Shown here one piece after another: positions 1-64,000 of a stretch of 64,000 bases of DNA; the stretch's first letter is position 1, and the number at the start of each line of letters is the position of its first letter. The stretch is from a virus. Under the pieces are notes generated by a model. It was not told the origin of the DNA and did not search any database. It saw only the letters and a program-made list of their open reading frames with translations. Location of the stretch: the IMG/VR virus record IMGVR_UViG_3300046464_000188, positions 16,391-80,390 of that record. One strand, 5' to 3'. The position numbers were made by a program, and so were the translations under genes.

Positions 1-1
1 T

Positions 2-85
2 TATAACAATATAGACACCACTGACATTATAGACAAAGAACTAGAAGTTTTAAAAGATATTGATGTTAGTACATTAAGCAAATAG
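2..85 (+). CDS. C-terminal end of an unidentified gene (partial)
   Basis: An open frame enters from the left edge and stops at TAG 83-85, giving 27 residues that end in ...DIDVSTLSK. The piece is acidic and probably helical, and it is too short to assign. It lies on the same strand as nrdA, about 55 bases upstream, so it is probably the preceding gene of the same block. The call rests only on the open frame and on the tight gene packing of the window. Confidence 0.5.
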   Translation, partial: YNNIDTTDIIDKELEVLKDIDVSTLSK

Positions 86-140
86 TTATCTATAGCTACA
101 GCCGATGTAAATACAAGACTATTTGAGATTTAGGACAATG

Positions 141-2459
141 ATGACAGCAATAAAAACAATAATCAAAAAAAGAGATGGTACAGAAGAAGAACTTGACCTT
201 GAGAAGATGCATAAGGTTGTATTTTACGCCTGCGAAAATATTACAGGTGTAAGTGCTAGTGAAGTAGAAATTAAAAGTCACTTACAATTTTATAATGGAA
301 TTGAGAGTGCAGATATTCAAGAAACATTAATTAAAGCGGCGGCTGATCTTATATCAGAAGAAACACCAAATTATCAATGGGTAGCTGGTAGACTTATTAA
401 CTACCATTTACGTAAACAAGTTTATGATAAATTTGAACCACCACATTTACGAGAGATAGCTCGTATGAATGTTGATCGTGGTTTATATGATCCAGAATTT
501 TTTTCTGCTTATGATGAAAATGAAATTAATCAAATGGAAGAGTTTATTAAACATGAACGTGATGAAGATATGACATATGCGGCCATGGAACAATTTCGTG
601 GAAAGTATCTAGTACAAAATAGAGCAACAGGTGAAATATTTGAAACACCACAAGTATGTTATATGATGATTTCAGCAACATTGTTTAGTCAATATCCAAA
701 AGAAGAAAGAATGAAATGGGTTAAAGATTACTATGACGCAATTAGTAATTTTGATATTAGTTTGCCTACGCCAGTAATGGCAGGTGTACGTACACCACAA
801 AGACAATTCTCTTCTTGCGTTCTAGTAGAAACTGATGACGATTTAGATAGTATTAATGCTACATCATCTGCTATTGTAAAATATGTTTCACAGAAAGCAG
901 GTATTGGTATTGGCGGTGGTTCTATTCGTGCCATTGGTTCAAAAATTAGAAACGGTGATGCAACACATACAGGTGTTATTCCTTTTTATAAATTATTTCA
1001 AAGTTCAGTCAAGTCATGTAGTCAAGGTGGTGTTCGTGGTGGAGCGGCTACGTTATACTATCCTATTTGGCACTTAGAAGTTGAAGACTTGCTTGTACTT
1101 AAAAATAATAAAGGTACAGAAGATAATCGTGTAAGACATATGGATTATGGCGTACAGTTTAATAAATTAATGTATGAACGTTTACTTACAAATGGTAATA
1201 TTACACTTTTCTCACCTGCAGATGTTCCAGGCTTATATGATGCATTTTTTGCTGATCAAGATAAGTTTAAAGAAATATATGAGAAAGCTGAAAAGAAAAC
1301 TGGAATTAGAAAAAAAGTTCTTAAAGCATCTGAGTTATTTGGAATGTTTATGGAAGAACGTAAAAATACAGGAAGAGTTTATTTGATGAATGTAGATCAT
1401 GCTAATTCGCATGGTTCGTTCAAGCCTGAACTAGCACCTATTAAACAAAGTAACTTATGTTGTGAAATTAATTTACCTACTAAACCTTTGTATAGTGTTA
1501 GAGACAAAGAAGGTGAAATTAGTTTATGTACGTTAAGTGCAATCAATTGGGGAAATATTAGTGAACCTAGTAAGTTTAAAAAAGTTTGTAAATTAGCAGT
1601 ACGTGGATTAGATGCATTATTAGACTATCAACAATATCCAGTATTAGCGGCAGAATTAAGCACAATGAAACGTAGACCATTAGGTATAGGTATTATTAAC
1701 TTTGCATATTGGTTAGCAAAAAATGATTTAACATATCAGAATATTGGCAAACGTGGATTAGCTAAAGTAGACGAATGGGCAGAAGCTTGGAGTTATTACT
1801 TAATAGAAGCAAGTGTAGAACTTGCAGAAGAATATGGACCAATAACTGGTACAGGTGAAACAAGATACGGTGATGGTATTACACCTAATATGACATACAA
1901 AAAAGAATTAGATGAACTAGTACCACATAAAGAACGTATGCCTTGGGAAGAACTACGTGAAAGATTAAGAAATAGTGGTATTCGTAACAGTACATTAATG
2001 GCTCTTATGCCTGCTGAAACGTCAGCACAAATAAGCAATAGTACTAACGGTATTGAGCCACCACGTGCATTTGTAAGTGTAAAGCAATCAAAACATGGTG
2101 TTTTGAAACAGGTTGTACCTGGATATGCACGTCTAAAGAATAAATATGATCTACTATGGACTCAAAAAAGTCCAGAAGGTTATTTAAAGATTATGGCCGT
2201 TCTCCAGAAGTATATTGATCAGGGCATATCGGTAAATACAAGTTATAACCCGGAGTTTTTTCCAGACGAGAAGATTCCATTAAGTGTTATGCTACAACAT
2301 CTTGTAATGTTTTACAAGTACGGTGGTAAACAGTTGTATTATTTTAATACATATGATGGTCAAGGTGAGATTGAATTTAAAAGCAAACCACTTAAAGGCC
2401 GTGAAGACTTTGAATCAGATGAACAGTACGACGACTATTGTGAAAGTTGCGTAATTTAG
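141..2459 (+). CDS. nrdA: ribonucleoside-diphosphate reductase class Ia, alpha subunit (NrdA)
   Basis: Catalytic subunit of ribonucleotide reductase, which makes deoxynucleotides for phage DNA synthesis. An N-terminal ATP-cone (about residues 1-95, starting KTIIKKRDG) is present, so allosteric control is likely kept. Visible catalytic features: Cys226 in QFSSCVLVE, the N-x-C-x-E active-site loop (SNLCCEINLP), the radical-transfer tyrosine pair in LYYFNTYDG, and the C-terminal CESC pair that is re-reduced by glutaredoxin. At 772 aa it is full length. Two ATGs are adjacent (138 and 141); AGGA at 132-135 is spaced better for 141. It is followed after 13 bases by nrdB and then a glutaredoxin, the usual phage arrangement. 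Confidence 0.96.
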   Translation: MTAIKTIIKKRDGTEEELDLEKMHKVVFYACENITGVSASEVEIKSHLQFYNGIESADIQETLIKAAADLISEETPNYQWVAGRLINYHLRKQVYDKFEPPHLREIARMNVDRGLYDPEFFSAYDENEINQMEEFIKHERDEDMTYAAMEQFRGKYLVQNRATGEIFETPQVCYMMISATLFSQYPKEERMKWVKDYYDAISNFDISLPTPVMAGVRTPQRQFSSCVLVETDDDLDSINATSSAIVKYVSQKAGIGIGGGSIRAIGSKIRNGDATHTGVIPFYKLFQSSVKSCSQGGVRGGAATLYYPIWHLEVEDLLVLKNNKGTEDNRVRHMDYGVQFNKLMYERLLTNGNITLFSPADVPGLYDAFFADQDKFKEIYEKAEKKTGIRKKVLKASELFGMFMEERKNTGRVYLMNVDHANSHGSFKPELAPIKQSNLCCEINLPTKPLYSVRDKEGEISLCTLSAINWGNISEPSKFKKVCKLAVRGLDALLDYQQYPVLAAELSTMKRRPLGIGIINFAYWLAKNDLTYQNIGKRGLAKVDEWAEAWSYYLIEASVELAEEYGPITGTGETRYGDGITPNMTYKKELDELVPHKERMPWEELRERLRNSGIRNSTLMALMPAETSAQISNSTNGIEPPRAFVSVKQSKHGVLKQVVPGYARLKNKYDLLWTQKSPEGYLKIMAVLQKYIDQGISVNTSYNPEFFPDEKIPLSVMLQHLVMFYKYGGKQLYYFNTYDGQGEIEFKSKPLKGREDFESDEQYDDYCESCVI

Positions 2460-2472
2460 TAGAGGGAATAAA

Positions 2473-3600
2473 ATGGGCGTTATTAATATTAAGAATGAAA
2501 AATATCATACAGAAGCAAATGCTTTTTTAGATGGTGATTTAGGATTTCAAAGATACGATACTTTAAAATATAAACAGTTTGATAAATTGACTGATAAACA
2601 ATTAGGTTTCTTTTGGAGACCTGAAGAAGTTGATGTAAGTAAAGATGCAAAAGACTTTAAAGATCTTACAGAGCATGAACAACATATTTTTACAAGTAAT
2701 CTAAAACGTCAAATTCTTTTAGATAGTGTTCAAGGTAGAGCTCCTAATGAAGCATTTAGTCCTATCGTTAGTTTACCAGAATTAGAAAATTGGATTATTA
2801 CTTGGACATTCTCAGAAACAATTCACAGTAGAAGCTATACTCATATTATTAGAAATGTATATGCTGATCCTACTAAAGTTTTTGATGAGCTAACTGACAG
2901 TAAAGAGATAGTTGATTGTGCAGGTGATATTTCTAAATACTATGATGATTTAATTGAACTAACAAGTTATTATAATTTGTTAGGAACAGGTAAGCATAAA
3001 GTAAACGGAAAAGAAGTTAATGTTGATCTGTATGACTTAAAGAAAAAATTATGGTTAACTTTAAATAGTGTTAACATTTTAGAAGGTGTTAGATTCTATG
3101 TTTCATTTGCTTGTAGTTGGGCGTTTGCTGAGCTTAAGAAAATGGAAGGTAATGCAAAGATTATTAAGTTTATTGCACGTGATGAGAATGTTCACCTAGC
3201 AAGTACGCAATATGCATTAACAAAAGTATTGCCAAAAGAAGATCCAGACTTTGAAAAAATTAGAGTAGAATGCGAAGATGAAGTTACAAAAATGTTTATA
3301 GACGCAGTTGATCAAGAAAAAGCATGGGCAGATTATCTGTTTAAAGATGGATCAATGATTGGTCTTAATTCAAAATTATTACAAGATTATATTGAATGGA
3401 TTTGTTGTAAACGTATGACAGCTTTAGGTATGAAGTGTCCTTATAGTCCTGGCCAAGCTAACCCGTTACCTTGGACACAAAAATGGATAGCAGGAGCAGA
3501 GGTTCAAGTTGCACCACAAGAAACAGAAATTAGTAGTTACGTTATTGGTGGTGTTAAAAAAGATGTAGGTGAAGACACCTTTGAAGGAATGAGTTTATAA
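2473..3600 (+). CDS. nrdB: ribonucleoside-diphosphate reductase class Ia, beta subunit (NrdB)
   Basis: Radical-generating subunit of class Ia ribonucleotide reductase. By my count the metal ligands and radical tyrosine fall at the same numbers as in E. coli R2: Asp84 (LLDSVQG), Glu115 and His118 (FSETIHS) and Tyr122 (SRSYTH). The second helix pair carries Glu in GVRFYVSFA and Glu/His in ARDENVHL. The tyrosine is retained, so this is a standard tyrosyl-radical enzyme and not a Phe variant. It is 375 aa, full length. The start ATG follows GAGGGAA. The stop codon overlaps the ATG of the glutaredoxin gene (TAATG), which implies co-translation. Confidence 0.97.
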   Translation: MGVINIKNEKYHTEANAFLDGDLGFQRYDTLKYKQFDKLTDKQLGFFWRPEEVDVSKDAKDFKDLTEHEQHIFTSNLKRQILLDSVQGRAPNEAFSPIVSLPELENWIITWTFSETIHSRSYTHIIRNVYADPTKVFDELTDSKEIVDCAGDISKYYDDLIELTSYYNLLGTGKHKVNGKEVNVDLYDLKKKLWLTLNSVNILEGVRFYVSFACSWAFAELKKMEGNAKIIKFIARDENVHLASTQYALTKVLPKEDPDFEKIRVECEDEVTKMFIDAVDQEKAWADYLFKDGSMIGLNSKLLQDYIEWICCKRMTALGMKCPYSPGQANPLPWTQKWIAGAEVQVAPQETEISSYVIGGVKKDVGEDTFEGMSL

Positions 3601-3854
3601 TGATAGAGATATGGGGTAAACCACAATGTGGTTATTGCGATGCCGCAAAAAGATTATGTGAATCAAGAAAATTTGAATTCGTCTATAAACAGTTAGGCGT
3701 AGATTTCAATAGGGAGCAAGTTTTTGAAAACTTCCCTGAAGCTAGAACATTTCCACAAATTAAAGTATATGGTAAAGTAGTTGGTGGATATGATCAGTTT
3801 CTAAAATACATTGAAGACACTGGTTTTAATGGAACTGGTGAATCAACAGGATAA
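3600..3854 (+). CDS. grx: glutaredoxin
   Basis: Small thiol-disulfide oxidoreductase of 84 aa, the expected electron donor for the C-terminal cysteines of NrdA. It has the active site CGYC at residues 10-13, the cis-proline loop TFPQIKV and the GGYD glutathione-binding turn, all in glutaredoxin order. The start ATG overlaps the nrdB stop by one base, so the three genes form one translationally coupled cassette. The CxYC type and the gene order match T4-like phages. The symbol is generic, because the exact subtype (NrdC or NrdH-like) cannot be fixed from sequence reading alone. Confidence 0.93.
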   Translation: MIEIWGKPQCGYCDAAKRLCESRKFEFVYKQLGVDFNREQVFENFPEARTFPQIKVYGKVVGGYDQFLKYIEDTGFNGTGESTG

Positions 3855-3857
3855 TAT

Positions 3858-4163
3858 ATGTTAATAGAAACACAATACCAAGTAGGTGATGTAGTAAGTA
3901 TTAAACTTTCTTCTGGTGAAGAAATGATTGCAAGATTAGATACAGAAACTGATGAAACAGTTACGTTAGCTAAACCTTACATACTTGTTGCCGCTCAAAA
4001 CGGCATGGCCTTAGCGCCTTATATGTTTACCGTTAGTCCAGATACTAAGATCAAATTAAAGATAAATAGTATTATATGCATAGTTAAGTCTGCTAAAGAC
4101 GCAAGTGATATGTATATCAAACAAAGTACAGGATTAACAGTAGCAAATGCAACCAGTTCATAG
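3858..4163 (+). CDS. small phage protein with Sm-like beta fold (predicted)
   Basis: A 101-aa protein with the pattern YQVGDVVSIKLSSGEEMIAR followed by a second strand region rich in Val, Ile and Leu. A 'function-of-a-sequence' start of the kind GDVVxIKLxSGEE is common to small Sm/LSm-like beta-barrel proteins of marine T4-like phages; that assignment is inference. The gene sits three bases after the glutaredoxin and overlaps the PAAR gene by 17 bases, so it is on the border of the nrd and structural blocks. There is no membrane segment or signal. The role is unknown. Confidence 0.6.
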   Translation: MLIETQYQVGDVVSIKLSSGEEMIARLDTETDETVTLAKPYILVAAQNGMALAPYMFTVSPDTKIKLKINSIICIVKSAKDASDMYIKQSTGLTVANATSS

Positions 4164-4431
4164 ACACGGAGATAAACGTTCATGTGGTGCCTCAACAGAA
4201 GCACAAGGACATAGTAACGTTCATGTAAATAATCAACCTATTAGTGTTGATAGAGATCCAAATAGTCATGGCGGAGGTGCTCTTAACGCACAATGCAAAA
4301 ATGTATTTGTAGGCAACAAATTAGTTGTTGTCGTTCCAAACGATTCCGATGCAGATAGATTTTGTCCATTACCTGGACATTGCAATCCAAAATCAGATAG
4401 TGGTAGTCCTGACGTTTATATAGGACAATAA
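4147..4431 (+). CDS. PAAR-repeat protein, tail spike tip
   Basis: A 94-aa protein with the PAAR pattern: HRHGDKRSCGA near the N terminus, then SNVHVNNQP, a RDPNSHG turn, and KNVFVGNKLVVV. PAAR proteins cap the central spike of contractile tails and T6SS with a sharp zinc-holding cone (T4 gp5.4 is the phage example). His and Cys residues that could hold the metal are present (HRHGD, CGA, HGGG, FCPLPGHC). It overlaps the preceding gene by 17 bases and precedes a membrane protein and a fibre-like protein, which fits a baseplate block. The family call is well supported; the exact place in the virion is inference. Confidence 0.82.
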   Translation: MQPVHRHGDKRSCGASTEAQGHSNVHVNNQPISVDRDPNSHGGGALNAQCKNVFVGNKLVVVVPNDSDADRFCPLPGHCNPKSDSGSPDVYIGQ

Positions 4432-4432
4432 C

Positions 4433-4630
4433 ATGATTAAGAATTTAAAAGACCTAGTTATAGTAGCTCTAACTGTAGGGGTACTTACATTACTAGGTGT
4501 TATTATAATTGGTGACTATTATGTTGCCTTGCAAGAAAATAGACCAGTAGACGAATCAGTAATTACTTTAATGAAAATGTCATTAACAGGAATGATTGGA
4601 ATTATTGCAGGCTACATAGGATCAAAATAA
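4433..4630 (+). CDS. small membrane protein with two transmembrane helices
   Basis: A 65-aa protein with two hydrophobic stretches, LVIVALTVGVLTLLGVIIIG (about residues 8-27) and TGMIGIIAGYIG (about 52-63), linked by a polar loop. The start ATG is one base after the PAAR stop and the stop is one base before the next ATG, so it is clearly part of the structural operon. Small two-helix proteins of this size are sometimes holins, but a virion-associated or inner-membrane role is equally possible. No family is recognised. Confidence 0.7.
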   Translation: MIKNLKDLVIVALTVGVLTLLGVIIIGDYYVALQENRPVDESVITLMKMSLTGMIGIIAGYIGSK

Positions 4631-4631
4631 A

Positions 4632-6356
4632 ATGAGTGTAGGTGATTTTAAAGACGGTTTAGAAGATTTTAATGATTATATCAACGGAACCAAAGTTGAC
4701 ATACCAACTGGTCAAGTTGATGTAGATGTTAATGATGGCACAATCACCGCACAAACTCAAGCATACAGTTTAAAAGAAATTATTTGTAGTTTACTAGCAG
4801 GTAACGGAATTAAGTTACCTAATTTACAAATATGTTTAAAAGTAAATCTTGGTAGACTAATACCAGAAATTCCAGAAGCACTAGCAGATCTAAGAGGAGC
4901 ATTAGAAGATGCTGAAAAAGCTCTTGATGATTTTATAGCACACACAAATATTGATAATGCATTAGGTAGATTAAATTCTGCCGTTGCTGAATTTGCGGCC
5001 ATTGCAAATATGATTAACTTCTGTGGTACACCAGTTGTTCCACGTGCTATTCCAAATGTTCTTAGAGATGCAATGGGTAGTTTTGTAGGAGCAGGTAAAG
5101 ATATACTTGACACACTAGGAACTATGGCAGACGGTGACATAGGTGGCTGTATAGGAACTGATGGGAAATTTAATCCAAATTTATTTACGAGTGGTATCTT
5201 AAAACGTCTAGGTGATCAAGTTGGCAATCTTGCTAACTTACCAGCTAACATTCAACAAGGATTAATTGATGATTTAAATGCTTTTAAAACTGATATGGAA
5301 AACTTAATTGAATTTGAAAATAATTTTAAAGGTTCAAGTTCAACAGGTGGAAGTATATTTGCTCCTACAAATAGAGTAAACACAAATGTTGGTGTAGCAG
5401 TAGATAACGAAAATATGACACTAGCAAAAAGTCAACAATATGCTAGTAATTTACAATCATTGTATAACAGTTTAAAAGCATACGAAGTAGATGAAGCAGG
5501 AAATAATATATTTGCATATCTACTTGAACCAGAACTATTAGCAAAATTAGAAAACGACGGTGCTCCTACAGTAGCACTAGCAGAAAGACAACCAATATAT
5601 GATCATTGTGGTAGAGTAACAGGCTATACACAAAGAAGTATTCAAGCAGTACAAGAAACAAGTGTAGGTGATCCAGAACAAACTAATACACAACCAGGAT
5701 TGGCAGGATTAGCTGAAAGTGGTACAGTAGTTACATCATCACCTGCTACAACAACAAATTTAGGTGGCGGCGGTAGCACAAGCTCAGGCTCGTCAGCAAG
5801 TTCAGCAAGTGGTGCAATAACAAATACACAATTACAAACAACACTATCTAATTATGTAACAAGCACACAATTACAAACAGAATTAGCAAACTATCAACCT
5901 TCGATAGATTTGACTCCGTATGCTTTACAAACACAATTATTTTCAGGCAGTTATATAGATTTAACAAATAAACCAAACTTATTTGATGGAAACTATAATA
6001 GCCTAACTAACTTACCAACTATTCCAACAGACCTAAGCCAGCTAACAGATAATAATAATTTACTGTCAAGTGGTGGCGGTGGAAGTTATCCAACAAACCC
6101 AACATTTACAAGTGTAACAACAAATAATTTTACAGTCACAGGTACAGGCAACATAGTACTCGCAAGTGGTAATAACTTATCACTAACTGCAACACAAAGA
6201 GTAGAAGTAACAGGAAAGGTGCCAATGAAACTTGCAACAATGACAACAGTAGAAAGAAATCAAATATCATCACCTGAAAGTGGCGATATGATTTATAATA
6301 CTGATATTAACAAGTTTCAAGGTTACGCCAATAATGCGTGGGTAGATTTAAATTGA
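4632..6356 (+). CDS. virion structural protein with fibre-repeat C-terminal part
   Basis: A 574-aa protein. The first 290 residues are mixed and helical, with cysteines (for example IGGCIGTDG). A low-complexity Gly/Ser/Thr linker follows at about residues 375-400. The C-terminal third has fibre-type repeats: pairs such as FSGSYIDLTNKPNLF, FDGNYNSLTNLPTI and PTDLSQLTDNNNLL. The same repeat words occur in the fibre protein at 54112-56166, so the two share a fibre module. The C-terminal end (SGDMIYNTDINKFQGYANN) resembles the tip segment seen in many phage fibre and collar proteins. The position after PAAR suggests a baseplate or short-fibre component. The stop overlaps the next start (TTGA). 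Confidence 0.75.
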   Translation: MSVGDFKDGLEDFNDYINGTKVDIPTGQVDVDVNDGTITAQTQAYSLKEIICSLLAGNGIKLPNLQICLKVNLGRLIPEIPEALADLRGALEDAEKALDDFIAHTNIDNALGRLNSAVAEFAAIANMINFCGTPVVPRAIPNVLRDAMGSFVGAGKDILDTLGTMADGDIGGCIGTDGKFNPNLFTSGILKRLGDQVGNLANLPANIQQGLIDDLNAFKTDMENLIEFENNFKGSSSTGGSIFAPTNRVNTNVGVAVDNENMTLAKSQQYASNLQSLYNSLKAYEVDEAGNNIFAYLLEPELLAKLENDGAPTVALAERQPIYDHCGRVTGYTQRSIQAVQETSVGDPEQTNTQPGLAGLAESGTVVTSSPATTTNLGGGGSTSSGSSASSASGAITNTQLQTTLSNYVTSTQLQTELANYQPSIDLTPYALQTQLFSGSYIDLTNKPNLFDGNYNSLTNLPTIPTDLSQLTDNNNLLSSGGGGSYPTNPTFTSVTTNNFTVTGTGNIVLASGNNLSLTATQRVEVTGKVPMKLATMTTVERNQISSPESGDMIYNTDINKFQGYANNAWVDLN

Positions 6357-7852
6357 TAGAACGTGAATATATTGTTACATTAAAATCAGACGTTGATTAT
6401 GCACAGTTTAATCAAGAAATGATTGCGTCTACTGGCGCAGGTGATATTCCTAATAGAACTGTAGATGTAGCAAATGCTAGACCAGGTAGTAAAAGAAATA
6501 CACACTATGCCTTGAACGCATTAGAAGTAATTAAATTAAGAAAAGATTCAAGAGTAGATGCAGTAGAACTACCACCAGAGCAAGACGACAATTTAATTAT
6601 TGAACCCCTTGCTATCCAAACAGGAAATTTTTCAAAAACAACATCAGATAGTGGCAATTATATGAATTGGGGTATGCGTAGATGCATAGAACAAAATAAT
6701 CCTTATACATTCTCATCTCCAAGTGATGATCAATTTGCTTATACATTAGACGGTACAGGAGTTGATGTTGTAATACAAGACACAGGTATACAAATAGGTC
6801 ACCCAGAGTTTAATGATGCAGATGGTAATAGTAGAATAAAACAAATTGATTGGTATGCTGAAAGTGGTATAAGTGGTTCAATGCCTTCTGGACATTATTC
6901 AGATTGGAATGGACATGGATCACATTGTGCAGGAACAGTAGCAGGTCTAAATTATGGCTGGGCTAAAAATGCACATATCTATAGTGTTAGAGTAAATTTG
7001 TCAGGTGATACACAAGGCTTTCCAGTTTCAGGAGCATTTGATATCATTAAACTATGGCATAGAAATAAACCAATTACAAGTACAGGATACAGAAGACCAA
7101 CAATAGTTAATATGAGTTGGGGAACAGGTACAGGGTTTGTTAATATTACAGGTGGTAATTACAGAGGAACAAATTGGACAGGAACTAGTAAAAGAGCAGA
7201 CTATGGAATGATAGGTGGTGGATTTTTTAGTAGACATCCAATAAGAGTAATTAGTACAGATGCAGATGTGCAGGAATTAGCCGATGAAGGTATACACGTT
7301 TGTATAGCGGCAGGAAATTCAAGACAAAAAATAGATGAAACAGGTGGTATAGATTATAATAACTATTATACTAATACTAACGGAACAAAAAATTATTATC
7401 ACAGAGGTGGATCACCATTTGGTAATAACGCAATGATGATTGGTAATTTAGATAGTAACTTGCACAGTGGTGGACTAGAACAAAAAGCAAGTTCAAGCGA
7501 AACAGGACCAGGAATTACAGTATATGCACCAGGAACAAATATAATGAGTGCATGGACAAATGAGAGCGGAGGAAGTACATATCATGCTAATAGTAATTAT
7601 AAACAAAATAATATTACTGGTACAAGTATGGCAAGTCCACAGGTTTGTGGACTAGGTGCGTGTATACTACAGTTAGAACCTTACCATACCGCCGCATCAT
7701 TGAAACAAAAAATTAGAAACTTGGCAAGCCAAGATAATATATATTCATCAGGACTAGATGACGATTATTCCAACAGTAGATCCATACTAAATTCGGCGAA
7801 TAAACTGCTATATACGCCTTTTAACAGTGGTTATCCTATAAAGACCAGTTAA
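6353..7852 (+). CDS. subtilisin-like serine protease (S8) with I9-like prodomain
   Basis: About 499 aa. The N-terminal 75 residues (EYIVTLKSDVDYAQF ... VIKLRKDSRVDAVELP) look like a peptidase-inhibitor I9 propeptide. The S8 catalytic set follows in order: Asp in VVIQDTGIQIGHPEF, His in NGHGSHCAGTVAG, the oxyanion Asn in CIAAGNS and Ser in GTSMASPQVCG. All four are intact, so activity is expected. No signal peptide is seen. The best start is TTG 6353, which overlaps the upstream stop by four bases; GTG 6338 is possible. Its place in the baseplate/fibre block suggests a virion-borne or virion-maturing protease, which is inference. Confidence 0.88.
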   Translation: MIEREYIVTLKSDVDYAQFNQEMIASTGAGDIPNRTVDVANARPGSKRNTHYALNALEVIKLRKDSRVDAVELPPEQDDNLIIEPLAIQTGNFSKTTSDSGNYMNWGMRRCIEQNNPYTFSSPSDDQFAYTLDGTGVDVVIQDTGIQIGHPEFNDADGNSRIKQIDWYAESGISGSMPSGHYSDWNGHGSHCAGTVAGLNYGWAKNAHIYSVRVNLSGDTQGFPVSGAFDIIKLWHRNKPITSTGYRRPTIVNMSWGTGTGFVNITGGNYRGTNWTGTSKRADYGMIGGGFFSRHPIRVISTDADVQELADEGIHVCIAAGNSRQKIDETGGIDYNNYYTNTNGTKNYYHRGGSPFGNNAMMIGNLDSNLHSGGLEQKASSSETGPGITVYAPGTNIMSAWTNESGGSTYHANSNYKQNNITGTSMASPQVCGLGACILQLEPYHTAASLKQKIRNLASQDNIYSSGLDDDYSNSRSILNSANKLLYTPFNSGYPIKTS

Positions 7853-7905
7853 TGTACATAAAAGTAAAAAAGTTTAAAAAAACCAATAAAAATAACATTT
7901 CTTGG

Positions 7906-7934
7906 TTGACAAAAGAAGCTCTTGCCTGTATATT
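7906..7934 (+). promoter_or_regulatory. host-type sigma-70 promoter
   Basis: TTGACA at 7906-7911 and TATATT at 7929-7934 with a 17-base spacer, 30 bases before the ATG of the periplasmic protein at 7965. Only one base departs from the ideal -10 box. Confidence 0.75.
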
Positions 7935-7964
7935 AATACTTAATAACTAACAAAAGAGGTAATT

Positions 7965-8387
7965 ATGATTAAAGTAATCTTTACAATGGCGTTAATAATG
8001 GGAATGTCAAGTTCTGTATTTGCAGGACAAAAGGCAAAACATCAAACATCACTAGATGTTGCACAAGATGATCTACAACATACTTTGGTATGTTTGCCAG
8101 ATAGTGCGACAGCTACAACAGATGGCGTAATAAATGAAGAAATGAGTAAACAAATACTAAATGCAAGTATTACAAACAACGAAACATCAATTTGGTTGTA
8201 CACAAACGAGTATAACGTAAAACAAGATGTAGGCGGTCCTGATCATACTTGGATTGGAGTTAAAAATGTAAATGGTGTAGAAACTGTAGCAGAAATGAAC
8301 TTTGTTACAATGATTCATACTATTACATCAACTTCAAATAATACAGTAGGTATACTTGTAAGTAAGTGTCATACACCTTATAAATAA
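7965..8387 (+). CDS. small exported protein, function unknown
   Basis: A 140-aa protein with a clear signal peptide (MIKVIFTMALIMGMSSSVFA, cleavage after AGQ or FAG). The mature part has two Cys (LVCLPDS and VSKCHTPYK) that could form a disulfide, and alternating Thr/Val/Ile stretches that suggest beta structure. No family is recognised. It has a good ribosome site (AAAGAGG) and its own strong promoter 30 bases upstream, so it is probably expressed early in infection. Exported phage proteins of this size often act on the cell envelope or in superinfection exclusion; that is a guess. Confidence 0.75.
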   Translation: MIKVIFTMALIMGMSSSVFAGQKAKHQTSLDVAQDDLQHTLVCLPDSATATTDGVINEEMSKQILNASITNNETSIWLYTNEYNVKQDVGGPDHTWIGVKNVNGVETVAEMNFVTMIHTITSTSNNTVGILVSKCHTPYK

Positions 8388-8427
8388 AAGTATGAACGGC
8401 AATTAAAGGCTAATAGAGTAAAATAAT

Positions 8428-8709
8428 ATGAGAGCAACAAAATATGAAGATGGGATCAAAAGGATAAAAGCTAAGATCGAAGTACCTATGTGTATTGACG
8501 ATGTTAGCACATATATCTTAAGTGCTTTTACTAGTAATATTGTTGATTTAGCAAAAATTCAGAAACTAAACAAAAGAGAATTATTGCAATTAGCAAAAGA
8601 CGAAGTAAGAGACAAGGGTACCGGTAAAATTTCTATAGAAACTGTTGATAATGATACAAAAGTCATAGTAAAGAACTATGTAAAGCAGATGTTTCCTGAG
8701 TTACAATAG
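8428..8709 (+). CDS. hypothetical protein, small helical
   Basis: A 93-aa protein, Lys/Glu/Asp-rich and mostly helical, with a beta hairpin near the end (KISIETVDNDTKVIVKNY). I do not recognise it. The start ATG is preceded by a weak site (TAGAGTAAAATA). Its stop overlaps the GTG start of the next gene (TAGTG), so both are co-translated. It lies just upstream of a tRNA pair. Confidence 0.65.
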   Translation: MRATKYEDGIKRIKAKIEVPMCIDDVSTYILSAFTSNIVDLAKIQKLNKRELLQLAKDEVRDKGTGKISIETVDNDTKVIVKNYVKQMFPELQ

Positions 8710-8918
8710 TGGGCGACGATTTAGATCTTATCAACAGATATGAGAAACTAGCTAATGATATTAATGATATATATCAGAAGTCAGAAGATCTTATAGGAAC
8801 TTACACTTATGATGATGAAAGAGATACCTTCATTGATCCCTGGTCAAAGTTAGAAGATGTACTTGGAGTAGATATATTACTGCAAGTGGCAAAGGTTAAT
8901 AGACAAGTTCAAGACTGA
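8709..8918 (+). CDS. hypothetical protein, acidic
   Basis: A 69-aa acidic protein starting with GTG inside the stop of the previous gene. The sequence MGDDLDLINRYEKLANDIND is helical; a second helical part ends VDILLQVAKVNRQVQD. No motif is recognised. Tight coupling to the 8428 gene suggests a shared role. The tRNA-Thr gene starts 15 bases after its stop. Confidence 0.6.
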   Translation: MGDDLDLINRYEKLANDINDIYQKSEDLIGTYTYDDERDTFIDPWSKLEDVLGVDILLQVAKVNRQVQD

Positions 8919-8933
8919 ACTAAATAAAATTAT

Positions 8934-9009
8934 GCCGTTATAGCTCAGCTGGTAGAGCAACTGATTTGTAATCAGTAGGTCCGCGGTTCGAATCCGTGTA
9001 ACGGCACCA
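8934..9009 (+). tRNA. tRNA-Thr (anticodon TGT)
   Basis: Full cloverleaf of 76 bases. The acceptor arms GCCGTTA and TAACGGC pair; the anticodon loop TTTGTAA lies between ACTGA and TCAGT; the T-arm carries GTTCGAAT; CCA is encoded. It reads ACA codons, which are very frequent in this AT-rich genome. Confidence 0.96.
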
Positions 9010-9019
9010 TTAAGTATTT

Positions 9020-9104
9020 GCCCTTGTGGTGGAATTGGTAGACACGCAGGTCTTAGGAACCTGTGTCGCAAGACGTGAGAGTTCGAGTCTCTCCGAGGGC
9101 ACCA
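9020..9104 (+). tRNA. tRNA-Leu (anticodon TAG)
   Basis: An 85-base class II tRNA with a long variable arm. The acceptor arms GCCCTTG and CGAGGGC pair with one G-U; the anticodon loop CTTAGGA lies between CAGGT and ACCTG; the T-arm is GTTCGAGT; the CCA end is encoded. It reads CUA codons, 10 bases after tRNA-Thr. Confidence 0.95.
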
Positions 9105-9345
9105 AATCGGGTTGTGCCGTAATACACACGTTTAACACTCACGGTTAAGTGTTAAGGACATATAACTAAAATAAAATACACACAAAGGATATTACAGGAC
9201 AGGGCCCTTTTGAAACAAAGCCCAACGCAGGACATACAAAACAAAGACTAAATATAAAGAAGTACAAAATTACAAGAAGTAAATGAATAACATTGGAGTA
9301 AGCACTCAAGTAGGTTTATAGACGGTGTAGCTAGGAAAGGAATTT
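9105..9345 (+). other. non-coding stretch after tRNA pair with a hairpin
   Basis: About 240 bases with no convincing gene. There is an 8-bp hairpin (TTAACACT at 9132-9139 with AGTGTTAA at 9148-9155) without a T-run, which may serve in tRNA processing. A 12-codon frame at 9283-9321 (MNNIGVSTQVGL) could be a leader peptide but has no clear ribosome site. The rest is A-rich with short GGGC/GCCC pairs near 9197-9225. A small RNA is possible; no known family is recognised. Confidence 0.4.
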
Positions 9346-9552
9346 ATGTTGAAAGAAATAATTTTAGCGGCGGCAAAGAAACACGCAGAAGCAGAAATTG
9401 ACCTTCATAAAGCTAACATTGAGGTTTATATGAGGCAAGTAGTAGGTATTGGCGAACATTCAGACATCGTTGAAACGATCCAAAAAGAGCTAGATAAAAT
9501 GGCTACTGCACATGACAGACTTGAAATGCTTAACAAATATTTCAAAGACTAA
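9346..9552 (+). CDS. hypothetical protein, two-helix
   Basis: A 68-aa protein, almost wholly helical, with heptad-like spacing (AAAKKHAEAEIDLHKANIEV and VETIQKELDKMATAHDRLEM). The start ATG follows GGAAAGG. It is closed by a strong intrinsic terminator six bases after the stop, so it is the last gene of its transcript. It could be a small DNA- or protein-binding adaptor; there is no specific evidence. Confidence 0.7.
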   Translation: MLKEIILAAAKKHAEAEIDLHKANIEVYMRQVVGIGEHSDIVETIQKELDKMATAHDRLEMLNKYFKD

Positions 9553-9557
9553 ACTTT

Positions 9558-9590
9558 AGTTAACACATTTAGGTGTGTTAACTTTTTTTT
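9558..9590 (+). terminator. intrinsic terminator
   Basis: A perfect 10-bp stem, AGTTAACACA (9558-9567) with TGTGTTAACT (9574-9583), with a 6-base loop and eight T. It lies directly after the 9346 gene and directly before tRNA-Ala. Confidence 0.9.
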
Positions 9591-9666
9591 GGGGGATTAG
9601 CTCAGTTGGGAGAGCGCCTGATTTGCATTCAGGAGGTCGCAGGTTCGATTCCTGTATCCTCCACCA
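9591..9666 (+). tRNA. tRNA-Ala (anticodon TGC)
   Basis: A 76-base cloverleaf. The acceptor GGGGGAT pairs with ATCCTCC (one G-U); the anticodon loop TTTGCAT lies between CCTGA and TCAGG; the T-arm is GTTCGATT; CCA is encoded. It begins right after the T-run of a terminator, so it needs its own start or read-through. Confidence 0.94.
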
Positions 9667-9683
9667 TTAAAAAAGAGATTCAT

Positions 9684-10628
9684 ATGGATATAATTATATA
9701 CCAAAATAATACAGGTTCAGCACCAGCAATTAACTGGTGGTTATCACAAGAATTAAACATAGGTCCAGAACTATATGCATTTAATGATGGGTATTGTAGA
9801 CCTAGAGGACATCACGTAGGCGGTGTATTAATAGAAGATAGTCAATCGCCTTATCATGAAAAACATAGAAAATCATTAACACTACTAGAAACAACAAATC
9901 AACAGCCTAGCAATGTACCGCAGAGTGTTGTAGTAAATGGAAAACTAGTTAAGCACAATCCAGCCCATGAAGGAACTATTGATGTAACAAAACCTTTTAT
10001 TAAAGATAAAAGTAAATTTGATTATTTTGTTTGGAGTAACTATGGCGGCAATTTAGTTAATCCAGAAACTATAATCAAAGCAGACAAAACTTTATTAGTT
10101 GATAATAGTGTTGAAGAACAGATGTTTTTTTATATAAGCCAGTATGCATTCGCTTGGATTGAAACTCCAGATGATATTATTGAACAAACTGAATCATGGA
10201 TACAAGAACATACCAGTGTTGAAAATTGGAAAGAAGTTTGGTATAAAAAATATCATGATGCTATGTTACGTAGATGGAAAGATGGAGATTTAAAATATAT
10301 GTGGCAATTAAATTTTGCTCATAACGATTTAAGAACTGCATTAGAAAATGGTAAAGATGATATTGATTTTATTGATGCAGAAGATCATAAAAGACTATTT
10401 GAAGTAAAAAGCCAAGAAGCAGATTTTACAGAAACACTTTTCTCATATACAAATAAAGAAATAGATCATATTGTTGTTGGAGATGACTGGTTTACTAAAA
10501 CAGAAGACATTATGGCATATTTGGGAATAGTTAATTCTTTTAGACTAAAAAAATATTTAATTGATTATATTAAAGTATATAAACAGAAAAAACAGTTATA
10601 TACAGAAACATTTTCACAATATCTATAA
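9684..10628 (+). CDS. hypothetical protein, 314 aa
   Basis: The start ATG 9684 follows AAGAGATT; an in-frame upstream codon lies inside tRNA-Ala and is unlikely. The protein begins MDIIIYQNNTGSAPAINWWL, a beta strand followed by a loop and helix that recalls the N-termini of the sulfotransferase-like proteins in this window (12163, 12845, 45130), but the C-terminal signature of that family is not evident. The rest is mixed alpha/beta with many aromatic residues. There is no signal or membrane segment. It could belong to a glycan- or sulfate-transfer group, but this is not supported firmly. Confidence 0.65.
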   Translation: MDIIIYQNNTGSAPAINWWLSQELNIGPELYAFNDGYCRPRGHHVGGVLIEDSQSPYHEKHRKSLTLLETTNQQPSNVPQSVVVNGKLVKHNPAHEGTIDVTKPFIKDKSKFDYFVWSNYGGNLVNPETIIKADKTLLVDNSVEEQMFFYISQYAFAWIETPDDIIEQTESWIQEHTSVENWKEVWYKKYHDAMLRRWKDGDLKYMWQLNFAHNDLRTALENGKDDIDFIDAEDHKRLFEVKSQEADFTETLFSYTNKEIDHIVVGDDWFTKTEDIMAYLGIVNSFRLKKYLIDYIKVYKQKKQLYTETFSQYL

Positions 10629-10631
10629 ATA
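10624..10631 (+). promoter_or_regulatory. T4-type late promoter octamer
   Basis: TATAAATA, the exact T4 late consensus, overlapping the stop of the upstream gene and 25 bases before the ATG of the nuclease at 10656. Confidence 0.6.
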
Positions 10632-10655
10632 CTAATAGAATAGGAAAACATTAAA

Positions 10656-11126
10656 ATGAGAAACGTATATATTATACTAGGATTGGCAACAATACTTACA
10701 ATAGCTCAATTATTATTTGGGCCAGCAGTAGCAAAAGAAGTTGAAATGAAAGTATACAATTACGAAATTACTAGAGTGATTGATGGAGATACAGTAGCAT
10801 TTGCGGCGCCATTTCTTCCGGCACCACTCAAACAAGAATTAAGTATAAGAGTATATGGAGTTGACACGCCAGAAAAAGGTTGGAGAGCTGAATGCGAATC
10901 AGAAGCCAAGTGGGGTGAAGAAGCATCACAGTTTACCAAAGATCAATTAAACAATGCTAAAAAATTACAAGTAGCGATTGCTAAATGGGATAAATTTGGT
11001 GGCAGAGTGTTAGGCGACATTATTATTGATGGTAAAAGTCTTAGACATATGCTTATTGAAAACGGCTTTGCCAGAGAATATTATGGCGACAAAAAAGAGA
11101 CTTGGTGCAAACCAAAACGAAAATAA
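10656..11126 (+). CDS. thermonuclease-family (SNase-like) nuclease, exported or anchored
   Basis: A 156-aa protein with an N-terminal signal or anchor segment (MRNVYIILGLATILTIAQLL) and then a staphylococcal-nuclease fold. Visible family motifs are TRVIDGDTVAF, RVYGVDTPE (Arg35/Asp40 equivalents), the Glu in WGEEASQFTK (Glu43 equivalent), and FGGRVLGDI (Arg87 equivalent). All catalytic positions seem intact, so calcium-dependent DNA/RNA cleavage in the periplasm is expected. A second SNase gene at 23328 lacks the signal. It could degrade host or competing DNA, or act at entry. Confidence 0.9.
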   Translation: MRNVYIILGLATILTIAQLLFGPAVAKEVEMKVYNYEITRVIDGDTVAFAAPFLPAPLKQELSIRVYGVDTPEKGWRAECESEAKWGEEASQFTKDQLNNAKKLQVAIAKWDKFGGRVLGDIIIDGKSLRHMLIENGFAREYYGDKKETWCKPKRK

Positions 11127-11133
11127 TCTAGTC

Positions 11134-11162
11134 TTGACATTTCAGTAAAACAGTAGTATAAT
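11134..11162 (+). promoter_or_regulatory. consensus sigma-70 promoter
   Basis: TTGACA at 11134-11139 and TATAAT at 11157-11162 with a 17-base spacer, a perfect consensus. It lies 13 bases before tRNA-Asp. Confidence 0.88.
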
Positions 11163-11175
11163 TAAAACTTAAATT

Positions 11176-11252
11176 GGGGGTGTAGCTCAGTTGGTTAGAG
11201 CGTCTGCCTGTCACGCAGAAGGCCGAGGGTTCGAGTCCCTTCACTCTCGCCA
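11176..11252 (+). tRNA. tRNA-Asp (anticodon GTC)
   Basis: 77 bases. The acceptor GGGGGTG pairs with CACTCTC (two G-U); the anticodon loop CTGTCAC lies between TCTGC and GCAGA; the discriminator is G, as Asp identity requires; CCA is encoded. It sits just behind a perfect promoter. Confidence 0.95.
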
Positions 11253-11270
11253 TTAAGAATTGGAGAAGTA

Positions 11271-11786
11271 ATGTATAAAGTATCAGCATACTTTAGAGAT
11301 CACAAGGTTGTTGAAAAGTTTCACGATCTGTATGATGCAATAGATTTTAGAGATAGTGCAGATGCTAACTATCCTAAAAAAGTAAAATTTGAAAAGGTGA
11401 AAGATATGAGAGAATGGGTTTATGATTGTTGGAATAGTGTAATGGATGATAAGAGAAATCCATTAAGTAATATTCCAGATTTTAGTACACGACATATGAT
11501 TATGCAAGTATTGGCATGGATGTGGTGTACAGTATTTGGCATTATTGTAGGTAGTATGTATATGGGTGTGTTCAGCATGGTATTACATACACTATTGTTA
11601 GGTGCTATTGCAGTTACAGTAGCAACATTTGAAACTGCAAAACGTAATCCTACAAAATTAATAAATTTTGCTAGTGGATATACTTCATATGGTCGAGGCA
11701 GAACATATACTATCTATAGAGATAAACATGGTAATGCACAAAAAGTTCCATTGGATCCAAATGATCCTGGAGGTGAACACGAGTAA
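11271..11786 (+). CDS. membrane protein, two transmembrane helices
   Basis: A 171-aa protein. The N-terminal 70 residues are soluble and rich in charged and aromatic residues. Then come two hydrophobic segments, MIMQVLAWMWCTVFGIIVG (about 78-96) and the stretch VFSMVLHTLLLGAIAVTVA (about 100-118). The tail is polar and Gly/Tyr-rich (SYGRGRTYTIYRDKHGN). The ribosome site GGAGAAG precedes ATG 11271. It lies between tRNA-Asp and tRNA-Glu, so it is probably transcribed with them. No family is recognised. Confidence 0.72.
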   Translation: MYKVSAYFRDHKVVEKFHDLYDAIDFRDSADANYPKKVKFEKVKDMREWVYDCWNSVMDDKRNPLSNIPDFSTRHMIMQVLAWMWCTVFGIIVGSMYMGVFSMVLHTLLLGAIAVTVATFETAKRNPTKLINFASGYTSYGRGRTYTIYRDKHGNAQKVPLDPNDPGGEHE

Positions 11787-11791
11787 TATAA

Positions 11792-11867
11792 GGTCCGTTC
11801 GTCTATCGGTTTAGGACATCGCCCTTTCACGGCGAAAAGAGGGGTTCGATTCCCCTACGGACTACCA
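11792..11867 (+). tRNA. tRNA-Glu (anticodon TTC)
   Basis: 76 bases. The acceptor GGTCCGT pairs with ACGGACT (first pair G-U); the anticodon loop CTTTCAC lies between TCGCC and GGCGA; the T-arm is GTTCGATT; CCA is encoded. It starts five bases after the stop of the membrane protein gene. Confidence 0.94.
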
Positions 11868-11920
11868 AACTTTAGAATTTCATAAATAACATATAATTAA
11901 CTTTGAAAGAAATTCTAAAT

Positions 11921-12166
11921 ATGAAGATACGTTACTATCATAAAATTGATGGATGGAGATGGGTAGGATTTATTCTTGCTATGTTAAGTGCATTTCTTTT
12001 GTCAGGTGGTAATGCAGAAGTTCAATGGATTGGTTGGGGTATAGCCTGTTTTAGTTGTAGCATATGGGTTTATATGGGATATAAAGATAAAGACATACCT
12101 AGAGCTCTAATGGAACTTATGTATTTGTGTCTTGCAATCAGAGGAATAATAAACTGGATTCAATGA
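11921..12166 (+). CDS. small membrane protein, three hydrophobic segments
   Basis: An 81-aa protein from ATG 11921 (an upstream in-frame TTG at 11903 is less likely). Hydrophobic stretches: WVGFILAMLSAFLLSGG, WIGWGIACFSCSIWVYMG and ALMELMYLCLAIRGIINW. The layout, with a YKDKD turn between the last two segments, resembles very small PnuC- or YgjV-like membrane proteins, but no substrate residues can be argued. Its stop overlaps the next start (ATGA). CATAAATA at 11881-11888 is a possible late promoter. Confidence 0.68.
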   Translation: MKIRYYHKIDGWRWVGFILAMLSAFLLSGGNAEVQWIGWGIACFSCSIWVYMGYKDKDIPRALMELMYLCLAIRGIINWIQ

Positions 12167-12852
12167 AAAATATAGAATGCCATCTGTGTGTACACAGTCA
12201 AGGGTATTATGGAAATTTATTTACATGGTTCTTTAACCTACATAAAGGAGGCTTACCTGCCCCTTTACGTCCAAGACTTACAGTAAAAAGTAATACTGAA
12301 GATCAAGGAGACTACAGTAAAGAAAACTTTGATAAAGGTTACTTTCATTTTAGACCAGATGATTATCATAAATGGTTTGTAGAAGATAATACTTGGGAAG
12401 AGTTTTTAGAAAGTATCATTAAAAGACAAAAAGAACACGATTGGTTGCCAGAACTTAATTTTCGTAAGATAGTATTAAAAACACATATTCATGCACCACA
12501 TAAATTATATAAATTAGATTTATATAAAAAAATTAATCCAACAGTTATATATAATTTAACAGTTGATAGAAATAATACAGAATTTTTTGAGAAACTTGTA
12601 GCTAGATTAAAACTATTAAATACACATAATGAAGAGTTTAGTGTTGACTATCTTTTAGAGCAACACGACATTGCAAGTGAAGCTATAAATAATATTAGAA
12701 AAGATTATACAATATGTGATGTAGATGTTGATGGTCTTTTATTTAAATACGATATAGAACAATATAGAAATGTTTTAAGATACTTAAAATCAGGACCTAT
12801 AGATAACTGGAATTACAAATTAAAATATGCAAAGGAATTAATAGGTGAATAA
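12163..12852 (+). CDS. sulfotransferase-like protein, paralogue 1
   Basis: A 229-aa protein with ATG at 12163 in an ATGA overlap. It shares an N-terminal block (HSQGYYGNLFTWFFNLHKGG) with the proteins at 12845 (TACMSGNMFLWFMSQHDGF) and 45130 (GLPGEWLSWFINLHKGF). It also shares a C-terminal block of the form VD-hydrophobic-L..Y, then SGP or SxP, then NW. In all three a K-x-H or K-x-N segment (IVLKTHIH here) lies in the middle. The N-terminal block resembles the phosphosulfate-binding loop of sulfotransferases. The family assignment is inference; the paralogy is seen directly. The next paralogue overlaps it by eight bases. Confidence 0.55.
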   Translation: MKNIECHLCVHSQGYYGNLFTWFFNLHKGGLPAPLRPRLTVKSNTEDQGDYSKENFDKGYFHFRPDDYHKWFVEDNTWEEFLESIIKRQKEHDWLPELNFRKIVLKTHIHAPHKLYKLDLYKKINPTVIYNLTVDRNNTEFFEKLVARLKLLNTHNEEFSVDYLLEQHDIASEAINNIRKDYTICDVDVDGLLFKYDIEQYRNVLRYLKSGPIDNWNYKLKYAKELIGE

Positions 12853-13573
12853 AGTAGAATGTCATTTACTTATGCATACAGCCTGTATGAGTGGTAATAT
12901 GTTTTTGTGGTTTATGTCTCAACATGATGGATTTTTAGATTCCCAATGTTGGGGTAGAGATAGAATGATAGATAAATTTTGGGGGCAAAAAACTGATAAG
13001 CCTCTACACTATTCAATAGAGCAACATAATCTTTGGAAAGTAATAAAAGGAAAATCTAGGCATACATCTCATTTACATTCAAATGATGATACCAGAGATT
13101 GGGAACAACACGTTATACATTCATATATAACTGCTAGTAAAGAAAAAAGAAGACTTAAAAATGTAACAAATTTTACTAAGATTGCTTGTAAACCAAACTT
13201 ATTACATAATGTAAAAGAAGCTATTAAGGAAGGCGGTTTTGAACAAATATTAGATAAAGTAAGACCAGATTGTTTGTATCTGTTAGATGCTAGAGATCCT
13301 CAGCATTTTAGAAAGATAATTAAAAGAGCAAATAAATTAAGACCGTACGGTGAATTAAAGAATAAATTATTATTAGAAGACAACCTACAAGAGCAACGGG
13401 TTCAAACTGAAATGATTAAAAAATATTGTCCGGTATGTACTGTTGACATAGGAAAATTAATGTTTGATTACGATGATGAAGAATACAGTAAAGTTGCTAA
13501 AGCATTAAATTCAGCCCCATTAAGAAATTGGAAAGAATTAATTAAGGATAAAATGGACGTATACGATGGCTAA
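12845..13573 (+). CDS. sulfotransferase-like protein, paralogue 2
   Basis: A 242-aa protein starting with GTG 12845, which overlaps paralogue 1. Shared signatures: an N-terminal strand-loop-helix with MSGNMFLWFMSQHDGF, a central KIACKPNLLHN, and the C-terminal VDIGKLMFDYDDEEYSKV followed by SAPLRNWKEL. The last block is nearly the same in the protein at 45130 (VDISKIF ... SSPLKNWKTL). This indicates tandem duplication. It overlaps the ferredoxin-NADP reductase gene by eight bases. The proposed role, transfer of sulfate or another group to a surface glycan or metabolite, is not proven. Confidence 0.55.
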   Translation: MNKVECHLLMHTACMSGNMFLWFMSQHDGFLDSQCWGRDRMIDKFWGQKTDKPLHYSIEQHNLWKVIKGKSRHTSHLHSNDDTRDWEQHVIHSYITASKEKRRLKNVTNFTKIACKPNLLHNVKEAIKEGGFEQILDKVRPDCLYLLDARDPQHFRKIIKRANKLRPYGELKNKLLLEDNLQEQRVQTEMIKKYCPVCTVDIGKLMFDYDDEEYSKVAKALNSAPLRNWKELIKDKMDVYDG

Positions 13574-14348
13574 AATAAAAGAAAGAGTATTAGAAGTAAA
13601 ACATTATACTGACACATTGTTTTATTTTAAGACTACAAGAGACCCAGGAACTAGATTCATTGATGGTGAGTTTATGATGGTAGGGTTAGATAATTGGTCA
13701 GAAAAATTACAAAGAAATAAACCCATCATGAGAGCTTATAGTGTAGTAAGCCCTAATCATCAAGAGCATTTAGAGTTTTATAGTATTAAAATTCCAGATG
13801 GACCACTAACTAGTAAGTTAAAAGATATTAAAATTGGTGACGAAATTGAAGTAAATACAAAAAGTACAGGAACATTAATTAATCAAAATATGTTACCTGG
13901 ACGTAACTTATACTTGATGGCTACAGGTACTGGTATAGCACCATTTATGAGTATTGCTAGAGGATTAGATACTTATAAACATTATGAAAAGGTTATTATA
14001 GTATGGGGAGCAAGAAATTTAAAAGAACTACCTTTTAAAGAATATTTAGAAGGGTTGAACGATGATCCAATATATGGACAGATAACACAAAACAAACTTT
14101 GTACATATATGACCACTACACGTGAGGAAAGTGAAAACGAAGGACGAGTTACAACCGCACTATACGAAGGTAAGATTCAAAAGAAACTAGGGCTAGAACC
14201 GTTAGATGCGGAAAACGATAGAGTCATGATTTGCGGTTCAATGCCTATGAATTTAGAATTAAAAGAATTCTTAGAAGATCGAGGATTCACAGAAGGCACC
14301 ATGAAGGAGCCAGGAAGTTATGTACTAGAAAAGGCGTTTGTAGGGTGA
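13566..14348 (+). CDS. fpr: ferredoxin/flavodoxin-NADP reductase
   Basis: A 260-aa FAD enzyme of the bacterial Fpr type, moving electrons between NADPH and ferredoxin or flavodoxin. The FAD motif RAYSVVSP, the NADP-binding loop ATGTGIAPFMS, the CGSMPMNLELKEFL segment and the C-terminal YVLEKAFVG are all in place, so it looks intact and active. It overlaps the upstream gene by eight bases and the downstream small membrane protein by four. In a phage it may feed electrons to ferredoxin-dependent enzymes, such as the oxygenase-like protein at 36784, the radical-SAM enzymes in this window, or host reductases; this link is inference. Confidence 0.92.
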   Translation: MAKIKERVLEVKHYTDTLFYFKTTRDPGTRFIDGEFMMVGLDNWSEKLQRNKPIMRAYSVVSPNHQEHLEFYSIKIPDGPLTSKLKDIKIGDEIEVNTKSTGTLINQNMLPGRNLYLMATGTGIAPFMSIARGLDTYKHYEKVIIVWGARNLKELPFKEYLEGLNDDPIYGQITQNKLCTYMTTTREESENEGRVTTALYEGKIQKKLGLEPLDAENDRVMICGSMPMNLELKEFLEDRGFTEGTMKEPGSYVLEKAFVG

Positions 14349-14554
14349 GTGGGCAACGACGTTGGCTTAAAACTTGGGCAAGGACAGTTGGTATGCCAAT
14401 TGGGCTCAATGATGAAGACAAGCCAGAGTTCCTTCCTATTAGACAAACTGATGTAAAGAAAGCATTAATAGCAAGAACGTTTTGGATAGTACTACACATT
14501 GTTACTTGTATTTTTATTATAGCAGGTAATGGTAAAGTGTTAGGAGTATGGTAA
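14345..14554 (+). CDS. small protein with one transmembrane helix
   Basis: 69 aa from GTG 14345, in a GTGA overlap with the reductase stop. The N-terminal part is basic (SGQRRWLKTWARTVGMPIG); one hydrophobic helix (ALIARTFWIVLHIVTCIFII) follows. It ends one base into the next start (TAATG). The tight coupling with the reductase on one side and the oxygenase on the other is notable. It may anchor an electron-transfer complex to the membrane, but that is only a suggestion from position. Confidence 0.65.
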   Translation: MSGQRRWLKTWARTVGMPIGLNDEDKPEFLPIRQTDVKKALIARTFWIVLHIVTCIFIIAGNGKVLGVW

Positions 14555-15273
14555 TGAGAACGCAAGAAGATAAAGAAAAAATATTAGACAGATATAAACC
14601 TTCTAAGTATCTAGTTGGTGCAGTTACACCGTCAATGATTGAATATTTGTTAGAGTATTTTCGTGGATCTGAAAAAATTATAAAATATAAACAATCAGGA
14701 TCACAAGGACCTGTTGTAATGAATTATAGTCCAGATAGAGACGAGAAACAAGAATGGTTTAATCCAGTTCAAGAGTTAGTATGGGATATTTTAGGATCAA
14801 ATTGTTATGTATGGGGTAGTAATATATTTAGAGTTGAAAAACCTCATATTGCACACAATGACGACTATGAAGAAAAAATTTATCCTATATATAAAACTTT
14901 GGTATTACCTTTAGAAATAAGTAAGCAAACAAATTTTGTAACATTTGATCAAGCATATTTAGATGGTCCTGTTAAATTATTTAGAGGATACGATCCGGTA
15001 CCTGAAAGCTATTACAATAAAAGTTTAACTGATTATTCAAATATCATTAATTATACTGATAAACCTTTTGACAAAGAAATACATCAAAAGTACTTGAGTC
15101 ATTTACCTTATGAGTCATTACATGGTTTAACTGTAGAAAAAGTAATTCCATGGGTACCAGGAAATGCTATTATATTTGATATGGGTAGAATACATTCTGC
15201 ATCAAACTTTGTAGCTGAAGGTATAACTCATAAGATAGGTTATAGTATATTTACGGCTAAAGAGTTTAACTAA
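14554..15273 (+). CDS. 2-oxoglutarate/Fe(II)-dependent oxygenase family protein
   Basis: A 239-aa protein with an HxD motif (IAHNDDYE) about 100 residues in, a distal His (GRIHSASNF) about 110 residues later, and a basic residue in HKIGYSIFT. These form the facial triad and the 2OG-binding position of the double-stranded beta-helix oxygenases. ATG 14554 is chosen because TAGGAG at 14541-14546 is spaced correctly for it; ATG 14548 is too close. Marine T4-like phages carry many such enzymes, which may hydroxylate proteins, nucleobases or lipids. The substrate is unknown. Confidence 0.7.
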   Translation: MRTQEDKEKILDRYKPSKYLVGAVTPSMIEYLLEYFRGSEKIIKYKQSGSQGPVVMNYSPDRDEKQEWFNPVQELVWDILGSNCYVWGSNIFRVEKPHIAHNDDYEEKIYPIYKTLVLPLEISKQTNFVTFDQAYLDGPVKLFRGYDPVPESYYNKSLTDYSNIINYTDKPFDKEIHQKYLSHLPYESLHGLTVEKVIPWVPGNAIIFDMGRIHSASNFVAEGITHKIGYSIFTAKEFN

Positions 15274-15280
15274 ATAGTAT

Positions 15281-15345
15281 AGTAGGTTATCTTGGCCCGG
15301 GATTGAAAATCCTATAGGACTAAAGCCATCGGAAAAACCTATTTA
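15281..15345 (+). other. structured leader before the 15358 gene
   Basis: A 65-base stretch that can fold: GGTT near 15287 can pair with AACC near 15337, enclosing a GGATT-GAA-AATCC hairpin at about 15300-15312. The sequence CCATCGGAAAAACC sits just before the ribosome site. It matches no riboswitch I know. It could be a regulatory 5' leader or a small RNA. Confidence 0.35.
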
Positions 15346-15357
15346 GTGGAGAGTAAG

Positions 15358-15609
15358 ATGAGTTTAATAGGACACAACTCAAAGTCAACTAAATTAATAA
15401 TAGATATTACCGATATCTATGATCAACGTGACCGAAAGAAAAAAGAATTAAAGTTTTATACTGTAGAGCTTGAAAAACTAATGGCTAAATTAGGTATGAT
15501 ACAACAAGACATTGGCGTAACTGAAACTATTATCAGACTAATAGAAAACGAACAAATACTTGATTTACAAGAAGCCATTAGAGAAAAAAGAAAATTAACA
15601 AAGGAATAG
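15358..15609 (+). CDS. small coiled-coil protein
   Basis: 83 aa from ATG 15358, after GGAGAG. An in-frame GTG lies upstream at 15346 but overlaps the ribosome site. The middle is a long helix of coiled-coil type (RKKKELKFYTVELEKLMAKL). The N terminus (MSLIGHNSKSTKLIIDITD) is typical of small marine phage proteins. No enzyme motif is seen. Confidence 0.65.
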   Translation: MSLIGHNSKSTKLIIDITDIYDQRDRKKKELKFYTVELEKLMAKLGMIQQDIGVTETIIRLIENEQILDLQEAIREKRKLTKE

Positions 15610-15610
15610 A

Positions 15611-16363
15611 ATGAACACATTATATCTAGTATGCAGTCATAGCTGTCTTAGTCAAATGGAAGTACCTTATTTGCTAAACAACAGTCCAAATCTACATGGC
15701 ACAAGTCAAGCAGGAGAACATTGGGCTTCATATGAACTTGACGGCAAATCTATAGATCACGAACCTGGTATCTTAGGTAAAATAAGAGTACATGATGATT
15801 ATTGGAATATAGAAGGAGGTGACAGTCAATATTACAATTACAACATAAGAAACACCATGGAAATTACAGTACCACAATTAGATGGACTATTAAACTTAAT
15901 TAATAATAAAAGTATTGCAGTACTATTACACGCCCAAAATTATAAAGACATTTGGAAGTGGAGTAGAGAACTTCCTGTTATTATGATTAGAACTGCTATA
16001 GACGAATGGGATGGAAACGTAGTACATTGGGCGGCAAGAGAATATAATACTCTTATGTTAGACTCAAAAAATAATAATAATAGTACAGATAGTCATGCAT
16101 GGCCTGGAGTAAAAGAAGTAGTAGATAAGTTTCAATCTAAAAAGGCTTATAACAATCTTATTGACGAGTGTGAAGGAGATATTATTCTTAAACAAAGTCA
16201 ATGGACAACACTAGAAGGTTTAGATACATTATGGAAAACTATAGGTATTGATGCACCAGATCAAAATTGGATAAATCAATATTATGAAGATTTTCAAACT
16301 CATCAAGAGATTGATGAAACAGTAGCAACAGAGTTAACAAATGAATACAATCTTAGATCATAA
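15611..16363 (+). CDS. hypothetical protein, transferase-like layout
   Basis: A 250-aa protein starting one base after the previous stop. It begins MNTLYLVCSHSCLSQMEV, a strand plus Ser-rich loop of the kind seen in sulfotransferase- or kinase-like folds, and has further strands such as SIAVLLHAQN and ELPVIMIRTAIDEWDG. There is no P-loop. The neighbourhood (sulfotransferase-like proteins, an oxygenase and the 16721 protein) suggests that all belong to one modification pathway, but the function is unknown. Confidence 0.6.
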   Translation: MNTLYLVCSHSCLSQMEVPYLLNNSPNLHGTSQAGEHWASYELDGKSIDHEPGILGKIRVHDDYWNIEGGDSQYYNYNIRNTMEITVPQLDGLLNLINNKSIAVLLHAQNYKDIWKWSRELPVIMIRTAIDEWDGNVVHWAAREYNTLMLDSKNNNNSTDSHAWPGVKEVVDKFQSKKAYNNLIDECEGDIILKQSQWTTLEGLDTLWKTIGIDAPDQNWINQYYEDFQTHQEIDETVATELTNEYNLRS

Positions 16364-16724
16364 CAACGTAGTTTTATTTTCTGATTTAATTAAAATATAT
16401 CTTTTTAAAGAAGAAAAGAAAGTAAAAGTATCTTTTAAAATTACTGATTACATAGTTACAAATTTTGCAGTAACACAAGATCAATTTGAAGAAATACTTG
16501 CTAAATGGAAAACAGAAGATGGCATACAAGGTATGCAATCAAAAGACTGTGGTAAGATTTGGTGGTATTACAATGACTGTGGTCCTAGACCAGCACGTTT
16601 ACCAGCAAGTTATGTAACTGTAAGTTTTAAAAGATATAACTTTAGATTTTCTGTAGCAGAAATGTTAAAATTAAAAATAGAGTATTCTAGGCAGAAAAAT
16701 AACAAAATGCATTGGGACGAATGA
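16341..16724 (+). CDS. hypothetical protein, 127 aa
   Basis: The start ATG lies 23 bases inside the previous gene, with GAG eight bases upstream. It is mixed alpha/beta, with a Lys-rich strand (EEKKVKVSFKITDYIV) and an aromatic core (GKIWWYYNDCGPRPARLP). Two Cys are present without metal-site spacing. It ends in an ATGA overlap with the next gene. Unknown function. Confidence 0.6.
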   Translation: MNTILDHNNVVLFSDLIKIYLFKEEKKVKVSFKITDYIVTNFAVTQDQFEEILAKWKTEDGIQGMQSKDCGKIWWYYNDCGPRPARLPASYVTVSFKRYNFRFSVAEMLKLKIEYSRQKNNKMHWDE

Positions 16725-17824
16725 GAGAACATTTAAAAAATTTAAAAGCACACAGTTTAGATATATGTGTAGGTTGGCACCTACATGATGATCTAGATGG
16801 CTTTGTGAAAGGCTTTTCTCAGAATTTAATTGAGTATTATCATAAACAATTAGAAGATTATGGAGTACAACAATTCATTGGAGACTCTGTAGATGACTTG
16901 AGAAATATAGCTGACATAAATGGTTTTAAAAGAGTATTAGTTATAAAGCAAGGACAAGTATTTCCTAACTTTAGCCAGTTTATGACAGAGGTATCAAAAG
17001 CAGAAACTGGTACGGTAATATTTCCTAGTTCATTTGATGGTGTGTTAGACTTTAATAATCCAGATACTAATAATATGTCAAGATTAATTGATATGTTAAA
17101 TTTACAAGTTTCATTTGTAGCAAATACAGATAATGCAAATCTTGCTAGACGTTATATGTCAGCAGATAAAGATATTAAGTTTACAAAATTAATTACAAGT
17201 GCTGGTGGATTAAATCCTATACTGTATCCATTTTCTTTAAACTTTAGAGCAGGTACAAATGTAGATGTTGTAGATATAAGCAACATAGCATTAATAAATG
17301 CAAAACGTTGGGTTACTGAATGGGATGGACATCAACAAGATGTTTTAAGTTTTGTAGACAAATTAATTAAATCTATGTCACCTAGTATACATCAAGAAGC
17401 ATTTATAACACGTGGTGCTAGGATGAAAAATGATATGCAATACTTACTAGATGAACAAGAAGGTTTTGATCTATGGTTTGATTCTGAATTTCCTGGAATA
17501 GAATATAATTATTACAAACATGATTTCTTTAATACTAAAGATAATGAAAAATTAGTAAGAACAATAGCTGATAACGTAGGTAACGTTTATATACATTTAA
17601 GCAATATATTTGATTATCAAGCTACGGCGTTTTACTACAGTTTAAAAACAAGAGTACAATTATTGAATAATTTTATAAGTTTAATAAAAACAAATAACCT
17701 TGGCAAAAAGGTTATGATAGCATATGTAGATCCACAAGGTCAATACAAGCCAAAACCAATATGGGTAGATGATATTGAACCACAAGATATGCTACCTAAA
17801 TTTCAAACATTTCCTTGGCAATAA
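16721..17824 (+). CDS. Rossmann-like protein, paralogue of the 38446-39822 gene
   Basis: A 367-aa protein. It shares several blocks, in the same order, with the minus-strand protein at 38446-39822: FKRVLVIKQG / FKKLLLCRQG, SAGGLNPIL / STSGGLSPIA, VDVVDISNIAL / VAYDIDPIAV, EWDGHQQDVLSFV / NWDGKNWSKFV, a NxFxY block, and an LPKxxxFPWQ-type end. The GGL...D-I-S part resembles the nucleotide- or SAM-binding part of a Rossmann fold. The enzyme class is not recognised. It is encoded at the end of the modification block, before a duplicated promoter. Confidence 0.65.
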   Translation: MREHLKNLKAHSLDICVGWHLHDDLDGFVKGFSQNLIEYYHKQLEDYGVQQFIGDSVDDLRNIADINGFKRVLVIKQGQVFPNFSQFMTEVSKAETGTVIFPSSFDGVLDFNNPDTNNMSRLIDMLNLQVSFVANTDNANLARRYMSADKDIKFTKLITSAGGLNPILYPFSLNFRAGTNVDVVDISNIALINAKRWVTEWDGHQQDVLSFVDKLIKSMSPSIHQEAFITRGARMKNDMQYLLDEQEGFDLWFDSEFPGIEYNYYKHDFFNTKDNEKLVRTIADNVGNVYIHLSNIFDYQATAFYYSLKTRVQLLNNFISLIKTNNLGKKVMIAYVDPQGQYKPKPIWVDDIEPQDMLPKFQTFPWQ

Positions 17825-17868
17825 TCCAAAAAATCGCATAAAATAAGGGTATTTTTTTCTCTTTTTCT

Positions 17869-17928
17869 GGTTGACTTTTATACCAAGATGTCTTATTATA
17901 TATGTATAGTTAGAAAAAAGGAGAATAT
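17869..17928 (+). promoter_or_regulatory. promoter and leader, copy 1 of a duplicated element
   Basis: TTGACT (17871-17876), a 17-base spacer and TATTAT (17894-17899), followed by a leader ending GGAGAATAT before ATG 17929. The whole 60-base element recurs at 20592-20652 with two substitutions and one single-base indel. Confidence 0.82.
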
Positions 17929-18156
17929 ATGAAAACAGTAGAACAAATGGAAATGGAAGATTTAAGGGGAGAGTTAAACGAACTTAAATTAGGTTTAGGT
18001 GGAATCGGTACAAAAGACGTTATGAGAATGCATAATATAGAAGATGAAATTGATTGGAGACAGGAAAGCGGATTTGCTGATTATACTGCTCAAGAAATAC
18101 AAGATGAATTAATTGAAAAAGGTGATATTACTGAAACTTATATGGAGGCACAATAA
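17929..18156 (+). CDS. hypothetical acidic protein
   Basis: A 75-aa acidic, helical protein (MKTVEQMEMEDLRGELNELK), first gene of a five- to seven-gene unit with the DNA ligase. It has a strong ribosome site (AAAGGAG). The stop overlaps the next ATG (TAATG). No motif is recognised; the size, charge and early-type promoter fit the small host-takeover proteins of phages. Confidence 0.68.
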   Translation: MKTVEQMEMEDLRGELNELKLGLGGIGTKDVMRMHNIEDEIDWRQESGFADYTAQEIQDELIEKGDITETYMEAQ

Positions 18157-18419
18157 TGAGACATTTTAAAATTAATCCATATTTGGTTAAAAAAGGTTTT
18201 TATGTAAGTTCAATGAATTGGGGAGATATACCTGGTGATGGATTTGAACTTATTTCAAGTGATGTTGTAGCAGGTCCTTTTAAGACTGCTAAAAGAGCAC
18301 ACGAAATTCTGGAAAGTAAATTTAATACTGATCCAATGGAATATGCAGTACACGGTCCAGCTAAGACACCAAATGGAGATATTTGGTATAACAAAAATTA
18401 CTATGGGGAGATTGTTTAG
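18156..18419 (+). CDS. hypothetical protein, 87 aa
   Basis: Begins MRHFKINPYLVKKGFYV and has a central DVVAGPFKTAKRAHEILESK, a helix in which Lys/Arg dominate, like small nucleic-acid-binding proteins. It is coupled to both neighbours: TAATG at the start, and a stop overlapping the GTG start of the ligase (TAGTG). Function unknown; co-translation with the ligase suggests a DNA-related role. Confidence 0.65.
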   Translation: MRHFKINPYLVKKGFYVSSMNWGDIPGDGFELISSDVVAGPFKTAKRAHEILESKFNTDPMEYAVHGPAKTPNGDIWYNKNYYGEIV

Positions 18420-19531
18420 TGGAAAACATTACAAAACTAGAAACTTTATATAAAAGAGATACAACAGGTAAAGTTCGTATATGGGAAGTTGAATATGGAT
18501 ACACAGGTGATACTGCTGGTACAAGAACTATTAGTGGTACACAAGATGGTCAAAAAGTTACCAGTGAATGGAACCTAAGCACTCCTAAAAATGTTGGCAA
18601 AGTAAATGCCACTACTGCATTAACACAAGCAGAAGCAGAAGCAAAGGCTTTATGGGATAAGAAAGCTGAAAAAGAATATTTTACAGATGTAAATAAAATT
18701 GATAGCTATGAAAAGTTTAAGCCTATGTTGGCACATGACTATACTAAAAGACCACAAAGTAGTGGATACAGTCAGCCAAAGCTAGATGGTATTAGATGTG
18801 TAGTTGATAAAAATGGAATGTGGACTAGAGCTGGAAAGCCAATTAATAGTTGTCCTCATATTCTTGAATCATTAAAAAAGTTTATTGAAGATAATCCAAA
18901 TATGATTATAGATGGTGAACTTTATAATCATGAATTAAAAGCAGATTTTAATAAAATTACAAGTCTTGTTAGAAAAGTAAAATGTAGACCAGAAGAGATT
19001 GCTGAAAGTGCTGAGTTGGTACAATATCATATATATGATTGTTTTGATAGTAATAATCCTACTGCTAATTTTGTAGATAGAGTTAAAGTATTAAAGTCTC
19101 TTAGATCAGATATTATTAGACCTGTAAGAACAGATATTTGTGAGACACAAGAAGAGCTTGATGTTTGTTATAGTGATTATATGGAAAATGGTTACGAAGG
19201 ACAAATGGTTAGAAATAATACACCTTATGAAAACAAAAGAAGTAAGAACTTGCTAAAAAGAAAAGAGTTCAAATCTGAAGAATATAAGGTTGTTGAAATG
19301 TTAGAAGGCTCAGGTAATTGGGCTGGATATGCAAAAAGGTTTATGCTAGAACTTCCAGATGGAAGAAAGTTTGGAAGTGGTATAAGAGGACAACAAGCAC
19401 AATTAAAGGCTTTATGGGAATCTAAAGATGCTCCAGACTGGGCTACTTGTAGATTTTTTGATTATACTCCAGATGGTGTTCCAAGATTTCCTGTAATAGT
19501 TGATTATGGAAAAGGACAAAGGGAGGACTAA
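18419..19531 (+). CDS. ATP-dependent DNA ligase with WGR-like N-terminal domain
   Basis: A 370-aa protein. Residues 1-85 form a WGR-like domain (IWEVEYGYTG ... AEAKALWDKK). Residues 95-370 hold the nucleotidyltransferase and OB parts. Motif I is SQPKLDGIR with the adenylated Lys121. Motif III is MIIDGELYNHE, motif IV NGYEGQMVR and motif V LLKRKEF. All key residues are present, so it should be the active replication/repair ligase of this phage, while the T4-type homologue at 31516 is dead. It starts with GTG in a TAGTG overlap and ends in a TAATG overlap. Confidence 0.92.
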   Translation: MENITKLETLYKRDTTGKVRIWEVEYGYTGDTAGTRTISGTQDGQKVTSEWNLSTPKNVGKVNATTALTQAEAEAKALWDKKAEKEYFTDVNKIDSYEKFKPMLAHDYTKRPQSSGYSQPKLDGIRCVVDKNGMWTRAGKPINSCPHILESLKKFIEDNPNMIIDGELYNHELKADFNKITSLVRKVKCRPEEIAESAELVQYHIYDCFDSNNPTANFVDRVKVLKSLRSDIIRPVRTDICETQEELDVCYSDYMENGYEGQMVRNNTPYENKRSKNLLKRKEFKSEEYKVVEMLEGSGNWAGYAKRFMLELPDGRKFGSGIRGQQAQLKALWESKDAPDWATCRFFDYTPDGVPRFPVIVDYGKGQRED

Positions 19532-19881
19532 TGAAAGACTATAGCAAAGATAATCCACACCAGGATATTGGTAAAAAGAAATATAGAATAAGACAAAACT
19601 ATAACATATGGGTAGAGTATGATGTAGTAGCTAATTCTAAAGATGAAGCTGAAGAGGCTGTATTAGAAGAAGGCGGTATTGAAAAAATTGAATGGAAAGA
19701 TGGATTCCATGAAGGCGAAGAAGTATCAGTATATGCTAATGATTGGAATACAGACTATTCACAAGATTTATATAGCACAAAGAAAATAGAAGAATGTGTT
19801 CCTTATGAAGATAGCGAAGGAATATATTATGATGACCCTGAATGGACATCAGATGACTTTAGATGGAAGAAAGAAGATTAA
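19531..19881 (+). CDS. hypothetical acidic protein, 116 aa
   Basis: Strongly acidic, with a strand-helix part (KYRIRQNYNIWVEYDVVANS then KDEAEEAVLEEGG) like the small DpnD/PcfM-type or host-inhibitor proteins, and a very acidic, aromatic tail (EGIYYDDPEWTSDD). DNA mimicry is possible because of the charge, but there is no direct proof. It starts in TAATG with the ligase and ends in TAATG with the next gene. Confidence 0.65.
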   Translation: MKDYSKDNPHQDIGKKKYRIRQNYNIWVEYDVVANSKDEAEEAVLEEGGIEKIEWKDGFHEGEEVSVYANDWNTDYSQDLYSTKKIEECVPYEDSEGIYYDDPEWTSDDFRWKKED

Positions 19882-20237
19882 TGCAATTTGATATAACAAC
19901 AGGTAATTATTTTGGAACATTAATGTGTCGTTTAGTAGATGAATCAAGGCGATTGCTAAAAGAAGATGACAAGAAATTTGATCCTACACCTGAAGCACAC
20001 AAGATACAGAATGATATGTGCAAGGCAGGTGATTATTTGAGATTGTTAGATCAACCTACAATGATTATAGCAAATATACCTCAACCGGTAGTACGAGAAG
20101 CTATGGATAAATCTATACCTCCATATAGAGAATATGCAGGTAAACTAGTAGAACATTTTATAAAGTCTTGTAAAGAGCAGGGTGGAGACCCGGTCAAAGT
20201 TGACAAATACTTTAACGAAAATTATAAATGGAAATAG
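19881..20237 (+). CDS. hypothetical protein, 118 aa
   Basis: ATG 19881 is chosen because it forms the TAATG overlap used throughout this operon; ATG 19863, in frame, is possible. The protein is mainly helical (YFGTLMCRLVDESRRLLKED and IPPYREYAGKLVEHFIKSCK). No motif is recognised. Confidence 0.6.
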   Translation: MQFDITTGNYFGTLMCRLVDESRRLLKEDDKKFDPTPEAHKIQNDMCKAGDYLRLLDQPTMIIANIPQPVVREAMDKSIPPYREYAGKLVEHFIKSCKEQGGDPVKVDKYFNENYKWK

Positions 20238-20245
20238 GAGAAAAA

Positions 20246-20407
20246 ATGTTTCAAATAATTTATATACCACGTATTCATGATGAAGTTGCAGTAGCACAAT
20301 TTGCAACCAAAAATGAAGCTGAAGCTTATATGGAATTGATTAAAGAAAAAAGACCAAAAGCATATCCACATCATTATATTAAGGAGCAAGAAGATGGAAA
20401 TAACTAA
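20246..20407 (+). CDS. small hypothetical protein, 53 aa
   Basis: ATG 20246 follows ATAGGAGAAAAA, a strong ribosome site. It has a strand-helix pattern MFQIIYIPRIHDEVAVAQF then NEAEAYMELIKEKRPK, with a His pair (YPHHYIKEQ). It overlaps the next small gene by 14 bases. Not recognised. Confidence 0.6.
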   Translation: MFQIIYIPRIHDEVAVAQFATKNEAEAYMELIKEKRPKAYPHHYIKEQEDGNN

Positions 20408-20555
20408 TGAAACAATTCAGCTATATAAAAAAAGAGTAGCTAATTGTATAAAAGCGGCAAATATGTCAAAAAAAGACACTTGGGCTTACAATTTCTGGAT
20501 GCAAACTGCATCAAAAATTACAAAAAAACTTGAAAGGATGAGAAAACCCTTGTAA
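20394..20555 (+). CDS. small basic protein, 53 aa
   Basis: ATG 20394 is preceded by AAGGAGCAAG. The protein is helical and basic (IQLYKKRVANCIKAANMSKK, ending KLERMRKPL). Its last codons form the left arm of the terminator, which marks the end of the unit starting at 17929. Not recognised. Confidence 0.6.
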   Translation: MEITNETIQLYKKRVANCIKAANMSKKDTWAYNFWMQTASKITKKLERMRKPL

Positions 20556-20570
20556 TTAAAGGGTTTTTTA
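20543..20570 (+). terminator. intrinsic terminator
   Basis: AAAACCCTT (20543-20551) pairs with AAGGGTTTT (20559-20567), followed by more T. It overlaps the end of the 20394 gene and closes the ligase unit before the second promoter copy. Confidence 0.85.
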
Positions 20571-20591
20571 TTTAACTTTTTTTGATTAAAA

Positions 20592-20652
20592 GGTTGACAT
20601 TTATACCAAGATGTCTTATTATATAAGTATAGTTAGAAACAAAGGAGAATAT
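20592..20652 (+). promoter_or_regulatory. promoter and leader, copy 2 of a duplicated element
   Basis: TTGACA (20594-20599), a 17-base spacer and TATTAT (20617-20622), then a leader with GGAGAATATAA before ATG 20655. Near-identical to 17869-17928, with a better -35 box. Confidence 0.85.
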
Positions 20653-20654
20653 AA

Positions 20655-20990
20655 ATGCAAAAAGAAATAGACACTTTAATCCAAGCAATTAAAACAGACT
20701 ACATTAATTGGACTACTTCAAATGGGACAAAAGAAATGAGTAGTTATAGTCAAGGTGTAGTTGATTCAATGGAAGATAACATTCAAGTTAAAGAAGGTAA
20801 GAAATACATCAAGATTATTAGAGAAAATAGTGTTTGGGGTTTTATATCTAAAGTAGACTTCAAACATTTTAGAAAAGGTGATATTCTTAAAGCGGCAGGT
20901 TGGAATGCTCCTGCACTTAATGCTCCAAGAGGTAATATTTTAGATGGTGGATATACTGTTAGATGGACAGGCCCACTTTACTTAAACTAG
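20655..20990 (+). CDS. hypothetical protein, 111 aa
   Basis: The first gene behind promoter copy 2. The N-terminal part is helical (KEIDTLIQAIKTDYINWTT). It is followed by a beta-rich part with a KYIKIIRENSVWGFI strand and a Gly/Pro-rich end (APRGNILDGGYTVRWTGP) that looks like a compact beta fold. It is conserved in layout with small proteins of marine myoviruses as far as I remember. Function unknown. Confidence 0.65.
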   Translation: MQKEIDTLIQAIKTDYINWTTSNGTKEMSSYSQGVVDSMEDNIQVKEGKKYIKIIRENSVWGFISKVDFKHFRKGDILKAAGWNAPALNAPRGNILDGGYTVRWTGPLYLN

Positions 20991-20995
20991 AGGAT

Positions 20996-21511
20996 ATGCA
21001 ATTGATTGATAGAGCACTTAAATTTTCTACTGCGGCACACGCCGCAGTAAACCAGAAACGGAAGTACACAGGTGATGATTATATTGTTCACCCTATTGCC
21101 GTTTCTGAAATTGTTGCGGCATTTGGCGGTACAAAAGAAATGATTGCCGCGGCCCTTTTACATGATACAGTTGAAGATACTAATGTAACCAGAGAGCAAA
21201 TTGCTGAAGAATTTGGTTGGAAAGTTTTTAAGTTAGTTGTAGAATTAACTGATGTAACTAAACCAGAAGATGGCAACAGAGCAATACGTAAGGCTATTGA
21301 AGCTAAACGTTTGGGTATGGCTAGTAAAGAAGCACAAATGATTAAACTAGCAGATCTTATTGACAACACAAAATCAATAGTTGAGCATGATCCAAAATTT
21401 GCTGAAGTTTATATAAAAGAAAAAATAAATCTATTAGAAGCTATGGATAAAGTACATGGCACAGATCTATATATGAAAGCTAACCTTCAACTTATGGAAA
21501 TTCATGATTGA
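20996..21511 (+). CDS. HD-domain protein, small (p)ppGpp hydrolase-like (MESH1/SpoT type)
   Basis: 171 aa from ATG 20996 after AGAGGA; an upstream in-frame ATG (20963) overlaps the previous gene and is less likely. The HD motifs match the RelA/SpoT hydrolase family: His in AAHAAVNQKRKYTG, YIVHPIAV, LLHDTVEDT and KLADLIDNTKS. The HDxVEDT string is the hallmark of alarmone hydrolases, and there is no synthetase domain. The likely role is to remove (p)ppGpp, lifting the stringent block on translation and transcription in starved marine hosts. Substrate specificity is inferred from the family only. Confidence 0.82.
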   Translation: MQLIDRALKFSTAAHAAVNQKRKYTGDDYIVHPIAVSEIVAAFGGTKEMIAAALLHDTVEDTNVTREQIAEEFGWKVFKLVVELTDVTKPEDGNRAIRKAIEAKRLGMASKEAQMIKLADLIDNTKSIVEHDPKFAEVYIKEKINLLEAMDKVHGTDLYMKANLQLMEIHD

Positions 21512-21626
21512 AATTTTTGATATATTTGTGTCAGCACGTATTGAATTGCAGATAACTTTATTAGTATGGTTGGTAGCAATACTATACCATGTATTCAAAG
21601 ACACAAAAAATAGGGATAAATATTAA
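21504..21626 (+). CDS. very small membrane protein, 40 aa
   Basis: ATG 21504 lies in an eight-base overlap with the HD gene. The product has one hydrophobic helix (LQITLLVWLVAILYHVF) and a Lys/Arg/Asp tail. Overlap and frame support a real gene, but the length is short and there is no clear ribosome site. Confidence 0.45.
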   Translation: MIEIFDIFVSARIELQITLLVWLVAILYHVFKDTKNRDKY

Positions 21627-21627
21627 T

Positions 21628-21837
21628 ATGATATCAATAGAGATGACTATCGTTCTAGTTGCATTTACCATTGCCTGTGCTTATTTCAATTTTAGAAGTG
21701 GGCATCGTGAAGGTGTAATGCAAGGTATGGAACTTACATTAAGGTTATTAGAAGCTGACAATAAGATAAGAATTGTTCGAACCAAAGATGGTAATGAAGA
21801 AATTCGTCCCATCGAGGTTCACAGTGACAAGTCATAA
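21628..21837 (+). CDS. small membrane-anchored protein
   Basis: 69 aa from ATG 21628; in-frame ATG 21589 lies inside the previous small frame. One N-terminal helix (MTIVLVAFTIACAYFNF) is followed by GHREGVMQGMELTLRLLEA and a hairpin (KIRIVRTKDGNEEIRPI). This anchor plus GxxxGxxxG-like helix plus hairpin layout recurs in marine T4-like phages; no role is known. Confidence 0.6.
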   Translation: MISIEMTIVLVAFTIACAYFNFRSGHREGVMQGMELTLRLLEADNKIRIVRTKDGNEEIRPIEVHSDKS

Positions 21838-22654
21838 TCTAATTTCATTAGAAGATATATTTGCATATCAAGACACAGGTGAGTGGCCAATGGTTGACTC
21901 ACACTTGCTATCTACTACCTATAACAATAGATGGGAAATGGCAGATAAATTATTCAAAGAATTAGATAAAGATCTTTTTGATAAAGTAAATAAAGAAAAA
22001 CAATACCAAGATTGGCAGGACCCAGAAATACCAGAAAAGAGTTATTCAAAGAAATATTCAGGATCAGCTCTAAGTTATGATGATGATTATATGGTTGGTC
22101 CACATGATTGGGATAGTGAGGTGAATATAGGCGATTACGTGCAACGTAGAAAGGCGTATATTTACGATTGGACTAAAGATGGGCTACAACATACCACAGA
22201 AGCTATAAGCTATTTTACGGGTATGCATGAAGCTTTTAAACCGGTATTAGAACACTATTTGTATGAATGTTATTCAGACCAACTTGATTTAATTGAGAAA
22301 TTACTTTACAAACTTATGATAATACAGTATAATACTCCTATAGCCACAGAACAAAATAGAGTTCAACATAGGAAGTTCAACACAGAAAGATTTGGTGACG
22401 AACATTGTGATGAAACGTTAGGTGGTTTACATTTAGGTGAAAATTATGCTGAGTTTAGAGCTAAGAATACAAAGTCAAATAAATGGGAACTTATACATCA
22501 ATTAGCTGGAAATAAGATGCTATGGATGTTTGGAGAAAATGCAGAACGTAGTGGACTAATACCAACATACCACGGAATGCAACATAACCCAGGTAAAGAC
22601 TTAAATACTAGATATAGTATAATATTTGATTTACAAGCAAGATATAAACAATAG
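21824..22654 (+). CDS. 2OG-Fe(II) oxygenase-like protein
   Basis: 276 aa from GTG 21824 (GAGG seven bases upstream), overlapping the previous gene by 14 bases. The C-terminal half holds an HxD motif ([16 protein letters not shown]), a [12 protein letters not shown] segment, a distal His pair (TYHGMQHNP) and an Arg ([11 protein letters not shown]), in the order of double-stranded beta-helix oxygenases. The N-terminal half is acidic with no motif. Substrate unknown. It is followed, eight bases on, by clpP. Confidence 0.62.
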
Positions 22655-22662
22655 GAGATAAA

Positions 22663-23250
22663 ATGCTTATACCAACAGTAATAGAAACAACAGGTCGCGG
22701 TGAACGTGCATACGACATTTACAGTCGTTTGCTTAAAGATCGAATTGTAATGCTTAATGGCGAAGTTAACGATCATTCAGCTCAATTAGTAGTAGCACAA
22801 ATGCTATTTTGTGAGTCACAAAACAACGCAGAAGATATTAATTTTTATATCAATAGTCCTGGAGGTGCAGTAACATCAGGTCTTGCAATTTATGATACGA
22901 TGCAATTTATTAAATCTCCAGTAAGTACAATCGTAATAGGGCAGGCTTGTAGTATGGGTAGTTTCCTTGCAATGGCAGGTGAGCCAGGTAAACGTAATAT
23001 ATTACCTAATGCTAGAACTATGATACACCAACCAAGTGGTGGTGCAGGTGGGCAGGCTACTGACATGGAAATACAAGTAAAAGAGATTATTAAAATAAAA
23101 GAAAATTTAACAAAAATCTATGAAAAGCATAATACTGCTAATAAGTCGTATGATGAACTATCAAAAGCTATGGAGAGAGACAATTATCTAAGTGCAGACG
23201 AGGCAGTTGCCTTTGGTTTAGCAGATAAAGTAGTTTCTCGCAAAACATAG
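22663..23250 (+). CDS. clpP: ATP-dependent Clp protease proteolytic subunit (ClpP)
   Basis: 195-aa serine protease with the full triad: Ser97 (GQACSMGSF), His122 ([10 protein letters not shown]) and Asp173 (MERDNYLSA). The [17 protein letters not shown] and ADKVV segments are standard ClpP. It would form the 14-mer chamber served by ClpX and ClpA. The phage encodes both of these, with IGF docking loops (25917 and 50823), so a phage-specific or hybrid protease is possible. Phage ClpP alone is also known as a prohead protease in other groups; here the intact ATPases argue for true Clp function. ATG follows AGGAGATAAA. Confidence 0.95.
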
Positions 23251-23327
23251 TAGTTTTTAAATCTTAAATATTGAATAAATACATGGCATAGACTATATCT
23301 ATGTTATTAAAAGAAATGTGAAATTAT

Positions 23328-23687
23328 ATGTATACCTATAATGCTAGATTAATTAGAGTAATAGATGGAGATACTGTAGATTTAGAAATAGATCTAGGGT
23401 TTGATTTATCTGTTAGACAACGACTAAAGTTGTATGGAGTTGGTACTCCAGATAGCAGATCCGCTGACTCTAATACTAAACAAAAAGGTTTAGAAGCAAA
23501 ACAACGTTTAACAGAATTGTTACCAAGACAGTTTAAAATTATTACTATCCTTAATAAGCGAGGAAAGTATGGTAGAGTGTTAGGAACTATATTCATAACA
23601 GAAAAAGACACAGGTAAAGAAGTAAACGTTAACGAACTGATGGTCACAGAAGGCCATGCAGTAAAGTATACTATTCAAGGGAAATAA
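23328..23687 (+). CDS. SNase-like nuclease, cytoplasmic, with altered metal-site residue
   Basis: A 119-aa thermonuclease-fold protein without a signal peptide. ARLIRVIDGDTVDLEIDLG and RLKLYGVGTPDSR match the family, as does YGRVLGTIF. The position usually held by Asp in GVDTPE (a calcium ligand) is Gly here (GVGTPD), so activity may be reduced or use a different ligand (the next Asp). A Glu in KGLEAKQRL may serve as the general base. It lies between clpP and the coiled-coil membrane protein; AATAAATA at 23274-23281 is a weak late-promoter match. Confidence 0.82.
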   Translation: MYTYNARLIRVIDGDTVDLEIDLGFDLSVRQRLKLYGVGTPDSRSADSNTKQKGLEAKQRLTELLPRQFKIITILNKRGKYGRVLGTIFITEKDTGKEVNVNELMVTEGHAVKYTIQGK

Positions 23688-23690
23688 TAT

Positions 23691-25481
23691 ATGAGGTATT
23701 TTGGTTATTGGACAATATTAGTGGCTCTGGCAATTAGTGCAGTAGCGGCCTACTACAGTATCGTTGGCTTGGTTGCTATATTCTCCGCGGCTATGATACC
23801 TATTATTATCATGGGTTCCGTACTAGAAATTGGTAAACTAACGTCGGCAGTATGGTTACATTTACATTGGCGACAGGCACCCATTCTTATTAGAACGTAT
23901 CTCTCCGTGGCAGTACTGTTGCTCATGTTTATCACGAGTATGGGTATATTTGGCTTTTTAAGTAAAGCTCATATCCAGCAAACAAGTCTAGCCACAGAGA
24001 ACGTAGCTCAAATAGAGATTATAGAAGACAGTATTGTTAGAATTAAACAAGATGTAGTTAGATTTGAGACAAAGATTTCAAACTTTGAAAATAAAGATGA
24101 TAAAATTGATACTACAATACAAGATAAAATTAATCAAGAGCAAGAAAGAATTAATACTGCATATGATGGTGTTAATCCTTCTATTGAAGAATTAAATGAA
24201 CGTATAGAAAAGCAATTAGCTGATAGAGAAAAAACTATAGAGCCATACACTCGTGAATTAGATAAAATTCAAAAAGACTTAGAACTAATAGATATGTATG
24301 TAGCAACAGAAAATATTAAGAAGCTACAAGGCATGATTGGTGCTAGACAAGATGGTAGATATGGTAGTAGAACTGCTAAAGCAGTTAAAGAGTTTAGACA
24401 AGCTAAAGATGAACGTAAAGACGAAATTTTAAAAATTATAAACAACATAAAAACACAAGAAGATCCAGTAATTGTTGATGCTAGAAATGAGATCAAGAGA
24501 CTAAGAGCACTAGCTGAACAACAAATTGCTGACTCAAATGAGTTAATTACTAGACTCAGAGCACAATTAGGCCAGGGACAGGTTGAAGATAGTACAGAAG
24601 AAATAATTGCATTAAGAGATAATATCAAAGCATCTAATGTAGAGCTTGGCGATCTATATAGCAAGAAAATTGCGTTAGAAGGCGAAAGCAGACAATTAGA
24701 AGCAGAAGTTGGCCCGGTTAAATACATTGCAGAATTAATTTACGGTGACGAAGCAACAAGAAATATGTTAGAAGATGCCGTTAGATTTGTTATGTTAATT
24801 CTTGTTTGTGTTTTCGATCCGTTGGCCATTGTACTTGTTATCTCAGGTATTATATTGGTAGAAAGGTATCCCAGGCCGGGCAAGAAAACAAAAATCTTAA
24901 ATGAAAAAACAGTACAAGAAGAACAAACTGAATCTAGCGAAGACAGCAACATCAGAGAAGATGATACAGATATTGAGATCGAGCCAGAGACTACCAAAGA
25001 GTCTGATGTACAAGATAAAGTTTTGGAACAAACACTCGAAATAGCAGAAAAAATTCAAGAAGAAGATAAAGAAATTCTTGAGGCACTTGCTAAAGATACT
25101 GAATCAGAAGGATATCTTGAATCTAAAGATACTCCACCAGAAATTTTTAAAGACGAGAAGGGTGAAGAATATACAGTAGACATTAAAACCGGCGAACGTA
25201 AGTATGTAGTCAACAAGGTTCAATGGGAACTAAATAGTAAAGAGAGATCAGCGGCAAAGAAAGAAAAAAAAGAATTAGTAAATAAAATTGTTGCTGAAAT
25301 GAAAAGCACCGGAAGTTGGCCAGGTACAAGTTATATGGAAGGCGAAGGTGTTGTTAAAAAGAAAATTGAACAAATATTTGCTGATGATGCATCTTTAGAA
25401 CTAAAAGAACTTATATCAAGAGCAGATGAAAAAGTATTACAAGAAGTGTATAACACAATATTAAAAGATATTAAGAAATGA
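23691..25481 (+). CDS. large membrane protein with coiled coil and peptidoglycan-binding-like motif
   Basis: A 596-aa protein. Three or four N-terminal hydrophobic segments (residues 1-90, including VLEIGKLTSAVWLHLHW) are followed by a long coiled coil (about 100-345). Within it is a short unit LQGMIGARQDGRYGSRTAKA, which matches the peptidoglycan-binding repeat type (LQ..LG...DGxYGxxT..A). One more membrane pair follows at about 365-390 and then an acidic, Lys-rich tail. Proteins of this architecture occur in marine T4-like phages; the role may be envelope anchoring or superinfection control. It ends in an ATGA overlap with the next gene. Confidence 0.72.
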   Translation: MRYFGYWTILVALAISAVAAYYSIVGLVAIFSAAMIPIIIMGSVLEIGKLTSAVWLHLHWRQAPILIRTYLSVAVLLLMFITSMGIFGFLSKAHIQQTSLATENVAQIEIIEDSIVRIKQDVVRFETKISNFENKDDKIDTTIQDKINQEQERINTAYDGVNPSIEELNERIEKQLADREKTIEPYTRELDKIQKDLELIDMYVATENIKKLQGMIGARQDGRYGSRTAKAVKEFRQAKDERKDEILKIINNIKTQEDPVIVDARNEIKRLRALAEQQIADSNELITRLRAQLGQGQVEDSTEEIIALRDNIKASNVELGDLYSKKIALEGESRQLEAEVGPVKYIAELIYGDEATRNMLEDAVRFVMLILVCVFDPLAIVLVISGIILVERYPRPGKKTKILNEKTVQEEQTESSEDSNIREDDTDIEIEPETTKESDVQDKVLEQTLEIAEKIQEEDKEILEALAKDTESEGYLESKDTPPEIFKDEKGEEYTVDIKTGERKYVVNKVQWELNSKERSAAKKEKKELVNKIVAEMKSTGSWPGTSYMEGEGVVKKKIEQIFADDASLELKELISRADEKVLQEVYNTILKDIKK

Positions 25482-25930
25482 AATTAGACAATAGTTCTTA
25501 CACAGTCACACCTCCTGATTTAATGTTGACTGAACACGGTGTAAGTGTACTAATAACCAGTACCAATCAAAAGTTAATAACAAAAGTAAAAGATATATTT
25601 GAAAAATATATTGCAACAAGCATTGTATTCTATATACAAAATAAACTAACTAACTCAAATACCCTACCATGGCTATGGAACGTATCAAAAACTTGTGAAT
25701 TTATGATTATTGATCTTGATACCTGTGCAGAAGCAGATATAATTGCAGGATTAATGAAACCAAGAGACGATGAAAAAGTTGTACTGTTTTACAGTGATAA
25801 GTACACTAGAAGAGATACGATAAAACTAATAAACGCAACAGGCGAAAATTTAGTAGTCACTAAGATGGAAGATGTACATAACTATATAAGGTTACAAATG
25901 AACCCAGAGTATTTTGATGAGACCAAATGA
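25478..25930 (+). CDS. hypothetical protein, alpha/beta
   Basis: A 150-aa protein in an ATGA overlap with the membrane protein and a 14-base overlap with clpX. Strands such as HGVSVLITST, EFMIIDLDT and EKVVLFYSD alternate with helices, as in a small Rossmann or receiver-like fold. There is no phospho-acceptor triad of the usual type. Translational coupling to clpX suggests it could be an adaptor or partner of ClpX, but this is only positional. Confidence 0.62.
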   Translation: MKLDNSSYTVTPPDLMLTEHGVSVLITSTNQKLITKVKDIFEKYIATSIVFYIQNKLTNSNTLPWLWNVSKTCEFMIIDLDTCAEADIIAGLMKPRDDEKVVLFYSDKYTRRDTIKLINATGENLVVTKMEDVHNYIRLQMNPEYFDETK

Positions 25931-27128
25931 TATAATCTGCAATTTTTGCGGAAAAGGTAGAAACCAAGTAAAAAAATTATTAGCAGGTGAAAATGCTATG
26001 CACATTTGTTCTGATTGTGTAGAGTTATGTCACGGCATATTACAGAACAATGAAATTAAAATAGAAAATACAATAGAAAAGAAATTTAATCTTCCTACAC
26101 CTAGAGAAATACACAAGCATTTAGATGATTATGTTATAAGTCAAGATAAAGCAAAGAAAACTTTAAGTGTAGCAGTTTATAATCATTATAGAAGAATTAC
26201 ATCAGATACAAAAACAAAATTACAAAAAGGAAATGTGTTTATTGCAGGTCCTACAGGAACTGGTAAAACATTAATGGCACAAACACTAGCCAATCATTTA
26301 GATGTTCCATTTGTTGTAACAGATGCTACAGTTATTACCGAAAGCGGTTATGCAGGAGAAGATGCAGAAGTATTAATACATAAATTATTTCAAGCGGCAG
26401 ATTACAACGTAGAAAGAGCAGAACGTGGTATAATTTATGTTGACGAAATAGATAAAAAAGCAAAACGTAATGACTTTGTAAGTTTAAGTAGAGATGTAAG
26501 TGGTGAAGGAGTTCAGCAAAGTTTATTAAAGCTAATAGAAGGTAGTAAAGTAACAGTACCTAATAAGCCTCAAAGTAATCCAGAAAAAGTAATTGTTGAT
26601 ACAACCAATATATTGTTTATTGTTGGTGGTGCATTTGTTGGTTTAGAAGAAGTAGTTGCTAATAGACTTGGTAAATCAAAAATAGGCTTTAATGGTGAAG
26701 AAGGTCATAAGATAGAAAATTGGACAGAGTACTTACAAACCAAAGACTTGGTAAAGTATGGATTAATACCAGAATTTATTGGTAGGTTTGCAAGTACCAA
26801 CGTATTATCCCATCTAAGCAAAGAAGACTTGGTAAAGATATTAACAGAACCAAAAGATGCTATTGTAGAGCAAATTAAAGAATTATTTTTACTTGACAAA
26901 ATACAAATAGAGTTTAAAATGGAAGCATTGGAAGAGGTAGCAGACATAGCAATAAAAGAAGAAATAGGGGCCAGAGGGTTGCGTAAGATACTTGATGGTG
27001 CATTACTTGAATTACAATATAGGTTACCAGAAATGTCCAGTGAAGGTATAAACAAAATTATTATTACAAAAGATGTTATTTCTAAAAACGCAGAACCCCA
27101 TTACATTAAGAGCACCAATGCAAAATAG
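25917..27128 (+). CDS. clpX: ATP-dependent Clp protease ATPase subunit ClpX
   Basis: 403-aa AAA+ unfoldase, close to full length. Zinc-binding N domain: Cys8 and Cys11 (CNFC), Cys31 and Cys34 (CSDC). Walker A GPTGTGKT (111-118), pore loop GYAGED (144-149; usual GYVG), Walker B GIIYVDEIDK (171-180), and the ClpP-docking tripeptide IGF (256-258) in LGKSKIGFNG. Sensor 2 is EIGARGLRKI. All activity and docking residues are kept. ATG 25917 is preferred to TTG 25914. It overlaps the infC start by 11 bases, tying protein unfolding to translation initiation in one transcript. Confidence 0.95.
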   Translation: MRPNDIICNFCGKGRNQVKKLLAGENAMHICSDCVELCHGILQNNEIKIENTIEKKFNLPTPREIHKHLDDYVISQDKAKKTLSVAVYNHYRRITSDTKTKLQKGNVFIAGPTGTGKTLMAQTLANHLDVPFVVTDATVITESGYAGEDAEVLIHKLFQAADYNVERAERGIIYVDEIDKKAKRNDFVSLSRDVSGEGVQQSLLKLIEGSKVTVPNKPQSNPEKVIVDTTNILFIVGGAFVGLEEVVANRLGKSKIGFNGEEGHKIENWTEYLQTKDLVKYGLIPEFIGRFASTNVLSHLSKEDLVKILTEPKDAIVEQIKELFLLDKIQIEFKMEALEEVADIAIKEEIGARGLRKILDGALLELQYRLPEMSSEGINKIIITKDVISKNAEPHYIKSTNAK

Positions 27129-27639
27129 GAATTTTAGAAGAAGAGATACAAAACCTTTGTATACTGCAAATGAACGTATTAAATTTGCAGAAATACGAGT
27201 TTCCTTTCCAGATGGCGATAGTCAGGTCATGTCTACAAAGGAAGCCTTAGCAAAAGCAAAAGAAATGGAGTTAGATTTAGTACTAATAGCTGAAAAAGCT
27301 CAGCCACCAGTATGCAGAATTATCGCACTCAATAAACATTTGTATGAGCTAAAGCAAAAACAAAAGCTGGCTAAAAAGAAACAACGCGAAAGCATTGTAG
27401 AAATTAAGGAAATACGAATGGGTGTAAACATTGATATCCATGATTTGGAAACAAAAGCTAATATGGCTCGTAAATTCTTAGATAAAAATAACAAACTAAC
27501 AGTTATGGTGACAATGAAAGGCAGAGAACGTGGCAGACCTGAGTCCGCTAAAGAAGTGCTAAATAAGTTTGCAGAAAAACTTAATATCAAATTTGAACAT
27601 ATTAGTGTTCAAAGTCACAGAGTAACTGGAAAAACATAG
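27118..27639 (+). CDS. infC: translation initiation factor IF-3
   Basis: 173 aa, full length compared with about 180 in bacteria. The N domain (TANERIKFAEIRVSFPDG, ALAKAKEMELDLVLIAE, PPVCRII) and C domain (KEIRMGVNIDIHDLETKANM, VMVTMKGRERGRPE) are intact. IF-3 keeps the 30S subunit free and checks the start codon. The start is ATG 27118, inside the end of clpX. A phage-made IF-3 could favour phage mRNAs; many genes here start with GTG or TTG and one may start with ATA. It is followed seven bases on by bS21. Confidence 0.95.
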   Translation: MQNRNFRRRDTKPLYTANERIKFAEIRVSFPDGDSQVMSTKEALAKAKEMELDLVLIAEKAQPPVCRIIALNKHLYELKQKQKLAKKKQRESIVEIKEIRMGVNIDIHDLETKANMARKFLDKNNKLTVMVTMKGRERGRPESAKEVLNKFAEKLNIKFEHISVQSHRVTGKT

Positions 27640-27646
27640 AAAACAT

Positions 27647-27928
27647 ATGGCATATAATAAAAACTATACAAAAAATTGGCAGTCAAATGATAGACGGCCT
27701 ACTAGACGTGACGATCAACCCAAAGTAAAAGGTTTAACTGTTGAAGTTAGAAACGGAAACCTTGAACAAGCTATGAGAAGACTTAAAAAGATGATAGCAA
27801 AAGAAGGTATAATGCAAGAAGTTCGTGACCGTAGACACTTTGTAAGTAACACGGAAAAAAGAATCAAAGCAGAAGCGGCTGGTAAAGCTAGACATCGTAG
27901 ACGAATTGCTATGGACAAACCAAAATAG
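27647..27928 (+). CDS. rpsU: ribosomal protein bS21
   Basis: 93-aa basic protein with the bS21 core (LTVEVRNGNLEQAMRRLKKM, then VRDRRHFVSNTEKR) and a basic N-terminal extension (MAYNKNYTKNWQSNDRRPTR). bS21 sits by the anti-Shine-Dalgarno on the 30S platform and is exchangeable; phage copies are known from marine and huge phages and are thought to steer initiation. Here it follows infC directly, so the two initiation components are made together. Confidence 0.93.
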   Translation: MAYNKNYTKNWQSNDRRPTRRDDQPKVKGLTVEVRNGNLEQAMRRLKKMIAKEGIMQEVRDRRHFVSNTEKRIKAEAAGKARHRRRIAMDKPK

Positions 27929-27931
27929 ATC

Positions 27932-27939
27932 TATAAATA
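27932..27939 (+). promoter_or_regulatory. T4-type late promoter octamer
   Basis: TATAAATA, a perfect match to the T4 late box, 21 bases before the clpS ATG. It suggests that clpS has a late start separate from clpX-infC-rpsU. Confidence 0.65.
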
Positions 27940-27960
27940 TCTTTATAGGAAGGCATAATT

Positions 27961-28263
27961 ATGACAAGAACTCAGACAAGTGATGTAGCAGAGATTACAA
28001 AGTTAAAATCTCCACCTAAGTATTGTGTAATACTACTCAATGACGATTCTACACCTATGGAATTTGTTATTAATATATGCCAAACTATTTTTAATAAAAC
28101 AAAAACAAAAGCAGAAGCTATTACGTTAGAAGTACATAAAAAAGGTAAAGGTGTAGCAGGCACCTATAGCTACGAAGTAGCAGAACAAAAATGCGTAGAA
28201 ACTGTAACAGAAGCCAGAAGAAATGGTTTTCCTTTAGATGTTACATTAGAAAAAACAGAGTAA
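27961..28263 (+). CDS. clpS: Clp protease adaptor ClpS
   Basis: 100-aa adaptor that brings N-end-rule substrates to ClpA. The core YCVILLNDDSTPMEFV contains the Asn27-Asp28-Asp29 pocket and Met33; His59 in LEVHKKGKGVAG completes the N-degron site, and the AEQKC...AR helix is in place. Everything needed for binding seems intact. ClpS works only with ClpA, and ClpA is encoded 22 kb downstream, so the pair has been kept together in the genome though not in one operon. ATG follows AGGAAGG. Confidence 0.93.
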   Translation: MTRTQTSDVAEITKLKSPPKYCVILLNDDSTPMEFVINICQTIFNKTKTKAEAITLEVHKKGKGVAGTYSYEVAEQKCVETVTEARRNGFPLDVTLEKTE

Positions 28264-28274
28264 GTTAAACAAAT

Positions 28275-28844
28275 ATGAAAATAGCAATCACGCAACGTGT
28301 GATTGACTTTCGAAACGGTCCATATGACAGCATAGATCACGGATTTTATGATATGTTCAATGGACATACTTTACGGCCTATTCCAAATCACTTAGATCAT
28401 TATCAAACAGATTTAATAGTCAGTAGCGATATTATAGTGTTCACAGGTGGCAATAGCATGATACCCGGAAATTGGCAGTACAATGAAAATAGATTAAGAG
28501 TCGAAAAGCACACGTTAGATTTAGCAAGACTGTACAACAAACCTATTTTAGGAATAAGTAGAGGTTGCCAATTCTTAACTACTAGCCTAGGAGGCAGTAT
28601 TAAAGAAAATGGTAGACATACTCACGATCATATCGTATATTATAATGATAGTGAAGTTAAAGTTTGTAGTAGGCACGAAGAAGTATTAGATAAGATACCT
28701 GCAGGTGCCACTTGTTTAGCTACAGATGAAGATGGTAATTGCGAAAGTTGGAAGTTAGATAACATTATAACAGTATTATGGCACCCAGAAAGAATGAATA
28801 CACATTGGTTACCATATGAAGCATACGGAATATTAGGAATATAA
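28275..28844 (+). CDS. class I glutamine amidotransferase-like (peptidase C26) protein with Ser in place of the Cys nucleophile
   Basis: 189 aa. The family nucleophile elbow, normally GICRGxQ, reads GISRGCQ: Ser stands where Cys is expected and a Cys appears three residues later. The C-terminal VLWHPER (His-x-Glu of the triad) and a FTGGNSMIPG loop are kept. It is either a serine-type variant or a binding protein without hydrolysis. The fold is strongly supported; the reaction is not. It could act on gamma-glutamyl compounds. It precedes a membrane protein and a cytidylyltransferase. Confidence 0.75.
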   Translation: MKIAITQRVIDFRNGPYDSIDHGFYDMFNGHTLRPIPNHLDHYQTDLIVSSDIIVFTGGNSMIPGNWQYNENRLRVEKHTLDLARLYNKPILGISRGCQFLTTSLGGSIKENGRHTHDHIVYYNDSEVKVCSRHEEVLDKIPAGATCLATDEDGNCESWKLDNIITVLWHPERMNTHWLPYEAYGILGI

Positions 28845-29120
28845 ATGACAAAAATATTAAATTTTTTTAAAGAAAGCTATGCTAAAGATAGGCTAGCCTT
28901 TTATGCAGAAATAGTAGAGACAACAGTTCTCATTATGGCAAGTGCAATATTAAGTTTTACAATACTTGACCCTGCTACAGAAATTTTTATTCCATTATAT
29001 TTGGTAGGTAGTATACTTGCAGTATTCAGTACATACAGACGTGGTAGTAGTGCAGTTGTACTATGTACGTGGTTTACTCTAATGAACGGCTGGGCTTTTA
29101 TACAGTTGTTTATATTATAA
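28845..29120 (+). CDS. small membrane protein, three helices
   Basis: 91 aa with hydrophobic segments VETTVLIMASAILSFTI, IFIPLYLVGSILAVFS and AVVLCTWFTLMNGWAFIQLF, and a YRRGSS loop. The size and layout are like the 11921 protein and other mini-PnuC/YgjV-like proteins of marine phages. It begins directly at the previous stop. Function unknown. Confidence 0.68.
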   Translation: MTKILNFFKESYAKDRLAFYAEIVETTVLIMASAILSFTILDPATEIFIPLYLVGSILAVFSTYRRGSSAVVLCTWFTLMNGWAFIQLFIL

Positions 29121-29131
29121 GGATTATTTAA

Positions 29132-29560
29132 ATGAAAATAGGATTTACTTGTTCAACATTTGATTTACTACACGCCGGGCATATTGCTATGTTGCGAGAA
29201 GCTAAGGCACAATGTGATTATTTAATAGTAGGACTACAAACAGATCCTACAATAAGTAGACCAACAAAGAATTCACCTATACAAACAGTAGTAGAAAGAT
29301 ATACACAATTAAAAGCAGTAGGGTATGTAGATGAAATAATTCCATATACTACTGAACAAGATTTAGAAGATATACTTTCTATGTATAATATTAATGTACG
29401 AGTATTAGGTGAAGAATATAAAGAAAAAGATTTTACAGGAAAAGATATCTGTAAACAGAGAGATATTTCTCTATACTTTAATAAACGAGACCATAGATTC
29501 AGTTCAACAGAATTGAGGCAACGGGTTAACACAAAGGAAATGAAAAATGAGAGTGCGTGA
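29132..29560 (+). CDS. cytidylyltransferase-family protein (glycerol-3-phosphate type)
   Basis: 142-aa nucleotidyltransferase with the HxGH motif (HAGH, residues 14-17) after FTCSTFDLL, a LIVGLQTDP strand, a QTVVERYTQL helix and the FSSTELRQRV block near the end, which corresponds to the RTxGIST motif. It would join CTP to glycerol-3-phosphate or a similar small phosphate and release CDP-alcohol. In this context it may serve capsule or teichoic-type modification of the surface, along with the sulfotransferase-like proteins, but the substrate is inferred. Confidence 0.85.
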   Translation: MKIGFTCSTFDLLHAGHIAMLREAKAQCDYLIVGLQTDPTISRPTKNSPIQTVVERYTQLKAVGYVDEIIPYTTEQDLEDILSMYNINVRVLGEEYKEKDFTGKDICKQRDISLYFNKRDHRFSSTELRQRVNTKEMKNESA

Positions 29561-30668
29561 AGAAGTTAAACTAAATTTTGAAGATGTATTAATGGAACCA
29601 AAACGTTCTACACTATCAAGTAGACGTGATGTACAAATGACTAGAAAGTTTACATTCCGAAACTCTGGTAAAGTGATTGACTTCTGCCCTATATTTGCTA
29701 GTAATATGGATGGTGTAGGTACGTTTGAAGTTGCTAAAGTATTACAAGAACACAAAATGATGACTGTAATTACAAAAAGTACAACACTAGATGAATGGAA
29801 AGCGGCCGCAGGTACAGGTTTACGTTTACAGAGTGTAAGTGTATGTACAGGAACAAATCGTATGTACGATCCAGACGCAGAAGATTATTCCAATATGCAG
29901 GCAGTATTAAAATCATTTCCTGATGTAAAAATGATTACTGTTGATGTTGCCAATGCTTATCACGAGAATTTTGTAGACTTTATTAAAATGGTAAGAGAAG
30001 AATATCCAGATAAAGTTATTGTAGCAGGCAACGTAGTAACTCCAGAAATGGTAGAAGAACTAATTATAAATGGTGCTGACGTAGTTAAAATTGGTATTGG
30101 GCCTGGATCAGTATGTACTACAAGAACAATGACAGGTATTGGAGTACCACAGTTTTCAGCTATATTAGAATGTGCAGATGCGGCAAATGGCGTTGATGGA
30201 CATATTATGGCAGATGGTGGTTGTGTACATCCAGGAGATATTGCTAAAGCACTTGGCGGTGGAGCTCATATGGTAATGATTGGTGGAATGTTAGCTGGTC
30301 ATAAAGAAGGTGGTGGTAATATTATTACTAAACATACTGCTACTGGTGGAGCTCATAAGCTAGATAATGGAACATATGTTCCACACTTTGAAGAACAACA
30401 GTTTGTTGAGTTTTATGGTATGAGCTCAGATCGTGCTAGAGAGAAACATGGCAAACGAAAAGATGGCTATAGAGGGAATGAAGGTAGACATATTGTTATG
30501 CCTTATAGAGGACCTATTAACGATACAGTAGAAAACATACTAGGTGGAGTTAGATCTGCGGCTACTTACATTGGAGCAAGGCGTTTAAAAGATATGCCAA
30601 AATGTGCAACATTTGTAAGAACGCATAATGTCATCAACAGAACTTACGAACAATTCACTGTAAAATAA
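29547..30668 (+). CDS. guaC: GMP reductase
   Basis: 373-aa TIM-barrel enzyme of the IMPDH/GMPR family, without a CBS domain. The catalytic loop KIGIGPGSVCTTRTMTGIG has Cys190, and the active-site Thr follows. ADGGCVHPGDIAKALGGGAH and GGMLAGHKE bind phosphate and ring. The C-terminal part (ILGGVRSAATYIGARRLKD) is that of GMP reductase and not IMPDH. It converts GMP to IMP with NADPH, which rebalances purines for an AT-rich phage genome. It starts inside the previous gene by 14 bases. Confidence 0.92.
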   Translation: MRVREEVKLNFEDVLMEPKRSTLSSRRDVQMTRKFTFRNSGKVIDFCPIFASNMDGVGTFEVAKVLQEHKMMTVITKSTTLDEWKAAAGTGLRLQSVSVCTGTNRMYDPDAEDYSNMQAVLKSFPDVKMITVDVANAYHENFVDFIKMVREEYPDKVIVAGNVVTPEMVEELIINGADVVKIGIGPGSVCTTRTMTGIGVPQFSAILECADAANGVDGHIMADGGCVHPGDIAKALGGGAHMVMIGGMLAGHKEGGGNIITKHTATGGAHKLDNGTYVPHFEEQQFVEFYGMSSDRAREKHGKRKDGYRGNEGRHIVMPYRGPINDTVENILGGVRSAATYIGARRLKDMPKCATFVRTHNVINRTYEQFTVK

Positions 30669-30908
30669 TTGTTGCTCAAATAGCATAACAGCCTTGCACA
30701 CAGGCATTGCTAAATAGACTGCATTTTTTGCATGGCGATGATAAATAAAAGTGAATACAAAAAAGCGACCTCAGCTTTTAAAAAATGAGAAGGCACTAGG
30801 GAAAGACCAGGGCGTGCCGACGCCTCAAAACCGACTGACACCGGAAAAGACTGGAACAAATGGATGCTTTCCCGAGAACGTATCCCAAACATATAATGGA
30901 GTAATAAG
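30669..30908 (+). other. non-coding stretch with possible structured RNA
   Basis: 240 bases without a gene. The first part has a GCCT-AGGC hairpin (about 30691-30706) and GATAAATA at 30740-30747, a late-promoter match. From about 30765 to 30880 the base composition becomes clearly less AT-rich than the surroundings. GGCAC/GTGCC and GGCGT/ACGCC can pair (about 30793-30827), and a GGAAAG...CTTTCCC pair is possible. This looks like a folded RNA of about 110 bases; no known family is recognised. Confidence 0.45.
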
Positions 30909-31142
30909 ATGACTCGAACTTTGAGTGCTCTTGTAACGGCTATTTCTGATGTTTTTGTTACCAAACACAAGTCATCAGATGCAGACTTACTACTATGGGC
31001 AAAAACAGAATATGGTAATGACTGGCGTTATGCCTTTCAATGGATGAAAGATAACCCAGGTGCGGTACCATTTAAAACACCAGCCGTAATAAAAACAGCG
31101 ATTAAAAAGGATATAACAAATGATGAATACTTTGGCGTCTAA
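30909..31142 (+). CDS. hypothetical protein, 77 aa
   Basis: ATG follows GGAGTAATAAG. Helical N terminus (TLSALVTAISDVFVTKHKSS), then LLLWAKTEYGNDWRYAFQWM with several aromatic residues. It is the first of four overlapping short genes (30909, 31120, 31292, 31426). Function unknown. Confidence 0.62.
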   Translation: MTRTLSALVTAISDVFVTKHKSSDADLLLWAKTEYGNDWRYAFQWMKDNPGAVPFKTPAVIKTAIKKDITNDEYFGV

Positions 31143-31308
31143 TTATTGTGCTATGTGCGATGCAGTAGCAGAATGGACAAAAAACTTTTTTGCAAGGTTA
31201 ATTGAAACCTTCGAAACAATTGGCAGAGCAAGAGCGGCGGCTGAATTATCAAGACAAGGTTACTATAAAGAAGCAAAGGCGTTACTATCAGATGATACAA
31301 GCAATTAA
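31120..31308 (+). CDS. DUF1127-like small protein
   Basis: 62 aa, overlapping the previous gene by 23 bases. The C-terminal half (FETIGRARAAAELSRQGYYK) resembles DUF1127, short Arg-rich proteins frequent in alphaproteobacteria that take part in RNA turnover and phosphate or stress responses. Such a protein in a phage supports an alphaproteobacterial host. The similarity is by eye. Confidence 0.6.
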   Translation: MMNTLASNYCAMCDAVAEWTKNFFARLIETFETIGRARAAAELSRQGYYKEAKALLSDDTSN

Positions 31309-31426
31309 GAAATTTTTTAGAAATATCACTATGTCTGAAAGTGAACGTTATCTAGCAAATTCAGTAGATTTAGTTGACCTCGAAAGAAGACAACGAAAGC
31401 TACAAACTAGAGGATTTAGAGTATAA
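31292..31426 (+). CDS. DUF3563-like small protein
   Basis: 44 aa from ATG 31292, overlapping the DUF1127-like gene by 17 bases. The core SESERYLANSVDLVDLERRQ is the signature of DUF3563-type proteins of proteobacteria (YL..S.DL.DLERR). Stop and next start share bases (TAATG). Function unknown in hosts too. Confidence 0.62.
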   Translation: MIQAIKKFFRNITMSESERYLANSVDLVDLERRQRKLQTRGFRV

Positions 31427-31470
31427 TGTGGCCATACACAGAAGAAGAAAACGACTTTTTAAGTAAATAA
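31426..31470 (+). CDS. microprotein, 14 aa (MWPYTEEENDFLSK)
   Basis: ATG 31426 shares a base with the upstream stop, the same coupling style as its neighbours, and the frame ends at TAA 31468. A very short MWP-[YF]-[ST]-EEE type peptide of this kind is a repeated feature of alphaproteobacterial and marine phage genomes as I recall it. Support is limited because of the length. Confidence 0.45.
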   Translation: MWPYTEEENDFLSK

Positions 31471-31515
31471 TACCCTTGCTCATAAACTATAGTGTTAACT
31501 AGCATAAATAGTTAT

Positions 31516-32487
31516 ATGAGCAAGGTACACCTATTATCACAAGTCATCACTAATCTGCAACAACAAACTAGTCAACAAGACAAGTATGACTTATTGTGTC
31601 AATACGAAAAAGAAGCTATCTTAAAAAGAGTGATAAGCATAGCATACAATCCTTGGATTAATCTTGAAATGCAAAACTTTGAACCTAAAAGAATGGGTAA
31701 AAAGTTTGGTATGAGTATACCTAAATTCTTACATATCATTGATGATATTGTTGACGATAAATTTACACAAAAAGAAAAAGAATTTTCTTGTCAAATGGCA
31801 ATGATGCATATAAACATTACAGAAGCACCACTTTTTATAAAGCTAATTAGACAAGATTTAGATTTAGGATTAACAAGCGAAACTATTAACAAAGTTTGGC
31901 CTGGACTTATAATGAGTTATCCTATAAGTTACCCAGGTGCAGGAGATTATAAAACGTTTAATCAGTTTCCAGCGGCAGTACAGCCCATTAGTAGAGGACT
32001 AAGAGTAAACATAATAATTCACAAAAACAAAGTTTCATATAAGGACAAATCAGGCCAGGACATAGAAGGTTGGAATATATATGACAAACAGTTTATTAAT
32101 CTTGCACAAGGTAACAATACAGTATTTGACGGTCACGCAGTAGTAACAAAAGACGTAGAAATAATTGAAACAGATAATCAAAAAGTATTAGAAGCAGATC
32201 CTAAAGATATTAGATTTATGTTGTGGGATGTAATTAGATATGATGGATTTATAAAAGGTGAAGATACTAGAGTTGGTTATAACTGGCGTCATAATGGAAT
32301 AGAACATATGCAGATATTAGCAATAGATAAAAATAAAAATCCTTGTTATGATTTGTTACGTGCTGATTTAGTTGGCAGTCAAGAACAGTTAGAAATGTCA
32401 GTTAAGAAAATAAAATCTTGTGTTGTTAAAGCATTAGACGGTACTTGGAAACAAGGTATAGATAATTCGCAAATTATTATTAATTAA
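31516..32487 (+). CDS. degenerate T4 gp30-type DNA ligase homologue (catalytic lysine lost)
   Basis: 323 aa from ATG 31516. The N-terminal part follows T4 DNA ligase block by block: AILKRVISIAYNPW, KKFGMSIP, then IRQDLDLGLTSETINKVWPG and LI. At motif I, T4 has FPAFAQLKADGAR, while here FPAAVQPISRGLR stands in the same place: the Lys nucleophile (K159 in T4) is Ile158 and the Asp is Arg160. Motif III DGE is DGH. Motif IIIa (FMLWDVI) is kept, motif IV loses its Glu (IKSCVVKALDGTW), and motif V is absent. It is a pseudoenzyme or a decaying gene; the active ligase is at 18419. Confidence 0.78.
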   Translation: MSKVHLLSQVITNLQQQTSQQDKYDLLCQYEKEAILKRVISIAYNPWINLEMQNFEPKRMGKKFGMSIPKFLHIIDDIVDDKFTQKEKEFSCQMAMMHINITEAPLFIKLIRQDLDLGLTSETINKVWPGLIMSYPISYPGAGDYKTFNQFPAAVQPISRGLRVNIIIHKNKVSYKDKSGQDIEGWNIYDKQFINLAQGNNTVFDGHAVVTKDVEIIETDNQKVLEADPKDIRFMLWDVIRYDGFIKGEDTRVGYNWRHNGIEHMQILAIDKNKNPCYDLLRADLVGSQEQLEMSVKKIKSCVVKALDGTWKQGIDNSQIIIN

Positions 32488-33247
32488 TTCTGCCAACAAT
32501 TCTTTTAATATATTTTGATCCTAGATGATCATACAGTCCATCAAATAATTGAAATTTACTCCAGGCTTTCATTTTGCCTTTTCCTTTATCAAGGAATCTT
32601 TGAAACCAAGTCATATTAGTTTTAATCTTCATATCATATGTCATGTAGTATAATTTACCTACGTGTGAGTAGTATCCAAATGGTGGTACTTGACAAACTA
32701 TATCATTATTATTAACAAAACGATATGCTTCTATGTTTTCAAATTGTTTACCCCATTCTCTATCTCCTACACGTGGACTTCCGTAAGTGTAAAGAACTAC
32801 ATTTTTATATCCTAGTTCAACTAATCTACTTATTACAATAGTAGCCATTGCGGCTCCTAAACTATGCCCGGTAATAACAAACTTATCTTTTTTCTTTTTA
32901 GTCTTTAACCATTTTGTAATAGTAGGCCAAAGTTTATCAACTTCACCTTTAAACCCAGAATGAACATTTCCCTCTGTTTCACTATCTGCTGGCCATGCTT
33001 TAATATCTGCTAAGATGTCCTTAAATGATGTAGGTTCAGTTCCTCTAAATGCTAACACATTATAATATGGTGTAGATATTCCATAACCTTGTGCATTGTC
33101 TACTTCAAAGTATTTTATTTTTTTAAATTTTAGATTTTGTTCTTTTAGATAGTTTTCTAAAACAGCATGGTCCTCGTAGGCATATTCACATATGTTGGCA
33201 CATATTTCTGAAAACATCCAATCTATATTATTTTTCTGGGTGCTCAA
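32480..33247 (-). CDS. class 3 lipase-like alpha/beta hydrolase
   Basis: 255 aa. Nucleophile elbow FVITGHSLGAAMA with Ser129; VLAFRGTEP is the oxyanion strand; Asp182 in FVNNNDIVCQVPP; the His is in YSHVGKLYY or, more likely, FDGLYDHLGSKYI. These are the class 3 (triacylglycerol/phospholipase) signatures. There is no signal peptide, so it acts in the cytoplasm or at the inner membrane face, perhaps at lysis. It starts with TTG 33247, eight bases after GGAG; it overlaps the MscS-like gene by 20 bases and meets the ligase homologue tail to tail. Confidence 0.85.
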   Translation of the reverse strand: MSTQKNNIDWMFSEICANICEYAYEDHAVLENYLKEQNLKFKKIKYFEVDNAQGYGISTPYYNVLAFRGTEPTSFKDILADIKAWPADSETEGNVHSGFKGEVDKLWPTITKWLKTKKKKDKFVITGHSLGAAMATIVISRLVELGYKNVVLYTYGSPRVGDREWGKQFENIEAYRFVNNNDIVCQVPPFGYYSHVGKLYYMTYDMKIKTNMTWFQRFLDKGKGKMKAWSKFQLFDGLYDHLGSKYIKRIVGRIN

Positions 33248-33545
33248 TGATCTTCTCCAATTTATGTATAGGTATTCTTTTGTTATCTATATAACGCCAT
33301 ACTTTACCTCTACCGTTGCTTACTTGAAATATAGTTTCTCTATAACCTATACTTATAATAGTGGCTTTTTCTCCATCTAAATATACAATATCACCTGGCT
33401 CAAAACCTGGTTTCATTTTCCATCTGATACTTGCTATTAGATCGCCAACCAGTTCTTTAACCCATAACGCCACAAGAGCTGTAAGCCCTAGTGCTATAAT
33501 AGGTGCAAGAATGTTTGATAATTCAAGAGTTTGTTCGTCTAACAT
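33228..33545 (-). CDS. small MscS-like membrane protein
   Basis: 105 aa with one N-terminal membrane helix (LAPIIALGLTALVALWV) and an MscS-type beta domain (FEPGDIVYLDGEKATIISIG, then YRETIFQVSNG). Real MscS channels have three helices and about 280 residues, so this is a minimal version holding only the last helix and the beta domain. It may plug or alter host mechanosensitive channels, or stabilise the membrane during infection. It is the second gene of a minus-strand unit with the lipase. Confidence 0.68.
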   Translation of the reverse strand: MLDEQTLELSNILAPIIALGLTALVALWVKELVGDLIASIRWKMKPGFEPGDIVYLDGEKATIISIGYRETIFQVSNGRGKVWRYIDNKRIPIHKLEKIIEHPEK

Positions 33546-33553
33546 AAACGTAT

Positions 33554-33940
33554 TTATCTTTTAACTTTAGTTTTAACTTTTAATGAGGACATAGGCTCAT
33601 TTGTTTTAGGGTTTATACTGCATTCTTTTACACATACTTTAGGAGGATTATCGCTATTCCAGCCTGGATGCCATATATCATTATTGTAAAAATCAGACTC
33701 TAATATTTCGTCAAAGCTATATTTTTTTAAATTATTAAAATCTTGATCTTTGTTTACCTGTTTTACAAATCTTGGATCTTCTGTTAGTATTTTCACACTA
33801 GTACTTTCTGGTTCTCGTTGACTACGATCCCATTGGTTAGCAAAAAAACAGCAAGGCCATACTCTACCTTCAGGAGTTACTTCCCAACTTCTTATATTCT
33901 TTTTTTCGTTCCATACCATACATTTTATATTACATCTCAT
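33554..33940 (-). CDS. SPASM-like C-terminal part of a split radical-SAM protein
   Basis: 128 aa from ATG 33940, which shares ATGA with the stop of the upstream radical-SAM gene. Cysteines are clustered as in auxiliary Fe-S (SPASM/twitch) domains: MRCNIKCMVW, EVTPEGRVWPCC and KVCVKECSINP. No CxxxCxxC core is present. It is clearly the missing C-terminal half of the 33937-34560 protein. The reading frames differ by -1, so gene fission, a frameshift or translational coupling are all possible. Confidence 0.68.
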   Translation of the reverse strand: MRCNIKCMVWNEKKNIRSWEVTPEGRVWPCCFFANQWDRSQREPESTSVKILTEDPRFVKQVNKDQDFNNLKKYSFDEILESDFYNNDIWHPGWNSDNPPKVCVKECSINPKTNEPMSSLKVKTKVKR

Positions 33941-34560
33941 ATTGTTTCCAAAAGTTCCTGTGCTAAATTTGTATCTGATGGACTTATAAGACCCCATTTT
34001 CTTCTATTCCATTTAAATTTAATTTCGCATGGCATATCTTTTGCTATTTGATTTGCTAAAGGAATTTCAGTCCAGTTCCATGAAAATATAAGATATTCCC
34101 ATCTGCCTTTTCCACCATTTTGAAAATAACTTTTCATATTATCCATAGCACGATTCCAATCAACACCTTCTCTATATTTCCAATTGGTGTCATGATTTGC
34201 TCCATCTACACAAAATTGTATTGAAACTTTTTTTCCATACGTTTCTGCTATATGTTTGTACCAATTAGGTTTACGTAAAGCACCGTTGGTATAAATTTCT
34301 ATTCTTCTACAATGCGATATTCCTACTTTTATAAATTCGTCTATATCTGGATGCATACAAGGATCTCCATACTCTCCACAAAATTCTATTACATCTAATT
34401 CCTTGTTTTTGTTTTCAACAACATTTTTAAATAAATTAATGTCCATATGCTCTAGTTTTAATCCATCAATTGGTTTTCCTGTATCTATATTAGTACGAGC
34501 ACAAGATCTGCACCTTGCTTGGCAATAAGTTGTAAGAGCAAAATCAATAGAATGTTTCAT
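33937..34560 (-). CDS. radical-SAM core protein, split from its SPASM part
   Basis: 207 aa. The SAM cluster motif CxxxCxxC is TYCQARCRSCART near the N terminus; EFCGEYGDPCMHPD stands for the GGEP-like strand and IEIYTNGALRKP for the next beta strand. The core ends after the sixth strand (FKWNRRKWGLISP) and the frame closes at TGA 33937-33939, where the SPASM-like gene begins. It is one of four radical-SAM loci in this window. The start is ATG 34560. The substrate is unknown; SPASM enzymes often act on peptides or sugars. Confidence 0.8.
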   Translation of the reverse strand: MKHSIDFALTTYCQARCRSCARTNIDTGKPIDGLKLEHMDINLFKNVVENKNKELDVIEFCGEYGDPCMHPDIDEFIKVGISHCRRIEIYTNGALRKPNWYKHIAETYGKKVSIQFCVDGANHDTNWKYREGVDWNRAMDNMKSYFQNGGKGRWEYLIFSWNWTEIPLANQIAKDMPCEIKFKWNRRKWGLISPSDTNLAQELLETI

Positions 34561-34587
34561 AACACTAATATTTAGCTTAATTTCAAC

Positions 34588-34616
34588 TTGACACAGTAGA
34601 CAAAATGCCTTATAAT
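34588..34616 (+). promoter_or_regulatory. consensus sigma-70 promoter
   Basis: TTGACA (34588-34593), 17 bases, TATAAT (34611-34616): a perfect consensus in the divergent gap between the radical-SAM genes and the peroxiredoxin. Confidence 0.88.
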
Positions 34617-34668
34617 GATATTATATTTGGCACAAAGAAAGTGCTATTAACACGGAGTCATAATTATT

Positions 34669-35202
34669 ATGAAAGGTTTAAAATTACCCCACGTTGGATT
34701 TAGAGTAAGACAAGGTGACGAAGAAGCAGAACCAGGTACAGGATGTCCCATTGGTGGTGAATGGATTACTAAAACAACAGACGATTACTTCAAAGGTAAA
34801 CGTGTAGTGTTGTTTAGTCTACCAGGTGCATTTACCCCTACTTGTTCATCTGAACAATTACCAGGATTTGAAAGTAACTATGATTTAATTAAGTCTAAGG
34901 GAATTGATGAAGTATATTGTTGTAGTGTCAACGATAGCTTTGTAATGAATGCTTGGGCTGAAAAAATGCAAGTTAAAAACGTAAAAATGATTCCTGATGG
35001 ATCAGGAAATTTTACCAGATTTATGGGTATGCTTATTGGCAAAAATCATCTAGGATTTGGTAATAGAAGTTGGAGATATATGGCAGTAATTAACGACGGT
35101 GTTGTTGAAGCATGGTGGCAAGAACCAGGAATCAATAATGACGGAGAAGATGAAGATCCATATGGAGAAACTTCACCAGAAAACTTAATTAAAACTTTAT
35201 AA
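34669..35202 (+). CDS. peroxiredoxin, Prx5 type
   Basis: 177-aa thiol peroxidase. LFSLPGAFTPTCSSEQLPGF contains the peroxidatic Cys59 with the Pro/Thr/Arg environment of Prx5; FSVND-type (CCSVNDSFVMNAW) and MIPDGSGNFTRFMGM segments follow the family. It reduces H2O2 or organic peroxides with glutaredoxin or thioredoxin, so it fits the window's redox theme. It has a perfect promoter and a GGAG 11 bases before ATG. Confidence 0.92.
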   Translation: MKGLKLPHVGFRVRQGDEEAEPGTGCPIGGEWITKTTDDYFKGKRVVLFSLPGAFTPTCSSEQLPGFESNYDLIKSKGIDEVYCCSVNDSFVMNAWAEKMQVKNVKMIPDGSGNFTRFMGMLIGKNHLGFGNRSWRYMAVINDGVVEAWWQEPGINNDGEDEDPYGETSPENLIKTL

Positions 35203-35212
35203 AGAGAATAAA

Positions 35213-35713
35213 TTGAAAAAAATAAAAGATACATACGATAATTTTTTTAAATGGGTTAAAGGTACTGAGTTAGTAGAACTAACTGACATAGATGTTTCCG
35301 AAGATCCTGTAAGACCTGAATTAACACTTGAATGGAGATTAGATGCCTCAAGAAAAATTTATGGTTTAAAATACGAGGATGATGTAGAAGCAATAGTTTG
35401 TGTAGCATACACTAATGAAGTACCTATTACAGTTAGAGAAATGGACTATATGAGTCAGGTAGCCTGCCAGGATGGCCAACTTGGTTCTATTGCAATAGCC
35501 TATACAGTATGGTCAAGAAAAAGAGGAGCAGGTAAAGAAATCATTAATAAGCTATATGAGTTTTTACGTAGTGAAAGATTAGCAACAAAAAGGTTGGTAA
35601 CATTATCTCCACTTACACCAATGGCAACACATTTCCATATTAAGAATGGTGCCAAACAAATCAGCATAAACGATACAACACAAAACTTTGAGTATAAATT
35701 GGTTGACAATTAA
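35213..35713 (+). CDS. GNAT-family acetyltransferase-like protein
   Basis: 166 aa starting with TTG 35213 after AAAGAG. The motif-A region (IAIAYTVWSRKRGAGKEIIN) has the strand-loop-helix with R-x-x-G-x-G/K that binds acetyl-CoA, and THFHIKNGAKQI matches the last GNAT strand-helix. The acceptor is unknown; phages use such enzymes to modify host RNA polymerase or toxins. The tmRNA promoter lies in its last codons. Confidence 0.75.
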   Translation: MKKIKDTYDNFFKWVKGTELVELTDIDVSEDPVRPELTLEWRLDASRKIYGLKYEDDVEAIVCVAYTNEVPITVREMDYMSQVACQDGQLGSIAIAYTVWSRKRGAGKEIINKLYEFLRSERLATKRLVTLSPLTPMATHFHIKNGAKQISINDTTQNFEYKLVDN

Positions 35714-35730
35714 ACTTTTACGTGTATAAA
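35703..35730 (+). promoter_or_regulatory. sigma-70 promoter for tmRNA, overlapping a late-type box
   Basis: TTGACA (35703-35708), a 16-base spacer, TATAAA (35725-35730). The same place reads TATAAATA (35725-35732), the T4 late octamer, so tmRNA may be made both early and late. Confidence 0.8.
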
Positions 35731-35734
35731 TATA

Positions 35735-36066
35735 CATTGTGGACGTTGAAGCGACTTGAAGATATTATGGACCTCGGGGCAGTACCGAGCACCTCCACCA
35801 TAAAAGCATTGGAAAGAAAATGATAGTATTTGATTTACTTGGCTATGTGATACTGGCAAATTTTATTGCTAGTGCTTTTATGATGGGGGTGAACTAGGAT
35901 CGACAGGTATTGTATGGAAGTGGAGTTTACCGGGTGATTACGTTATTGATCAAACTTTATAAACGCAGAAGATAATTTTGCTATAGCGGCCTAATTTAGG
36001 CACGTAGGGGTGGGAACTACCTGGCAACAGAAGTGCCACTGAATTCTTTAGAACTCAGTACTACAA
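35735..36066 (+). ncRNA. ssrA: transfer-messenger RNA, circularly permuted two-piece type
   Basis: The acceptor piece comes first: a T-arm (CTCGG-GGCAGTA-CCGAG) and CACCTCC-A-CCA ending at 35800. An intervening segment follows (35801-35884), flanked by AAAAGCA and TGCTTTT that extend the stem. Then the coding piece starts at 35885 with GGGGGTG, which pairs with CACCTCC, and GAACTAGGATCGACAGG, the conserved tmRNA 5' region. The tag frame ends ...AEDNFAIAA-stop (GCA 35965, TAA 35992-35994); its first codon is uncertain. The order is the alphaproteobacterial form. The outer limits are approximate. The Ala-Ala end is the ClpXP degron. Confidence 0.9.
35820..35897 (+). CDS. possible microprotein nested in the tmRNA intervening segment
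   Basis: ATG 35820 stands five bases behind GGAAAG. The 25-residue product MIVFDLLGYVILANFIASAF plus MMGVN is a neat membrane helix and ends with the TAG inside the coding-piece 5' region. It covers almost exactly the segment cut out between the two RNA pieces. It may be chance, but ribosome site, start and hydrophobic helix coincide. Confidence 0.35.
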   Translation: MIVFDLLGYVILANFIASAFMMGVN

Positions 36067-36090
36067 AAAGATAAATTTCTTATCTTTATA
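36067..36090 (+). terminator. weak intrinsic terminator after tmRNA
   Basis: AAAGATAA (36067-36074) pairs with TTATCTTT (36080-36087), with A-run before and T after. It lies in the 5' leader of the outer-membrane protein gene, so some read-through is likely. Confidence 0.6.
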
Positions 36091-36104
36091 TCAAGGAAAT
36101 ATAT

Positions 36105-36698
36105 ATGAAATATATAATGACAGCGGCACTTGTCGCTTTTACATTTTCTACTGCTAACGCAGAAGATTATAACAACACATCAGTAACTATGGCCGCAGAA
36201 GGTCCTGCTTATGGTGTGGAACTATCAACTAATGATACTACAAGAAAAGTAAGTGTCTACAATACGAATGGCGCATTAGATCTAGGAGTACAATTAGTTG
36301 ACAACGGTACCAATACAGATTTTAATGTATCTGTTGGTAAAACCATCGATAGTAATATCGGAACCGCAGAATCACCATTAGCTACAGTTTATGCATCTGC
36401 AGAAGCTGAGTATAATTGGGGCGATAGTTTTACTAAAAACGAAATGCATTTTACTCCTAAAATTGGAGCTAAAAAAGCTATTGGCAACCTAACACCATTT
36501 GGTGAATTAGGCTATGGGTTCAAATCAATTGAAGGTGATTATCTTGATATTGATAGAACTACACCGTTTGCTGAAATTGGAACATCAGTTAGCTTAACTG
36601 ATAACACTTCATTGAAAGCATCTGTAACACAGTCAATGAACACTGATTGGGAAAAAACTGATCGTGAACTTGGACTAAAACTGACAGTTCAGTTTTAA
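36105..36698 (+). CDS. outer-membrane beta-barrel-like protein
   Basis: 197 aa. Signal peptide MKYIMTAALVAFTFSTANA with cleavage before EDY. The mature part consists of alternating amphipathic strands (for example ATVYASAEAEYNW, FTPKIGAKKAIG, TPFGELGYGF) and ends in LGLKLTVQF, whose final Phe with alternating residues is the classical outer-membrane insertion signal. It is small, about eight strands (OmpA/OmpX/porin-like size). It sits between tmRNA and a terminator. A phage-made surface barrel could block receptors or change permeability. Confidence 0.82.
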   Translation: MKYIMTAALVAFTFSTANAEDYNNTSVTMAAEGPAYGVELSTNDTTRKVSVYNTNGALDLGVQLVDNGTNTDFNVSVGKTIDSNIGTAESPLATVYASAEAEYNWGDSFTKNEMHFTPKIGAKKAIGNLTPFGELGYGFKSIEGDYLDIDRTTPFAEIGTSVSLTDNTSLKASVTQSMNTDWEKTDRELGLKLTVQF

Positions 36699-36709
36699 TT
36701 GATTAGGTT

Positions 36710-36743
36710 GCGGGTTATCCTTTAAACAAAAACCCGCATTTTT
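36710..36743 (+). terminator. intrinsic terminator
   Basis: GCGGGTT (36710-36716) pairs with AACCCGC (36731-36737), followed by ATTTTT. It ends the outer-membrane protein transcript. Confidence 0.82.
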
Positions 36744-36744
36744 C

Positions 36745-36752
36745 GATAAATA
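36745..36752 (+). promoter_or_regulatory. late promoter octamer
   Basis: GATAAATA directly after a terminator and 31 bases before the ATG of the Rieske-like gene: a clean unit boundary. Confidence 0.6.
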
Positions 36753-36783
36753 GATACACACAGATAGGCAGAGGAGATTCATT

Positions 36784-37863
36784 ATGCCGCCTAGAAATCA
36801 TAAAAATTGGTTAGCACAACCAAATGTTGAATATGTAAGTAGTGAAATATATTCAGATCAAAAAATATTCGAAGAAGAAATAAAACATATCTTTAGTAAA
36901 GTATGGGTACCAGTATGTCATTCAAGTGAGATGGACATGACAGGTTGCTATAGAACAACACAGATTGCATTTCAAAATGTAATTGTTATTAGATTTAGTA
37001 GTGGAATTGTTAGAGCATTTCATAATGAGAAAGTAACTAAAGTATCTGGTATGGATTTGTCACTTTGTTACCATGCATTATCTTGGAAAGAATTACCATG
37101 TGAAACAAAACATGGAGGAATGATATGGGTAACACTAGATACAGAAACAACAACGACAGTAGATGAATGGACTGCTGGTGCATTTGATTGTATCTCTGAT
37201 GCAATTGATACAGAAGAACTAGAAGTATTCCATTATCATAAAGCAATTATCCCGACAAATTATAAATTATGGCATGATACAAACAGTGAATTCTATCATG
37301 ACTTCATGCATTATTTTAATAGAGTAACCGGTTTCAACGATGAGTATTTTGCTAGAAAGAATATTCCCTTTGCAAACGGTCATGTAAACGTAAGTAGTTT
37401 TACAGTTAATTATACAGAATTTGATAAAGAAGGTGATAGAGGAGAATTAAGTTTTCCTAACTTACCACCAAATCAATGGTATATGGTAGATCTGTTTCCT
37501 GGATTCAATTTTAATTTGCGTGGTAGTGCATATCGTTCAGATAGTGTAACTCCACTAGGACCAAATAGTGTTCTTATTGAATTTAGAGGATATGGATTAA
37601 AGAAAGATACTCCAGAAGAGCGACAAACCCGTATTAAGCATCATAATACAATATGGGGTCCGTTTGGTAGAAACTTACATGAAGATTTAATAGGTGTAAC
37701 AGGACAAGGAACGTCAATGGCACCAGGTACTGAGAAAAGAAATATACTGCATGGTAGACATGAAAATGGTACTATACACGACGAAGTTGGTATGCGACAT
37801 TACTATGCAGAATGGGGGAAACACGTAAATTTGGATCCTTCTAACCCTATTATTAGTACTTGA
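36784..37863 (+). CDS. Rieske-oxygenase alpha-subunit-like protein with degenerate Rieske motif
   Basis: 359 aa. The fold follows ring-hydroxylating oxygenase alpha subunits (FSKVWVPVCHSSEM, VIVIRFSSGIVRAFHN). At the [2Fe-2S] site the first CxH is missing (FHNEKVTKV) and the second pair reads LCYHALSW instead of CPYHGW, so a normal Rieske cluster is improbable. The mononuclear iron site looks intact: NYKLWHDTNSEFYHDFMH has His172 and His176, with an Asp in FGRNLHEDL. It could be an iron protein fed by another electron donor, perhaps the FNR at 13566. Substrate unknown. ATG follows GAGGAGATT. Confidence 0.78.
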   Translation: MPPRNHKNWLAQPNVEYVSSEIYSDQKIFEEEIKHIFSKVWVPVCHSSEMDMTGCYRTTQIAFQNVIVIRFSSGIVRAFHNEKVTKVSGMDLSLCYHALSWKELPCETKHGGMIWVTLDTETTTTVDEWTAGAFDCISDAIDTEELEVFHYHKAIIPTNYKLWHDTNSEFYHDFMHYFNRVTGFNDEYFARKNIPFANGHVNVSSFTVNYTEFDKEGDRGELSFPNLPPNQWYMVDLFPGFNFNLRGSAYRSDSVTPLGPNSVLIEFRGYGLKKDTPEERQTRIKHHNTIWGPFGRNLHEDLIGVTGQGTSMAPGTEKRNILHGRHENGTIHDEVGMRHYYAEWGKHVNLDPSNPIIST

Positions 37864-37887
37864 CATTATTCTTAAATCTGTTAATAT
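37860..37887 (+). promoter_or_regulatory. sigma-70 promoter for tRNA genes
   Basis: TTGACA (37860-37865) with TAATAT (37882-37887), a 16-base spacer, overlapping the end of the oxygenase-like gene and ending 6 bases before tRNA-Arg. Confidence 0.7.
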
Positions 37888-37893
37888 GTAAGT

Positions 37894-37970
37894 GGACCAT
37901 TAGCTCAGCTGGATAGAGCGCCTGTCTACGGAACAGGAGGCCAGGAGTTCGAATCTCTTATGGTCCGCCA
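37894..37970 (+). tRNA. tRNA-Arg (anticodon ACG)
   Basis: 77 bases. The acceptor GGACCAT pairs with ATGGTCC; the anticodon loop CTACGGA lies between CCTGT and ACAGG; discriminator G and encoded CCA. An A34 would need deamination to inosine to read CGN codons. Confidence 0.94.
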
Positions 37971-37979
37971 AAAGTTTGT

Positions 37980-38053
37980 TGGCCCATGGTGAAATGGTAT
38001 CACACCGGTTTTTGGTACCGAGGTTTGAGGTTCGAGTCCTTGTGGGCCAGCCA
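37980..38053 (+). tRNA. tRNA-Gln (anticodon TTG)
   Basis: 74 bases. The acceptor TGGCCCA pairs with TGGGCCA; the loop TTTTGGT carries TTG; discriminator G and encoded CCA. The outermost anticodon-stem pair is a C-A mismatch (CCGGT against ACCGA). It lies 9 bases after tRNA-Arg. Confidence 0.92.
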
Positions 38054-38069
38054 GAAGATAAATAGATGA

Positions 38070-38474
38070 ATGAAACTGCTAGAGCATAAGCATATCATAA
38101 TAAGAGCGGAAGTACTTGATCCGCCACGTGCAGAAGAATCAACAAGTGAACAAGTAAAAACTCTGATCAACGATATTGGAATGAAAATTATGATGGGGCC
38201 ATTTGCGGCCAGATCTACAATAGAAGGTACTCAAGGATTAACAGTAGCAACAATAATAGAAACTTCACACATAGTATTACATACCTGGGATGAAGTATCT
38301 CCTGCACTAATGCAATTTGATGTTTATACGTGCAGTCATCTTGATACTGATATTGTATTTAAATGGCTAGAACAATATAAGCCAGTTAAAATAGATTACA
38401 AATATATTGATAGAGAGTTTAAATTAGATTTTAAACGTAAAAAGTTTAAACCTTTTGCCAAGGAAATAGTTTAG
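38070..38474 (+). CDS. S-adenosylmethionine decarboxylase (SpeD)-like protein
   Basis: 134 aa. The core THE-like strand TVATIIETSHIVLHTWDE, QFDVYTCSHLDTD and a final KIDYKYIDREF match prokaryotic SpeD in order and size. Normal SpeD self-cleaves at Glu-Ser in SESHxxxHT, creating a pyruvoyl group; here the residue before Ser is Thr (ETSH), so processing may differ. It would provide decarboxylated SAM for polyamine synthesis, useful for DNA packing. It overlaps the minus-strand gene by 29 bases at its 3' end. The start is ATG 38070. Confidence 0.78.
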   Translation: MKLLEHKHIIIRAEVLDPPRAEESTSEQVKTLINDIGMKIMMGPFAARSTIEGTQGLTVATIIETSHIVLHTWDEVSPALMQFDVYTCSHLDTDIVFKWLEQYKPVKIDYKYIDREFKLDFKRKKFKPFAKEIV

Positions 38475-39822
38475 GTAAGTGTGGAAAATTTGGATCTTCA
38501 TTAACTTCGTTAATATCAAAACCTCTAATAACAAATTTATCAGGATACTTTTTAAAGAAATCTAAATAATCATTTTCAATTTTTAGTCTAATATTTTTAC
38601 TATACAATATACTATTAATTTCATAGTTAAAAGCATTACTCACATCAACAAAAACTTTTTTATTAGGATCTTCATCCATTTCACTTTTTAGTTCATTTTT
38701 AAATTTAATTATTGACATTAAGTCTAGTACTCTAAATTTATGATTAAATGTTTTATAAGTTGTATTCCACCATTCTACAAAGTCTTCACCTAGTTCTTCT
38801 AAATACTCGTCATTAAAATGTAAGTGACTTTCACAAGCATATCTGCTACCAATAATAGGACTTTCTTTTTTATAGTCTTGTACAAACTTAGACCAATTTT
38901 TTCCATCCCAATTATTACTGACATACCATTGCATATGTACTGCAATAGGGTCAATATCATATGCAACAAGAGTTCCACCCTCTTGTAAATTATTAATATA
39001 TGCATTTGCTATTGGACTTAATCCACCACTAGTACTATAAACAGTTTTACATATATGATCTTTTTTTGTTGTTTCTAAACTTTCAGTATTTGCACAATAC
39101 CATCTTGCGTCCCATAAATCATGTCCTACTTGATATAATTTTTCATAATGGTCCATCATCTCACCGTACAGGTATTCTTTTCCATCTCTTAAATTATTAT
39201 CCCATATACCTACTTTTTTCTTCTGCTCCATAGCAACACGCAGTAAGTTATGTCCTTCCCATTTACCTTTTACTTGTACAGTTTCATCTGTGGCCCATAT
39301 TTCAGTGGGATTGTAAGTTTGACCTAGTTGTCCTAATGTAGTTTCAACTCTACCTACTTTTGGTGCAGTCCATTCTATACCATCTTCCTTATCGCCAAGA
39401 TCTGGTCTACCACTAGCAACCCACCATTCTAAATCAAGGAACAAACATTGAGGATGAATTTGCCACCATTTTTCTCCTCGGTCTAATACGTGTCCTACTA
39501 TAACACAATCTTTATATTGATTATCCCAATACTCTCTTGACTTTTCAATAAAATTACGTAGTATTATACCTTGTCTACATAGCAGTAATTTTTTAAATCC
39601 AGAATCATATGCAAGATTACATAATTTAACAAACTCGTCAGCCTGCACTTGTGGTATGCGTCTATACTTAAAGCTATAAAAATCAAGAAGGTTTTGAGTT
39701 ATACCTTGTGTAGCTAAATCTTTTATTCTATTGTTTAACAACCAGCCAATACCACAGTCTGCTGGTAGTTTATCAGCAGTATGTTCAAATTGCCAGTGTT
39801 TCTTGTGTTTAAATTGATCCAT
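38446..39822 (-). CDS. Rossmann-like protein, larger paralogue of the 16721 gene
   Basis: 458 aa from ATG 39822, eight bases after AAGGA; another ATG at 39846 precedes that site. Residues 100-170 (DCVIVGHVLDRGEKWWQIHP, QCLFLDLEWW) form a beta-rich part like a glycosyltransferase accessory domain. The C-terminal half has STSGGLSPIANAY, LVAYDIDPIAV, NNWDGKNWSKFV, VFVDVSNAFNYE and LPKLFPWQ, all shared in order with the plus-strand protein at 16721. The GGL...D-I-D part suggests a nucleotide or SAM-binding Rossmann fold. The reaction is unknown. Confidence 0.65.
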   Translation of the reverse strand: MDQFKHKKHWQFEHTADKLPADCGIGWLLNNRIKDLATQGITQNLLDFYSFKYRRIPQVQADEFVKLCNLAYDSGFKKLLLCRQGIILRNFIEKSREYWDNQYKDCVIVGHVLDRGEKWWQIHPQCLFLDLEWWVASGRPDLGDKEDGIEWTAPKVGRVETTLGQLGQTYNPTEIWATDETVQVKGKWEGHNLLRVAMEQKKKVGIWDNNLRDGKEYLYGEMMDHYEKLYQVGHDLWDARWYCANTESLETTKKDHICKTVYSTSGGLSPIANAYINNLQEGGTLVAYDIDPIAVHMQWYVSNNWDGKNWSKFVQDYKKESPIIGSRYACESHLHFNDEYLEELGEDFVEWWNTTYKTFNHKFRVLDLMSIIKFKNELKSEMDEDPNKKVFVDVSNAFNYEINSILYSKNIRLKIENDYLDFFKKYPDKFVIRGFDINEVNEDPNFPHLPKLFPWQKV

Positions 39823-39889
39823 ATTTTGTTGTCCTTTTATTAACATAGTACATTACTATTTATTATCTTTAATAAATCAAATTAAGTAG

Positions 39890-39918
39890 TTGACAACGAC
39901 TACTAATGATGTTATATT
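39890..39918 (+). promoter_or_regulatory. sigma-70 promoter
   Basis: TTGACA (39890-39895), 17 bases, TATATT (39913-39918), 28 bases before ATG 39947. Confidence 0.82.
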
Positions 39919-39946
39919 AATAACATTAATGAGAAGGAAAACGGAT

Positions 39947-40168
39947 ATGATTAATAGTAGACAAATAGTTGAAATACTAAACGAAGAGATTACCAAGAGC
40001 AAAGATATTGAAGATGTCCGTTTGGCACTACAGAAGGTAAAAGATAGAATTGAGTTTCTTGAAGAATTAGAATTTGTTCATCAGCATAAACAACCTGTGT
40101 ATGATGCAAAAGATTCAAAGGCTCAGAAAGAGACTGCAGAAAAAAAGTTTAACGAGTATTTTAAATAG
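39947..40168 (+). CDS. small coiled-coil protein, 73 aa
   Basis: ATG 39947 follows AAGGAAAACGG. The protein is helical and charged (QIVEILNEEITKSKDIEDVR then RIEFLEELEFVHQHK). An upstream in-frame start (39890) would lie in the promoter, so it is rejected. Strong promoter and small size suggest an early host-directed protein. Not recognised. Confidence 0.65.
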   Translation: MINSRQIVEILNEEITKSKDIEDVRLALQKVKDRIEFLEELEFVHQHKQPVYDAKDSKAQKETAEKKFNEYFK

Positions 40169-40170
40169 CC

Positions 40171-40338
40171 ATGGAGTACAGTGAACTTATAAATAAAATA
40201 CAGGTGCTAACGGAATCAATAGAGGTGTTCCGGAGTCGTATACAACCACATGACACCGGACACCTTTATACAACCATAAGCACACTAGAAGACTACATAG
40301 AAGAACTTGAGGCTCAAGTTAAAACCTTAGATCATTAA
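40171..40338 (+). CDS. small coiled-coil protein, 55 aa
   Basis: ATG 40171, two bases after the previous stop. Helical with heptads (SELINKIQVLTESIEVFRSR, LEDYIEELEAQVKTLDH). The middle of the gene holds an imperfect inverted repeat (GGTGTTCCGGAGTC and GACACCGGACACC, about 40215-40265), an unusual stable hairpin inside the coding region. It may regulate the mRNA. Confidence 0.6.
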   Translation: MEYSELINKIQVLTESIEVFRSRIQPHDTGHLYTTISTLEDYIEELEAQVKTLDH

Positions 40339-40361
40339 AGTAAAAAAATACCAAAAAATTG

Positions 40362-40390
40362 TTGACAAGTCGAAAATTTTGTCGTACTAT
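40362..40390 (+). promoter_or_regulatory. sigma-70 promoter
   Basis: TTGACA (40362-40367), 17 bases, TACTAT (40385-40390), 29 bases before ATG 40420. Confidence 0.8.
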
Positions 40391-40419
40391 GTTTATATAA
40401 GCTAACAAAAGAGATAGAA

Positions 40420-40710
40420 ATGAAACTTGAAAACCTTAATATGGTAAAAACAAAAGTTCCTAATGGAGTTCAGGCTCTAATAAAGTTTGGACCCCATTAC
40501 GAACTGAGTATTGTAAAAAGCGATTTCTCATACGGAGGTTCACAAGGACTATATGAGATAGCAGTATACGTAGACAATCAAATGACAGAATTGCCTGGGA
40601 TTACACAACCAGGAGATACAGTCAAAGGATATCTTACAGAAGACAATGTAAACGATATTATTCATGCAATGACCCAATTGACAAAAAGGGATCCCAAACA
40701 AATAAATTAA
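40420..40710 (+). CDS. hypothetical protein conserved in marine myoviruses
   Basis: 96 aa with a beta-rich pattern: TKVPNGVQALIKFG, YELSIVKSDFSYGGSQGLYE, IAVYVDNQ, and a C-terminal NVNDIIHAMTQL helix. The FSYGGxxGLYE block is one that I associate with small early proteins of marine T4-like phages; no function is known. Good ribosome site (AAAGAGATAG) and its own promoter. Confidence 0.65.
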   Translation: MKLENLNMVKTKVPNGVQALIKFGPHYELSIVKSDFSYGGSQGLYEIAVYVDNQMTELPGITQPGDTVKGYLTEDNVNDIIHAMTQLTKRDPKQIN

Positions 40711-40720
40711 TCAGTTAAAT

Positions 40721-40798
40721 CTACCCGTAGCTCAGCTGGATTAGAGCAACGGCCTTCTAAGCCGTGGGTCGGGGGTTCGAGTCCTCCCGGGTAGGCCA
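40721..40798 (+). tRNA. tRNA-Arg (anticodon TCT)
   Basis: 78 bases. The acceptor CTACCCG pairs with CGGGTAG; the loop CTTCTAA lies between ACGGC and GCCGT; CCA encoded. It reads AGA, the preferred Arg codon of this genome. Confidence 0.94.
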
Positions 40799-40804
40799 AT
40801 TAAT

Positions 40805-40890
40805 GCGAGTGTGGCGGAATAGGTAGACGCAACGGACTTAAAATCCGTTATCTTTATGGTGTGTGGGTTCGAGTCCCTCCACTCGCACCA
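40805..40890 (+). tRNA. tRNA-Leu (anticodon TAA)
   Basis: 86-base class II tRNA. The acceptor GCGAGTG pairs with CACTCGC; the loop CTTAAAA lies between ACGGA and TCCGT; long variable arm; CCA encoded. It reads UUA, the main Leu codon here. Confidence 0.95.
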
Positions 40891-40895
40891 AATTG

Positions 40896-40972
40896 GGTCC
40901 TGTAGTTCAATTGGTTAGAACCCACCGCTCATAACGGTGTTGTTGCAGGTTCGAATCCTGCCGGGACCACCA
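40896..40972 (+). tRNA. tRNA-Met or tRNA-Ile2 (anticodon CAT)
   Basis: 77 bases. The acceptor GGTCCTG pairs with CGGGACC (one U-G); the loop CTCATAA lies between CACCG and CGGTG; discriminator A; CCA encoded. The three-GC-pair initiator feature is absent, so it is an elongator Met or, if C34 is lysidinylated, an Ile tRNA for AUA, a very common codon here. Confidence 0.9.
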
Positions 40973-40979
40973 ACTTCTT

Positions 40980-40987
40980 GATAAATA
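40980..40987 (+). promoter_or_regulatory. late promoter octamer
   Basis: GATAAATA, 20 bases before the ATG of the 41008 gene and right after the tRNA cluster. Confidence 0.58.
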
Positions 40988-41007
40988 GATTCTAAAAAAG
41001 GAGACTT

Positions 41008-41208
41008 ATGGCAGGATTTAAAGCAACAAGAGGACAAAAATCACATAACTGGAAACGTATGTTAAATGGTATTGAGATTAAACCTTGTTTATATTGTGGA
41101 AAAAATGGTAAGCAATTAATGGCTGGGTCAGTTGACGGTGAAATAGTAATGGACAGCGATGGAAATGCAATACCATATAGATCAATTCAACATACATCAA
41201 TTGAATAG
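41008..41208 (+). CDS. small protein with one CxxC, 66 aa
   Basis: ATG follows AAAGGAGAC. The sequence begins MAGFKATRGQKSHNWKRM and has IEIKPCLYCGKNGKQ, a single knuckle, without a second cysteine pair in this chain; it could bind zinc as a dimer. Marine phage-like; function unknown. Confidence 0.62.
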   Translation: MAGFKATRGQKSHNWKRMLNGIEIKPCLYCGKNGKQLMAGSVDGEIVMDSDGNAIPYRSIQHTSIE

Positions 41209-41209
41209 T

Positions 41210-41689
41210 TTATATAGTTCCATTTAATTTTAATAAGTATACTACACCAACAACCATTCCGCCCATAACCACGATCAAACCTAATATTAATGCACCATCC
41301 ATAAATGCATCAACTCTTTGTTGTTGTTTATAAATTGTATCTTCTCTTTCTTGTTTAATTTTTCTTCTAAGTTCAATTAACTCTTTCCATGTACCAAATC
41401 CATAACGCCAGTTTAATAGTGTTTGTAATTCCAGTTCTTGTTCTTTGATTGTTTTTTCGTGGATCAATAATGCAAGAGCTTCTTCTTCAACACTACCTGC
41501 TTGAAATAATTTTTTAAATAATGGAGGTTTTTTATTATTTTGTTGAGCTTTTCTAACGTCACTTACTGCACCAAACCATTTTCCCATTTGGCCTACAACG
41601 TTTTCAAAATCTTGCCCAACGGTTACTGCTCTCTTAATTGTATTAAAAGCCGTGGTTGCTACTGTGATCGCTGTGATTGGATCTACTAT
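41210..41689 (-). CDS. helical membrane-tethered protein, probable ATA start
   Basis: The first ATG in frame is at 41587 (125 aa), but an open stretch of 34 more codons upstream (IVDPITAITVATTAFNTIKR ...VVGQ) has strong coding character. It is preceded by AAGGAG seven bases before an ATA codon at 41689-41687; no ATG, GTG or TTG occurs before the in-frame TAG. The C-terminal half is a charged helix (KIKQEREDTIYKQQQRVDAF) and a membrane helix (LILGLIVVMGGMVVGVVYLL). Proteins with this shape and a DPITA-type N terminus recur in marine T4-like phages. Function unknown. Confidence 0.6.
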   Translation of the reverse strand: MVDPITAITVATTAFNTIKRAVTVGQDFENVVGQMGKWFGAVSDVRKAQQNNKKPPLFKKLFQAGSVEEEALALLIHEKTIKEQELELQTLLNWRYGFGTWKELIELRRKIKQEREDTIYKQQQRVDAFMDGALILGLIVVMGGMVVGVVYLLKLNGTI

Positions 41690-41765
41690 TGGCCGTCTCC
41701 TTAACTAACTTATTGTATTTAATATGCATATAACCAACATTAAACCCATATTTAAACGATTTATC

Positions 41766-41794
41766 TTGACAATTTTGTTGACAATGCGTATACT
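41766..41794 (+). promoter_or_regulatory. sigma-70 promoter
   Basis: TTGACA (41766-41771), 17 bases, TATACT (41789-41794). A second TTGACA at 41778 overlaps the spacer. Confidence 0.8.
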
Positions 41795-41798
41795 ATAG

Positions 41799-41806
41799 TA
41801 TAAATA
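41799..41806 (+). promoter_or_regulatory. late promoter octamer downstream of an early promoter
   Basis: TATAAATA, the exact T4 consensus, 24 bases before ATG 41831 and five bases after the -10 box of the early promoter. Confidence 0.6.
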
Positions 41807-41830
41807 CATAGTATTTAAAAGGAACGAAAT

Positions 41831-42010
41831 ATGACTTTTATACATTCAACCAACGAGATCAAATCAAAAGTTAAAGTAATGTTAGATAAGGTCGAGTTGC
41901 TCCAAGAAGCGGAAGTGTTAAAGGATACAGATTCTTACAAACACCTGGTAGACGATATCAGAGCTCTTGCGAGAGATATTGCTAACGATAACGTTAGTAA
42001 TTTTAAATAA
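41831..42010 (+). CDS. small helical protein, 59 aa
   Basis: ATG follows AAAAGGAACGAAAT. The product is one long charged helix bundle (NEIKSKVKVMLDKVELLQEA, HLVDDIRALARDIAND). It is similar in style to the 39947 and 40171 proteins, which also stand behind early promoters. Not recognised. Confidence 0.65.
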   Translation: MTFIHSTNEIKSKVKVMLDKVELLQEAEVLKDTDSYKHLVDDIRALARDIANDNVSNFK

Positions 42011-42023
42011 AGGAGAAAATATT

Positions 42024-42194
42024 ATGTTTTCATGGATTAAAGATAGATTTGCAGAACGTACATCTTTAGATGGCGGAATGCTAATTGCAGTCGGAGTAAT
42101 TGGATTATTCTTTTCAGCAATAATTCCAATGAATCTAATTTGTTGGGCCGCTATAGGTTATGGCGCCTGGACACTATTAAAGTCAGAAGGATAA
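42024..42194 (+). CDS. small membrane protein, 56 aa
   Basis: ATG 42024 follows AAAGGAGAAAA. It has one amphipathic N-terminal helix (MFSWIKDRFAERTSLDGG) and two hydrophobic segments (MLIAVGVIGLFFSAIIPM, LICWAAIGYGAWTLL). It lies six bases before the endolysin gene; a holin or holin-like helper is therefore a reasonable guess. Confidence 0.6.
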   Translation: MFSWIKDRFAERTSLDGGMLIAVGVIGLFFSAIIPMNLICWAAIGYGAWTLLKSEG

Positions 42195-42200
42195 TAATAA

Positions 42201-42653
42201 ATGGCCTTTAAATTAAGCAAGAGGAGTCTATCAAGACTTGACGGTGTAAACCCAAAACTAGTAAAAGTTGTTACAACGGCTATTACTATGTCTAAGATTG
42301 ATTTTGGAGTAATATGCGGTCTACGAACAATAGAAGAACAACGTGAACTAGTTGCCAAAGGTGCGTCACAGACAATGAAGTCTAAGCACATTGATGGCAA
42401 TGCAGTTGACTTAATGGCTTATATTGGTAGTAGAGGATCATGGGAAATGAACTTATATGATGATATCGCTGATGCAATGAAAATTGCCGCAGATGAGCAT
42501 AATATCCAAATCAGATGGGGTGCCGCATGGCATATAACCGATTTGCGTGAATGGGATAGTTCAATGCAGGATGCAATGAATGAATATATTGATCTTAGAC
42601 GAAGTCAAGGTCGTAGACCATTCATTGATGGACCGCATTTTGAACTAATGTAG
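42201..42653 (+). CDS. endolysin, M15-type L-alanyl-D-glutamate peptidase
   Basis: 150 aa. The family zinc motifs are present: GLRTIEEQRELVAKGASQTM, then SKHIDGNAVDLMAY (His, Asp) and the final DGPHFELM (His). It is a single catalytic domain, like short myoviral endolysins, and cuts the peptide bridge of peptidoglycan. There is no signal, so release depends on a holin (candidates at 42024 and 56647). The spanin pair needed for the outer membrane is at 49380-50169. Confidence 0.9.
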   Translation: MAFKLSKRSLSRLDGVNPKLVKVVTTAITMSKIDFGVICGLRTIEEQRELVAKGASQTMKSKHIDGNAVDLMAYIGSRGSWEMNLYDDIADAMKIAADEHNIQIRWGAAWHITDLREWDSSMQDAMNEYIDLRRSQGRRPFIDGPHFELM

Positions 42654-42657
42654 GATT

Positions 42658-43845
42658 TTGACTAAAGCAATTCACAGCACTAGTTGGTGTCCTATACCGT
42701 TTAATGCTATTTCGTTTCACCCAACTGGTTCGTTGACTCGTTGTATGATGAGTGATGTTCCAATGGGTGAAACTTTTGACAGTCCTCAGATGCAGAAATT
42801 GCGTCAGGATATGTTAGATGGCACCTGGGATAAAGAAGGGTGCATGACTTGTTGGAAAAAAGAACAACAAGGAAATATAAGTCAAAGACAAAAATGGTTA
42901 CAACGTAACCCACAAGATTTTAAAAACACAGATGGATTTATAAATCCAAAAACAACAGGCAATCCTGTTAATCACCTTTTTATTAATTACAGTAATATTT
43001 GTAATTTTAAATGTAGAATGTGTGGACCAAATTATAGCAACAGTTTGATTCCAGAACATAAGCATCTTCATTCATTGGGATTAGGTAAAAAAGTAAAAAC
43101 AGAAACTATTAAAAATAGAAATTTTATTAATACGTATCTAAGACAGAAACCTGAAAGTTTAAAAGATGTAACAAGTATATGGATAACAGGTGGCGAACCT
43201 CTTATGGACAATAACTGTTATGACTTAATTGATATATTAGCTGAACATGGTAATGAATCACAAACAGATATGGTTATTACTACAAATGGTTCTAAAGTAG
43301 ATTTAGACAAATTACAAAAGTTTGAGAATTTAAAATTCTTTGAATTAGATTTAAGTATTGATGCACCTAATATTATGTTTGAGTATATGCGTAGTGCAGG
43401 CATATTTACTTGGGAACAAATGAATAAGTTAATTGATGATTTAACTCATTTTAAGAAACAGAATAGCAGTTGGTTCCATATGTGTTTTAATGCTAGTATA
43501 CAAGCATATAACTACGATACAGTACTTGAATTTGACTCAATATGTAGACAAGCAGGAGCATTGAATAATACTAGAATGTTAATATTTCCAGAACATTTTA
43601 GACTCAATGTATTACCTTATAAATATAGGAAAGAACAATTTGATAAAATCAAAGATTATGAAGTAATAAACGATCCAAGATTTAAAAGAACCCATTCTGA
43701 TATATGTAAGAATATGCTTCAACAACAAGCATCAGATGAGGTAGTTAAAAAGTTTAAACAACAAACTATAGCACAAGATAAGTACAGAAATATGAATATA
43801 GAAAACTTTCATTCACAGTTAGCGGAGTTTATACATGAAGGATAA
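42658..43845 (+). CDS. radical-SAM protein with auxiliary cluster, paralogue 1
   Basis: 395 aa starting with TTG 42658 after AGGA. Core motif SNICNFKCRMCGP (CxxxCxxC); GGEPLM follows and TTNGSKVD is the next strand. An N-terminal cysteine region (SWCPIPF, TRCMMSD, GCMTCWKKE) suggests a twitch/SPASM-type auxiliary Fe-S site placed before the core. It is followed by a tandem paralogue (43835) with an 11-base overlap. Enzymes of this layout are widespread in marine phage genomes; substrates are unknown, peptide or sugar chemistry being likely. Confidence 0.85.
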   Translation: MTKAIHSTSWCPIPFNAISFHPTGSLTRCMMSDVPMGETFDSPQMQKLRQDMLDGTWDKEGCMTCWKKEQQGNISQRQKWLQRNPQDFKNTDGFINPKTTGNPVNHLFINYSNICNFKCRMCGPNYSNSLIPEHKHLHSLGLGKKVKTETIKNRNFINTYLRQKPESLKDVTSIWITGGEPLMDNNCYDLIDILAEHGNESQTDMVITTNGSKVDLDKLQKFENLKFFELDLSIDAPNIMFEYMRSAGIFTWEQMNKLIDDLTHFKKQNSSWFHMCFNASIQAYNYDTVLEFDSICRQAGALNNTRMLIFPEHFRLNVLPYKYRKEQFDKIKDYEVINDPRFKRTHSDICKNMLQQQASDEVVKKFKQQTIAQDKYRNMNIENFHSQLAEFIHEG

Positions 43846-45142
43846 TACCGATGGACTGTGGAGGTTTGATCCAAAAAAACACGTTATACCAGCTGATGAA
43901 ATAGAAACAAAAGTCGTTGAAAATGACCAATGGAAAAATTTGCACAGTAAAAGTTGGTGTCCTATTCCATTCAATACAATAAGCTGGCATCCTAGTGGAC
44001 ACATATCAAGATGTATGATGAGTGACGACAATATGGGTACTCATTATGATAGTGAACATATGCAAAGATTAAGAAAAGATATGTTGGCTGGTAAATGGGA
44101 TACATATGGATGCACTAGCTGTCTCAATAAAGAGAAAAAAGGTTATCGTAGTCAACGTATGAATTGGCTAAGGCATGATCATATTAAAAGGTTAGGAAAT
44201 CCAGAACCGTATACTAAACCAAAATTATTAGATAATCAAATAAGTCATTTGTTTATAAACTTTTCAAATGTATGTAATTTTAAATGTAGAATGTGTAGTG
44301 CAAACTTTAGTAATAGTTTGATACCTGAAAACAAACATATGCTAGAAAAGTTTCCACTTGAATATAAAAAAGTGCCATTTCAAAATCAAAAGAACTTTAA
44401 TGACATCATTGGATATTTAAAAAATAACTTAAATATACTTCCTGGTATAAAAAGTATATGGATGACAGGCGGAGAGCCTTTTATGACTGATGATCCATAC
44501 AAACTTATAGACTTAATTGTAGAACACGGTAAGCCAGAAGAACTTGAAATTACTATTACAACAAATGGATCAAAAATTGATTTTGATAAACTAGGAAAGT
44601 TTAACAAAGTTAAAAAACTTACACTAGATTTAAGTATTGATGCAGTAGGACCTTTGTTTGAATATATGAGAAGTAATAAAGTTTTTACTTGGAGCCAAAT
44701 GGAAGATACTTGTAGGAAATTATTTGAATATAAAAAATTAAACAAAGAGTGGTTTAACTTCTTTATTAATAGCAGTTATCAAATATTTAATTATGATAAC
44801 TTATTAGAATTTTATGACTTTATATACGATCATCAATGCGATAGCAATGTAAGATTGTTACTATTTCCAGAACATTTTAGAGCAGGTAATTTACCTGACA
44901 GATTTAAAGATGAAGCTAGAGCTATGTGTGATAAAATAGAATTAAGATATGGAAATAGAAATGAACATAAAATTCAAATTCTTGATGATATAAGAACTGC
45001 ACTTGATGTAAAAGAACCATATTTGCAAAGAACATTAAACATAGTACCAGAACAAGATAAGTTTAGAGGGGTATACTTATATGATTATCACGAAAAACTA
45101 TCTGAATTAATATATGGACCAAAACAATTATGCCTGTTTTAA
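43835..45142 (+). CDS. radical-SAM protein with auxiliary cluster, paralogue 2
   Basis: 435 aa. Same architecture as paralogue 1: SWCPIPFNTISWHPSG, SRCMMSDDNMG, GCTSCLNKEK, then SNVCNFKCRMCS and MTGGEPFM and TTNGSKID. A 35-residue N-terminal extension is added. Both paralogues have an LLxFPEHFR-type block near the end. The two overlap by 11 bases and 45130 overlaps this gene by 13, so the three are one unit: two radical enzymes and a sulfotransferase-like protein. The duplication may give a heterodimer or two substrate specificities. Confidence 0.85.
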   Translation: MKDNTDGLWRFDPKKHVIPADEIETKVVENDQWKNLHSKSWCPIPFNTISWHPSGHISRCMMSDDNMGTHYDSEHMQRLRKDMLAGKWDTYGCTSCLNKEKKGYRSQRMNWLRHDHIKRLGNPEPYTKPKLLDNQISHLFINFSNVCNFKCRMCSANFSNSLIPENKHMLEKFPLEYKKVPFQNQKNFNDIIGYLKNNLNILPGIKSIWMTGGEPFMTDDPYKLIDLIVEHGKPEELEITITTNGSKIDFDKLGKFNKVKKLTLDLSIDAVGPLFEYMRSNKVFTWSQMEDTCRKLFEYKKLNKEWFNFFINSSYQIFNYDNLLEFYDFIYDHQCDSNVRLLLFPEHFRAGNLPDRFKDEARAMCDKIELRYGNRNEHKIQILDDIRTALDVKEPYLQRTLNIVPEQDKFRGVYLYDYHEKLSELIYGPKQLCLF

Positions 45143-45891
45143 CAAGACCTAAAGTAAAAACATATACTATAGTATTTAATTTTGGATTACCCGGCGAGTG
45201 GTTGTCTTGGTTTATTAATCTACACAAAGGCTTCCCACGTATTGATAAGTTAACTATTAGGCAATCAGAAATAAAAGCAGGACAAGAACCTATTGCACAT
45301 CAAGGAAGAGTTTGGGTACCAGAAACTAGAAAGTTTCAAAACCATCAAGGTGAGCAATGGGAAATAGAACGTACTCATTTTTATGATGCTATAGTAAAAG
45401 GTGAAGAAATGGGAGTAGGAGATTTTGACAAATTAATAATTAAAATACATCCATATCATTATCTAAATTTTATATGGGACAATTTTAAAAAGATACACAA
45501 CAATGAAACTAATATAACTAATCATATTGTACTAGAAGTTGGCGATAAAGATATATTAGGTATTTTACAAGCTGATCACGAATTTAATCGTCCTAAACAT
45601 AGGCCCAAATTTCAATATAGTGTAACACCCGAATGGCACGGATTACCACATCCTACAGATGGTGACCTACCTGTGTTTAAAGACTTTACTGAAGGTTTTA
45701 GACACTATAAGTCTTTATTTGAAGATAAAGGTGTACACGTGGATAGAGTGGATATATCTAAAATATTCCAACATGATAATAATGAATACTACAAGTTATT
45801 AACTATTATTGATAGCTCACCCTTAAAAAACTGGAAAACCCTAGTAAAAGAATACACGGATTTTAGGTTTGAAGGTATAAAATTTACTTGA
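45130..45891 (+). CDS. sulfotransferase-like protein, paralogue 3
   Basis: 253 aa. N-terminal block FGLPGEWLSWFINLHKGFP, central IIKIHPYHYLNF, C-terminal VDISKIFQHDNNEYYKL then SSPLKNWKTL. These three blocks match the proteins at 12163 and 12845 in order. Start ATG 45130 lies inside the radical-SAM gene. The three copies with two genomic locations suggest a set of tailored transferases. The stop codon region doubles as the -35 box of the next promoter. Confidence 0.58.
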   Translation: MPVLTRPKVKTYTIVFNFGLPGEWLSWFINLHKGFPRIDKLTIRQSEIKAGQEPIAHQGRVWVPETRKFQNHQGEQWEIERTHFYDAIVKGEEMGVGDFDKLIIKIHPYHYLNFIWDNFKKIHNNETNITNHIVLEVGDKDILGILQADHEFNRPKHRPKFQYSVTPEWHGLPHPTDGDLPVFKDFTEGFRHYKSLFEDKGVHVDRVDISKIFQHDNNEYYKLLTIIDSSPLKNWKTLVKEYTDFRFEGIKFT

Positions 45892-45916
45892 CATTGGCAA
45901 CAATAAGTGTTATTAT
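45888..45916 (+). promoter_or_regulatory. sigma-70 promoter overlapping a stop codon
   Basis: TTGACA (45888-45893), 17 bases, TATTAT (45911-45916). The TGA of the previous gene is part of the -35 box. Confidence 0.82.
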
Positions 45917-45945
45917 GTATTATAATTTTGTAACGGAGTAATTTT

Positions 45946-46392
45946 ATGACTATGCACCTAGCACGTGGACTTACCACGTTGAATACTAAGAAACGTAAAG
46001 CAAAGAAGAGAAAGCCAGATTCTCATTATGTAGAAGGTTGGCGTAAGCAAAATAAGTTTTATAAACAAAGCAATATACCAATGATGACACTTACAGAGTA
46101 TATTGACTATGTACATGGTGTATACAAGCCTAAGCAAGAACCTCGTGCAGTACAGACTCCTTGGCACTATTCAGGTCCACAAGTACGTGAGACAGAACAC
46201 GTACCAAGTCTTAATTCAAAAAGTGGAATGGGTACTGCTACTAAAAAGCCGTCTATGCAATACACAGGAGAACGTAGACTTGTTGGTATTGCTATGATGC
46301 ACAAAAGTAACCTAGTACCTGTTTTTGCAGATGATGACGATAAAACAGGATCAAAACAAGCCACTGAAATAGCACAAATGCGAAGGAACTAA
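45946..46392 (+). CDS. basic hypothetical protein, 148 aa
   Basis: ATG follows ACGGAG. The N terminus is very basic (NTKKRKAKKRKPDSHYVEGW), suited to nucleic-acid binding, and an MMTLTEYIDYVHGVYKPK part follows; the remainder is Pro/Thr/Ser-rich. No family. A strong promoter implies high, early expression. Confidence 0.65.
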   Translation: MTMHLARGLTTLNTKKRKAKKRKPDSHYVEGWRKQNKFYKQSNIPMMTLTEYIDYVHGVYKPKQEPRAVQTPWHYSGPQVRETEHVPSLNSKSGMGTATKKPSMQYTGERRLVGIAMMHKSNLVPVFADDDDKTGSKQATEIAQMRRN

Positions 46393-46395
46393 TCG

Positions 46396-46710
46396 TTGGA
46401 AACTAAAGTTTGGAGTGTTACCATAAAAGGTAAAAACGATTGTGTTGCTCTTTCTGACTTTGAAGCAATGCAAGTAAAAATGAAATTTATGCCAGATATT
46501 GAAATGTATAATATGACTGAACGTCATGGATTGAAAGTTAGTCACTTGCATAAAGAACATCGTATGCAAGATGTAATGCCTGAAGGAGTTACCTGGGTTG
46601 GTGACAAACCTCCAAGTCAAACATATATTAAAGGAGTAGGTCCTGGTATGTTTGGTGGCGCCGCAAAGATGATGTGGGAATTTCAGGACCTAATGGATAT
46701 GGATATTTAA
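46396..46710 (+). CDS. hypothetical protein, 104 aa
   Basis: TTG 46396 is eight bases after AAGGA; no ATG stands near the beginning. It has a strand-helix pattern (KVWSVTIKGKNDCVALSDFE) and a Met-rich middle; the C-terminal part has GVGPGMFGGAAKMMWEFQDL. Unknown. Confidence 0.55.
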   Translation: METKVWSVTIKGKNDCVALSDFEAMQVKMKFMPDIEMYNMTERHGLKVSHLHKEHRMQDVMPEGVTWVGDKPPSQTYIKGVGPGMFGGAAKMMWEFQDLMDMDI

Positions 46711-46711
46711 T

Positions 46712-47293
46712 ATGGAAAAGATTATTTTAACTGATGTAGATGGAGTTCTACTAGATTGGGAGACTGCTTTTTATGAATGGATGAAAAATAAAGGCTATGA
46801 TGCAAAGAATGAAGGCGTCTATAATATGGAAGCTGTTTTTGAAATGCGACAGGATAAAACAAAAGCATTAATAAAAGAATTTAATAATAGTGCCTGGATG
46901 GGTTATTTACAACCGTTACGAGATGCTAGAAGTGGTGTAGCTAAACTAGTAGAAGCTGGCTATACATTTTATGCTATTACCAGCATAAGTTTAGATCCTA
47001 ATACAAAAAAATTAAGACAACGTAATTTAGATAATGTGTTTGGTAAAGATGTATTTACAAAATTAGTATGTTTAGATACTGGTGCTGATAAAGATGATGC
47101 ATTAGAAGAATACAAAGATAGTGGATTGTTTTGGATTGAAGACAAAACAATGAATGCTAATCTTGGTGCAAGATTAGGACTTAAAAGTATAATTATTACT
47201 CATAAACACAATAGTAATGATAACGAATTAGATTCTTCTATTAAACGAGCAGGCAAGTGGACCGAAATAGTTGACATCGTTGTTAACTGTTAA
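46712..47293 (+). CDS. HAD-family phosphatase, nucleotidase-like
   Basis: 193 aa. Motif I DVDGVLLDW (residues 8-16) has the two catalytic Asp; motif II is YAITSIS; the final acidic motif is LFWIEDKTMNA. The layout and size resemble 5'(3')-deoxyribonucleotidases of phages and mitochondria, acting on dNMPs in nucleotide scavenging. It is tail to tail with phoH, overlapping by four bases. Confidence 0.8.
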   Translation: MEKIILTDVDGVLLDWETAFYEWMKNKGYDAKNEGVYNMEAVFEMRQDKTKALIKEFNNSAWMGYLQPLRDARSGVAKLVEAGYTFYAITSISLDPNTKKLRQRNLDNVFGKDVFTKLVCLDTGADKDDALEEYKDSGLFWIEDKTMNANLGARLGLKSIIITHKHNSNDNELDSSIKRAGKWTEIVDIVVNC

Positions 47294-48039
47294 AGTTCGT
47301 TATCACCATAAATTGTTAAAACTTCCGTGACTGCAATGTGTCTTTCTACATCGCTTGTAGCAAATTCTACTACACCTATTAAATCACTTTGTTTTTGTTT
47401 CAACAATTTAATAAATTCTTTAAGGCCATTGTTTTCAAAGCCTCTATCATGTTGTGCTAAATCTCCTGTTACTATAATTTTTGAATTATCACCTATACGT
47501 GTTAGCAACATCTTCATTTGACTTGGTGTTGCGTTTTGCATTTCGTCAGCAATAATCCAACTGTTTTTGAAAGTTCTTCCTCTCATATAAGCAAGTGGTG
47601 CTATTTCAATAACATTATCTTCTATCATAGACTCGATTGTCTTGGGTGACCAATATTCTTCCATAACATCAAATATAGGTCTTGTCCATGGTGCCATTTT
47701 TTCGACAAGTGTTCCAGGTAAGAATCCGTGTTGTTCATCAACGGAAACTGCTGGTCTAGTAATTACAATCTTTTCACAAGCACCATTATTGTATGCGTCG
47801 ATTGCAGAAAGTACACCTAATAACGTTTTACCAGTACCTGCCGGACCCATAGAAAAAACAATATTTTTCTTATGATCATCAAGCATGGTTACATAATCTT
47901 CTTGTGCTATGTTTCGTGGAATAATCGTCACGTGTCTTTTACGTTTCTTAAATGCGTCTTTTACGTGAATTACGTTACTATTGTCGTAATGTTCTTGGTA
48001 GTGTTGTTGTTTCTTTGTTTTTCGAGCTCGTTTAGCCAT
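47290..48039 (-). CDS. phoH: PhoH-like ATPase
   Basis: 249 aa from ATG 48039 with AGGAG six bases before. Walker A GPAGTGKTL (residues 65-73), ITRPAVSVDEQHGFLPG, and Walker B IIADEMQNATPSQ, followed by the VTGDLAQHDR sensor. PhoH is very common in marine phages; the family joins nucleotide hydrolysis to RNA metabolism, and its role in infection is unsettled. It is one of the few minus-strand genes here and has a short basic N-terminal tail (AKRARKTKKQQ). Confidence 0.93.
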   Translation of the reverse strand: MAKRARKTKKQQHYQEHYDNSNVIHVKDAFKKRKRHVTIIPRNIAQEDYVTMLDDHKKNIVFSMGPAGTGKTLLGVLSAIDAYNNGACEKIVITRPAVSVDEQHGFLPGTLVEKMAPWTRPIFDVMEEYWSPKTIESMIEDNVIEIAPLAYMRGRTFKNSWIIADEMQNATPSQMKMLLTRIGDNSKIIVTGDLAQHDRGFENNGLKEFIKLLKQKQSDLIGVVEFATSDVERHIAVTEVLTIYGDNEL

Positions 48040-48132
48040 ATTAACTCCTGTATTCGGGATGAGGCCCAATTTGCCTGCTCATAAGTATTTAACATTGAAA
48101 ATCTCTAATTAACTGAATGTTAAATAAAAGTG

Positions 48133-48140
48133 ATAAATAA
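48133..48140 (+). promoter_or_regulatory. late promoter octamer
   Basis: GATAAATA, 18 bases before ATG 48159. Confidence 0.55.
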
Positions 48141-48158
48141 TATAAAGTAAGGAATATT

Positions 48159-48683
48159 ATGATGGATCAAAATTACATATTAGATAATTTAAAAGCTACT
48201 ACAAGTAGGAATAGTGCATTAGAAACACTTATGAATTTAGAAAGTGTTATAGATCATGCCAATATATATGCCTATCCTAATTGGATAGAAGGTGAAATAG
48301 TTGAAGGACCTCATATTGATAGATATTGGGTTACAGTTACTTTAATGTATCCACATAAACTTATGCCAGATCCAGAAGGTGCTGAAAGATTATTAAAACA
48401 TGGTTGCAAAGTTTACTATGCAAAAGACGAACTAGAAACTGCGGCTAAATTAAAAAGCCCAGATGATAGTGAAGGTCAAGATAATGCTAGTGAAAGACGA
48501 CCAGGACAAACTAGAGCTAAGATGGTTAAAAAACCAATATGGTTAGTTACTATAGTAGTACCAAGAAAATTTATGGACGACATCGAAGCAAGTAAATTGA
48601 GAATAGAAGACCAAGCTATTAACAGTGACGCAGTAGAACAAGCGAATGTTGATGCTATGGCACAGCCTGAAGGTGGCGAATAA
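48159..48683 (+). CDS. hypothetical protein, 174 aa
   Basis: Begins with helices (DQNYILDNLKATTSRNSALE) and has a compact beta part (IEGEIVEGPHIDRYWVTVTL, then MYPHKLMPDPEGAERLLKHG). The C-terminal 40 residues are acidic and helical. The middle block looks conserved-phage in style, but no role is known. It is coupled to the next gene by TAATG, and that to IF-1, so the block may relate to translation or late structure. Confidence 0.65.
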   Translation: MMDQNYILDNLKATTSRNSALETLMNLESVIDHANIYAYPNWIEGEIVEGPHIDRYWVTVTLMYPHKLMPDPEGAERLLKHGCKVYYAKDELETAAKLKSPDDSEGQDNASERRPGQTRAKMVKKPIWLVTIVVPRKFMDDIEASKLRIEDQAINSDAVEQANVDAMAQPEGGE

Positions 48684-49153
48684 TGAGCATTCAAAATAAC
48701 GATTTAGAAGATTTAGTTTCTAGCATATTCAGTATAGATCAATATAAAAGTAAAATTGGTAAAGATGAAAATGTAGTAGTGGTTGCATTTGATATAAAAG
48801 ATAGCGACCCTGCAAAAGATTTAAGCCAATTTATTGAAACTGGACATGAATGTATTGATGTTGATGTTTCACCTGGACCTACTAAAGAAGGTTCTTATAA
48901 GGTATTTGTTGAATTAGAAAGAAATAGTAAATTATTTGACTCAGTTGATAAAATATTAAAAGACGTATCAAGAGCTGATAATTTAGCAAAAGATTTTAGA
49001 TTTAAAGCATATAAGAGTGGTGATGTTCCTAAGGCGTGGAGCAAAGATAACTTTGACAGGTTTGTAATTTCAAGCAGTTACGATTATCTATTAGCAAATA
49101 ATTCAGAAGCTAAAAACATCACAGAAAGACTAAAATTTTTAAATAAATATTAG
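48683..49153 (+). CDS. hypothetical protein, 156 aa
   Basis: Starts in a TAATG overlap. Strand-rich core (ENVVVVAFDIKDSDPAKDLS, CIDVDVSPGPTKEGSYKVFV) and a helical end; it looks like a small alpha/beta sandwich. Not recognised. The infA gene starts three bases after its stop. Confidence 0.65.
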   Translation: MSIQNNDLEDLVSSIFSIDQYKSKIGKDENVVVVAFDIKDSDPAKDLSQFIETGHECIDVDVSPGPTKEGSYKVFVELERNSKLFDSVDKILKDVSRADNLAKDFRFKAYKSGDVPKAWSKDNFDRFVISSSYDYLLANNSEAKNITERLKFLNKY

Positions 49154-49156
49154 CAC

Positions 49157-49375
49157 ATGGCAAAACAAGAGTCAATTAAATTTTCTGGTTGTGTGTTAGA
49201 CTCGTTACCCGGTTCATTTTTTAAAGTGAAACTAGAAAACGGCCACAACGTAACAGGTGTTATTAGTGGTAAAATCAGAAAAAATAATATCAAAATTTTG
49301 CCTGGCGATAAGGTTGACATAGAAATGTCACCGTATGATCTTAGTAAAGGTCGTATAGTTTTTAGGTATAAATAA
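49157..49375 (+). CDS. infA: translation initiation factor IF-1
   Basis: 72 aa, exactly the usual length. The OB-fold signature is clear: [40 protein letters not shown] and [12 protein letters not shown] match bacterial IF-1 nearly residue for residue. IF-1 fills the 30S A site during initiation and works with IF-3, encoded at 27118 here. A phage IF-1 is very unusual. It lies between two unknown genes and the spanin pair, so it was probably gained separately from infC. Confidence 0.94.
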
Positions 49376-49379
49376 AATT

Positions 49380-49865
49380 ATGTTTGGAATATTTGGAAGA
49401 CTTAAAGTTTATTTTATAATGTTTGCGGCATTTGCATTATTTGCCGGAGTGGCTTATTGGTATTATCAAAATACACAAAAGCAGATTATAGCATATGCTA
49501 AAAATCAAGCAACATTAGAAACTACTGTAGAACTGCAAAAGCAAACTACATTGGCTTTACAAAAAGACCTAAAGAAAGCAAATGATGCATTAGTAACACT
49601 AACTGACGAATTTGCTGAAAGTAGAAAAAACGTTAAAGAACTAGAAACAATCTTTAATCAATCTAAAGATGGAACTAAAAGAGACTTTGGTGAAGAATCA
49701 ATTAAGAACCCTGACTATGTTGAGGGCGAAATTAATAAAGGTTCAAATCAGGTTTTCAGATGTTTTGAATTATTAAGTGGGCAGAAGCCTATGGAAGGTG
49801 ATAAAAATGAAGAACAGTATATTAATTGTATTAATGGCACTACTAGCTCTAACGGGTTGCAGTAG
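49380..49865 (+). CDS. inner-membrane spanin subunit (Rz-like)
   Basis: 161 aa with one N-terminal membrane helix (KVYFIMFAAFALFAGVAYWY) and a long periplasmic coiled coil (VELQKQTTLALQKDLKKAND). This is the shape of i-spanins. A lipoprotein gene begins inside its 3' end in another frame (49807), the classical Rz/Rz1 overlap. The C-terminal part has two Cys (RCFELL and INCINGT), which may link the pair. It acts in the last step of lysis, fusing inner and outer membranes. Confidence 0.8.
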   Translation: MFGIFGRLKVYFIMFAAFALFAGVAYWYYQNTQKQIIAYAKNQATLETTVELQKQTTLALQKDLKKANDALVTLTDEFAESRKNVKELETIFNQSKDGTKRDFGEESIKNPDYVEGEINKGSNQVFRCFELLSGQKPMEGDKNEEQYINCINGTTSSNGLQ

Positions 49866-50169
49866 TCTTAAAGTACCACAAATACTAAAAGTTGAAACAG
49901 CACCAATAGAAAAACATTCTTTAAAACTACCTAAGGTTGATCAATATGATGCAAGACCTTTGGAGTGGATAGTTCTTACTCCCGAAAACGTAGAAGAAGT
50001 ATTTGCAAAACTAAAAGATAGCAATACTGACCTCGTACTTTTTGCTGTAACAGATGATGGATACCAAAACTTATCGCTTAATATGGCTGATATAATTAAA
50101 TTGGTAAAACAACAAAAATCCATTATAGCGGCTTACGAAAAGTACTTGGACAATGAAGAAGCTCAATAA
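49807..50169 (+). CDS. outer-membrane lipoprotein spanin subunit (Rz1-like)
   Basis: 120 aa from ATG 49807, overlapping the i-spanin by 59 bases. Lipoprotein signal MKNSILIVLMALLALTGCSS with the lipobox LTGC, and a periplasmic part PLEWIVLTPENVEEVFAKLK plus a C-terminal helix. Larger than lambda Rz1 but like the o-spanins of marine T4-like phages. It is followed by the J-domain gene with a 17-base overlap. Confidence 0.8.
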   Translation: MKNSILIVLMALLALTGCSSLKVPQILKVETAPIEKHSLKLPKVDQYDARPLEWIVLTPENVEEVFAKLKDSNTDLVLFAVTDDGYQNLSLNMADIIKLVKQQKSIIAAYEKYLDNEEAQ

Positions 50170-50830
50170 TCCTTGGTATATTCTTGGCGTTGAACCTAAC
50201 GCATCGTTAACTGCGATAAAAAAAGCATATAAAAGATTAGCAATTAGAATGCATCCAGATAAAGGCGGCTCTGTAGCTGATTGGTTACACGTAAGCCAAG
50301 CATATGAGAAAATTATCAAAGGTGATCTTGTTCCTGTTGTTAAAGGTAAAGATGTAAAGTATGTTGATATATACTTAACTATAGCACAACAGATAAAAGG
50401 TTTTCAAGGCTTTGTAGTAATAGATGAAGCAAAAGAATTATATTTAAAAGTAAAAATACCAGCAGGTGCGTTAAGAAATGACAAATTTAAGGTGATGCAC
50501 AACACCAAAAAATATATTATAAATATTAAAGAAAAAGCAGATAAAGTCTTTACAAGACAGGGAAATAATGTTATAGTATACAAGAAATTAGATATAGTAG
50601 ACATAATGAAACAAAAACCATTTGTCATTATATCTCCTTTAGGTGAATATATCGAAGTTCAAATTCCACCAAAAACAGATTCTGGAAGTATAATTGTTGT
50701 CAAAGAACAAGGACTATATAACAGACGAACAAAGAAAAGAGGAAACTTGAGAATTAATGTAAAGGTAAATATTCCTACAGTGAACAAAGATAATGTTAAT
50801 GAAATTATTAAAAGATTAAAAGATGACTGA
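50153..50830 (+). CDS. DnaJ-like co-chaperone
   Basis: 225 aa. J domain at residues 5-60 with the HPD triad (MHPDKGG, residues 34-36) after AIKKAYKRLAI. There is no Gly/Phe or zinc domain; instead the C-terminal 140 residues (for example LYLKVKIPAGALRNDKFKV and YIEVQIPPKTDSGSIIVVKE) resemble the DnaJ/CbpA C-terminal peptide-binding domains. It would stimulate host DnaK for folding phage proteins or deliver clients. It ends eight bases into clpA, so chaperone and unfoldase are made together. Confidence 0.88.
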   Translation: MKKLNNPWYILGVEPNASLTAIKKAYKRLAIRMHPDKGGSVADWLHVSQAYEKIIKGDLVPVVKGKDVKYVDIYLTIAQQIKGFQGFVVIDEAKELYLKVKIPAGALRNDKFKVMHNTKKYIINIKEKADKVFTRQGNNVIVYKKLDIVDIMKQKPFVIISPLGEYIEVQIPPKTDSGSIIVVKEQGLYNRRTKKRGNLRINVKVNIPTVNKDNVNEIIKRLKDD

Positions 50831-53084
50831 TATAGAAAGAATTGTTATAACTGCTATTAACCTAGCAAAGAAATTTAGACACGAGTACGTTACTATTGAA
50901 CATTTAGCGGCTGTAATACTTGATGACCCAGAAGTACAGGCTATGTGCTACGAAGTTCAAGCAGATCACGAACAGTTACAAATTTCATTAGTAAACTATT
51001 TAGAACACGAATGTAAAGAATTAATTAAAAGTAAAAAAGAAGAACCTAATCCATTTAAGACTCAAATGTTAGAAAGAGTTTTTAACAGAGCATTAACTCA
51101 AGCATTGTTCCAAGGTAAAAAAGCAATAAACCAGTTAGATCTAGTATTAAGTATACTAGGTGAAGAACATAGTGTTGCCGCAACATATGCAGACCAATGT
51201 GGACTTAATAAAAATAAAGTTATGGCTTGGATGCAAGATACAGCTCAAGCACAAATTGATACAATATTTACAGCCATGCCTCCAGGAATGGATCCTTATG
51301 GACAACAAGGACCACAAACTCCACTTGCAGTATTAGGTCAATTTTGTAATAACTTAAATGAAGCAAGTCAAGACTTTGATGATGTAATTGGACGTAGAGA
51401 AGTTTTAAGAGACTTGGTTCAAACTGTAGCACGTAAGAAAAAATCAAATGCAATATTAACAGGTGGTAGTGGAGTAGGTAAAACAGCTATTGTTCAAGGA
51501 TTAGCAAAATTAATCGTAGAAGGTAAAGTTCCAGAAGTTATAAAAGGTAAAACAGTATGGGAACTGGATATGACGAAACTAGTAGCTGGTACAAAATACA
51601 GAGGTGACTTTGAAGAACGTATGAAGCAACTAGGTGAAGCATTACAAAAGCAACCAGACATTATTTTATTCATAGATGAAATACATCAAATTATTGGAGC
51701 AGGTAGTACCAACGCATCAATGGATGCAGGTAATATGTTAAAGCCAGCATTAGCAAGTGGTAAACTAAAAGTTATTGGTGCTACAACTGATGAAGAATAT
51801 AGAAGAGTATTTGAAAAAGAAACAGCACTAGCACGTAGATTTACAAAAGTATCTGTAGACGAACCTAGTGTAAAAGATGCTAAAGAAGTATTAACAAATA
51901 CTATAGTTTCTTATGAAGCATATCATGATGTAGAAATTACAGATGAGGCTTGTGAACTAGCAGTTGATTTAAGCCATCAGTATATGTTTAATAAAAAATT
52001 ACCAGATAAAGCATTTGACATTGTTGATAGAGCCTGTGCATATAATAAAATATTACCAGTAAAAGATCGAGTAAAGATTATTGGTATAGATGAAATTAGA
52101 GCAGAAGTTTCTAAACTAACTACAATACCTGAAGAACATTTAGGACTTACAAAAGATAAAGAAATTTCTAAAAAGCATAGTGAAGTAAGAGCATTTTTAG
52201 AAAAAACTGTATTTGGACAACAAGCGGCAATTGATCGTGTAGTTGATAGTATTACAGTTAGTATGGCAGGATTAAAAGATCCTGTTAAACCTATTGCAAG
52301 TTATTTGTTTAGTGGACCAACTGGTGTTGGTAAAACAGAATTAGCAAAAAGATTATCACAAGCAATGACTATGAAACTAGTACGTTATGATATGGCAGAA
52401 TATCAAGAACGTCATACAGTATCAAAACTTATTGGATCACCTCCTGGATATGTAGGGTTTGGAGACGGGAAAGCAGGTGATGGTTTACTAATTACACAAC
52501 TAGAAGATAATCCAAATTGTGTATTATTATTAGACGAAGTAGAAAAAGCACACCCAGACTTAATGAGTGTATTGTTAAGTTTATTAGACGAAGGTACAAT
52601 TACAAGTAGTACTGGTAAAATGGTAAATGCAAAAAATGCAATAATTATTATGACCAGTAACTTAGGTGCCAGAGATGCGTCAATTAAAAGTATAGGTTTC
52701 AATGAAGAAACTTATAATCACAAAGCCGTAGATGAAGCAATAAACAATTACTTCTCGCCTGAATTTCGTAATAGGCTTGATGGTATAGTAAAATTTAATT
52801 CATTATCACGTGAGAACATGAATAGTATTGTTATCAAGTTTTTAAATGAATTAGAAAGTTATGTAGCTCAAAGAAATATAGATATTTCTTGGGGTCCTGC
52901 ATTACAAACTATGCTAGAAGATAAAGGGTATGATCCTCAAATGGGAGCAAGACCTTTAGCAAGACTAATTAACGAAAAAGTAAAACTTCCATTAGCTAAA
53001 TACTTACTAGATATAGATAGTAAGAAAAAGCTCAACTTAAAAGTTGAATGGAAAAAGGACGAGTTAGTGATTAATGGAAAATAA
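50823..53084 (+). CDS. clpA: ATP-dependent Clp protease ATPase subunit ClpA
   Basis: 753 aa (E. coli ClpA 758). N domain 1-145; D1 Walker A GGSGVGKT (214-221) and Walker B ILFIDEIH; D2 Walker A GPTGVGKT (498-505), pore loop GYVGF (about 542-546), Walker B LLLDEVEKAHPD. The long ClpB middle domain is absent, and a ClpP-docking IGF loop (KSIGFNE, 624-626) is present, so this is ClpA and not ClpB. With ClpS (27961) and ClpP (22663) it makes a full N-end-rule protease. It is coupled to the J-domain gene by an eight-base overlap. Confidence 0.94.
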   Translation: MTDIERIVITAINLAKKFRHEYVTIEHLAAVILDDPEVQAMCYEVQADHEQLQISLVNYLEHECKELIKSKKEEPNPFKTQMLERVFNRALTQALFQGKKAINQLDLVLSILGEEHSVAATYADQCGLNKNKVMAWMQDTAQAQIDTIFTAMPPGMDPYGQQGPQTPLAVLGQFCNNLNEASQDFDDVIGRREVLRDLVQTVARKKKSNAILTGGSGVGKTAIVQGLAKLIVEGKVPEVIKGKTVWELDMTKLVAGTKYRGDFEERMKQLGEALQKQPDIILFIDEIHQIIGAGSTNASMDAGNMLKPALASGKLKVIGATTDEEYRRVFEKETALARRFTKVSVDEPSVKDAKEVLTNTIVSYEAYHDVEITDEACELAVDLSHQYMFNKKLPDKAFDIVDRACAYNKILPVKDRVKIIGIDEIRAEVSKLTTIPEEHLGLTKDKEISKKHSEVRAFLEKTVFGQQAAIDRVVDSITVSMAGLKDPVKPIASYLFSGPTGVGKTELAKRLSQAMTMKLVRYDMAEYQERHTVSKLIGSPPGYVGFGDGKAGDGLLITQLEDNPNCVLLLDEVEKAHPDLMSVLLSLLDEGTITSSTGKMVNAKNAIIIMTSNLGARDASIKSIGFNEETYNHKAVDEAINNYFSPEFRNRLDGIVKFNSLSRENMNSIVIKFLNELESYVAQRNIDISWGPALQTMLEDKGYDPQMGARPLARLINEKVKLPLAKYLLDIDSKKKLNLKVEWKKDELVINGK

Positions 53085-53697
53085 ACCAACATTAAAATTA
53101 TTTTATGGATTATATGATACTTGTATAAAGTTAGAATCTATTCCACTTGGTTACGAATTCAGTTACAATAAATTTACAAAAGATGCTCACTTTCCAGGTT
53201 GGAGAGGAGTAAAGCATATCAATAGAAGTAAATCAACATATAATTGTCTAGTATATACTTCAAGTAAACATATTATTAACGATATATTAAAAAATGACTT
53301 TCTAAAAAGTAAAATAATATCTATACAACAACCAATAAACAATAAGCATAAACAACTATTAAAAGAGAATGATAGAAAGATTATATTAAGAGAAGCTCTG
53401 TGGTTTGGCAAATATAAGCACAGAGTACAATGTAGTCATAATTGGGATCGTCCAATTACAAAAGAAGAAAGTCATGAAATAGTACGTTGGATATATAGTA
53501 ATTTTAAAAAAGCTGAATGTAGAATAGTTAATACTATGGGAGCTTATTTAGGTTATCATAGAAAAAGTCAGCGATTAGCACCTATTCCTACAGTTTTTAC
53601 TACTAACGAAGAGACTATAATGTTGTTTAAATTAGCATTTAGTGACCGTTTAATTATGAATATAGAGACAATCATTCAGGTAAACGATATAGATTAG
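53074..53697 (+). CDS. hypothetical protein, 207 aa
   Basis: Starts 11 bases inside the end of clpA (ATGGAAAATAAACC). Basic, aromatic, alpha/beta (KLFYGLYDTCIKLESIPLGY, then WRGVKHINRSKSTYNCLVYT). A His/Arg-rich part follows (KYKHRVQCSHNWDRPITKEE). No known motif. Coupling to clpA invites the idea of a substrate adaptor, but there is no direct evidence. Confidence 0.6.
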   Translation: MENKPTLKLFYGLYDTCIKLESIPLGYEFSYNKFTKDAHFPGWRGVKHINRSKSTYNCLVYTSSKHIINDILKNDFLKSKIISIQQPINNKHKQLLKENDRKIILREALWFGKYKHRVQCSHNWDRPITKEESHEIVRWIYSNFKKAECRIVNTMGAYLGYHRKSQRLAPIPTVFTTNEETIMLFKLAFSDRLIMNIETIIQVNDID

Positions 53698-53704
53698 ATA
53701 AATA
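53697..53704 (+). promoter_or_regulatory. late promoter octamer
   Basis: GATAAATA at the junction of the clpA unit and the structural genes, 23 bases before ATG 53728. Confidence 0.62.
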
Positions 53705-53727
53705 CTTGTAGATACAGGAGAACATAA

Positions 53728-54099
53728 ATGGCTAGTTCCATAATTTTATTAACAAATAAGAACGAATTATCATACACAAGTAACGCCGTAAAAGGTGACG
53801 GTTACTATGGCTTTAGTGATGGTTTACATACTATGAGTTTTCACGTAGTAAACTTTACTGGTAGAATACATCTAGAAGCTACTATTGTAGAAAATCCTAC
53901 AGACGACGATTGGTTTCCAATTGAACTAGATCAAAATGCTCCTTACTATTCGTTCACTGCCGAAACTGCAACAAAAGGTATTAGTTTTGAAGGAAACTTT
54001 GTATATTTAAGAGTCAAAGTAGACAGAACATATCTAGGTGCAAGTTCATATGATCCTGCATTACATGGTGCCGTTGATAAAGTAGTGATATTACTATAG
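53728..54099 (+). CDS. virion structural protein candidate, 123 aa
   Basis: Beta-rich (SSIILLTNKNELSYTSNAVK, FHVVNFTGRIHLEATIVEN). The part EGNFVYLRVKVDRTYLGASS plus DPALHGAVDKVVILL reads like a small jelly-roll or decoration protein. It has a late promoter and a fibre gene just downstream (12 bases), so it is probably a tail/fibre accessory or head decoration protein. ATG follows AGGAG. Confidence 0.68.
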   Translation: MASSIILLTNKNELSYTSNAVKGDGYYGFSDGLHTMSFHVVNFTGRIHLEATIVENPTDDDWFPIELDQNAPYYSFTAETATKGISFEGNFVYLRVKVDRTYLGASSYDPALHGAVDKVVILL

Positions 54100-54111
54100 G
54101 AGAAATAACAC

Positions 54112-56166
54112 TTGGCTATTAAAGCATTCAGCGGAGGTATTCAAAATCAACCATTACCGGAGATTAATTTATTTAATGTCCAAGATGGCGATATCCTTGT
54201 CTATAAAACAGCTAACAAAGCATTTGAAAATACAGTAGGTAGTTTTACTACACTTGATCAGGTTAATGCATTAATAGCTAACATTAGCAGTGGCGGAACT
54301 TTAAATTTAAGCAATTATGCTACTACGACTGCTCTTAACACAGAAGTCACGAATTTGACGGCTTTACTTAACTCTAAGACCGATGAAGCTTATGTAGATG
54401 CAAAGATTGCCGCACTTCCAAGTCCTGTAGACTTATCAAATTATATAGATACTGCAACATTTAATGGTGCATTATCAAACTATGATACAAGCACAGTAAT
54501 TGATGGAAAAATTAATACGGCTGTAGCAAACGCCACATTCTTTGATGGCGATTATAATAATCTTTTTAACACACCTACTATTCCAAGTTTAACTGGATAT
54601 GCTACACAATTATGGGTACAACAACAAATTAATGCTATACCCGGTGGCGGAGGTAGTGCAACAACACTCAGTGGATTAACTGATGTAAATACAAATGGTG
54701 CAACATCAGGACAAGTATTAAAATATGATGGTAATTCGTGGGCACCAGCAGATGATGCAACAAGTGGAGGCGGTGGAACAGACGCAGATACATTAGATGG
54801 ATTTGATAGTTCATATTATTTAGATTATAATAATTTTAACAACACTCCAACTATACCTACACCATTTAGTGGTGACTATAATGATTTAACAAACAAGCCA
54901 ACTATACCTACACCATTTAGTGGTGACTATGCAGACTTAACAAACAAGCCAACTTTATTTGATGGAGCATATGCTTCTTTAAGTGGAGCACCAACTGTTC
55001 CAACAGATTTAAGTCAATTAACAGATACAAACAATTTACTATCAGGTGCGGCTTATACAGATACTAGTGTAGATACTCATCTTAATAAAGCATCAGCGGC
55101 ATCAGGCCAAGTATTGGGTTGGGATGGTTCAGATTATGTATGGGTTAGCAATGCAGGAGGTGGCGGTGGTGCTACTTCTTTAGGCGGACTAACAGATGTA
55201 AGTAATACTGCTCCATCAACAGGAATGATTTTAAAATGGAACGGTAGTGAATGGGCACCAGCTATAGATGCAACTACAGGTGTTAGTGGAAGTAATTATG
55301 CAACAGAAGCATATGTAGATCAAAAATTAACAGAACGTGGACCACACTTCAGTGGTGACTATAATGATTTAACAAACACACCAGTTTTATTCTCAGGTGA
55401 CTATACTGACTTACTTAATAAACCAGCAGGAAATGCAGATTTAAGTTTACAACTTGTTGGTACTGATTTACAATTATTAAATGTAGAACCCGACCCAGAT
55501 ACAATTATTAGTTCAGTAAGTTTATCTTCATTGGGTGCGGCAATAGGTTCTAGTATTGATTATGCAGACTTACAAAACTTACCTAATTTGTTTAGTGGTG
55601 ATTATAATGATTTAGTTAATAGACCAAATTTATTCTCAGGTGATTACAATGATTTAGCTAATAAACCTTACATTCCAAGTATTGCAGGATTAGCATCTAC
55701 TAATTATGTTGATGCGGCAGTTACTGGTGCAACTACTGGAGATAAAATATTTGAAGCTAACGTAAGTCAAGTAGCAAAAGTTTCTAATGTTGTTGCGGCA
55801 TCACATGATAATTTTATTATATCAGTTACAACAACAGATGCAACAGTAACTGAAGTATTATTAATGAGTGGTAATAGAATAGAAATTGAAGATAACAGTA
55901 CAGTTATGTATGATATTCATGTTGTAGGTGCAGATAGTACAGAACATCATGGTGTAAAAATTAAAGGAATTATCGATAGAACTAGTGGAACTACCGCATT
56001 AGTAGGATCTCCTGCTAAAGAAGTACTAGTAGAGAACGATGATGGGTGGAATGCAGACGTTATTGCAGACACCGTAAACGGTAGTTTAAAGATTACAGTT
56101 CAAGGTGAAGCAAGTAGAACCATACAATGGACTATATTTGTGGAACTAAAAACCGTAAAAAGATAG
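54112..56166 (+). CDS. tail fibre protein with FSGDYxDLxNKP repeats
   Basis: 684 aa starting TTG 54112 (AGGAG nine bases upstream). At least nine copies of F[SD]G[DA]Y[NA][DS]L[TAV]NxP occur between about residues 140 and 540, with PTDLSQLTDTNNLL and LSGLTDVNT-type units between them. These are typical trimeric fibre repeats. The C-terminal 120 residues form a separate beta domain (ISVTTTDATVTEVLLMSGNR ...), which may be the receptor-facing tip or a chaperone-type end. The repeat words are shared with the 4632-6356 protein. Confidence 0.85.
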   Translation: MAIKAFSGGIQNQPLPEINLFNVQDGDILVYKTANKAFENTVGSFTTLDQVNALIANISSGGTLNLSNYATTTALNTEVTNLTALLNSKTDEAYVDAKIAALPSPVDLSNYIDTATFNGALSNYDTSTVIDGKINTAVANATFFDGDYNNLFNTPTIPSLTGYATQLWVQQQINAIPGGGGSATTLSGLTDVNTNGATSGQVLKYDGNSWAPADDATSGGGGTDADTLDGFDSSYYLDYNNFNNTPTIPTPFSGDYNDLTNKPTIPTPFSGDYADLTNKPTLFDGAYASLSGAPTVPTDLSQLTDTNNLLSGAAYTDTSVDTHLNKASAASGQVLGWDGSDYVWVSNAGGGGGATSLGGLTDVSNTAPSTGMILKWNGSEWAPAIDATTGVSGSNYATEAYVDQKLTERGPHFSGDYNDLTNTPVLFSGDYTDLLNKPAGNADLSLQLVGTDLQLLNVEPDPDTIISSVSLSSLGAAIGSSIDYADLQNLPNLFSGDYNDLVNRPNLFSGDYNDLANKPYIPSIAGLASTNYVDAAVTGATTGDKIFEANVSQVAKVSNVVAASHDNFIISVTTTDATVTEVLLMSGNRIEIEDNSTVMYDIHVVGADSTEHHGVKIKGIIDRTSGTTALVGSPAKEVLVENDDGWNADVIADTVNGSLKITVQGEASRTIQWTIFVELKTVKR

Positions 56167-56173
56167 CAAAGAT

Positions 56174-56181
56174 GATAAATA
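56174..56181 (+). promoter_or_regulatory. late promoter octamer
   Basis: GATAAATA with a 55-base distance to ATG 56237, leaving a leader of about 45 bases. Confidence 0.5.
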
Positions 56182-56236
56182 AATGTAGTAGCAAAAGCTA
56201 CAGAACATTAAATATACATTTTGAGGAGAAATTAAA

Positions 56237-56542
56237 ATGGCAACAAGAAATCCAGCAAACGTAATTGAGTTCGGTAAAGTTAACTTTGGCGCACCTATTA
56301 CAGTATTCGCAGTAGCATCTGCAACAGGTATTGATGCACAAGTAGCACCAGGTGAAGATCTAGAAAAATTCATCGAAGCAGTACAAGCAAAAGGTACAGT
56401 TATCGGTCTAGGAGCTGAATCAGGTGGAGCATTCAACTGTTACGTTGAAAACTCATCTTGGGACGCGGCTGACTTAGAAACAGCAGTTCAAGCATTAGGC
56501 GGAACTCTAGCTTCAGCAACAGTAGCAGACGCAGGTCTATAA
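56237..56542 (+). CDS. small abundant-type virion protein, 101 aa
   Basis: ATG follows GAGGAGAAATTAAA, one of the best ribosome sites of the window, and a strong terminator follows, so a highly expressed single gene is likely. The protein is Ala/Gly/Val-rich (APITVFAVASATGIDAQVAP, then AVQAKGTVIGLGAESGGAF). Codon use (for example GTAATCGAG-type C-ending codons) is more biased than in neighbours. It is probably a structural or decoration protein; no family is recognised. Confidence 0.68.
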   Translation: MATRNPANVIEFGKVNFGAPITVFAVASATGIDAQVAPGEDLEKFIEAVQAKGTVIGLGAESGGAFNCYVENSSWDAADLETAVQALGGTLASATVADAGL

Positions 56543-56572
56543 TATTTAAATTATAGATATTAAAACAATTCA

Positions 56573-56608
56573 AAAGCCCAGTATACTTAATTGTGTACTG
56601 GGCTTTTT
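56573..56608 (+). terminator. strong intrinsic terminator
   Basis: AAAGCCCAGTATAC pairs with GTGTACTGGGCTTT (about 12-14 bp) around a short loop, followed by TTTTT to 56608. Confidence 0.9.
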
Positions 56609-56611
56609 CTT

Positions 56612-56619
56612 GATAAATA
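56612..56619 (+). promoter_or_regulatory. late promoter octamer
   Basis: GATAAATA directly after the terminator and 27 bases before ATG 56647. Confidence 0.62.
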
Positions 56620-56646
56620 CATTTACATACAATTAGGAGTTACAAA

Positions 56647-56997
56647 ATGACGACAGATATAAACAATGATGGTAAAGTTTCAAGATGGGAAGCATTTCCT
56701 TATTGGTTTGATAAATTGCGTATTTTCCCACGTGCATTTATTAGTATGTACATTTACCTATTATACAGAGTAGTAGAATGGTTTATGGCAATACCAGAAC
56801 CAAGTATGCCACAAGCTGGTTTAGTAAGTGTTGTAGTTGGTGCCGGTGCGGCATGGTTTGGATTATACGTAAATAGTACAAGCGAAAATCCAGGACAGAT
56901 TGTAGTACAAACAACTGCAAGTCCTACTTCAACAAGCGGATCTTCATATTCAGGATCAGCCTCAGCTGAAGCAGATTACGATGCGAGAAAATATTAA
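56647..56997 (+). CDS. membrane protein, holin candidate, with EF-hand-like N terminus
   Basis: 116 aa. The start DINNDGKVSRWEAF looks like a calcium-binding EF-hand/dockerin loop. Two hydrophobic segments follow (FISMYIYLLYRVVEWFMAI, LVSVVVGAGAAWFGLYV) and then a Ser/Thr-rich polar tail. Small size, two helices and late promoter fit a holin, but the loop and tail are unusual for one. The next gene starts in TAATG. Confidence 0.62.
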   Translation: MTTDINNDGKVSRWEAFPYWFDKLRIFPRAFISMYIYLLYRVVEWFMAIPEPSMPQAGLVSVVVGAGAAWFGLYVNSTSENPGQIVVQTTASPTSTSGSSYSGSASAEADYDARKY

Positions 56998-57548
56998 TGT
57001 ATCAACATCATATCATATTAAAAACAAAAGAACAACTGAGCCCAGAACTTGTAGCTGATTGGTTAAAAACAGTAAAAGAATTTGGGCCAGATGATATAGC
57101 ATTTGCATATCAACATGGTGATCATGAAGTACATATGGAATATGGAACAAATGACGAAAGCCCATTACCACATAGTTATGTAGTTCCACTAAAACGAGAC
57201 ATGACAGCAGATGAAACATTTGTTGTTGTTTCTGCTTGGGAATACAAATATATGCCAGACTTCAATATAGAAATTTCTAATATGTATGATACAATGCAAG
57301 ACTTTGAAATAGACATTGATGAAGATGTTAAACAAAAAGCAACACTAGATCTTAACAAGTGGCATCATAATAGATGGCGTGACGAAATGTTAAAAGAAGG
57401 TTGGCATTATGGATTGTACTTTAGTTCAAAGAACAAAAGTCACCCTGCATTAAAAGATTGGGATTCATTACCAGAGAGTCATAGAAGAAGTCCACAGTTT
57501 GATAACAAAGAGATATTTGAATGGTTGCGTAAAAACGGCGTAGCATAA
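56997..57548 (+). CDS. protein with RyR-like domain
   Basis: 183 aa. The C-terminal 65 residues (HHNRWRDEMLKEGWHYGLYF, then SHPALKDWDSLPESHRRSPQ) match the RyR domain pattern: W..E....GW.yG......HP.L..Y..Lp..e. This domain occurs in ryanodine receptors and in bacterial and phage proteins of unknown function. The N-terminal 110 residues are acidic with a His-rich part (FAYQHGDHEVHMEY). Role unknown; ligand binding is proposed for such domains. Confidence 0.68.
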   Translation: MYQHHIILKTKEQLSPELVADWLKTVKEFGPDDIAFAYQHGDHEVHMEYGTNDESPLPHSYVVPLKRDMTADETFVVVSAWEYKYMPDFNIEISNMYDTMQDFEIDIDEDVKQKATLDLNKWHHNRWRDEMLKEGWHYGLYFSSKNKSHPALKDWDSLPESHRRSPQFDNKEIFEWLRKNGVA

Positions 57549-57549
57549 A

Positions 57550-58458
57550 ATGATTTCTAAAAACGACTTTGTCGTTCTTACAGAAGACGGCAACCTTAAA
57601 TCAACACAAACTCATTTCCTTATTAAAAATAACCTAACAGATTTTATAAGATGGGATTGTGAAGTATTTTCACATACAAAAAATATTAATTCACAAACTG
57701 GTAAAACAGGGTATACAGCCTGTGGTAATAAATCTACAACTTGTAATGTAGGAATATGTTCATGTCCTACTGATATATATTTGCCTAAAGGTTTAAACGA
57801 ACATTGGCTTTTTTTATTAAGAGAAAAAGTTAGAAAATTATCAAATAAAGATATACTAGAAACCTATCAATTACATCATGGAAAAATTGTTGCCTGTGGA
57901 CAACTAGGATTATTAGTCAATACAAAATTTGTAGTAGATTGGAATTTGTTAAGAAGATGTAATTTTTCTTGTACCTATTGTGCTCCAGATATACACAGTT
58001 ACACCAGTAAGTTTCCATCTTGGGAACAAATACAACAAGAGTTTAATGATATAAAAATACCAACAGGTAAAGAAGTTTATTTTAACCTAAATGGTGGCGA
58101 ACCAACAATACATCCTCATATATTAGACATAGTAAAAATGTGTAATAATGTAGGACACGTAGAATTATTATCAAATGGAACTGCTTCAATTACAATGTAT
58201 AATACTTTACTTGATTATGCTAAAATTAATATAAGTTTACATCATGAATTAATCAATGAGAAACATATGAAAAAATTTGTTAAAATAGCAGAGCTAAACA
58301 AGGGTGAATTAGTGTTTAAATATTTTAATACATTTGACGAAGAAAAATACAAAGAATACTTGGATAAATTATCAACATTTAACCATGTATCAATTATTAC
58401 CAATAAACGTATTATCCAACGTGGCGAAAGAGATGAAGCTAAATCTTGGGCAACGTAG
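57550..58458 (+). CDS. radical-SAM protein with N-terminal cysteine cluster
   Basis: 302 aa. Core motif RRCNFSCTYCAPD (CxxxCxxC) starts at about residue 138, late in the chain; LNGGEPTIHP and LLSNGTASI follow. Before the core, a cysteine-rich part (YTACGNKSTTCNVGICSCPT) may hold another Fe-S cluster. The barrel appears short after the third strand set, so it is a compact enzyme. It starts one base after the RyR gene. Substrate unknown. Confidence 0.8.
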   Translation: MISKNDFVVLTEDGNLKSTQTHFLIKNNLTDFIRWDCEVFSHTKNINSQTGKTGYTACGNKSTTCNVGICSCPTDIYLPKGLNEHWLFLLREKVRKLSNKDILETYQLHHGKIVACGQLGLLVNTKFVVDWNLLRRCNFSCTYCAPDIHSYTSKFPSWEQIQQEFNDIKIPTGKEVYFNLNGGEPTIHPHILDIVKMCNNVGHVELLSNGTASITMYNTLLDYAKINISLHHELINEKHMKKFVKIAELNKGELVFKYFNTFDEEKYKEYLDKLSTFNHVSIITNKRIIQRGERDEAKSWAT

Positions 58459-58459
58459 G

Positions 58460-58488
58460 TTGACTTCCTTTACATAATCTGTTATAAT
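58460..58488 (+). promoter_or_regulatory. sigma-70 promoter
   Basis: TTGACT (58460-58465), 17 bases, TATAAT (58483-58488), 21 bases before the lipoprotein ATG. Confidence 0.82.
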
Positions 58489-58509
58489 AAATTCAACAAA
58501 GGAGCAATA

Positions 58510-58710
58510 ATGACTAAAACAATAATATCAATAATAGTCCTAGCATTCTTAGTAGGTTGTAGTGCAATACCAGAAAACCCTAGAGTTTCGTTTGGTAAAA
58601 AATGTTCAACAACTGTAGAAAATCAGGTTGCATATTCTTACGTATGGTTGTACAATAAAGAATCAGGACTTGAAGCAGATAAAGAAACTTGTAAAAAATT
58701 AGAAAATTAA
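58510..58710 (+). CDS. small lipoprotein
   Basis: 66 aa. Signal MTKTIISIIVLAFLVGCSAI with the lipobox LVGC at Cys17. Two more Cys follow (KKCSTTVEN, KETCKKLEN). It is exported and lipid-anchored, probably in the outer membrane. Early-type promoter and good ribosome site (AAAGGAGC) suggest a role at the cell surface, such as superinfection exclusion; this is inference. Confidence 0.75.
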   Translation: MTKTIISIIVLAFLVGCSAIPENPRVSFGKKCSTTVENQVAYSYVWLYNKESGLEADKETCKKLEN

Positions 58711-58725
58711 TAATAGGAATAATAT

Positions 58726-59751
58726 ATGTCTTTAGGTAAAGTAGGCTTTGCTTGTAAATATTTACACCACGATCAAACTCAGAAGAAAAAAATCCTAGAA
58801 GAACTACAAAGGCCACTTACTGAAAAATGTACAACAGTGGCATGGTTGAATAGACAGCATAAAGATGTAGCTGAACAAAGACTATGGGACATTATGGTTC
58901 ACAATAGTCAAGCAGTATACAACCTAATAGAATATGTTGGTAGCTTACCAGAACAACAACGAATGGTTAGACTTGGCAGTAATCAACTGCCTTGTGCTAC
59001 CCAAGAAGATTGGCGATATTTTTGGAAGAGAACTGACGTTGTTGATTATGCGGCTAAGTACTATAGTAGAGCAGGTGAACTTGCAAGACAACTAGGTGTA
59101 CGTGTTAGTATGCATCCTGGTCAGTTTACAGTACTAGCAAGTGATAATCCTGAAATTGTAGAACGTAGTATAGAGGAGTTTGAATATCATGCGAATATCA
59201 TCAGGTGGATGGGCTACGGTAAGAGTTGGCAAGACTTCAAGTGTAACGTCCACATCTCCGGTCGTCAAGGTCCAGCCGGTATTAAAGCCGTCCTTCCAAG
59301 ATTGTCTACAGAAGCAAGAAACTGTATTACTATTGAAAACGACGAAAACTCGTGGGGTCTCGATGCCTCACTTGAACTTGAGAAGGAGGTAGCATTAGTT
59401 GTCGACATACACCACCACTGGGTTCATAGTGCCGGAGAATATATTACTCCAAGCGATGACAGAATTAAACGTGTTATTGATAGCTGGCGGGGTGTTAGGC
59501 CTGCTATGCATTATAGTGTTAGCCGTGAAGATTATATCGGCACGGATAGACCAGGACATAAACCAGACTTTCAAGCCCTTATTGGGCAAGGATACAAAAA
59601 AGCCAAATTAAGAGCCCATAGCGACTATATGTGGAATACAGCCGTTAACGAATGGGCTGGAACATTCCGTAAAGACTTTGATATCATGGTAGAAGCTAAA
59701 ATGAAGAATTTAGCTAGTATACCATTTGAGGAGCAAACAGCTCTTATTTGA
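58726..59751 (+). CDS. uvdE: UV damage endonuclease UvdE/UvsE
   Basis: 341-aa TIM-barrel nuclease that nicks DNA 5' of UV photoproducts. Metal-ligand segments are present: LGVRVSMHPGQFTVLAS (His), VERSIEEFEYHANII (Glu, His), CITIENDENSWG (Glu), VALVVDIHHHWVHS (Asp, His) and KAKLRAHSDYMWN. Length is normal. The stretch 59230-59420 uses more C-ending codons than its surroundings, which may mark recent transfer. It fits life in sunlit surface water. Confidence 0.93.
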   Translation: MSLGKVGFACKYLHHDQTQKKKILEELQRPLTEKCTTVAWLNRQHKDVAEQRLWDIMVHNSQAVYNLIEYVGSLPEQQRMVRLGSNQLPCATQEDWRYFWKRTDVVDYAAKYYSRAGELARQLGVRVSMHPGQFTVLASDNPEIVERSIEEFEYHANIIRWMGYGKSWQDFKCNVHISGRQGPAGIKAVLPRLSTEARNCITIENDENSWGLDASLELEKEVALVVDIHHHWVHSAGEYITPSDDRIKRVIDSWRGVRPAMHYSVSREDYIGTDRPGHKPDFQALIGQGYKKAKLRAHSDYMWNTAVNEWAGTFRKDFDIMVEAKMKNLASIPFEEQTALI

Positions 59752-59757
59752 TAAATA
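59750..59757 (+). promoter_or_regulatory. late promoter octamer
   Basis: GATAAATA overlapping the uvdE stop, 20 bases before ATG 59778. Confidence 0.62.
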
Positions 59758-59777
59758 CTACAAATAGGAGACATACA

Positions 59778-60116
59778 ATGAATGAAATTCAAAGATTAAA
59801 AGAGCTTTCAGGTATTATAAATGAAGCCCCTAAACCCATCGCAAAAATAAGTCAAGATGAGTTTATTGGCTGGAAATACTCAGATCGTGATGATTTAATA
59901 AGTCTAGGACATACTGTAACAGATTCATTAAAAGTAGATGGTACATATACCCATGATTTAAACAAAGAATGGGAACAAACTGGTTATATACATTTAGCTA
60001 TGATACAAAATTGGGACGAAATTAAAGCACAGATTCCAAATGAAGATTTAGAACAGATTTTAGCAGACGAAGAAATTGAGTCACCAGCAACATGGTTAGA
60101 CGTAGATTGGATATAA
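59778..60116 (+). CDS. hypothetical protein with RLKELSGI-type N terminus
   Basis: 112 aa from ATG 59778 after AGGAGACATACA. The N-terminal MNEIQRLKELSGIINEAP has the same pattern as the 61383 protein (MDIERLRVLAGV...). The rest is acidic with Asp/Trp-rich ends (LADEEIESPATWLDVDW). Such short N-terminal helices recur on many proteins of marine T4-like phages and may be a targeting or binding tag. Function unknown. Confidence 0.62.
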   Translation: MNEIQRLKELSGIINEAPKPIAKISQDEFIGWKYSDRDDLISLGHTVTDSLKVDGTYTHDLNKEWEQTGYIHLAMIQNWDEIKAQIPNEDLEQILADEEIESPATWLDVDWI

Positions 60117-60117
60117 T

Positions 60118-61380
60118 ATGAAATTTAATGATATAGATCAAATACCAGAAGCAGGCGATATAGTAGGTTTAGAATTTGGCGATGTAATGATTGAATCTAA
60201 ATTTGTAGAATATTTAGATGATGGTATTGTAGTAGAAATGGCTCCTAAAGGCGAACAACTATTAAAAGAATTCTTACCTCTTATACCTGCGGCAGTATGG
60301 GCAGGCGGTGCGGCTTGGAGTGCATATGATGCATGGCAGGCAAAGAAAGCATACGACAGAGGTGAAATCACAAAAGGTCAATTAGCAGGAAAAATTGGTA
60401 CTGATGCGGCACTTACAATTATAGGTGGTGGTATAGCAAAAGGTGCAGTAAAAGCAACCAAAGCAGTAGCAAAAATGTTTAAGAAAAAACCAGATGTAAA
60501 AATTGATACGCCAGATGTAAAAATTGATACACCAGCAGTAAAAGCAAAAGTTGATACACCAGCAGTAAAAGCAAAAGTTGATACACCAGCAGTTACAGTA
60601 CCTAACACAGTAGCTAATAAATCTTTAACTAAAACACAACGTGATGCATTTTCTGGAACAGGTGGAGCAGTAGCAGGTAAGACAACTAGTAAAGTAGTTA
60701 AAAAGAAAGCTGATGATATTAAAAAGAAAACTCCAGTAAAGAAAAAGAAAAAATTTGGTAAAGGTTTAGGCGGTAGTGGTTTACCTAATCAAACTATAGA
60801 TACTAATTTAGCAGGTGTAACGCAGAAATATGGATTTGGTGGATTAAATGCTTCTGTACAATACGAAGATAAAGATGAGCCATCATTAAAAGGCTTTGAT
60901 GCAAAAACACAAGCAGAAATAGTAAAATTAAAAGCACGTTATCCACAAGCTGAAAATTTATTATCAGCATTACTAGCAGATGTTGCGGCATCTAAATCAA
61001 GTGGACAAAATACTGATCACAGACAAGATATTAAATTTAAAGATTTAGAAAAACGTTTATATGATTTAGAACAAAAACTAAATTCAAAAGTTACTGAAGA
61101 ACTTACTGAAGCGGAATATCAAGGACGAAAAGTTAAACTAGGCAAACCAATGCGTGGTGATGTTAAAAAGTTTAAAGTATATGTCAAGGACCCTAAGACT
61201 GGAAACGTTAAGAAAGTTAACTTTGGACACGGCGGAACAAGTGCTAAATCAAAAGGTGAAAAGACTATGAAAATTAAAAAGTCTAACCCAGCAAGACGTA
61301 AAAGTTTTAGAGCAAGACACAACTGTGATAATCCAGGACCACGTACAAAAGCACGTTACTGGTCATGTAGAGCTTGGTAG
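60118..61380 (+). CDS. phage protein with Lys/Pro repeats and conserved basic C-terminal domain
   Basis: 420 aa. The N-terminal strand part (PEAGDIVGLEFGDVMIESKF) is followed by a hydrophobic Ala/Gly region (LIPAAVWAGGAAWSAYDAWQ), then tandem repeats (see 60490-60600), a Lys-rich linker and a coiled part. The C-terminal domain (VKLGKPMRGDVKKFKVYVKD, ..., ARRKSFRARHNCDNPGPRTK, ending YWSCRAW) looks like a conserved, possibly zinc-stabilised, basic domain of T4-like marine phages. It starts one base after the previous stop. Probably a virion or DNA-associated protein; the role is inferred. Confidence 0.65.
   Translation: MKFNDIDQIPEAGDIVGLEFGDVMIESKFVEYLDDGIVVEMAPKGEQLLKEFLPLIPAAVWAGGAAWSAYDAWQAKKAYDRGEITKGQLAGKIGTDAALTIIGGGIAKGAVKATKAVAKMFKKKPDVKIDTPDVKIDTPAVKAKVDTPAVKAKVDTPAVTVPNTVANKSLTKTQRDAFSGTGGAVAGKTTSKVVKKKADDIKKKTPVKKKKKFGKGLGGSGLPNQTIDTNLAGVTQKYGFGGLNASVQYEDKDEPSLKGFDAKTQAEIVKLKARYPQAENLLSALLADVAASKSSGQNTDHRQDIKFKDLEKRLYDLEQKLNSKVTEELTEAEYQGRKVKLGKPMRGDVKKFKVYVKDPKTGNVKKVNFGHGGTSAKSKGEKTMKIKKSNPARRKSFRARHNCDNPGPRTKARYWSCRAW
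60490..60600 (+). repeat. tandem in-frame repeats (21 and 27 bases)
   Basis: Two 21-base units (60490-60510, 60511-60531) encode PDVKIDT and two 27-base units (60532-60558, 60559-60585) encode PAVKAKVDT, then a partial PAV. They are almost identical at DNA level, so they expanded recently, and the 27-base unit looks like the 21-base unit with an insertion. Confidence 0.9.
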
Positions 61381-61382
61381 TT

Positions 61383-61580
61383 ATGGATATTGAAAGACTA
61401 AGAGTATTAGCAGGAGTAAACAAATCTGTTGCTGAATCTCCTGAAGGATCTAACATAAGTATTATTGGATCTGAAAAAGCAAAAATTCAAAGAGAACGTA
61501 AGATTAAACCAGGAACAGACGAATGGTTTAAATTGTGGTTTTCAAGACCACATCTTACTGGTGAAAAGCCAACAAAATAG
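61383..61580 (+). CDS. small protein conserved in marine T4-like phages
   Basis: 65 aa from ATG 61383. N-terminal MDIERLRVLAGVNK and C-terminal KPGTDEWFKLWFSRPHLTGE. Both blocks I remember as typical of small marine myovirus proteins next to structural genes; no role has been assigned. It is followed by the DUF3307-like gene. Confidence 0.65.
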   Translation: MDIERLRVLAGVNKSVAESPEGSNISIIGSEKAKIQRERKIKPGTDEWFKLWFSRPHLTGEKPTK

Positions 61581-61591
61581 GAGACAGCATA

Positions 61592-61978
61592 ATGGGTACC
61601 GAAGCCCTTTTACTTTTTGCACTGATGTGTAAACACGCAATTTGTGATTTAGCAATTCAGTCATTTAGAACACCAACCGACAAATTTAAATACCTCAATA
61701 AAGGTTTGCATATACATTCATTAGATCACGGAATAGGTGCGTTCATTGTACTACTATTCTTTATAAACCCGTTGTACGCCGCTGTATTTGCGTTTATTGA
61801 CTATATTTTCCATTGGCATATTGACTTTATTAAAACAAATATTACTAGAAAATATGGTTGGTATAAAGAAGGCAAGGCTTTTTGGAGATTACAAACTTTA
61901 GATCAAATGGCTCACTATGCGACATATGCTCTAATAGTGTATTTGATATTTAAATGCTCGTTATGTGTAATTAGATAA
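61592..61978 (+). CDS. DUF3307-like membrane protein
   Basis: 128 aa with a membrane layout and conserved polar positions: CKHAICDLAIQSFRTPTDKF, GLHIHSLDHGIGAFIVLLFF, FHWHIDFIKTNITRKYG and LDQMAHYATYALIV. The pattern K..DF/DL..Q, H...D/H, H..D and DQ..H is that of DUF3307, found in bacteria and phages without known function. His and Asp inside membrane helices suggest metal binding or catalysis. Confidence 0.75.
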   Translation: MGTEALLLFALMCKHAICDLAIQSFRTPTDKFKYLNKGLHIHSLDHGIGAFIVLLFFINPLYAAVFAFIDYIFHWHIDFIKTNITRKYGWYKEGKAFWRLQTLDQMAHYATYALIVYLIFKCSLCVIR

Positions 61979-61986
61979 ATACAGTT

Positions 61987-64000
61987 ATGCGTATAAACGA
62001 AGTAGATAGAGAATTAACTCAAACCGAACTAGATCAGCTCGAAACCTTTGCAGATAGATTATTTGCAAAAGTTGGTATTGATGTAGAATTTACACGACAT
62101 TTTTTAGATAGAGTAAATGATGAACGTAATGTAAAACAGATTACGGCAAGTGAGCTGACTCGTTTATTCAAACAAGAATATAAAAAATGGGGCAAAGATA
62201 TTGTCAAACTTGGCCCAGATGCTGAAGCAGTACTAAAAGATTTAGCAACAGACGTAAACATACCATTTGCTTTACGTTGGGACAATGCAAACAACGAACT
62301 AGATCTAATTGCTAAAACTGTAATGCGTAAACAAGATTTTAAAACCAGCAATCGAGAGTTTGCTATAGAGGAAGTTGTTCCTATGCTTTACCATGCAACA
62401 TACAGACCTTTCCTAGAAAGTATTATGAAGAATGGTTTAGGCGGTAGTGGAGCTCAAACGCAATGGGAAGATAGTAAGCCGGGTTATGTATACCTTGCTA
62501 AAGATCCAGAGATTGCTAGTAGCCATGCAGAAGCAAATGAAGAAGTACCAGATGAATACATTGACGACATTGTTGTGTTGAGTATAGATGCTAGTCAACT
62601 AGACCAGGATAACCTAGAAAATGATCCAAATGTACAAGATGATGATAGTACACTAGCATACAAAGGCATAATACCAACCAGTGCATTTAGTATACAAGAA
62701 TCATATAAATTAAGCAATACACAAAGTAAATTAGTATTTGAATCTATACAACAACTTAACGAAGCAGGACCAGCCGCAATAGCAGTACCAGCTGGTATAG
62801 TAGCATGGCAGGCTTATTCAGCCTACAGATATTCAAAAGCGGCATGGTGGGTAGCTCAAGGCGCTTATGCAACAGCAACAACAGCCGCGGCATATATTGT
62901 TGCTAATGAAGCTGACTTTAGTTGGCTTGAGAGAAAAATGGCGGCATCAGCTTTATTAGCCTATGAACTATGGGATAAAGTTAGAGGTGTAGAAGATTTA
63001 AGTAATGAGATAGTAAGTGATACTAATGATAAATTAAATTCAGAGCTAGTAGCAGGTACTGAAGTATTAACCAAACAAGCACTCGAAACTAATAGTATAA
63101 GTGCAGAAACAGCAGAAATTATTGCTCAAACTAATGCGGCGGCAGATAAAATGAATCAGCAAATTGCTGATGGTGTTGATCCAGAAACTATTGCTAAAGA
63201 TTATGTAGCTTCTTTAGTTACAAATAAAGCGGCAGAAGAAACTGTTAAACAAATAGCAGTAGTAAGTCCAGAAGTAGTATCAGCAATACAGACAGAGTTA
63301 GAAAATAATTATCAAGATGCAAGTGGGCAACGAGCATCAGAAATTGCCGCACAACAAAAAGCAGTAGAATTAGCACAAGCAAAAGCAGATGCACAGACAA
63401 AAGCAAGTGATGCTAATCTAATAGCATTGGCAAATAACGTAGCAAAAGCACAAGCAGATGCTAAAGCAACAGAATTAAGTGATAAAAAATTAATAGCACT
63501 TGGGCAAACAGTAGCCCAAGCAAATGCAGATGATAGAGCAACTAAAGCAAGTGATGAAAAGTTAATAGCACTTGGTAATGCAGTAGCCCAACAACAAGCA
63601 AGTGATGCACAAACAAAAGCAAGTGATGACAAATTAATAGCACTTGCTAACAAAGTAGCGGCCACACAAGCACAACAAGCTAATGACAAATACCAAAATG
63701 ATAAAATAGATGATATAGCAACCAAGTCAGATGCGGCGGCTAAAGCAGATGCACAGACAAAAGCAAGTGATGCTAATCTAATAGCAAAAGGTCAAGCATA
63801 TGCACAAGCACAGGCAGATGCACAAGCAAAAGCAGATGCGGCGGCTAATGACAAATATCAAAATGATAAAATAAACAATATAGCAACCACATCAGATAAT
63901 AATTTTGTCCGAGATTTAGAAAAAAATCCTTTACCAGTAGCTGACTTTACGCCAAAAGATATTACAACTACTGGAGATACAACAGTAAAAGAACCAATTA
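61987..64000 (+). CDS. large phage protein with ADP-ribosyltransferase-like domain and coiled repeats (partial, 3' end outside window)
   Basis: At least 671 residues, open at the right edge. Residues 1-125 form a domain (VDIEFTRHFLDRVNDERNVK, LGPDAEAVLKDLATDVNIPF, ..., KTVMRKQDFKTSN) that I recall from marine T4-like phages. Residues about 130-240 look like a mono-ADP-ribosyltransferase or KptA-type fold: PMLYHATYRPFLESIMKNGL (His-x-Thr), KPGYVYLAKDPEIASSHAEA and VVLSIDASQLDQDNL. A hydrophobic Ala-rich part follows at 255-310, then a long coiled coil with repeats. The layout suggests a virion-borne effector like T4 Alt; this is inference. Confidence 0.68.
   Translation, partial: MRINEVDRELTQTELDQLETFADRLFAKVGIDVEFTRHFLDRVNDERNVKQITASELTRLFKQEYKKWGKDIVKLGPDAEAVLKDLATDVNIPFALRWDNANNELDLIAKTVMRKQDFKTSNREFAIEEVVPMLYHATYRPFLESIMKNGLGGSGAQTQWEDSKPGYVYLAKDPEIASSHAEANEEVPDEYIDDIVVLSIDASQLDQDNLENDPNVQDDDSTLAYKGIIPTSAFSIQESYKLSNTQSKLVFESIQQLNEAGPAAIAVPAGIVAWQAYSAYRYSKAAWWVAQGAYATATTAAAYIVANEADFSWLERKMAASALLAYELWDKVRGVEDLSNEIVSDTNDKLNSELVAGTEVLTKQALETNSISAETAEIIAQTNAAADKMNQQIADGVDPETIAKDYVASLVTNKAAEETVKQIAVVSPEVVSAIQTELENNYQDASGQRASEIAAQQKAVELAQAKADAQTKASDANLIALANNVAKAQADAKATELSDKKLIALGQTVAQANADDRATKASDEKLIALGNAVAQQQASDAQTKASDDKLIALANKVAATQAQQANDKYQNDKIDDIATKSDAAAKADAQTKASDANLIAKGQAYAQAQADAQAKADAAANDKYQNDKINNIATTSDNNFVRDLEKNPLPVADFTPKDITTTGDTTVKEPI
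63340..63860 (+). repeat. degenerate coiled-coil repeats within the large protein
   Basis: In-frame repeats of about 30 residues, each containing TKASDxKLIALxxxVAxxQA or a variant (SDANLIAL, SDKKLIALG, SDEKLIALG, SDDKLIALA). The block NDKYQNDKI-D/N-xIAT occurs twice. The period is compatible with heptads of a long fibre-like coil. Confidence 0.82.

Follow-up and report, generated by a model that had tools for sequence, protein, structure and literature searches.

The window, a stretch of 64,000 nucleotides taken from an uncultivated virus record of 80 kb (IMGVR_UViG_3300046464_000188), carries an intact kit for translation initiation, ribosome rescue and Clp proteolysis. An earlier sequence-only reading had named IF-3, IF-1, bS21, a two-piece tmRNA, ClpP, ClpX, ClpS, ClpA and a J-domain protein, and all nine were recovered here using Pfam, PHROGs, ARAGORN and Rfam. 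The features are arranged as follows:

22663–23250, plus strand: ClpP peptidase, 195 amino acids, with Ser97-His122-Asp173 (Pfam CLP_protease, 1.9e-76; triad)
25478–25930, plus strand: g150, a 150-amino-acid protein whose gene overlaps the clpX start (directly 5' of clpX in 50/50 loci; AF2 model)
25917–27128, plus strand: ClpX unfoldase with zinc-binding domain and IGF loop, without the RKH loop, with GYVG changed to GYAG and T199 to Ser (Pfam, motif survey, tree)
27118–27639, plus strand: IF-3, probable ATG start at 27118, listed open reading frame from 27073 (Pfam IF3_N and IF3_C; conservation)
27647–27928, plus strand: ribosomal protein bS21 with a basic N-terminal extension (Pfam, 7e-14)
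27961–28263, plus strand: ClpS N-degron adaptor (Pfam, 1e-29; pocket residues)
35708–36085, plus strand: permuted two-piece tmRNA, ssrA (ARAGORN; Rfam RF01849, 111 bits; fold z −5.2)
within the tmRNA: acceptor piece with CCA at 35762–35800, 5' tRNA domain from 35885, tag codons (AEDNFAIAA) at 35965–35994
49157–49375, plus strand: IF-1 (Pfam eIF-1a, 1e-22)
50153–50830, plus strand: J-domain co-chaperone with HPD motif and DnaJ_C, without zinc domain (Pfam DnaJ 1.4e-9, DnaJ_C 7e-15)
50823–53084, plus strand: ClpA with two AAA modules, KYR (D1) and GYVG (D2) pore loops and IGF docking loop (Pfam, PHROGs, loops)

The clpX gene probably starts at the ATG at 25917. For IF-3 the probable start is the ATG overlapping the stop codon of clpX, since conservation is lacking in the initial part of the listed frame. 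Two virion-protein genes are located between PhoH and IF-1.

The window is collinear over 78 kb with a 221-kb contig, G001 (81–92% DNA identity), and the gene order ClpP–g150–ClpX–IF-3–bS21–ClpS is found again in about 50 IMG/VR contigs. In the clade that these define (clade A), ClpP accompanies clpX at 42/42 loci, g150 at 50/50, ClpS at 51/51, IF-3 at 46/51 and bS21 at 49/51, counting only loci with room on the contig. The DnaJ gene lies directly 5' of clpA, a pairing kept in 24 of 24 relatives. The kit genes are conserved and largely co-directional in the clade, and their proteins are under purifying selection (dN/dS 0.05–0.19). The 80-kb record itself has no major capsid protein (MCP) gene; G001 encodes one of gp23 type, the marker of the RaK2/Atu_ph07-type supergroup, that is nearest to those of PA5oct-like phages and also matches RaK2-type and Agrobacterium phage MCPs. 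Through this relative, the window can be placed, with Atu_ph07, Phosso, PA5oct and RaK2, in the T4-type jumbo-phage supergroup, where it probably belongs to an uncultivated branch; this bears out the earlier description of a T4-like phage.

Both domains of IF-3 are recognized by Pfam (N domain 1.5e-21, C domain 4.7e-19), and IF-1 was recovered by tblastn in 12/24 relatives. No IF-2 was found in any of 11 records, relatives of up to 221 kb among them, so that the initiation set of these records is incomplete. AGGAG occurs in 41 of 204 upstream regions (4.3 expected). The phage thus uses the canonical Shine-Dalgarno motif, and consequently no special initiation signal was seen in these regions; the proposals that the kit favours phage mRNAs and clears host proteins gain no direct support here.

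The tmRNA scores 111 bits with the Rfam alpha_tmRNA model against a gathering score of 50, and displays the features of alphaproteobacterial two-piece tmRNAs, namely the permuted order, a tRNA-like domain, a resume codon and a tag ending in Ala-Ala, as had been read from the letters. Its acceptor stem (GGGGGUG / CACCUCC-A-CCA) has an encoded CCA and a G3-U70 pair, the identity pair for alanine. A search for the host through tmRNA similarity matched no more than short segments of the conserved core, in 49 of 385 alphaproteobacterial genomes; none of the tags sampled from such genomes is identical to that of the phage, and an initial comparison with four genomes gave no match. The absence of smpB from the window extends to the whole 80-kb record and 14 further records (0/15; controls gave matches), which are fragments or of uncertain completeness except for Phosso and Atu_ph07. 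A search beyond the window, suggested earlier for smpB, infB and release factors, likewise returned no release factor in relatives of up to 221 kb. Self-sufficient trans-translation, with a phage-encoded SmpB, was accordingly not found among these 15 records, most of them fragments or of uncertain completeness.

The Clp residues cited in the sequence-only reading are all in place. The ClpP triad is kept in 32/32 relatives; the protein begins at the mature-form sequence, with no propeptide, and has a dN/dS of 0.05 against the 221-kb relative. ClpA (Pfam AAA_2 2e-56, AAA_lid_9 and ClpB_D2-small; phrog_4871 at 1e-228) has both AAA modules and an IGF/IGL docking loop, and its KYR and GYVG pore loops are kept in 24/24 sequences. 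The ClpS-binding Clp_N domain of ClpA is matched over one repeat only (1.1e-5). The N-degron pocket of ClpS, formed in the window by N27, D28, T31 and H59, is retained across relatives (NDD..T and the His66 equivalent: N 40/41, D 41/41, T 41/41, H 40/41), and the Met40 equivalent is Met in 26/41 and Gln in 13/41.

A departure from the bacterial proteins is found in ClpX. The N-terminal C4 zinc domain (zf-C4_ClpX, 5.5e-14) and the AAA_2 module (3e-29) are present, and the IGF loop that docks on ClpP is kept in 33/33 clade rows and in the window. The contacts of ClpX with the ssrA tag are established as R228, H230, T199 and V154 (PMC7652416). In the motif survey, the RKH loop, V154 and T199 were each found in 0/34 clade A sequences: in 34/34 the loop is lost, V154 is replaced by Ala (GYVG to GYAG, pore-1) and T199 by Ser (pore-2). 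All three are intact in 109/109 bacterial ClpX proteins (79/79 in a bacterial survey and 30/30 alphaproteobacteria). Human ClpX has Leu at both the T199 and the H230 position and leaves ssrA substrates undegraded; the penalty of T199S alone is only about 4-fold in KM (PMC7652416). The loop is likewise missing from ClpX of a relative, G004, in whose 192 kb an Rfam search found no tmRNA, and a similar loss is seen in the Pseudomonas jumbo phage phi30-2. This clade-wide loss or change of ssrA-binding residues in a phage ClpX is the new observation of this work.

The clade protein remains a ClpX in its fold, zinc domain and docking loop; what is weakened is the claim that it reads the ssrA tag. 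The loss of RKH, V154 and T199 makes the step from tmRNA to phage ClpXP doubtful and contradicts the earlier view of the Ala-Ala end as a degron for this enzyme; host ClpXP or ClpAP would be the more likely destination of tagged proteins, and phage ClpX would have been retargeted. Since the clade tags retain an Ala-(Leu/Met/Ile)-Ala-Ala end, the new ClpX loop may provide a compensating contact. Ala-Ala C-termini are not significantly avoided in phage proteins (0/240 against 1.1 expected).

The g150 gene overlaps or abuts clpX in all 50 loci. Its product has no Pfam match and only sub-threshold PHROGs matches, and tblastn found no homologue among phage records. The AF2 model (pLDDT 82, pTM 0.79) retrieves mostly receiver (REC) domains from the PDB (TM 0.5–0.58, including RssB 7lcm), and its best match is a phage 'nucleoside 2-deoxyribosyltransferase like' protein (TM 0.75, 22% identity). 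The D81-x5-D87 spacing is invariant and presumably resembles the D..E pair of the deoxyribosyltransferase family. A CpdR/RssB-like receiver adaptor may be less likely in view of this better match and of the missing receiver acid pair after strand 1.

We consider it probable, with moderate confidence, that the conserved kit works as several branches, a reading in which activities and substrates are inferred from the observed gene identities, synteny, selection and loop changes. Phage IF-3, IF-1 and bS21 would enter host 30S initiation complexes, and phage tmRNA with host SmpB would release ribosomes stalled on mRNAs that have been cut or are decaying. Tagged chains would most likely pass to host ClpXP or to ClpAP, the ClpA pore loops being canonical, and phage ClpA, ClpS and the J-protein could handle N-degron or misfolded substrates. 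Phage ClpX would dock on ClpP and act on substrates other than ssrA-tagged chains, possibly helped by g150. A bolder form of this proposal is put forward tentatively: ClpX of the clade, and in parallel of at least one PA5oct-like Pseudomonas phage, may be a phage-dedicated unfoldase–protease, stripped of ssrA reading, that has a separate degron and perhaps, in g150, a separate adaptor, and is orthogonal to a host ClpXP that keeps the trans-translation traffic.

Somewhat unlikely, and the best surviving alternative to the branched reading, is that the Clp proteins work chiefly in assembling virions and turning over phage proteins, unrelated to tmRNA or initiation, the neighbourhood reflecting shared late expression only. 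A chaperone or assembly function has been suggested for Atu_ph07 and Rak2-like phages (PMC6102473), many phages have their bS21 and Clp genes close to structural genes (PMC9723584), and the two virion-protein genes of the window fit this picture. The tight clpX–IF-3–bS21–ClpS coupling nevertheless recurs in divergent lineages. ClpS, moreover, is an N-degron adaptor for which we know of no assembly role. The single integrated route proposed earlier would lead from phage initiation factors that favour phage mRNA, through tagging of stalled products by phage tmRNA, to their degradation by phage ClpXP and ClpAPS; it is less likely still. Every part is encoded and conserved together, with Ala-Ala tag ends, IGF loops and ClpP triad intact, but the ssrA-reading loop is missing, also in G004, smpB is missing from the 15 records and the start signals are canonical; such a pathway probably does not run through phage ClpX. 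A host–phage chimera, named earlier as a refuting outcome, or a recent host capture is exceedingly improbable: all parts have bacterial homologues in Pfam, but the collinear contigs are independent, clade ClpX reaches at most ~51% identity to any alphaproteobacterial ClpX (385 genomes), and in the tree it makes up a single branch (SH-aLRT 100) that lies outside the 40 bacterial sequences, on a long stem whose exact placement is unsure.

Of the rebuilt proteostasis system, the real, conserved, syntenic and selected phage gene set stands, and the single tag-to-phage-ClpXP route probably does not. The near-complete set is kept stably across a diverse phage clade and is no one-off; it also makes testable how a phage AAA+ protease may have drifted from the host enzyme in its choice of substrates. 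The identity of the ClpX substrates would tell whether proteolysis is a means by which large phages reshape the host proteome, which to our knowledge has long been suspected and never tested.

The kit had been taken as undescribed for a T4-like phage; it is not new in kind, and nearly all of it occurs in T4-type rhizobial jumbo phages. For huge phages, IF1, IF3, S21, tmRNA and SmpB have been catalogued (PMC7162821). The SAR11/OM43 myophage Melnitz has a permuted tmRNA in a T4-type phage, with no SmpB of its own reported; unlike in the window, a Clp set is not mentioned in that paper (PMC9004378). PA5oct-like Pseudomonas jumbo phages (Arenbergviridae), the nearest by MCP, also encode ClpP, ClpX, ClpS and ClpA, and phi30-2 shares the loop loss with clade A; in contrast, ClpX keeps GYVG in these phages, g150 is absent by tblastn, and IF-3 has no match among the 40 records listed out of 97. 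The INPHARED entry 'Acinetobacter phage MD-2021a' was set aside, as the contig that holds its clpX, with tig-clpP-clpX next to a TonB receptor, appears to be bacterial, and the comparison leaves out UNVERIFIED Staphylococcus, Listeria, Enterococcus and fecal records, suspected to be bacterial. Near-equivalent sets are those of Agrobacterium phage Atu_ph07, with seven Clp-like proteins and DnaJ (PMC6102473), and of AP-J-162, with tmRNA, six Clp ORFs, clpX adjoining IF-3, bS21 and DnaJ (PMC11242549). In the Atu_ph07 genome we found clpX–IF-3, DnaJ–clpA, ClpS and ClpP as in the window, whereas a tmRNA search found none and ClpX keeps an RKN loop. Sinorhizobium phage Phosso (PV764938) resembles the window in its clpX directly before IF-3, with bS21 and ClpS nearby, in DnaJ adjoining clpA, and in ClpP, a permuted alpha-tmRNA and the lack of smpB. 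It differs in a ClpX that keeps the RKN loop and GYVG and in also encoding RRF and peptide deformylase, and both Phosso and AP-J-162 have genomes of ~470 kb over which the parts of the kit are spread out.

Profile searches confirmed every protein that the sequence-only reading had listed in the window (bases 16391-80390 of an 80,390-base record), and ARAGORN and Rfam recovered the tmRNA. The kit consists of the following features:

22663-23250, ClpP
25917-27128, ClpX
27118-27639, IF-3
27647-27928, bS21
27961-28263, ClpS
35708-36085, permuted two-piece tmRNA
49157-49375, IF-1
50153-50830, J-domain protein
50823-53084, ClpA

The ClpP triad, the ClpS pocket and the IGF loop in both ClpX and ClpA were found as described. 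The observation of the kit is confirmed, and its interpretation as a single pathway is partly supported, in that the components exist and are conserved.

A host-phage chimera is ruled out by a 221-kb relative (G001), which is collinear at 111487-189708 with nearly the whole record at 81-92% DNA identity. This contig encodes a gp23-type major capsid protein that, within the phage collection, is nearest to those of PA5oct-like Pseudomonas jumbo phages and also matches Klebsiella, Escherichia and Agrobacterium jumbo phages. At 139044-139278 it carries an extra Asn-Gly-Met tRNA block beside shared tRNA genes, which is absent from the window. A recent capture from a host is ruled out as well: in a tree of 81 ClpX sequences the window and the related IMG/VR contigs (clade A, an uncultivated T4-type jumbo-phage branch) cluster as one long-stemmed branch (SH-aLRT 100) that falls outside 40 bacterial sequences, and the best alphaproteobacterial match among 385 genomes has approximately 51% identity.

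Scans of IMG/VR returned 59 loci with ClpX and 36 with ClpA. The contigs may be marine, judging by the sample series. Counting only clade A loci with enough room for the gene in question, clpX is preceded by ClpP (42/42) and by a 150-residue gene, g150 (50/50), and followed by ClpS (51/51), bS21 (49/51) and IF-3 (46/51); DnaJ lies immediately 5' of clpA in 24/24, and IF-1 was detected in 12/24. The dN/dS values between the window and G001 are 0.05-0.19 for all nine proteins. Given this synteny and these ratios, the kit is therefore old, kept and used. The genes 3' of ClpS (28275-30668; GATase-like, RfaE/cytidylyltransferase-like and IMP dehydrogenase/GMP reductase, IMPDH 3e-62) are also conserved in most clade A contigs.

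The tmRNA sequence displays a G3-U70 pair in the acceptor stem, the feature recognised by alanyl-tRNA synthetase, together with an encoded CCA end. Its resume/tag frame is GCA-GAA-GAT-AAT-TTT-GCT-ATA-GCG-GCC-TAA. None of 100 shuffles folds as well (z = -5.2). Similarity of the tmRNA points to no host: its tag differs from all those sampled, and the matches are short core segments only. The 101 bases just 5' of the tmRNA (35600-35700), the end of a GNAT-like ORF, share 78% identity with Pelagibacter phage Mosig, which may hint at the host or at gene exchange. Other genes of the window include a Ring-hydroxylating/Rieske oxygenase-like protein, unusual in a phage (36784-37863; Ring_hydroxyl_A 2.8e-6; Rieske 0.02, below cut-off), two tandem radical-SAM-type paralogues with CxxxCxxC motifs (42658-45142), and a radical-SAM-type pair on the minus strand (33554-34560; one with Radical_SAM 2.9e-7).

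The search for smpB, infB and prfs that the earlier reading had proposed was run on the relatives. SmpB was found in none of 15 records, of which Phosso and Atu_ph07 are complete and the large clade contigs are of unstated completeness, so that a gene missed in the latter may still exist; IF-2 and RF-1-type release factors were found in none of 11 records, again with large clade contigs of unstated completeness. Control genomes gave positive matches in all these searches. If the tmRNA and the initiation factors work, the host must supply SmpB and IF-2. The Shine-Dalgarno motif of the phage genes is canonical, so that any preference for phage mRNAs would need other means.

The proposed step from the tag to phage ClpXP is contradicted by the ClpX sequence. 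Six residues of E. coli ClpX read the ssrA tag (Y153, V154, T199, V202, R228 and H230); R228A lowers specificity for an ssrA substrate and raises it for an N-degron substrate, H230A greatly increases KM, and human ClpX, in which both T199 and H230 are Leu, fails to degrade ssrA substrates (PMC7652416). In clade A ClpX (33 rows plus the window), V154 is replaced by Ala, T199 by Ser, and the RKH loop is lost, each in 34/34; in nearly all rows a VPNKPxxxPE-type sequence, three residues shorter, stands in place of the loop. Y153 and V202 are retained. V154, T199 and RKH are all intact in 79/79 bacteria and 30/30 alphaproteobacteria, and clade-B ClpX retains RKH. The same altered ClpX occurs in a 192-kb relative (G004) in which an Rfam search found no tmRNA, so that fitting ClpX to the phage's tag is not an obvious explanation of the change. 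The clade ClpA retains its pore loops KYR and GYVG (24/24) and its docking loop. The most economical reading, we infer, is that phage-tagged chains would be routed to host ClpXP or ClpAP, and that phage ClpX would be devoted to other substrates.

The g150 gene, which overlaps or abuts the clpX start in 50/50 loci, belongs to no Pfam family and has no homologue among 50,697 phage records. Its model predicts an alternating beta-alpha fold (pLDDT 82, pTM 0.79) whose PDB matches are mostly response-regulator receivers, among them RssB, a ClpXP adaptor; the best viral structure match is a nucleoside-2-deoxyribosyltransferase-like protein. That g150 might be an adaptor is a guess from this model. 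Between ClpP and g150 lies a 596-residue membrane/coiled-coil protein without confident family (23691-25481); in clade B, loci L062-L068 carry a segment related to its C-terminus just 5' of their clpX.

The claim of novelty was overstated, because nearly the whole combination already exists in the T4-type rhizobial jumbo phages Phosso, AP-J-162 and Atu_ph07. In Phosso, IF-3 comes directly after clpX, and bS21, ClpS and ribosome recycling factor come next, all within approximately 22 kb; the order DnaJ-deformylase-clpA, ClpP and an alpha-type tmRNA are present, without SmpB. AP-J-162 has a tmRNA, six Clp ORFs, clpX adjoining IF-3, as well as bS21, DnaJ and L7/L12 (PMC11242549), and Atu_ph07 has DnaJ and seven Clp-like proteins (PMC6102473). 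IF1, IF3, S21, tmRNA and SmpB are known in huge phages (PMC7162821), Clp genes among bS21 neighbours (PMC9723584), and two-piece tmRNA in T4-type marine phages (PMC9004378). One record, 'Acinetobacter phage MD-2021a' (CAKLQH020000005.1, locus L313), was rejected as a phage, for its tig-clpP-clpX order by a TonB receptor looks bacterial. Apart from a tRNA gene, 22600-47500 shares no DNA with any phage record. The ClpX of Phosso and Atu_ph07 has RKN at the loop that is lost in clade A. The ClpX of phi30-2, one of the PA5oct-like Pseudomonas phages, has likewise lost RKH and T199, and related records of that group encode ClpP, ClpA and ClpS. What sets the window apart from these systems is how compactly the genes are arranged, and the clade to which it belongs.

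Follow-up and report, generated by a model that had tools for sequence, protein, structure and literature searches.

Permuted tmRNAs are known in Alphaproteobacteria as well as in Beta- and Gammaproteobacteria and cyanobacteria. In marine phages, they were published together with Methylophilales phage Melnitz (MZ577097), which infects an OM43 methylotroph; that report counts 53 two-piece tmRNAs among 18,146 phage genomes (PMC9004378), so that a permuted tmRNA in a marine phage is not in itself new. The Melnitz tmRNA, which is of the alpha type, is the closest annotated isolate tmRNA to the one described here, and its gene is likewise a marine phage permuted ssrA with an open reading frame (ORF) in the spacer between the two pieces. 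The Melnitz spacer of 142 nt carries an ORF led by a Shine-Dalgarno (SD) sequence (MFKWLSKTRLVVITRDYFRERNRKADAKIPKYLSG..., family F4 of the families discussed below), whereas its tag (ANDNYVPVDYALAA) and its spacer family differ from those of the present locus. The Melnitz record annotates only “SsrA” over this ORF, and the accessible text of the paper deals with the tmRNA and with a glutamine riboswitch but does not mention the spacer ORF (PMC9004378). In tmRNA genes with group I introns and homing endonucleases, a protein gene likewise lies in RNA that is removed from the mature product, but the insert is a self-splicing intron in the T-loop, whereas the present locus has a processing spacer, small genes and no sign of an endonuclease (PMC11915505). 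Foreign spacer content is also found in permuted tmRNAs whose spacer contains a tRNA-Ala gene or a repeat (PMC11915505); these are single cases of an RNA gene or a repeat, whereas the phage spacers appear to hold a recurrent, exchangeable protein-coding cassette.

The locus lies in a virus record of 80,390 bases that carries NrdAB, PhoH, DNA ligases and a tail-fibre-like gene, within the 64,000-nucleotide stretch that was analysed as a whole (hereafter, the window). ARAGORN predicted a permuted tmRNA at 35708-36085 (+) with the tag AEDNFAIAA, and two Rfam models gave full-length matches above their cut-offs: alpha_tmRNA RF01849 (1-355, 111.2 bits, E = 1.7e-29, cut-off 50) and tmRNA_permuted RF04321 (1-213, 98.3 bits, cut-off 47). 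A preliminary description, made from the letters of the sequence, had proposed a permuted tmRNA with this tag and the order acceptor piece, spacer and coding piece, and had named the alphaproteobacterial covariance model as a check; all of this was borne out. Judged by these models, the locus at about 35735-36066 is a phage-borne permuted two-piece tmRNA of the alphaproteobacterial type. As in the permuted tmRNAs of Alphaproteobacteria (RF01849, RF04321), all segments are present, along with G3.U70, an alpha-type T-loop, a resume site and a hydrophobic tag end, in the following arrangement.

35739-35800, + strand: acceptor piece (start of the RF04321 match at 35739, ARAGORN, sequence; 5′ end approximate)
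35801-35884, + strand: intervening segment (spacer), predicted to be removed from the mature tmRNA (sequence boundaries, fold)
35820-35897, + strand: candidate micro-gene in the spacer, MIVFDLLGYVILANFIASAFMMGVN and a stop, 25 residues, hydrophobic (ORF, SD, shuffle test)
35885-36066, + strand: coding piece, with the 5′ half of the tRNA-like domain, resume site, tag and 3′ part (ARAGORN, Rfam; 3′ end approximate)
35965-35994, + strand: tag reading frame, AEDNFAIAA and a stop (ARAGORN)
36067-36085, + strand: A+T-rich hairpin 3′ of the tmRNA, AAGATAA-attt-cTTATCT (sequence; conserved in the relative L127; ARAGORN end at 36085)

The acceptor piece, located 5′ of the coding piece, comprises a T-arm (CTCGG-GGCAGTA-CCGAG), the acceptor 3′ strand CACCTCC and an encoded CCA ending at 35800, and the coding piece begins with GGGGGTG at 35885; the tag closes with a hydrophobic residue and AA. 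The pairing of these two strands proposed earlier holds, as GGGGGUG/CACCUCC with the G3.U70 wobble. In L127, a close relative represented by a 221-kb contig, the acceptor stem reads GGGCCUG/CAGGUCC, so that two compensated pair swaps, with G3.U70 kept, support pairing of the tmRNA halves; the stem is compensated despite a wholly different spacer between them. In the predicted precursor fold, the acceptor stem is extended by stacking of the 8-nt arms at the spacer termini (TAAAAGCA / TGCTTTTA; z-score of the fold −2.8 against shuffles). The T-arm is uninterrupted, in contrast to that of a tmRNA with a group I intron, and the Rfam scan returned no intron family at the locus. The hairpin at 36067-36085 is a possible terminator or processing element. 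An SmpB gene was not detected in nine phage records, including that of the window (a fragment) and its 221-kb relative; host SmpB would therefore be needed.

Several neighbouring genes were also recorded. The gene directly 3′ of the tmRNA (36105-36698) has 12 nt (AACGCAGAAGAT) in common with the resume site; this identity with its signal peptide was dismissed as probably a coincidence, since both stretches encode Ala-Glu-Asp. Just downstream of the tmRNA region lies an S-adenosylmethionine decarboxylase-like gene (38070-38474, phrog_3125), and several radical SAM genes are found within the window. A 753-aa protein (50823-53084) is near phrog_4871, “ATP-dependent protease” (762 bits), and is possibly a Clp-like unfoldase.

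Other parts of the preliminary description stand in modified form. The T-loop does read GGCAGTA, but it had been called aberrant, and it agrees with the alpha_tmRNA consensus GGCgGUA and is thus normal for the alpha type. The permuted form had been taken to point to the host lineage; the alpha type stands, but the host assignment is weak, because Melnitz has an alpha-type tmRNA and infects OM43, so that tmRNA type does not fix the host. A host rescue RNA may plausibly have been captured in the distant past, but a recent capture is unsupported, since no close host copy was found: compared with 190 alphaproteobacterial genomes, the coding piece gave matches only to conserved words of 21-32 nt. 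Most of the tmRNA, including the tag, is common to the phage relative L127. Comparison with host tags showed that the window tag has only nine residues and begins AED, whereas those of most sampled hosts begin AND. The AEDNF tag was also considered as a lineage marker and rejected, because it occurs on different tmRNAs (L419-L421, L423).

Neither the most interesting feature, a spacer with coding content that can be exchanged, nor the 25-codon ORF figured in that description. Permuted tmRNAs were gathered from IMG/VR using alpha-type consensus patterns, in one scan without length selection, two for long spacers and two aimed at relatives, yielding at least 215 distinct phage spacers; because two scans were built for long spacers, family counts are not frequencies. 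In the length-unselected sample, the median spacer was 57.5 nt, and 19 of 72 among the matches listed were at least 100 nt; spacers of 60-270 nt with small ORFs are frequent in phages. The alphaproteobacterial hosts differ. RF04321 matched in 313 of 337 genomes, but its spans imply a spacer of at least 100 nt in only about 4 of the roughly 150 genomes listed, nearly all others being short, and the host spacers that were fetched and readable are, with few exceptions, 7-36 nt long and lack ORFs. A rare host case is the chromosomal tmRNA of a Rhodobiaceae (alphaproteobacterial) MAG (L442, 6368-6570; L639), whose phage-like spacer of 184 nt contains an SD-led ORF for a hydrophobic 49-aa peptide (MQKIKDIIKIAIGLEVIVILAFLVVLML...). 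Rickettsia spacers are also long (163-168 nt; L455, L500), and that of L455 reads SPRRRGSR, reminiscent of a Rickettsia palindromic element. A pattern scan of genome contigs gave mostly chance matches, with five real permuted tmRNAs by a strict pattern.

The spacer ORFs encode 25-75 aa and group into families. When each nucleotide cluster was represented by a single spacer, 14 of 92 clusters had an ATG ORF that was preceded by a strict SD and had at least 30 codons within the spacer, against 0.67 expected from dinucleotide shuffles and a maximum of 3 in 100 shuffles. An SD-led ORF of at least 16 codons was absent from 71 of the 92 clusters, and many long spacers lack one, indicating that coding is common and not universal. 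With stem-arm codons masked, pN/pS in the SD-led families ranged from 0.17 to 0.58 (F1, 42 sequences, 0.33; F2, 0.50; F3, 0.29; F5, 0.17; F8, 0.40; sums over non-independent pairs), whereas wrong-frame controls over the same DNA gave mostly about 0.7-2.6 where changes sufficed to judge, a few controls with very few changes being uninformative, including one two-sequence wrong frame at 0. In F1, variation at codon positions 1, 2 and 3 was 0.150, 0.064 and 0.231, highest at the third and lowest at the second. Both pN/pS and codon periodicity thus indicate purifying selection on the spacer ORFs as a class, which are almost certainly protein-coding genes. Conservation could instead stem from a structured or regulatory RNA within the spacer, and it is true that spacer arms commonly pair and that the window precursor folds more stably than its shuffles; however, the excess of third- over second-position changes in F1, the restriction of low pN/pS mainly to the SD-led frame and the many families that stay open up to the junction make this explanation highly improbable. 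Among 86 ORFs, the stop is a UGA one base before the coding piece in 48, a UAG at +13 in 11 and at +42 in 10, and these three main sites are set by the conserved junction. Some F1 spacers (e.g., L032 and L231) have a second mini-ORF (..QDEEPSSTRGK) behind an AAAGGAG directly after the CCA; it extends over the F1 start in a different frame, and its component is without clear purifying selection.

The predicted peptides of F1, F6, F7, F8 and the window are strongly hydrophobic; others are not. Pfam and PHROG scans of ten sample spacer proteins gave no significant match, endonucleases included, and no homologs of F1, F3 or F8 were found in isolates among 50,697 phage records. A membrane role, or one in takeover or against competitors, is a guess.

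Evidence for exchange comes from pairs in which the tmRNA pieces are 95-100% identical, yet the spacers are unrelated. In L359 and L389, the flanks match at 100/100 and 198/200 positions upstream and at 230/230 and 270/270 downstream, i.e., they are identical over about 800 bases save two differences, but they enclose unrelated spacers of 115 and 120 nt with ORFs of families F3 and F2, respectively, each with its own pairing arms. The pattern of matching flanks and unrelated spacers is repeated in L088 and L356; although metagenome contigs can be chimeric, the exchanged spacers are found repeatedly, in several contigs that are independent of one another. Family F8 occurs within the spacer in L062 and L124, but L055 and L128 carry it as a free-standing gene shortly after the tmRNA; it is also found in many further contigs in which no tmRNA was detected. 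Among the best 80 IMG/VR homologs of F1 (MKNPLV..WSICAD..), about 70 lie inside a tmRNA spacer, whereas in L621 and L622 the F1 ORF stands immediately upstream of the acceptor piece, outside the spacer, which may represent an intermediate stage in the movement of the gene. The exact spacer swaps, free-standing F8 and F1 beside the tmRNA together suggest that the spacer acts as a slot for incoming small genes, and recombination between the conserved tmRNA halves would be the route of exchange. In L555, L576 and L577, the F1 ORF is followed by a tmRNA coding piece with no acceptor piece with CCA visible upstream; these are possibly split or decayed tmRNAs with the acceptor piece elsewhere.

The exact replacement of cassettes at a fixed site would also suit remnants of mobile or selfish elements, comparable to the ORFs of group I introns, which occur in the tmRNA T-loop, some with homing endonuclease genes (PMC11915505). 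We consider such an origin very unlikely, because the spacer is general to permuted tmRNAs, those of hosts included, the ORFs are small and the ten sampled proteins have no significant match in Pfam or PHROG, and F8 stands in relatives as an ordinary gene beside the tmRNA. The reading that we favour, and hold to be quite probable from the comparative data, is a phage permuted tmRNA whose spacer doubles as a slot for exchangeable small protein genes.

The window's own spacer follows the same layout as the conserved ORF families. Its ORF of 25 codons starts behind TTGGAAAGAAA, with a GGA-type SD (TTGGAAAGAAAATG) upstream, remains open through the junction between spacer and coding piece and ends at a TAG that occupies nt 11-13 of the coding piece, within conserved sequence. 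The spacer is identical in L123 and L125, and L127 has an unrelated 68-nt segment without an ORF in its place. When DNA capable of encoding VFDLLGYVI was searched for by exact match, only L123 and L125 were found, both identical to the window, so that the known copies leave zero substitutions with which to score purifying selection. It may be that this is an ordinary phage permuted tmRNA with a mere processing hairpin as spacer and a 25-codon ORF that arose by chance: without an SD condition, 6% of shuffled sequences contain an ATG-started ORF as long as this one (P = 0.06), L127 manages without an ORF, and the stem arm and coding piece dictate the last nine residues. This is an alternative to be taken seriously, although we doubt it; only 0.2% of shuffles retain such an ORF once an upstream GGA is required (P = 0.002, a post hoc value, since the GGA condition was picked after the sequence was seen), the start context resembles that of other window genes, with a similar SD core in 26 of 30, and the arrangement is shared with spacer ORFs on which purifying selection acts elsewhere. 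Translation of the window ORF is plausible on these grounds, and we lean towards it.

Under the slot reading, a single transcript would fold so that the acceptor stem runs on into the spacer hairpin, and the spacer would be cut out by host tRNA-processing enzymes. The two remaining pieces would be charged with alanine through G3.U70 and, with host SmpB, would rescue stalled ribosomes and add AEDNFAIAA. Each cassette would bring its own pair of complementary stem arms, together with a ribosome-binding site and an ORF usually reaching the coding-piece junction, with the conserved tmRNA halves possibly serving as homology arms for exchange; that of the window would encode the 25-residue hydrophobic peptide. 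In the +13 and +42 frames, including that of the window, excision would remove the stop codon, so that normal termination would be available only from the uncut transcript and the cut transcript would be a non-stop message. This loss could be either regulation or an unavoidable by-product. The arfA mRNA, a message that lacks a stop codon and is repressed by trans-translation (PMC10107115), resembles such a severed ORF in its working alone; it has no homology to the window ORF, and for the latter the link to tmRNA processing is our own supposition. A more elaborate version would tie the slot to ribosome rescue: the uncut precursor would yield a terminated micro-protein, whereas cutting at the start of the coding piece would remove the stop, or leave it one base from the end, and make the message a target of the tmRNA that it itself releases, so that micro-protein synthesis would occur chiefly under conditions that limit tmRNA maturation or rescue, in a slot diversified by recombination between the halves. 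We regard this version as speculative and rather unlikely.

In full-text searches of literature mostly outside subscription journals, no description of protein-coding genes within the spacer of a tmRNA came up, and a swappable protein gene in this position seems to be undescribed so far. Many such marine phages, and probably this one, hold a tiny swappable protein gene in the spacer of their tmRNA; such small phage proteins are missed because tmRNA annotation masks the spacer region. A structured RNA gene can act as a docking site for coding cassettes, with a discarded processing spacer hosting micro-genes under selection. This arrangement provides a testable link between ribosome rescue and phage peptide expression, for which the cultured phage Melnitz is a suitable subject.
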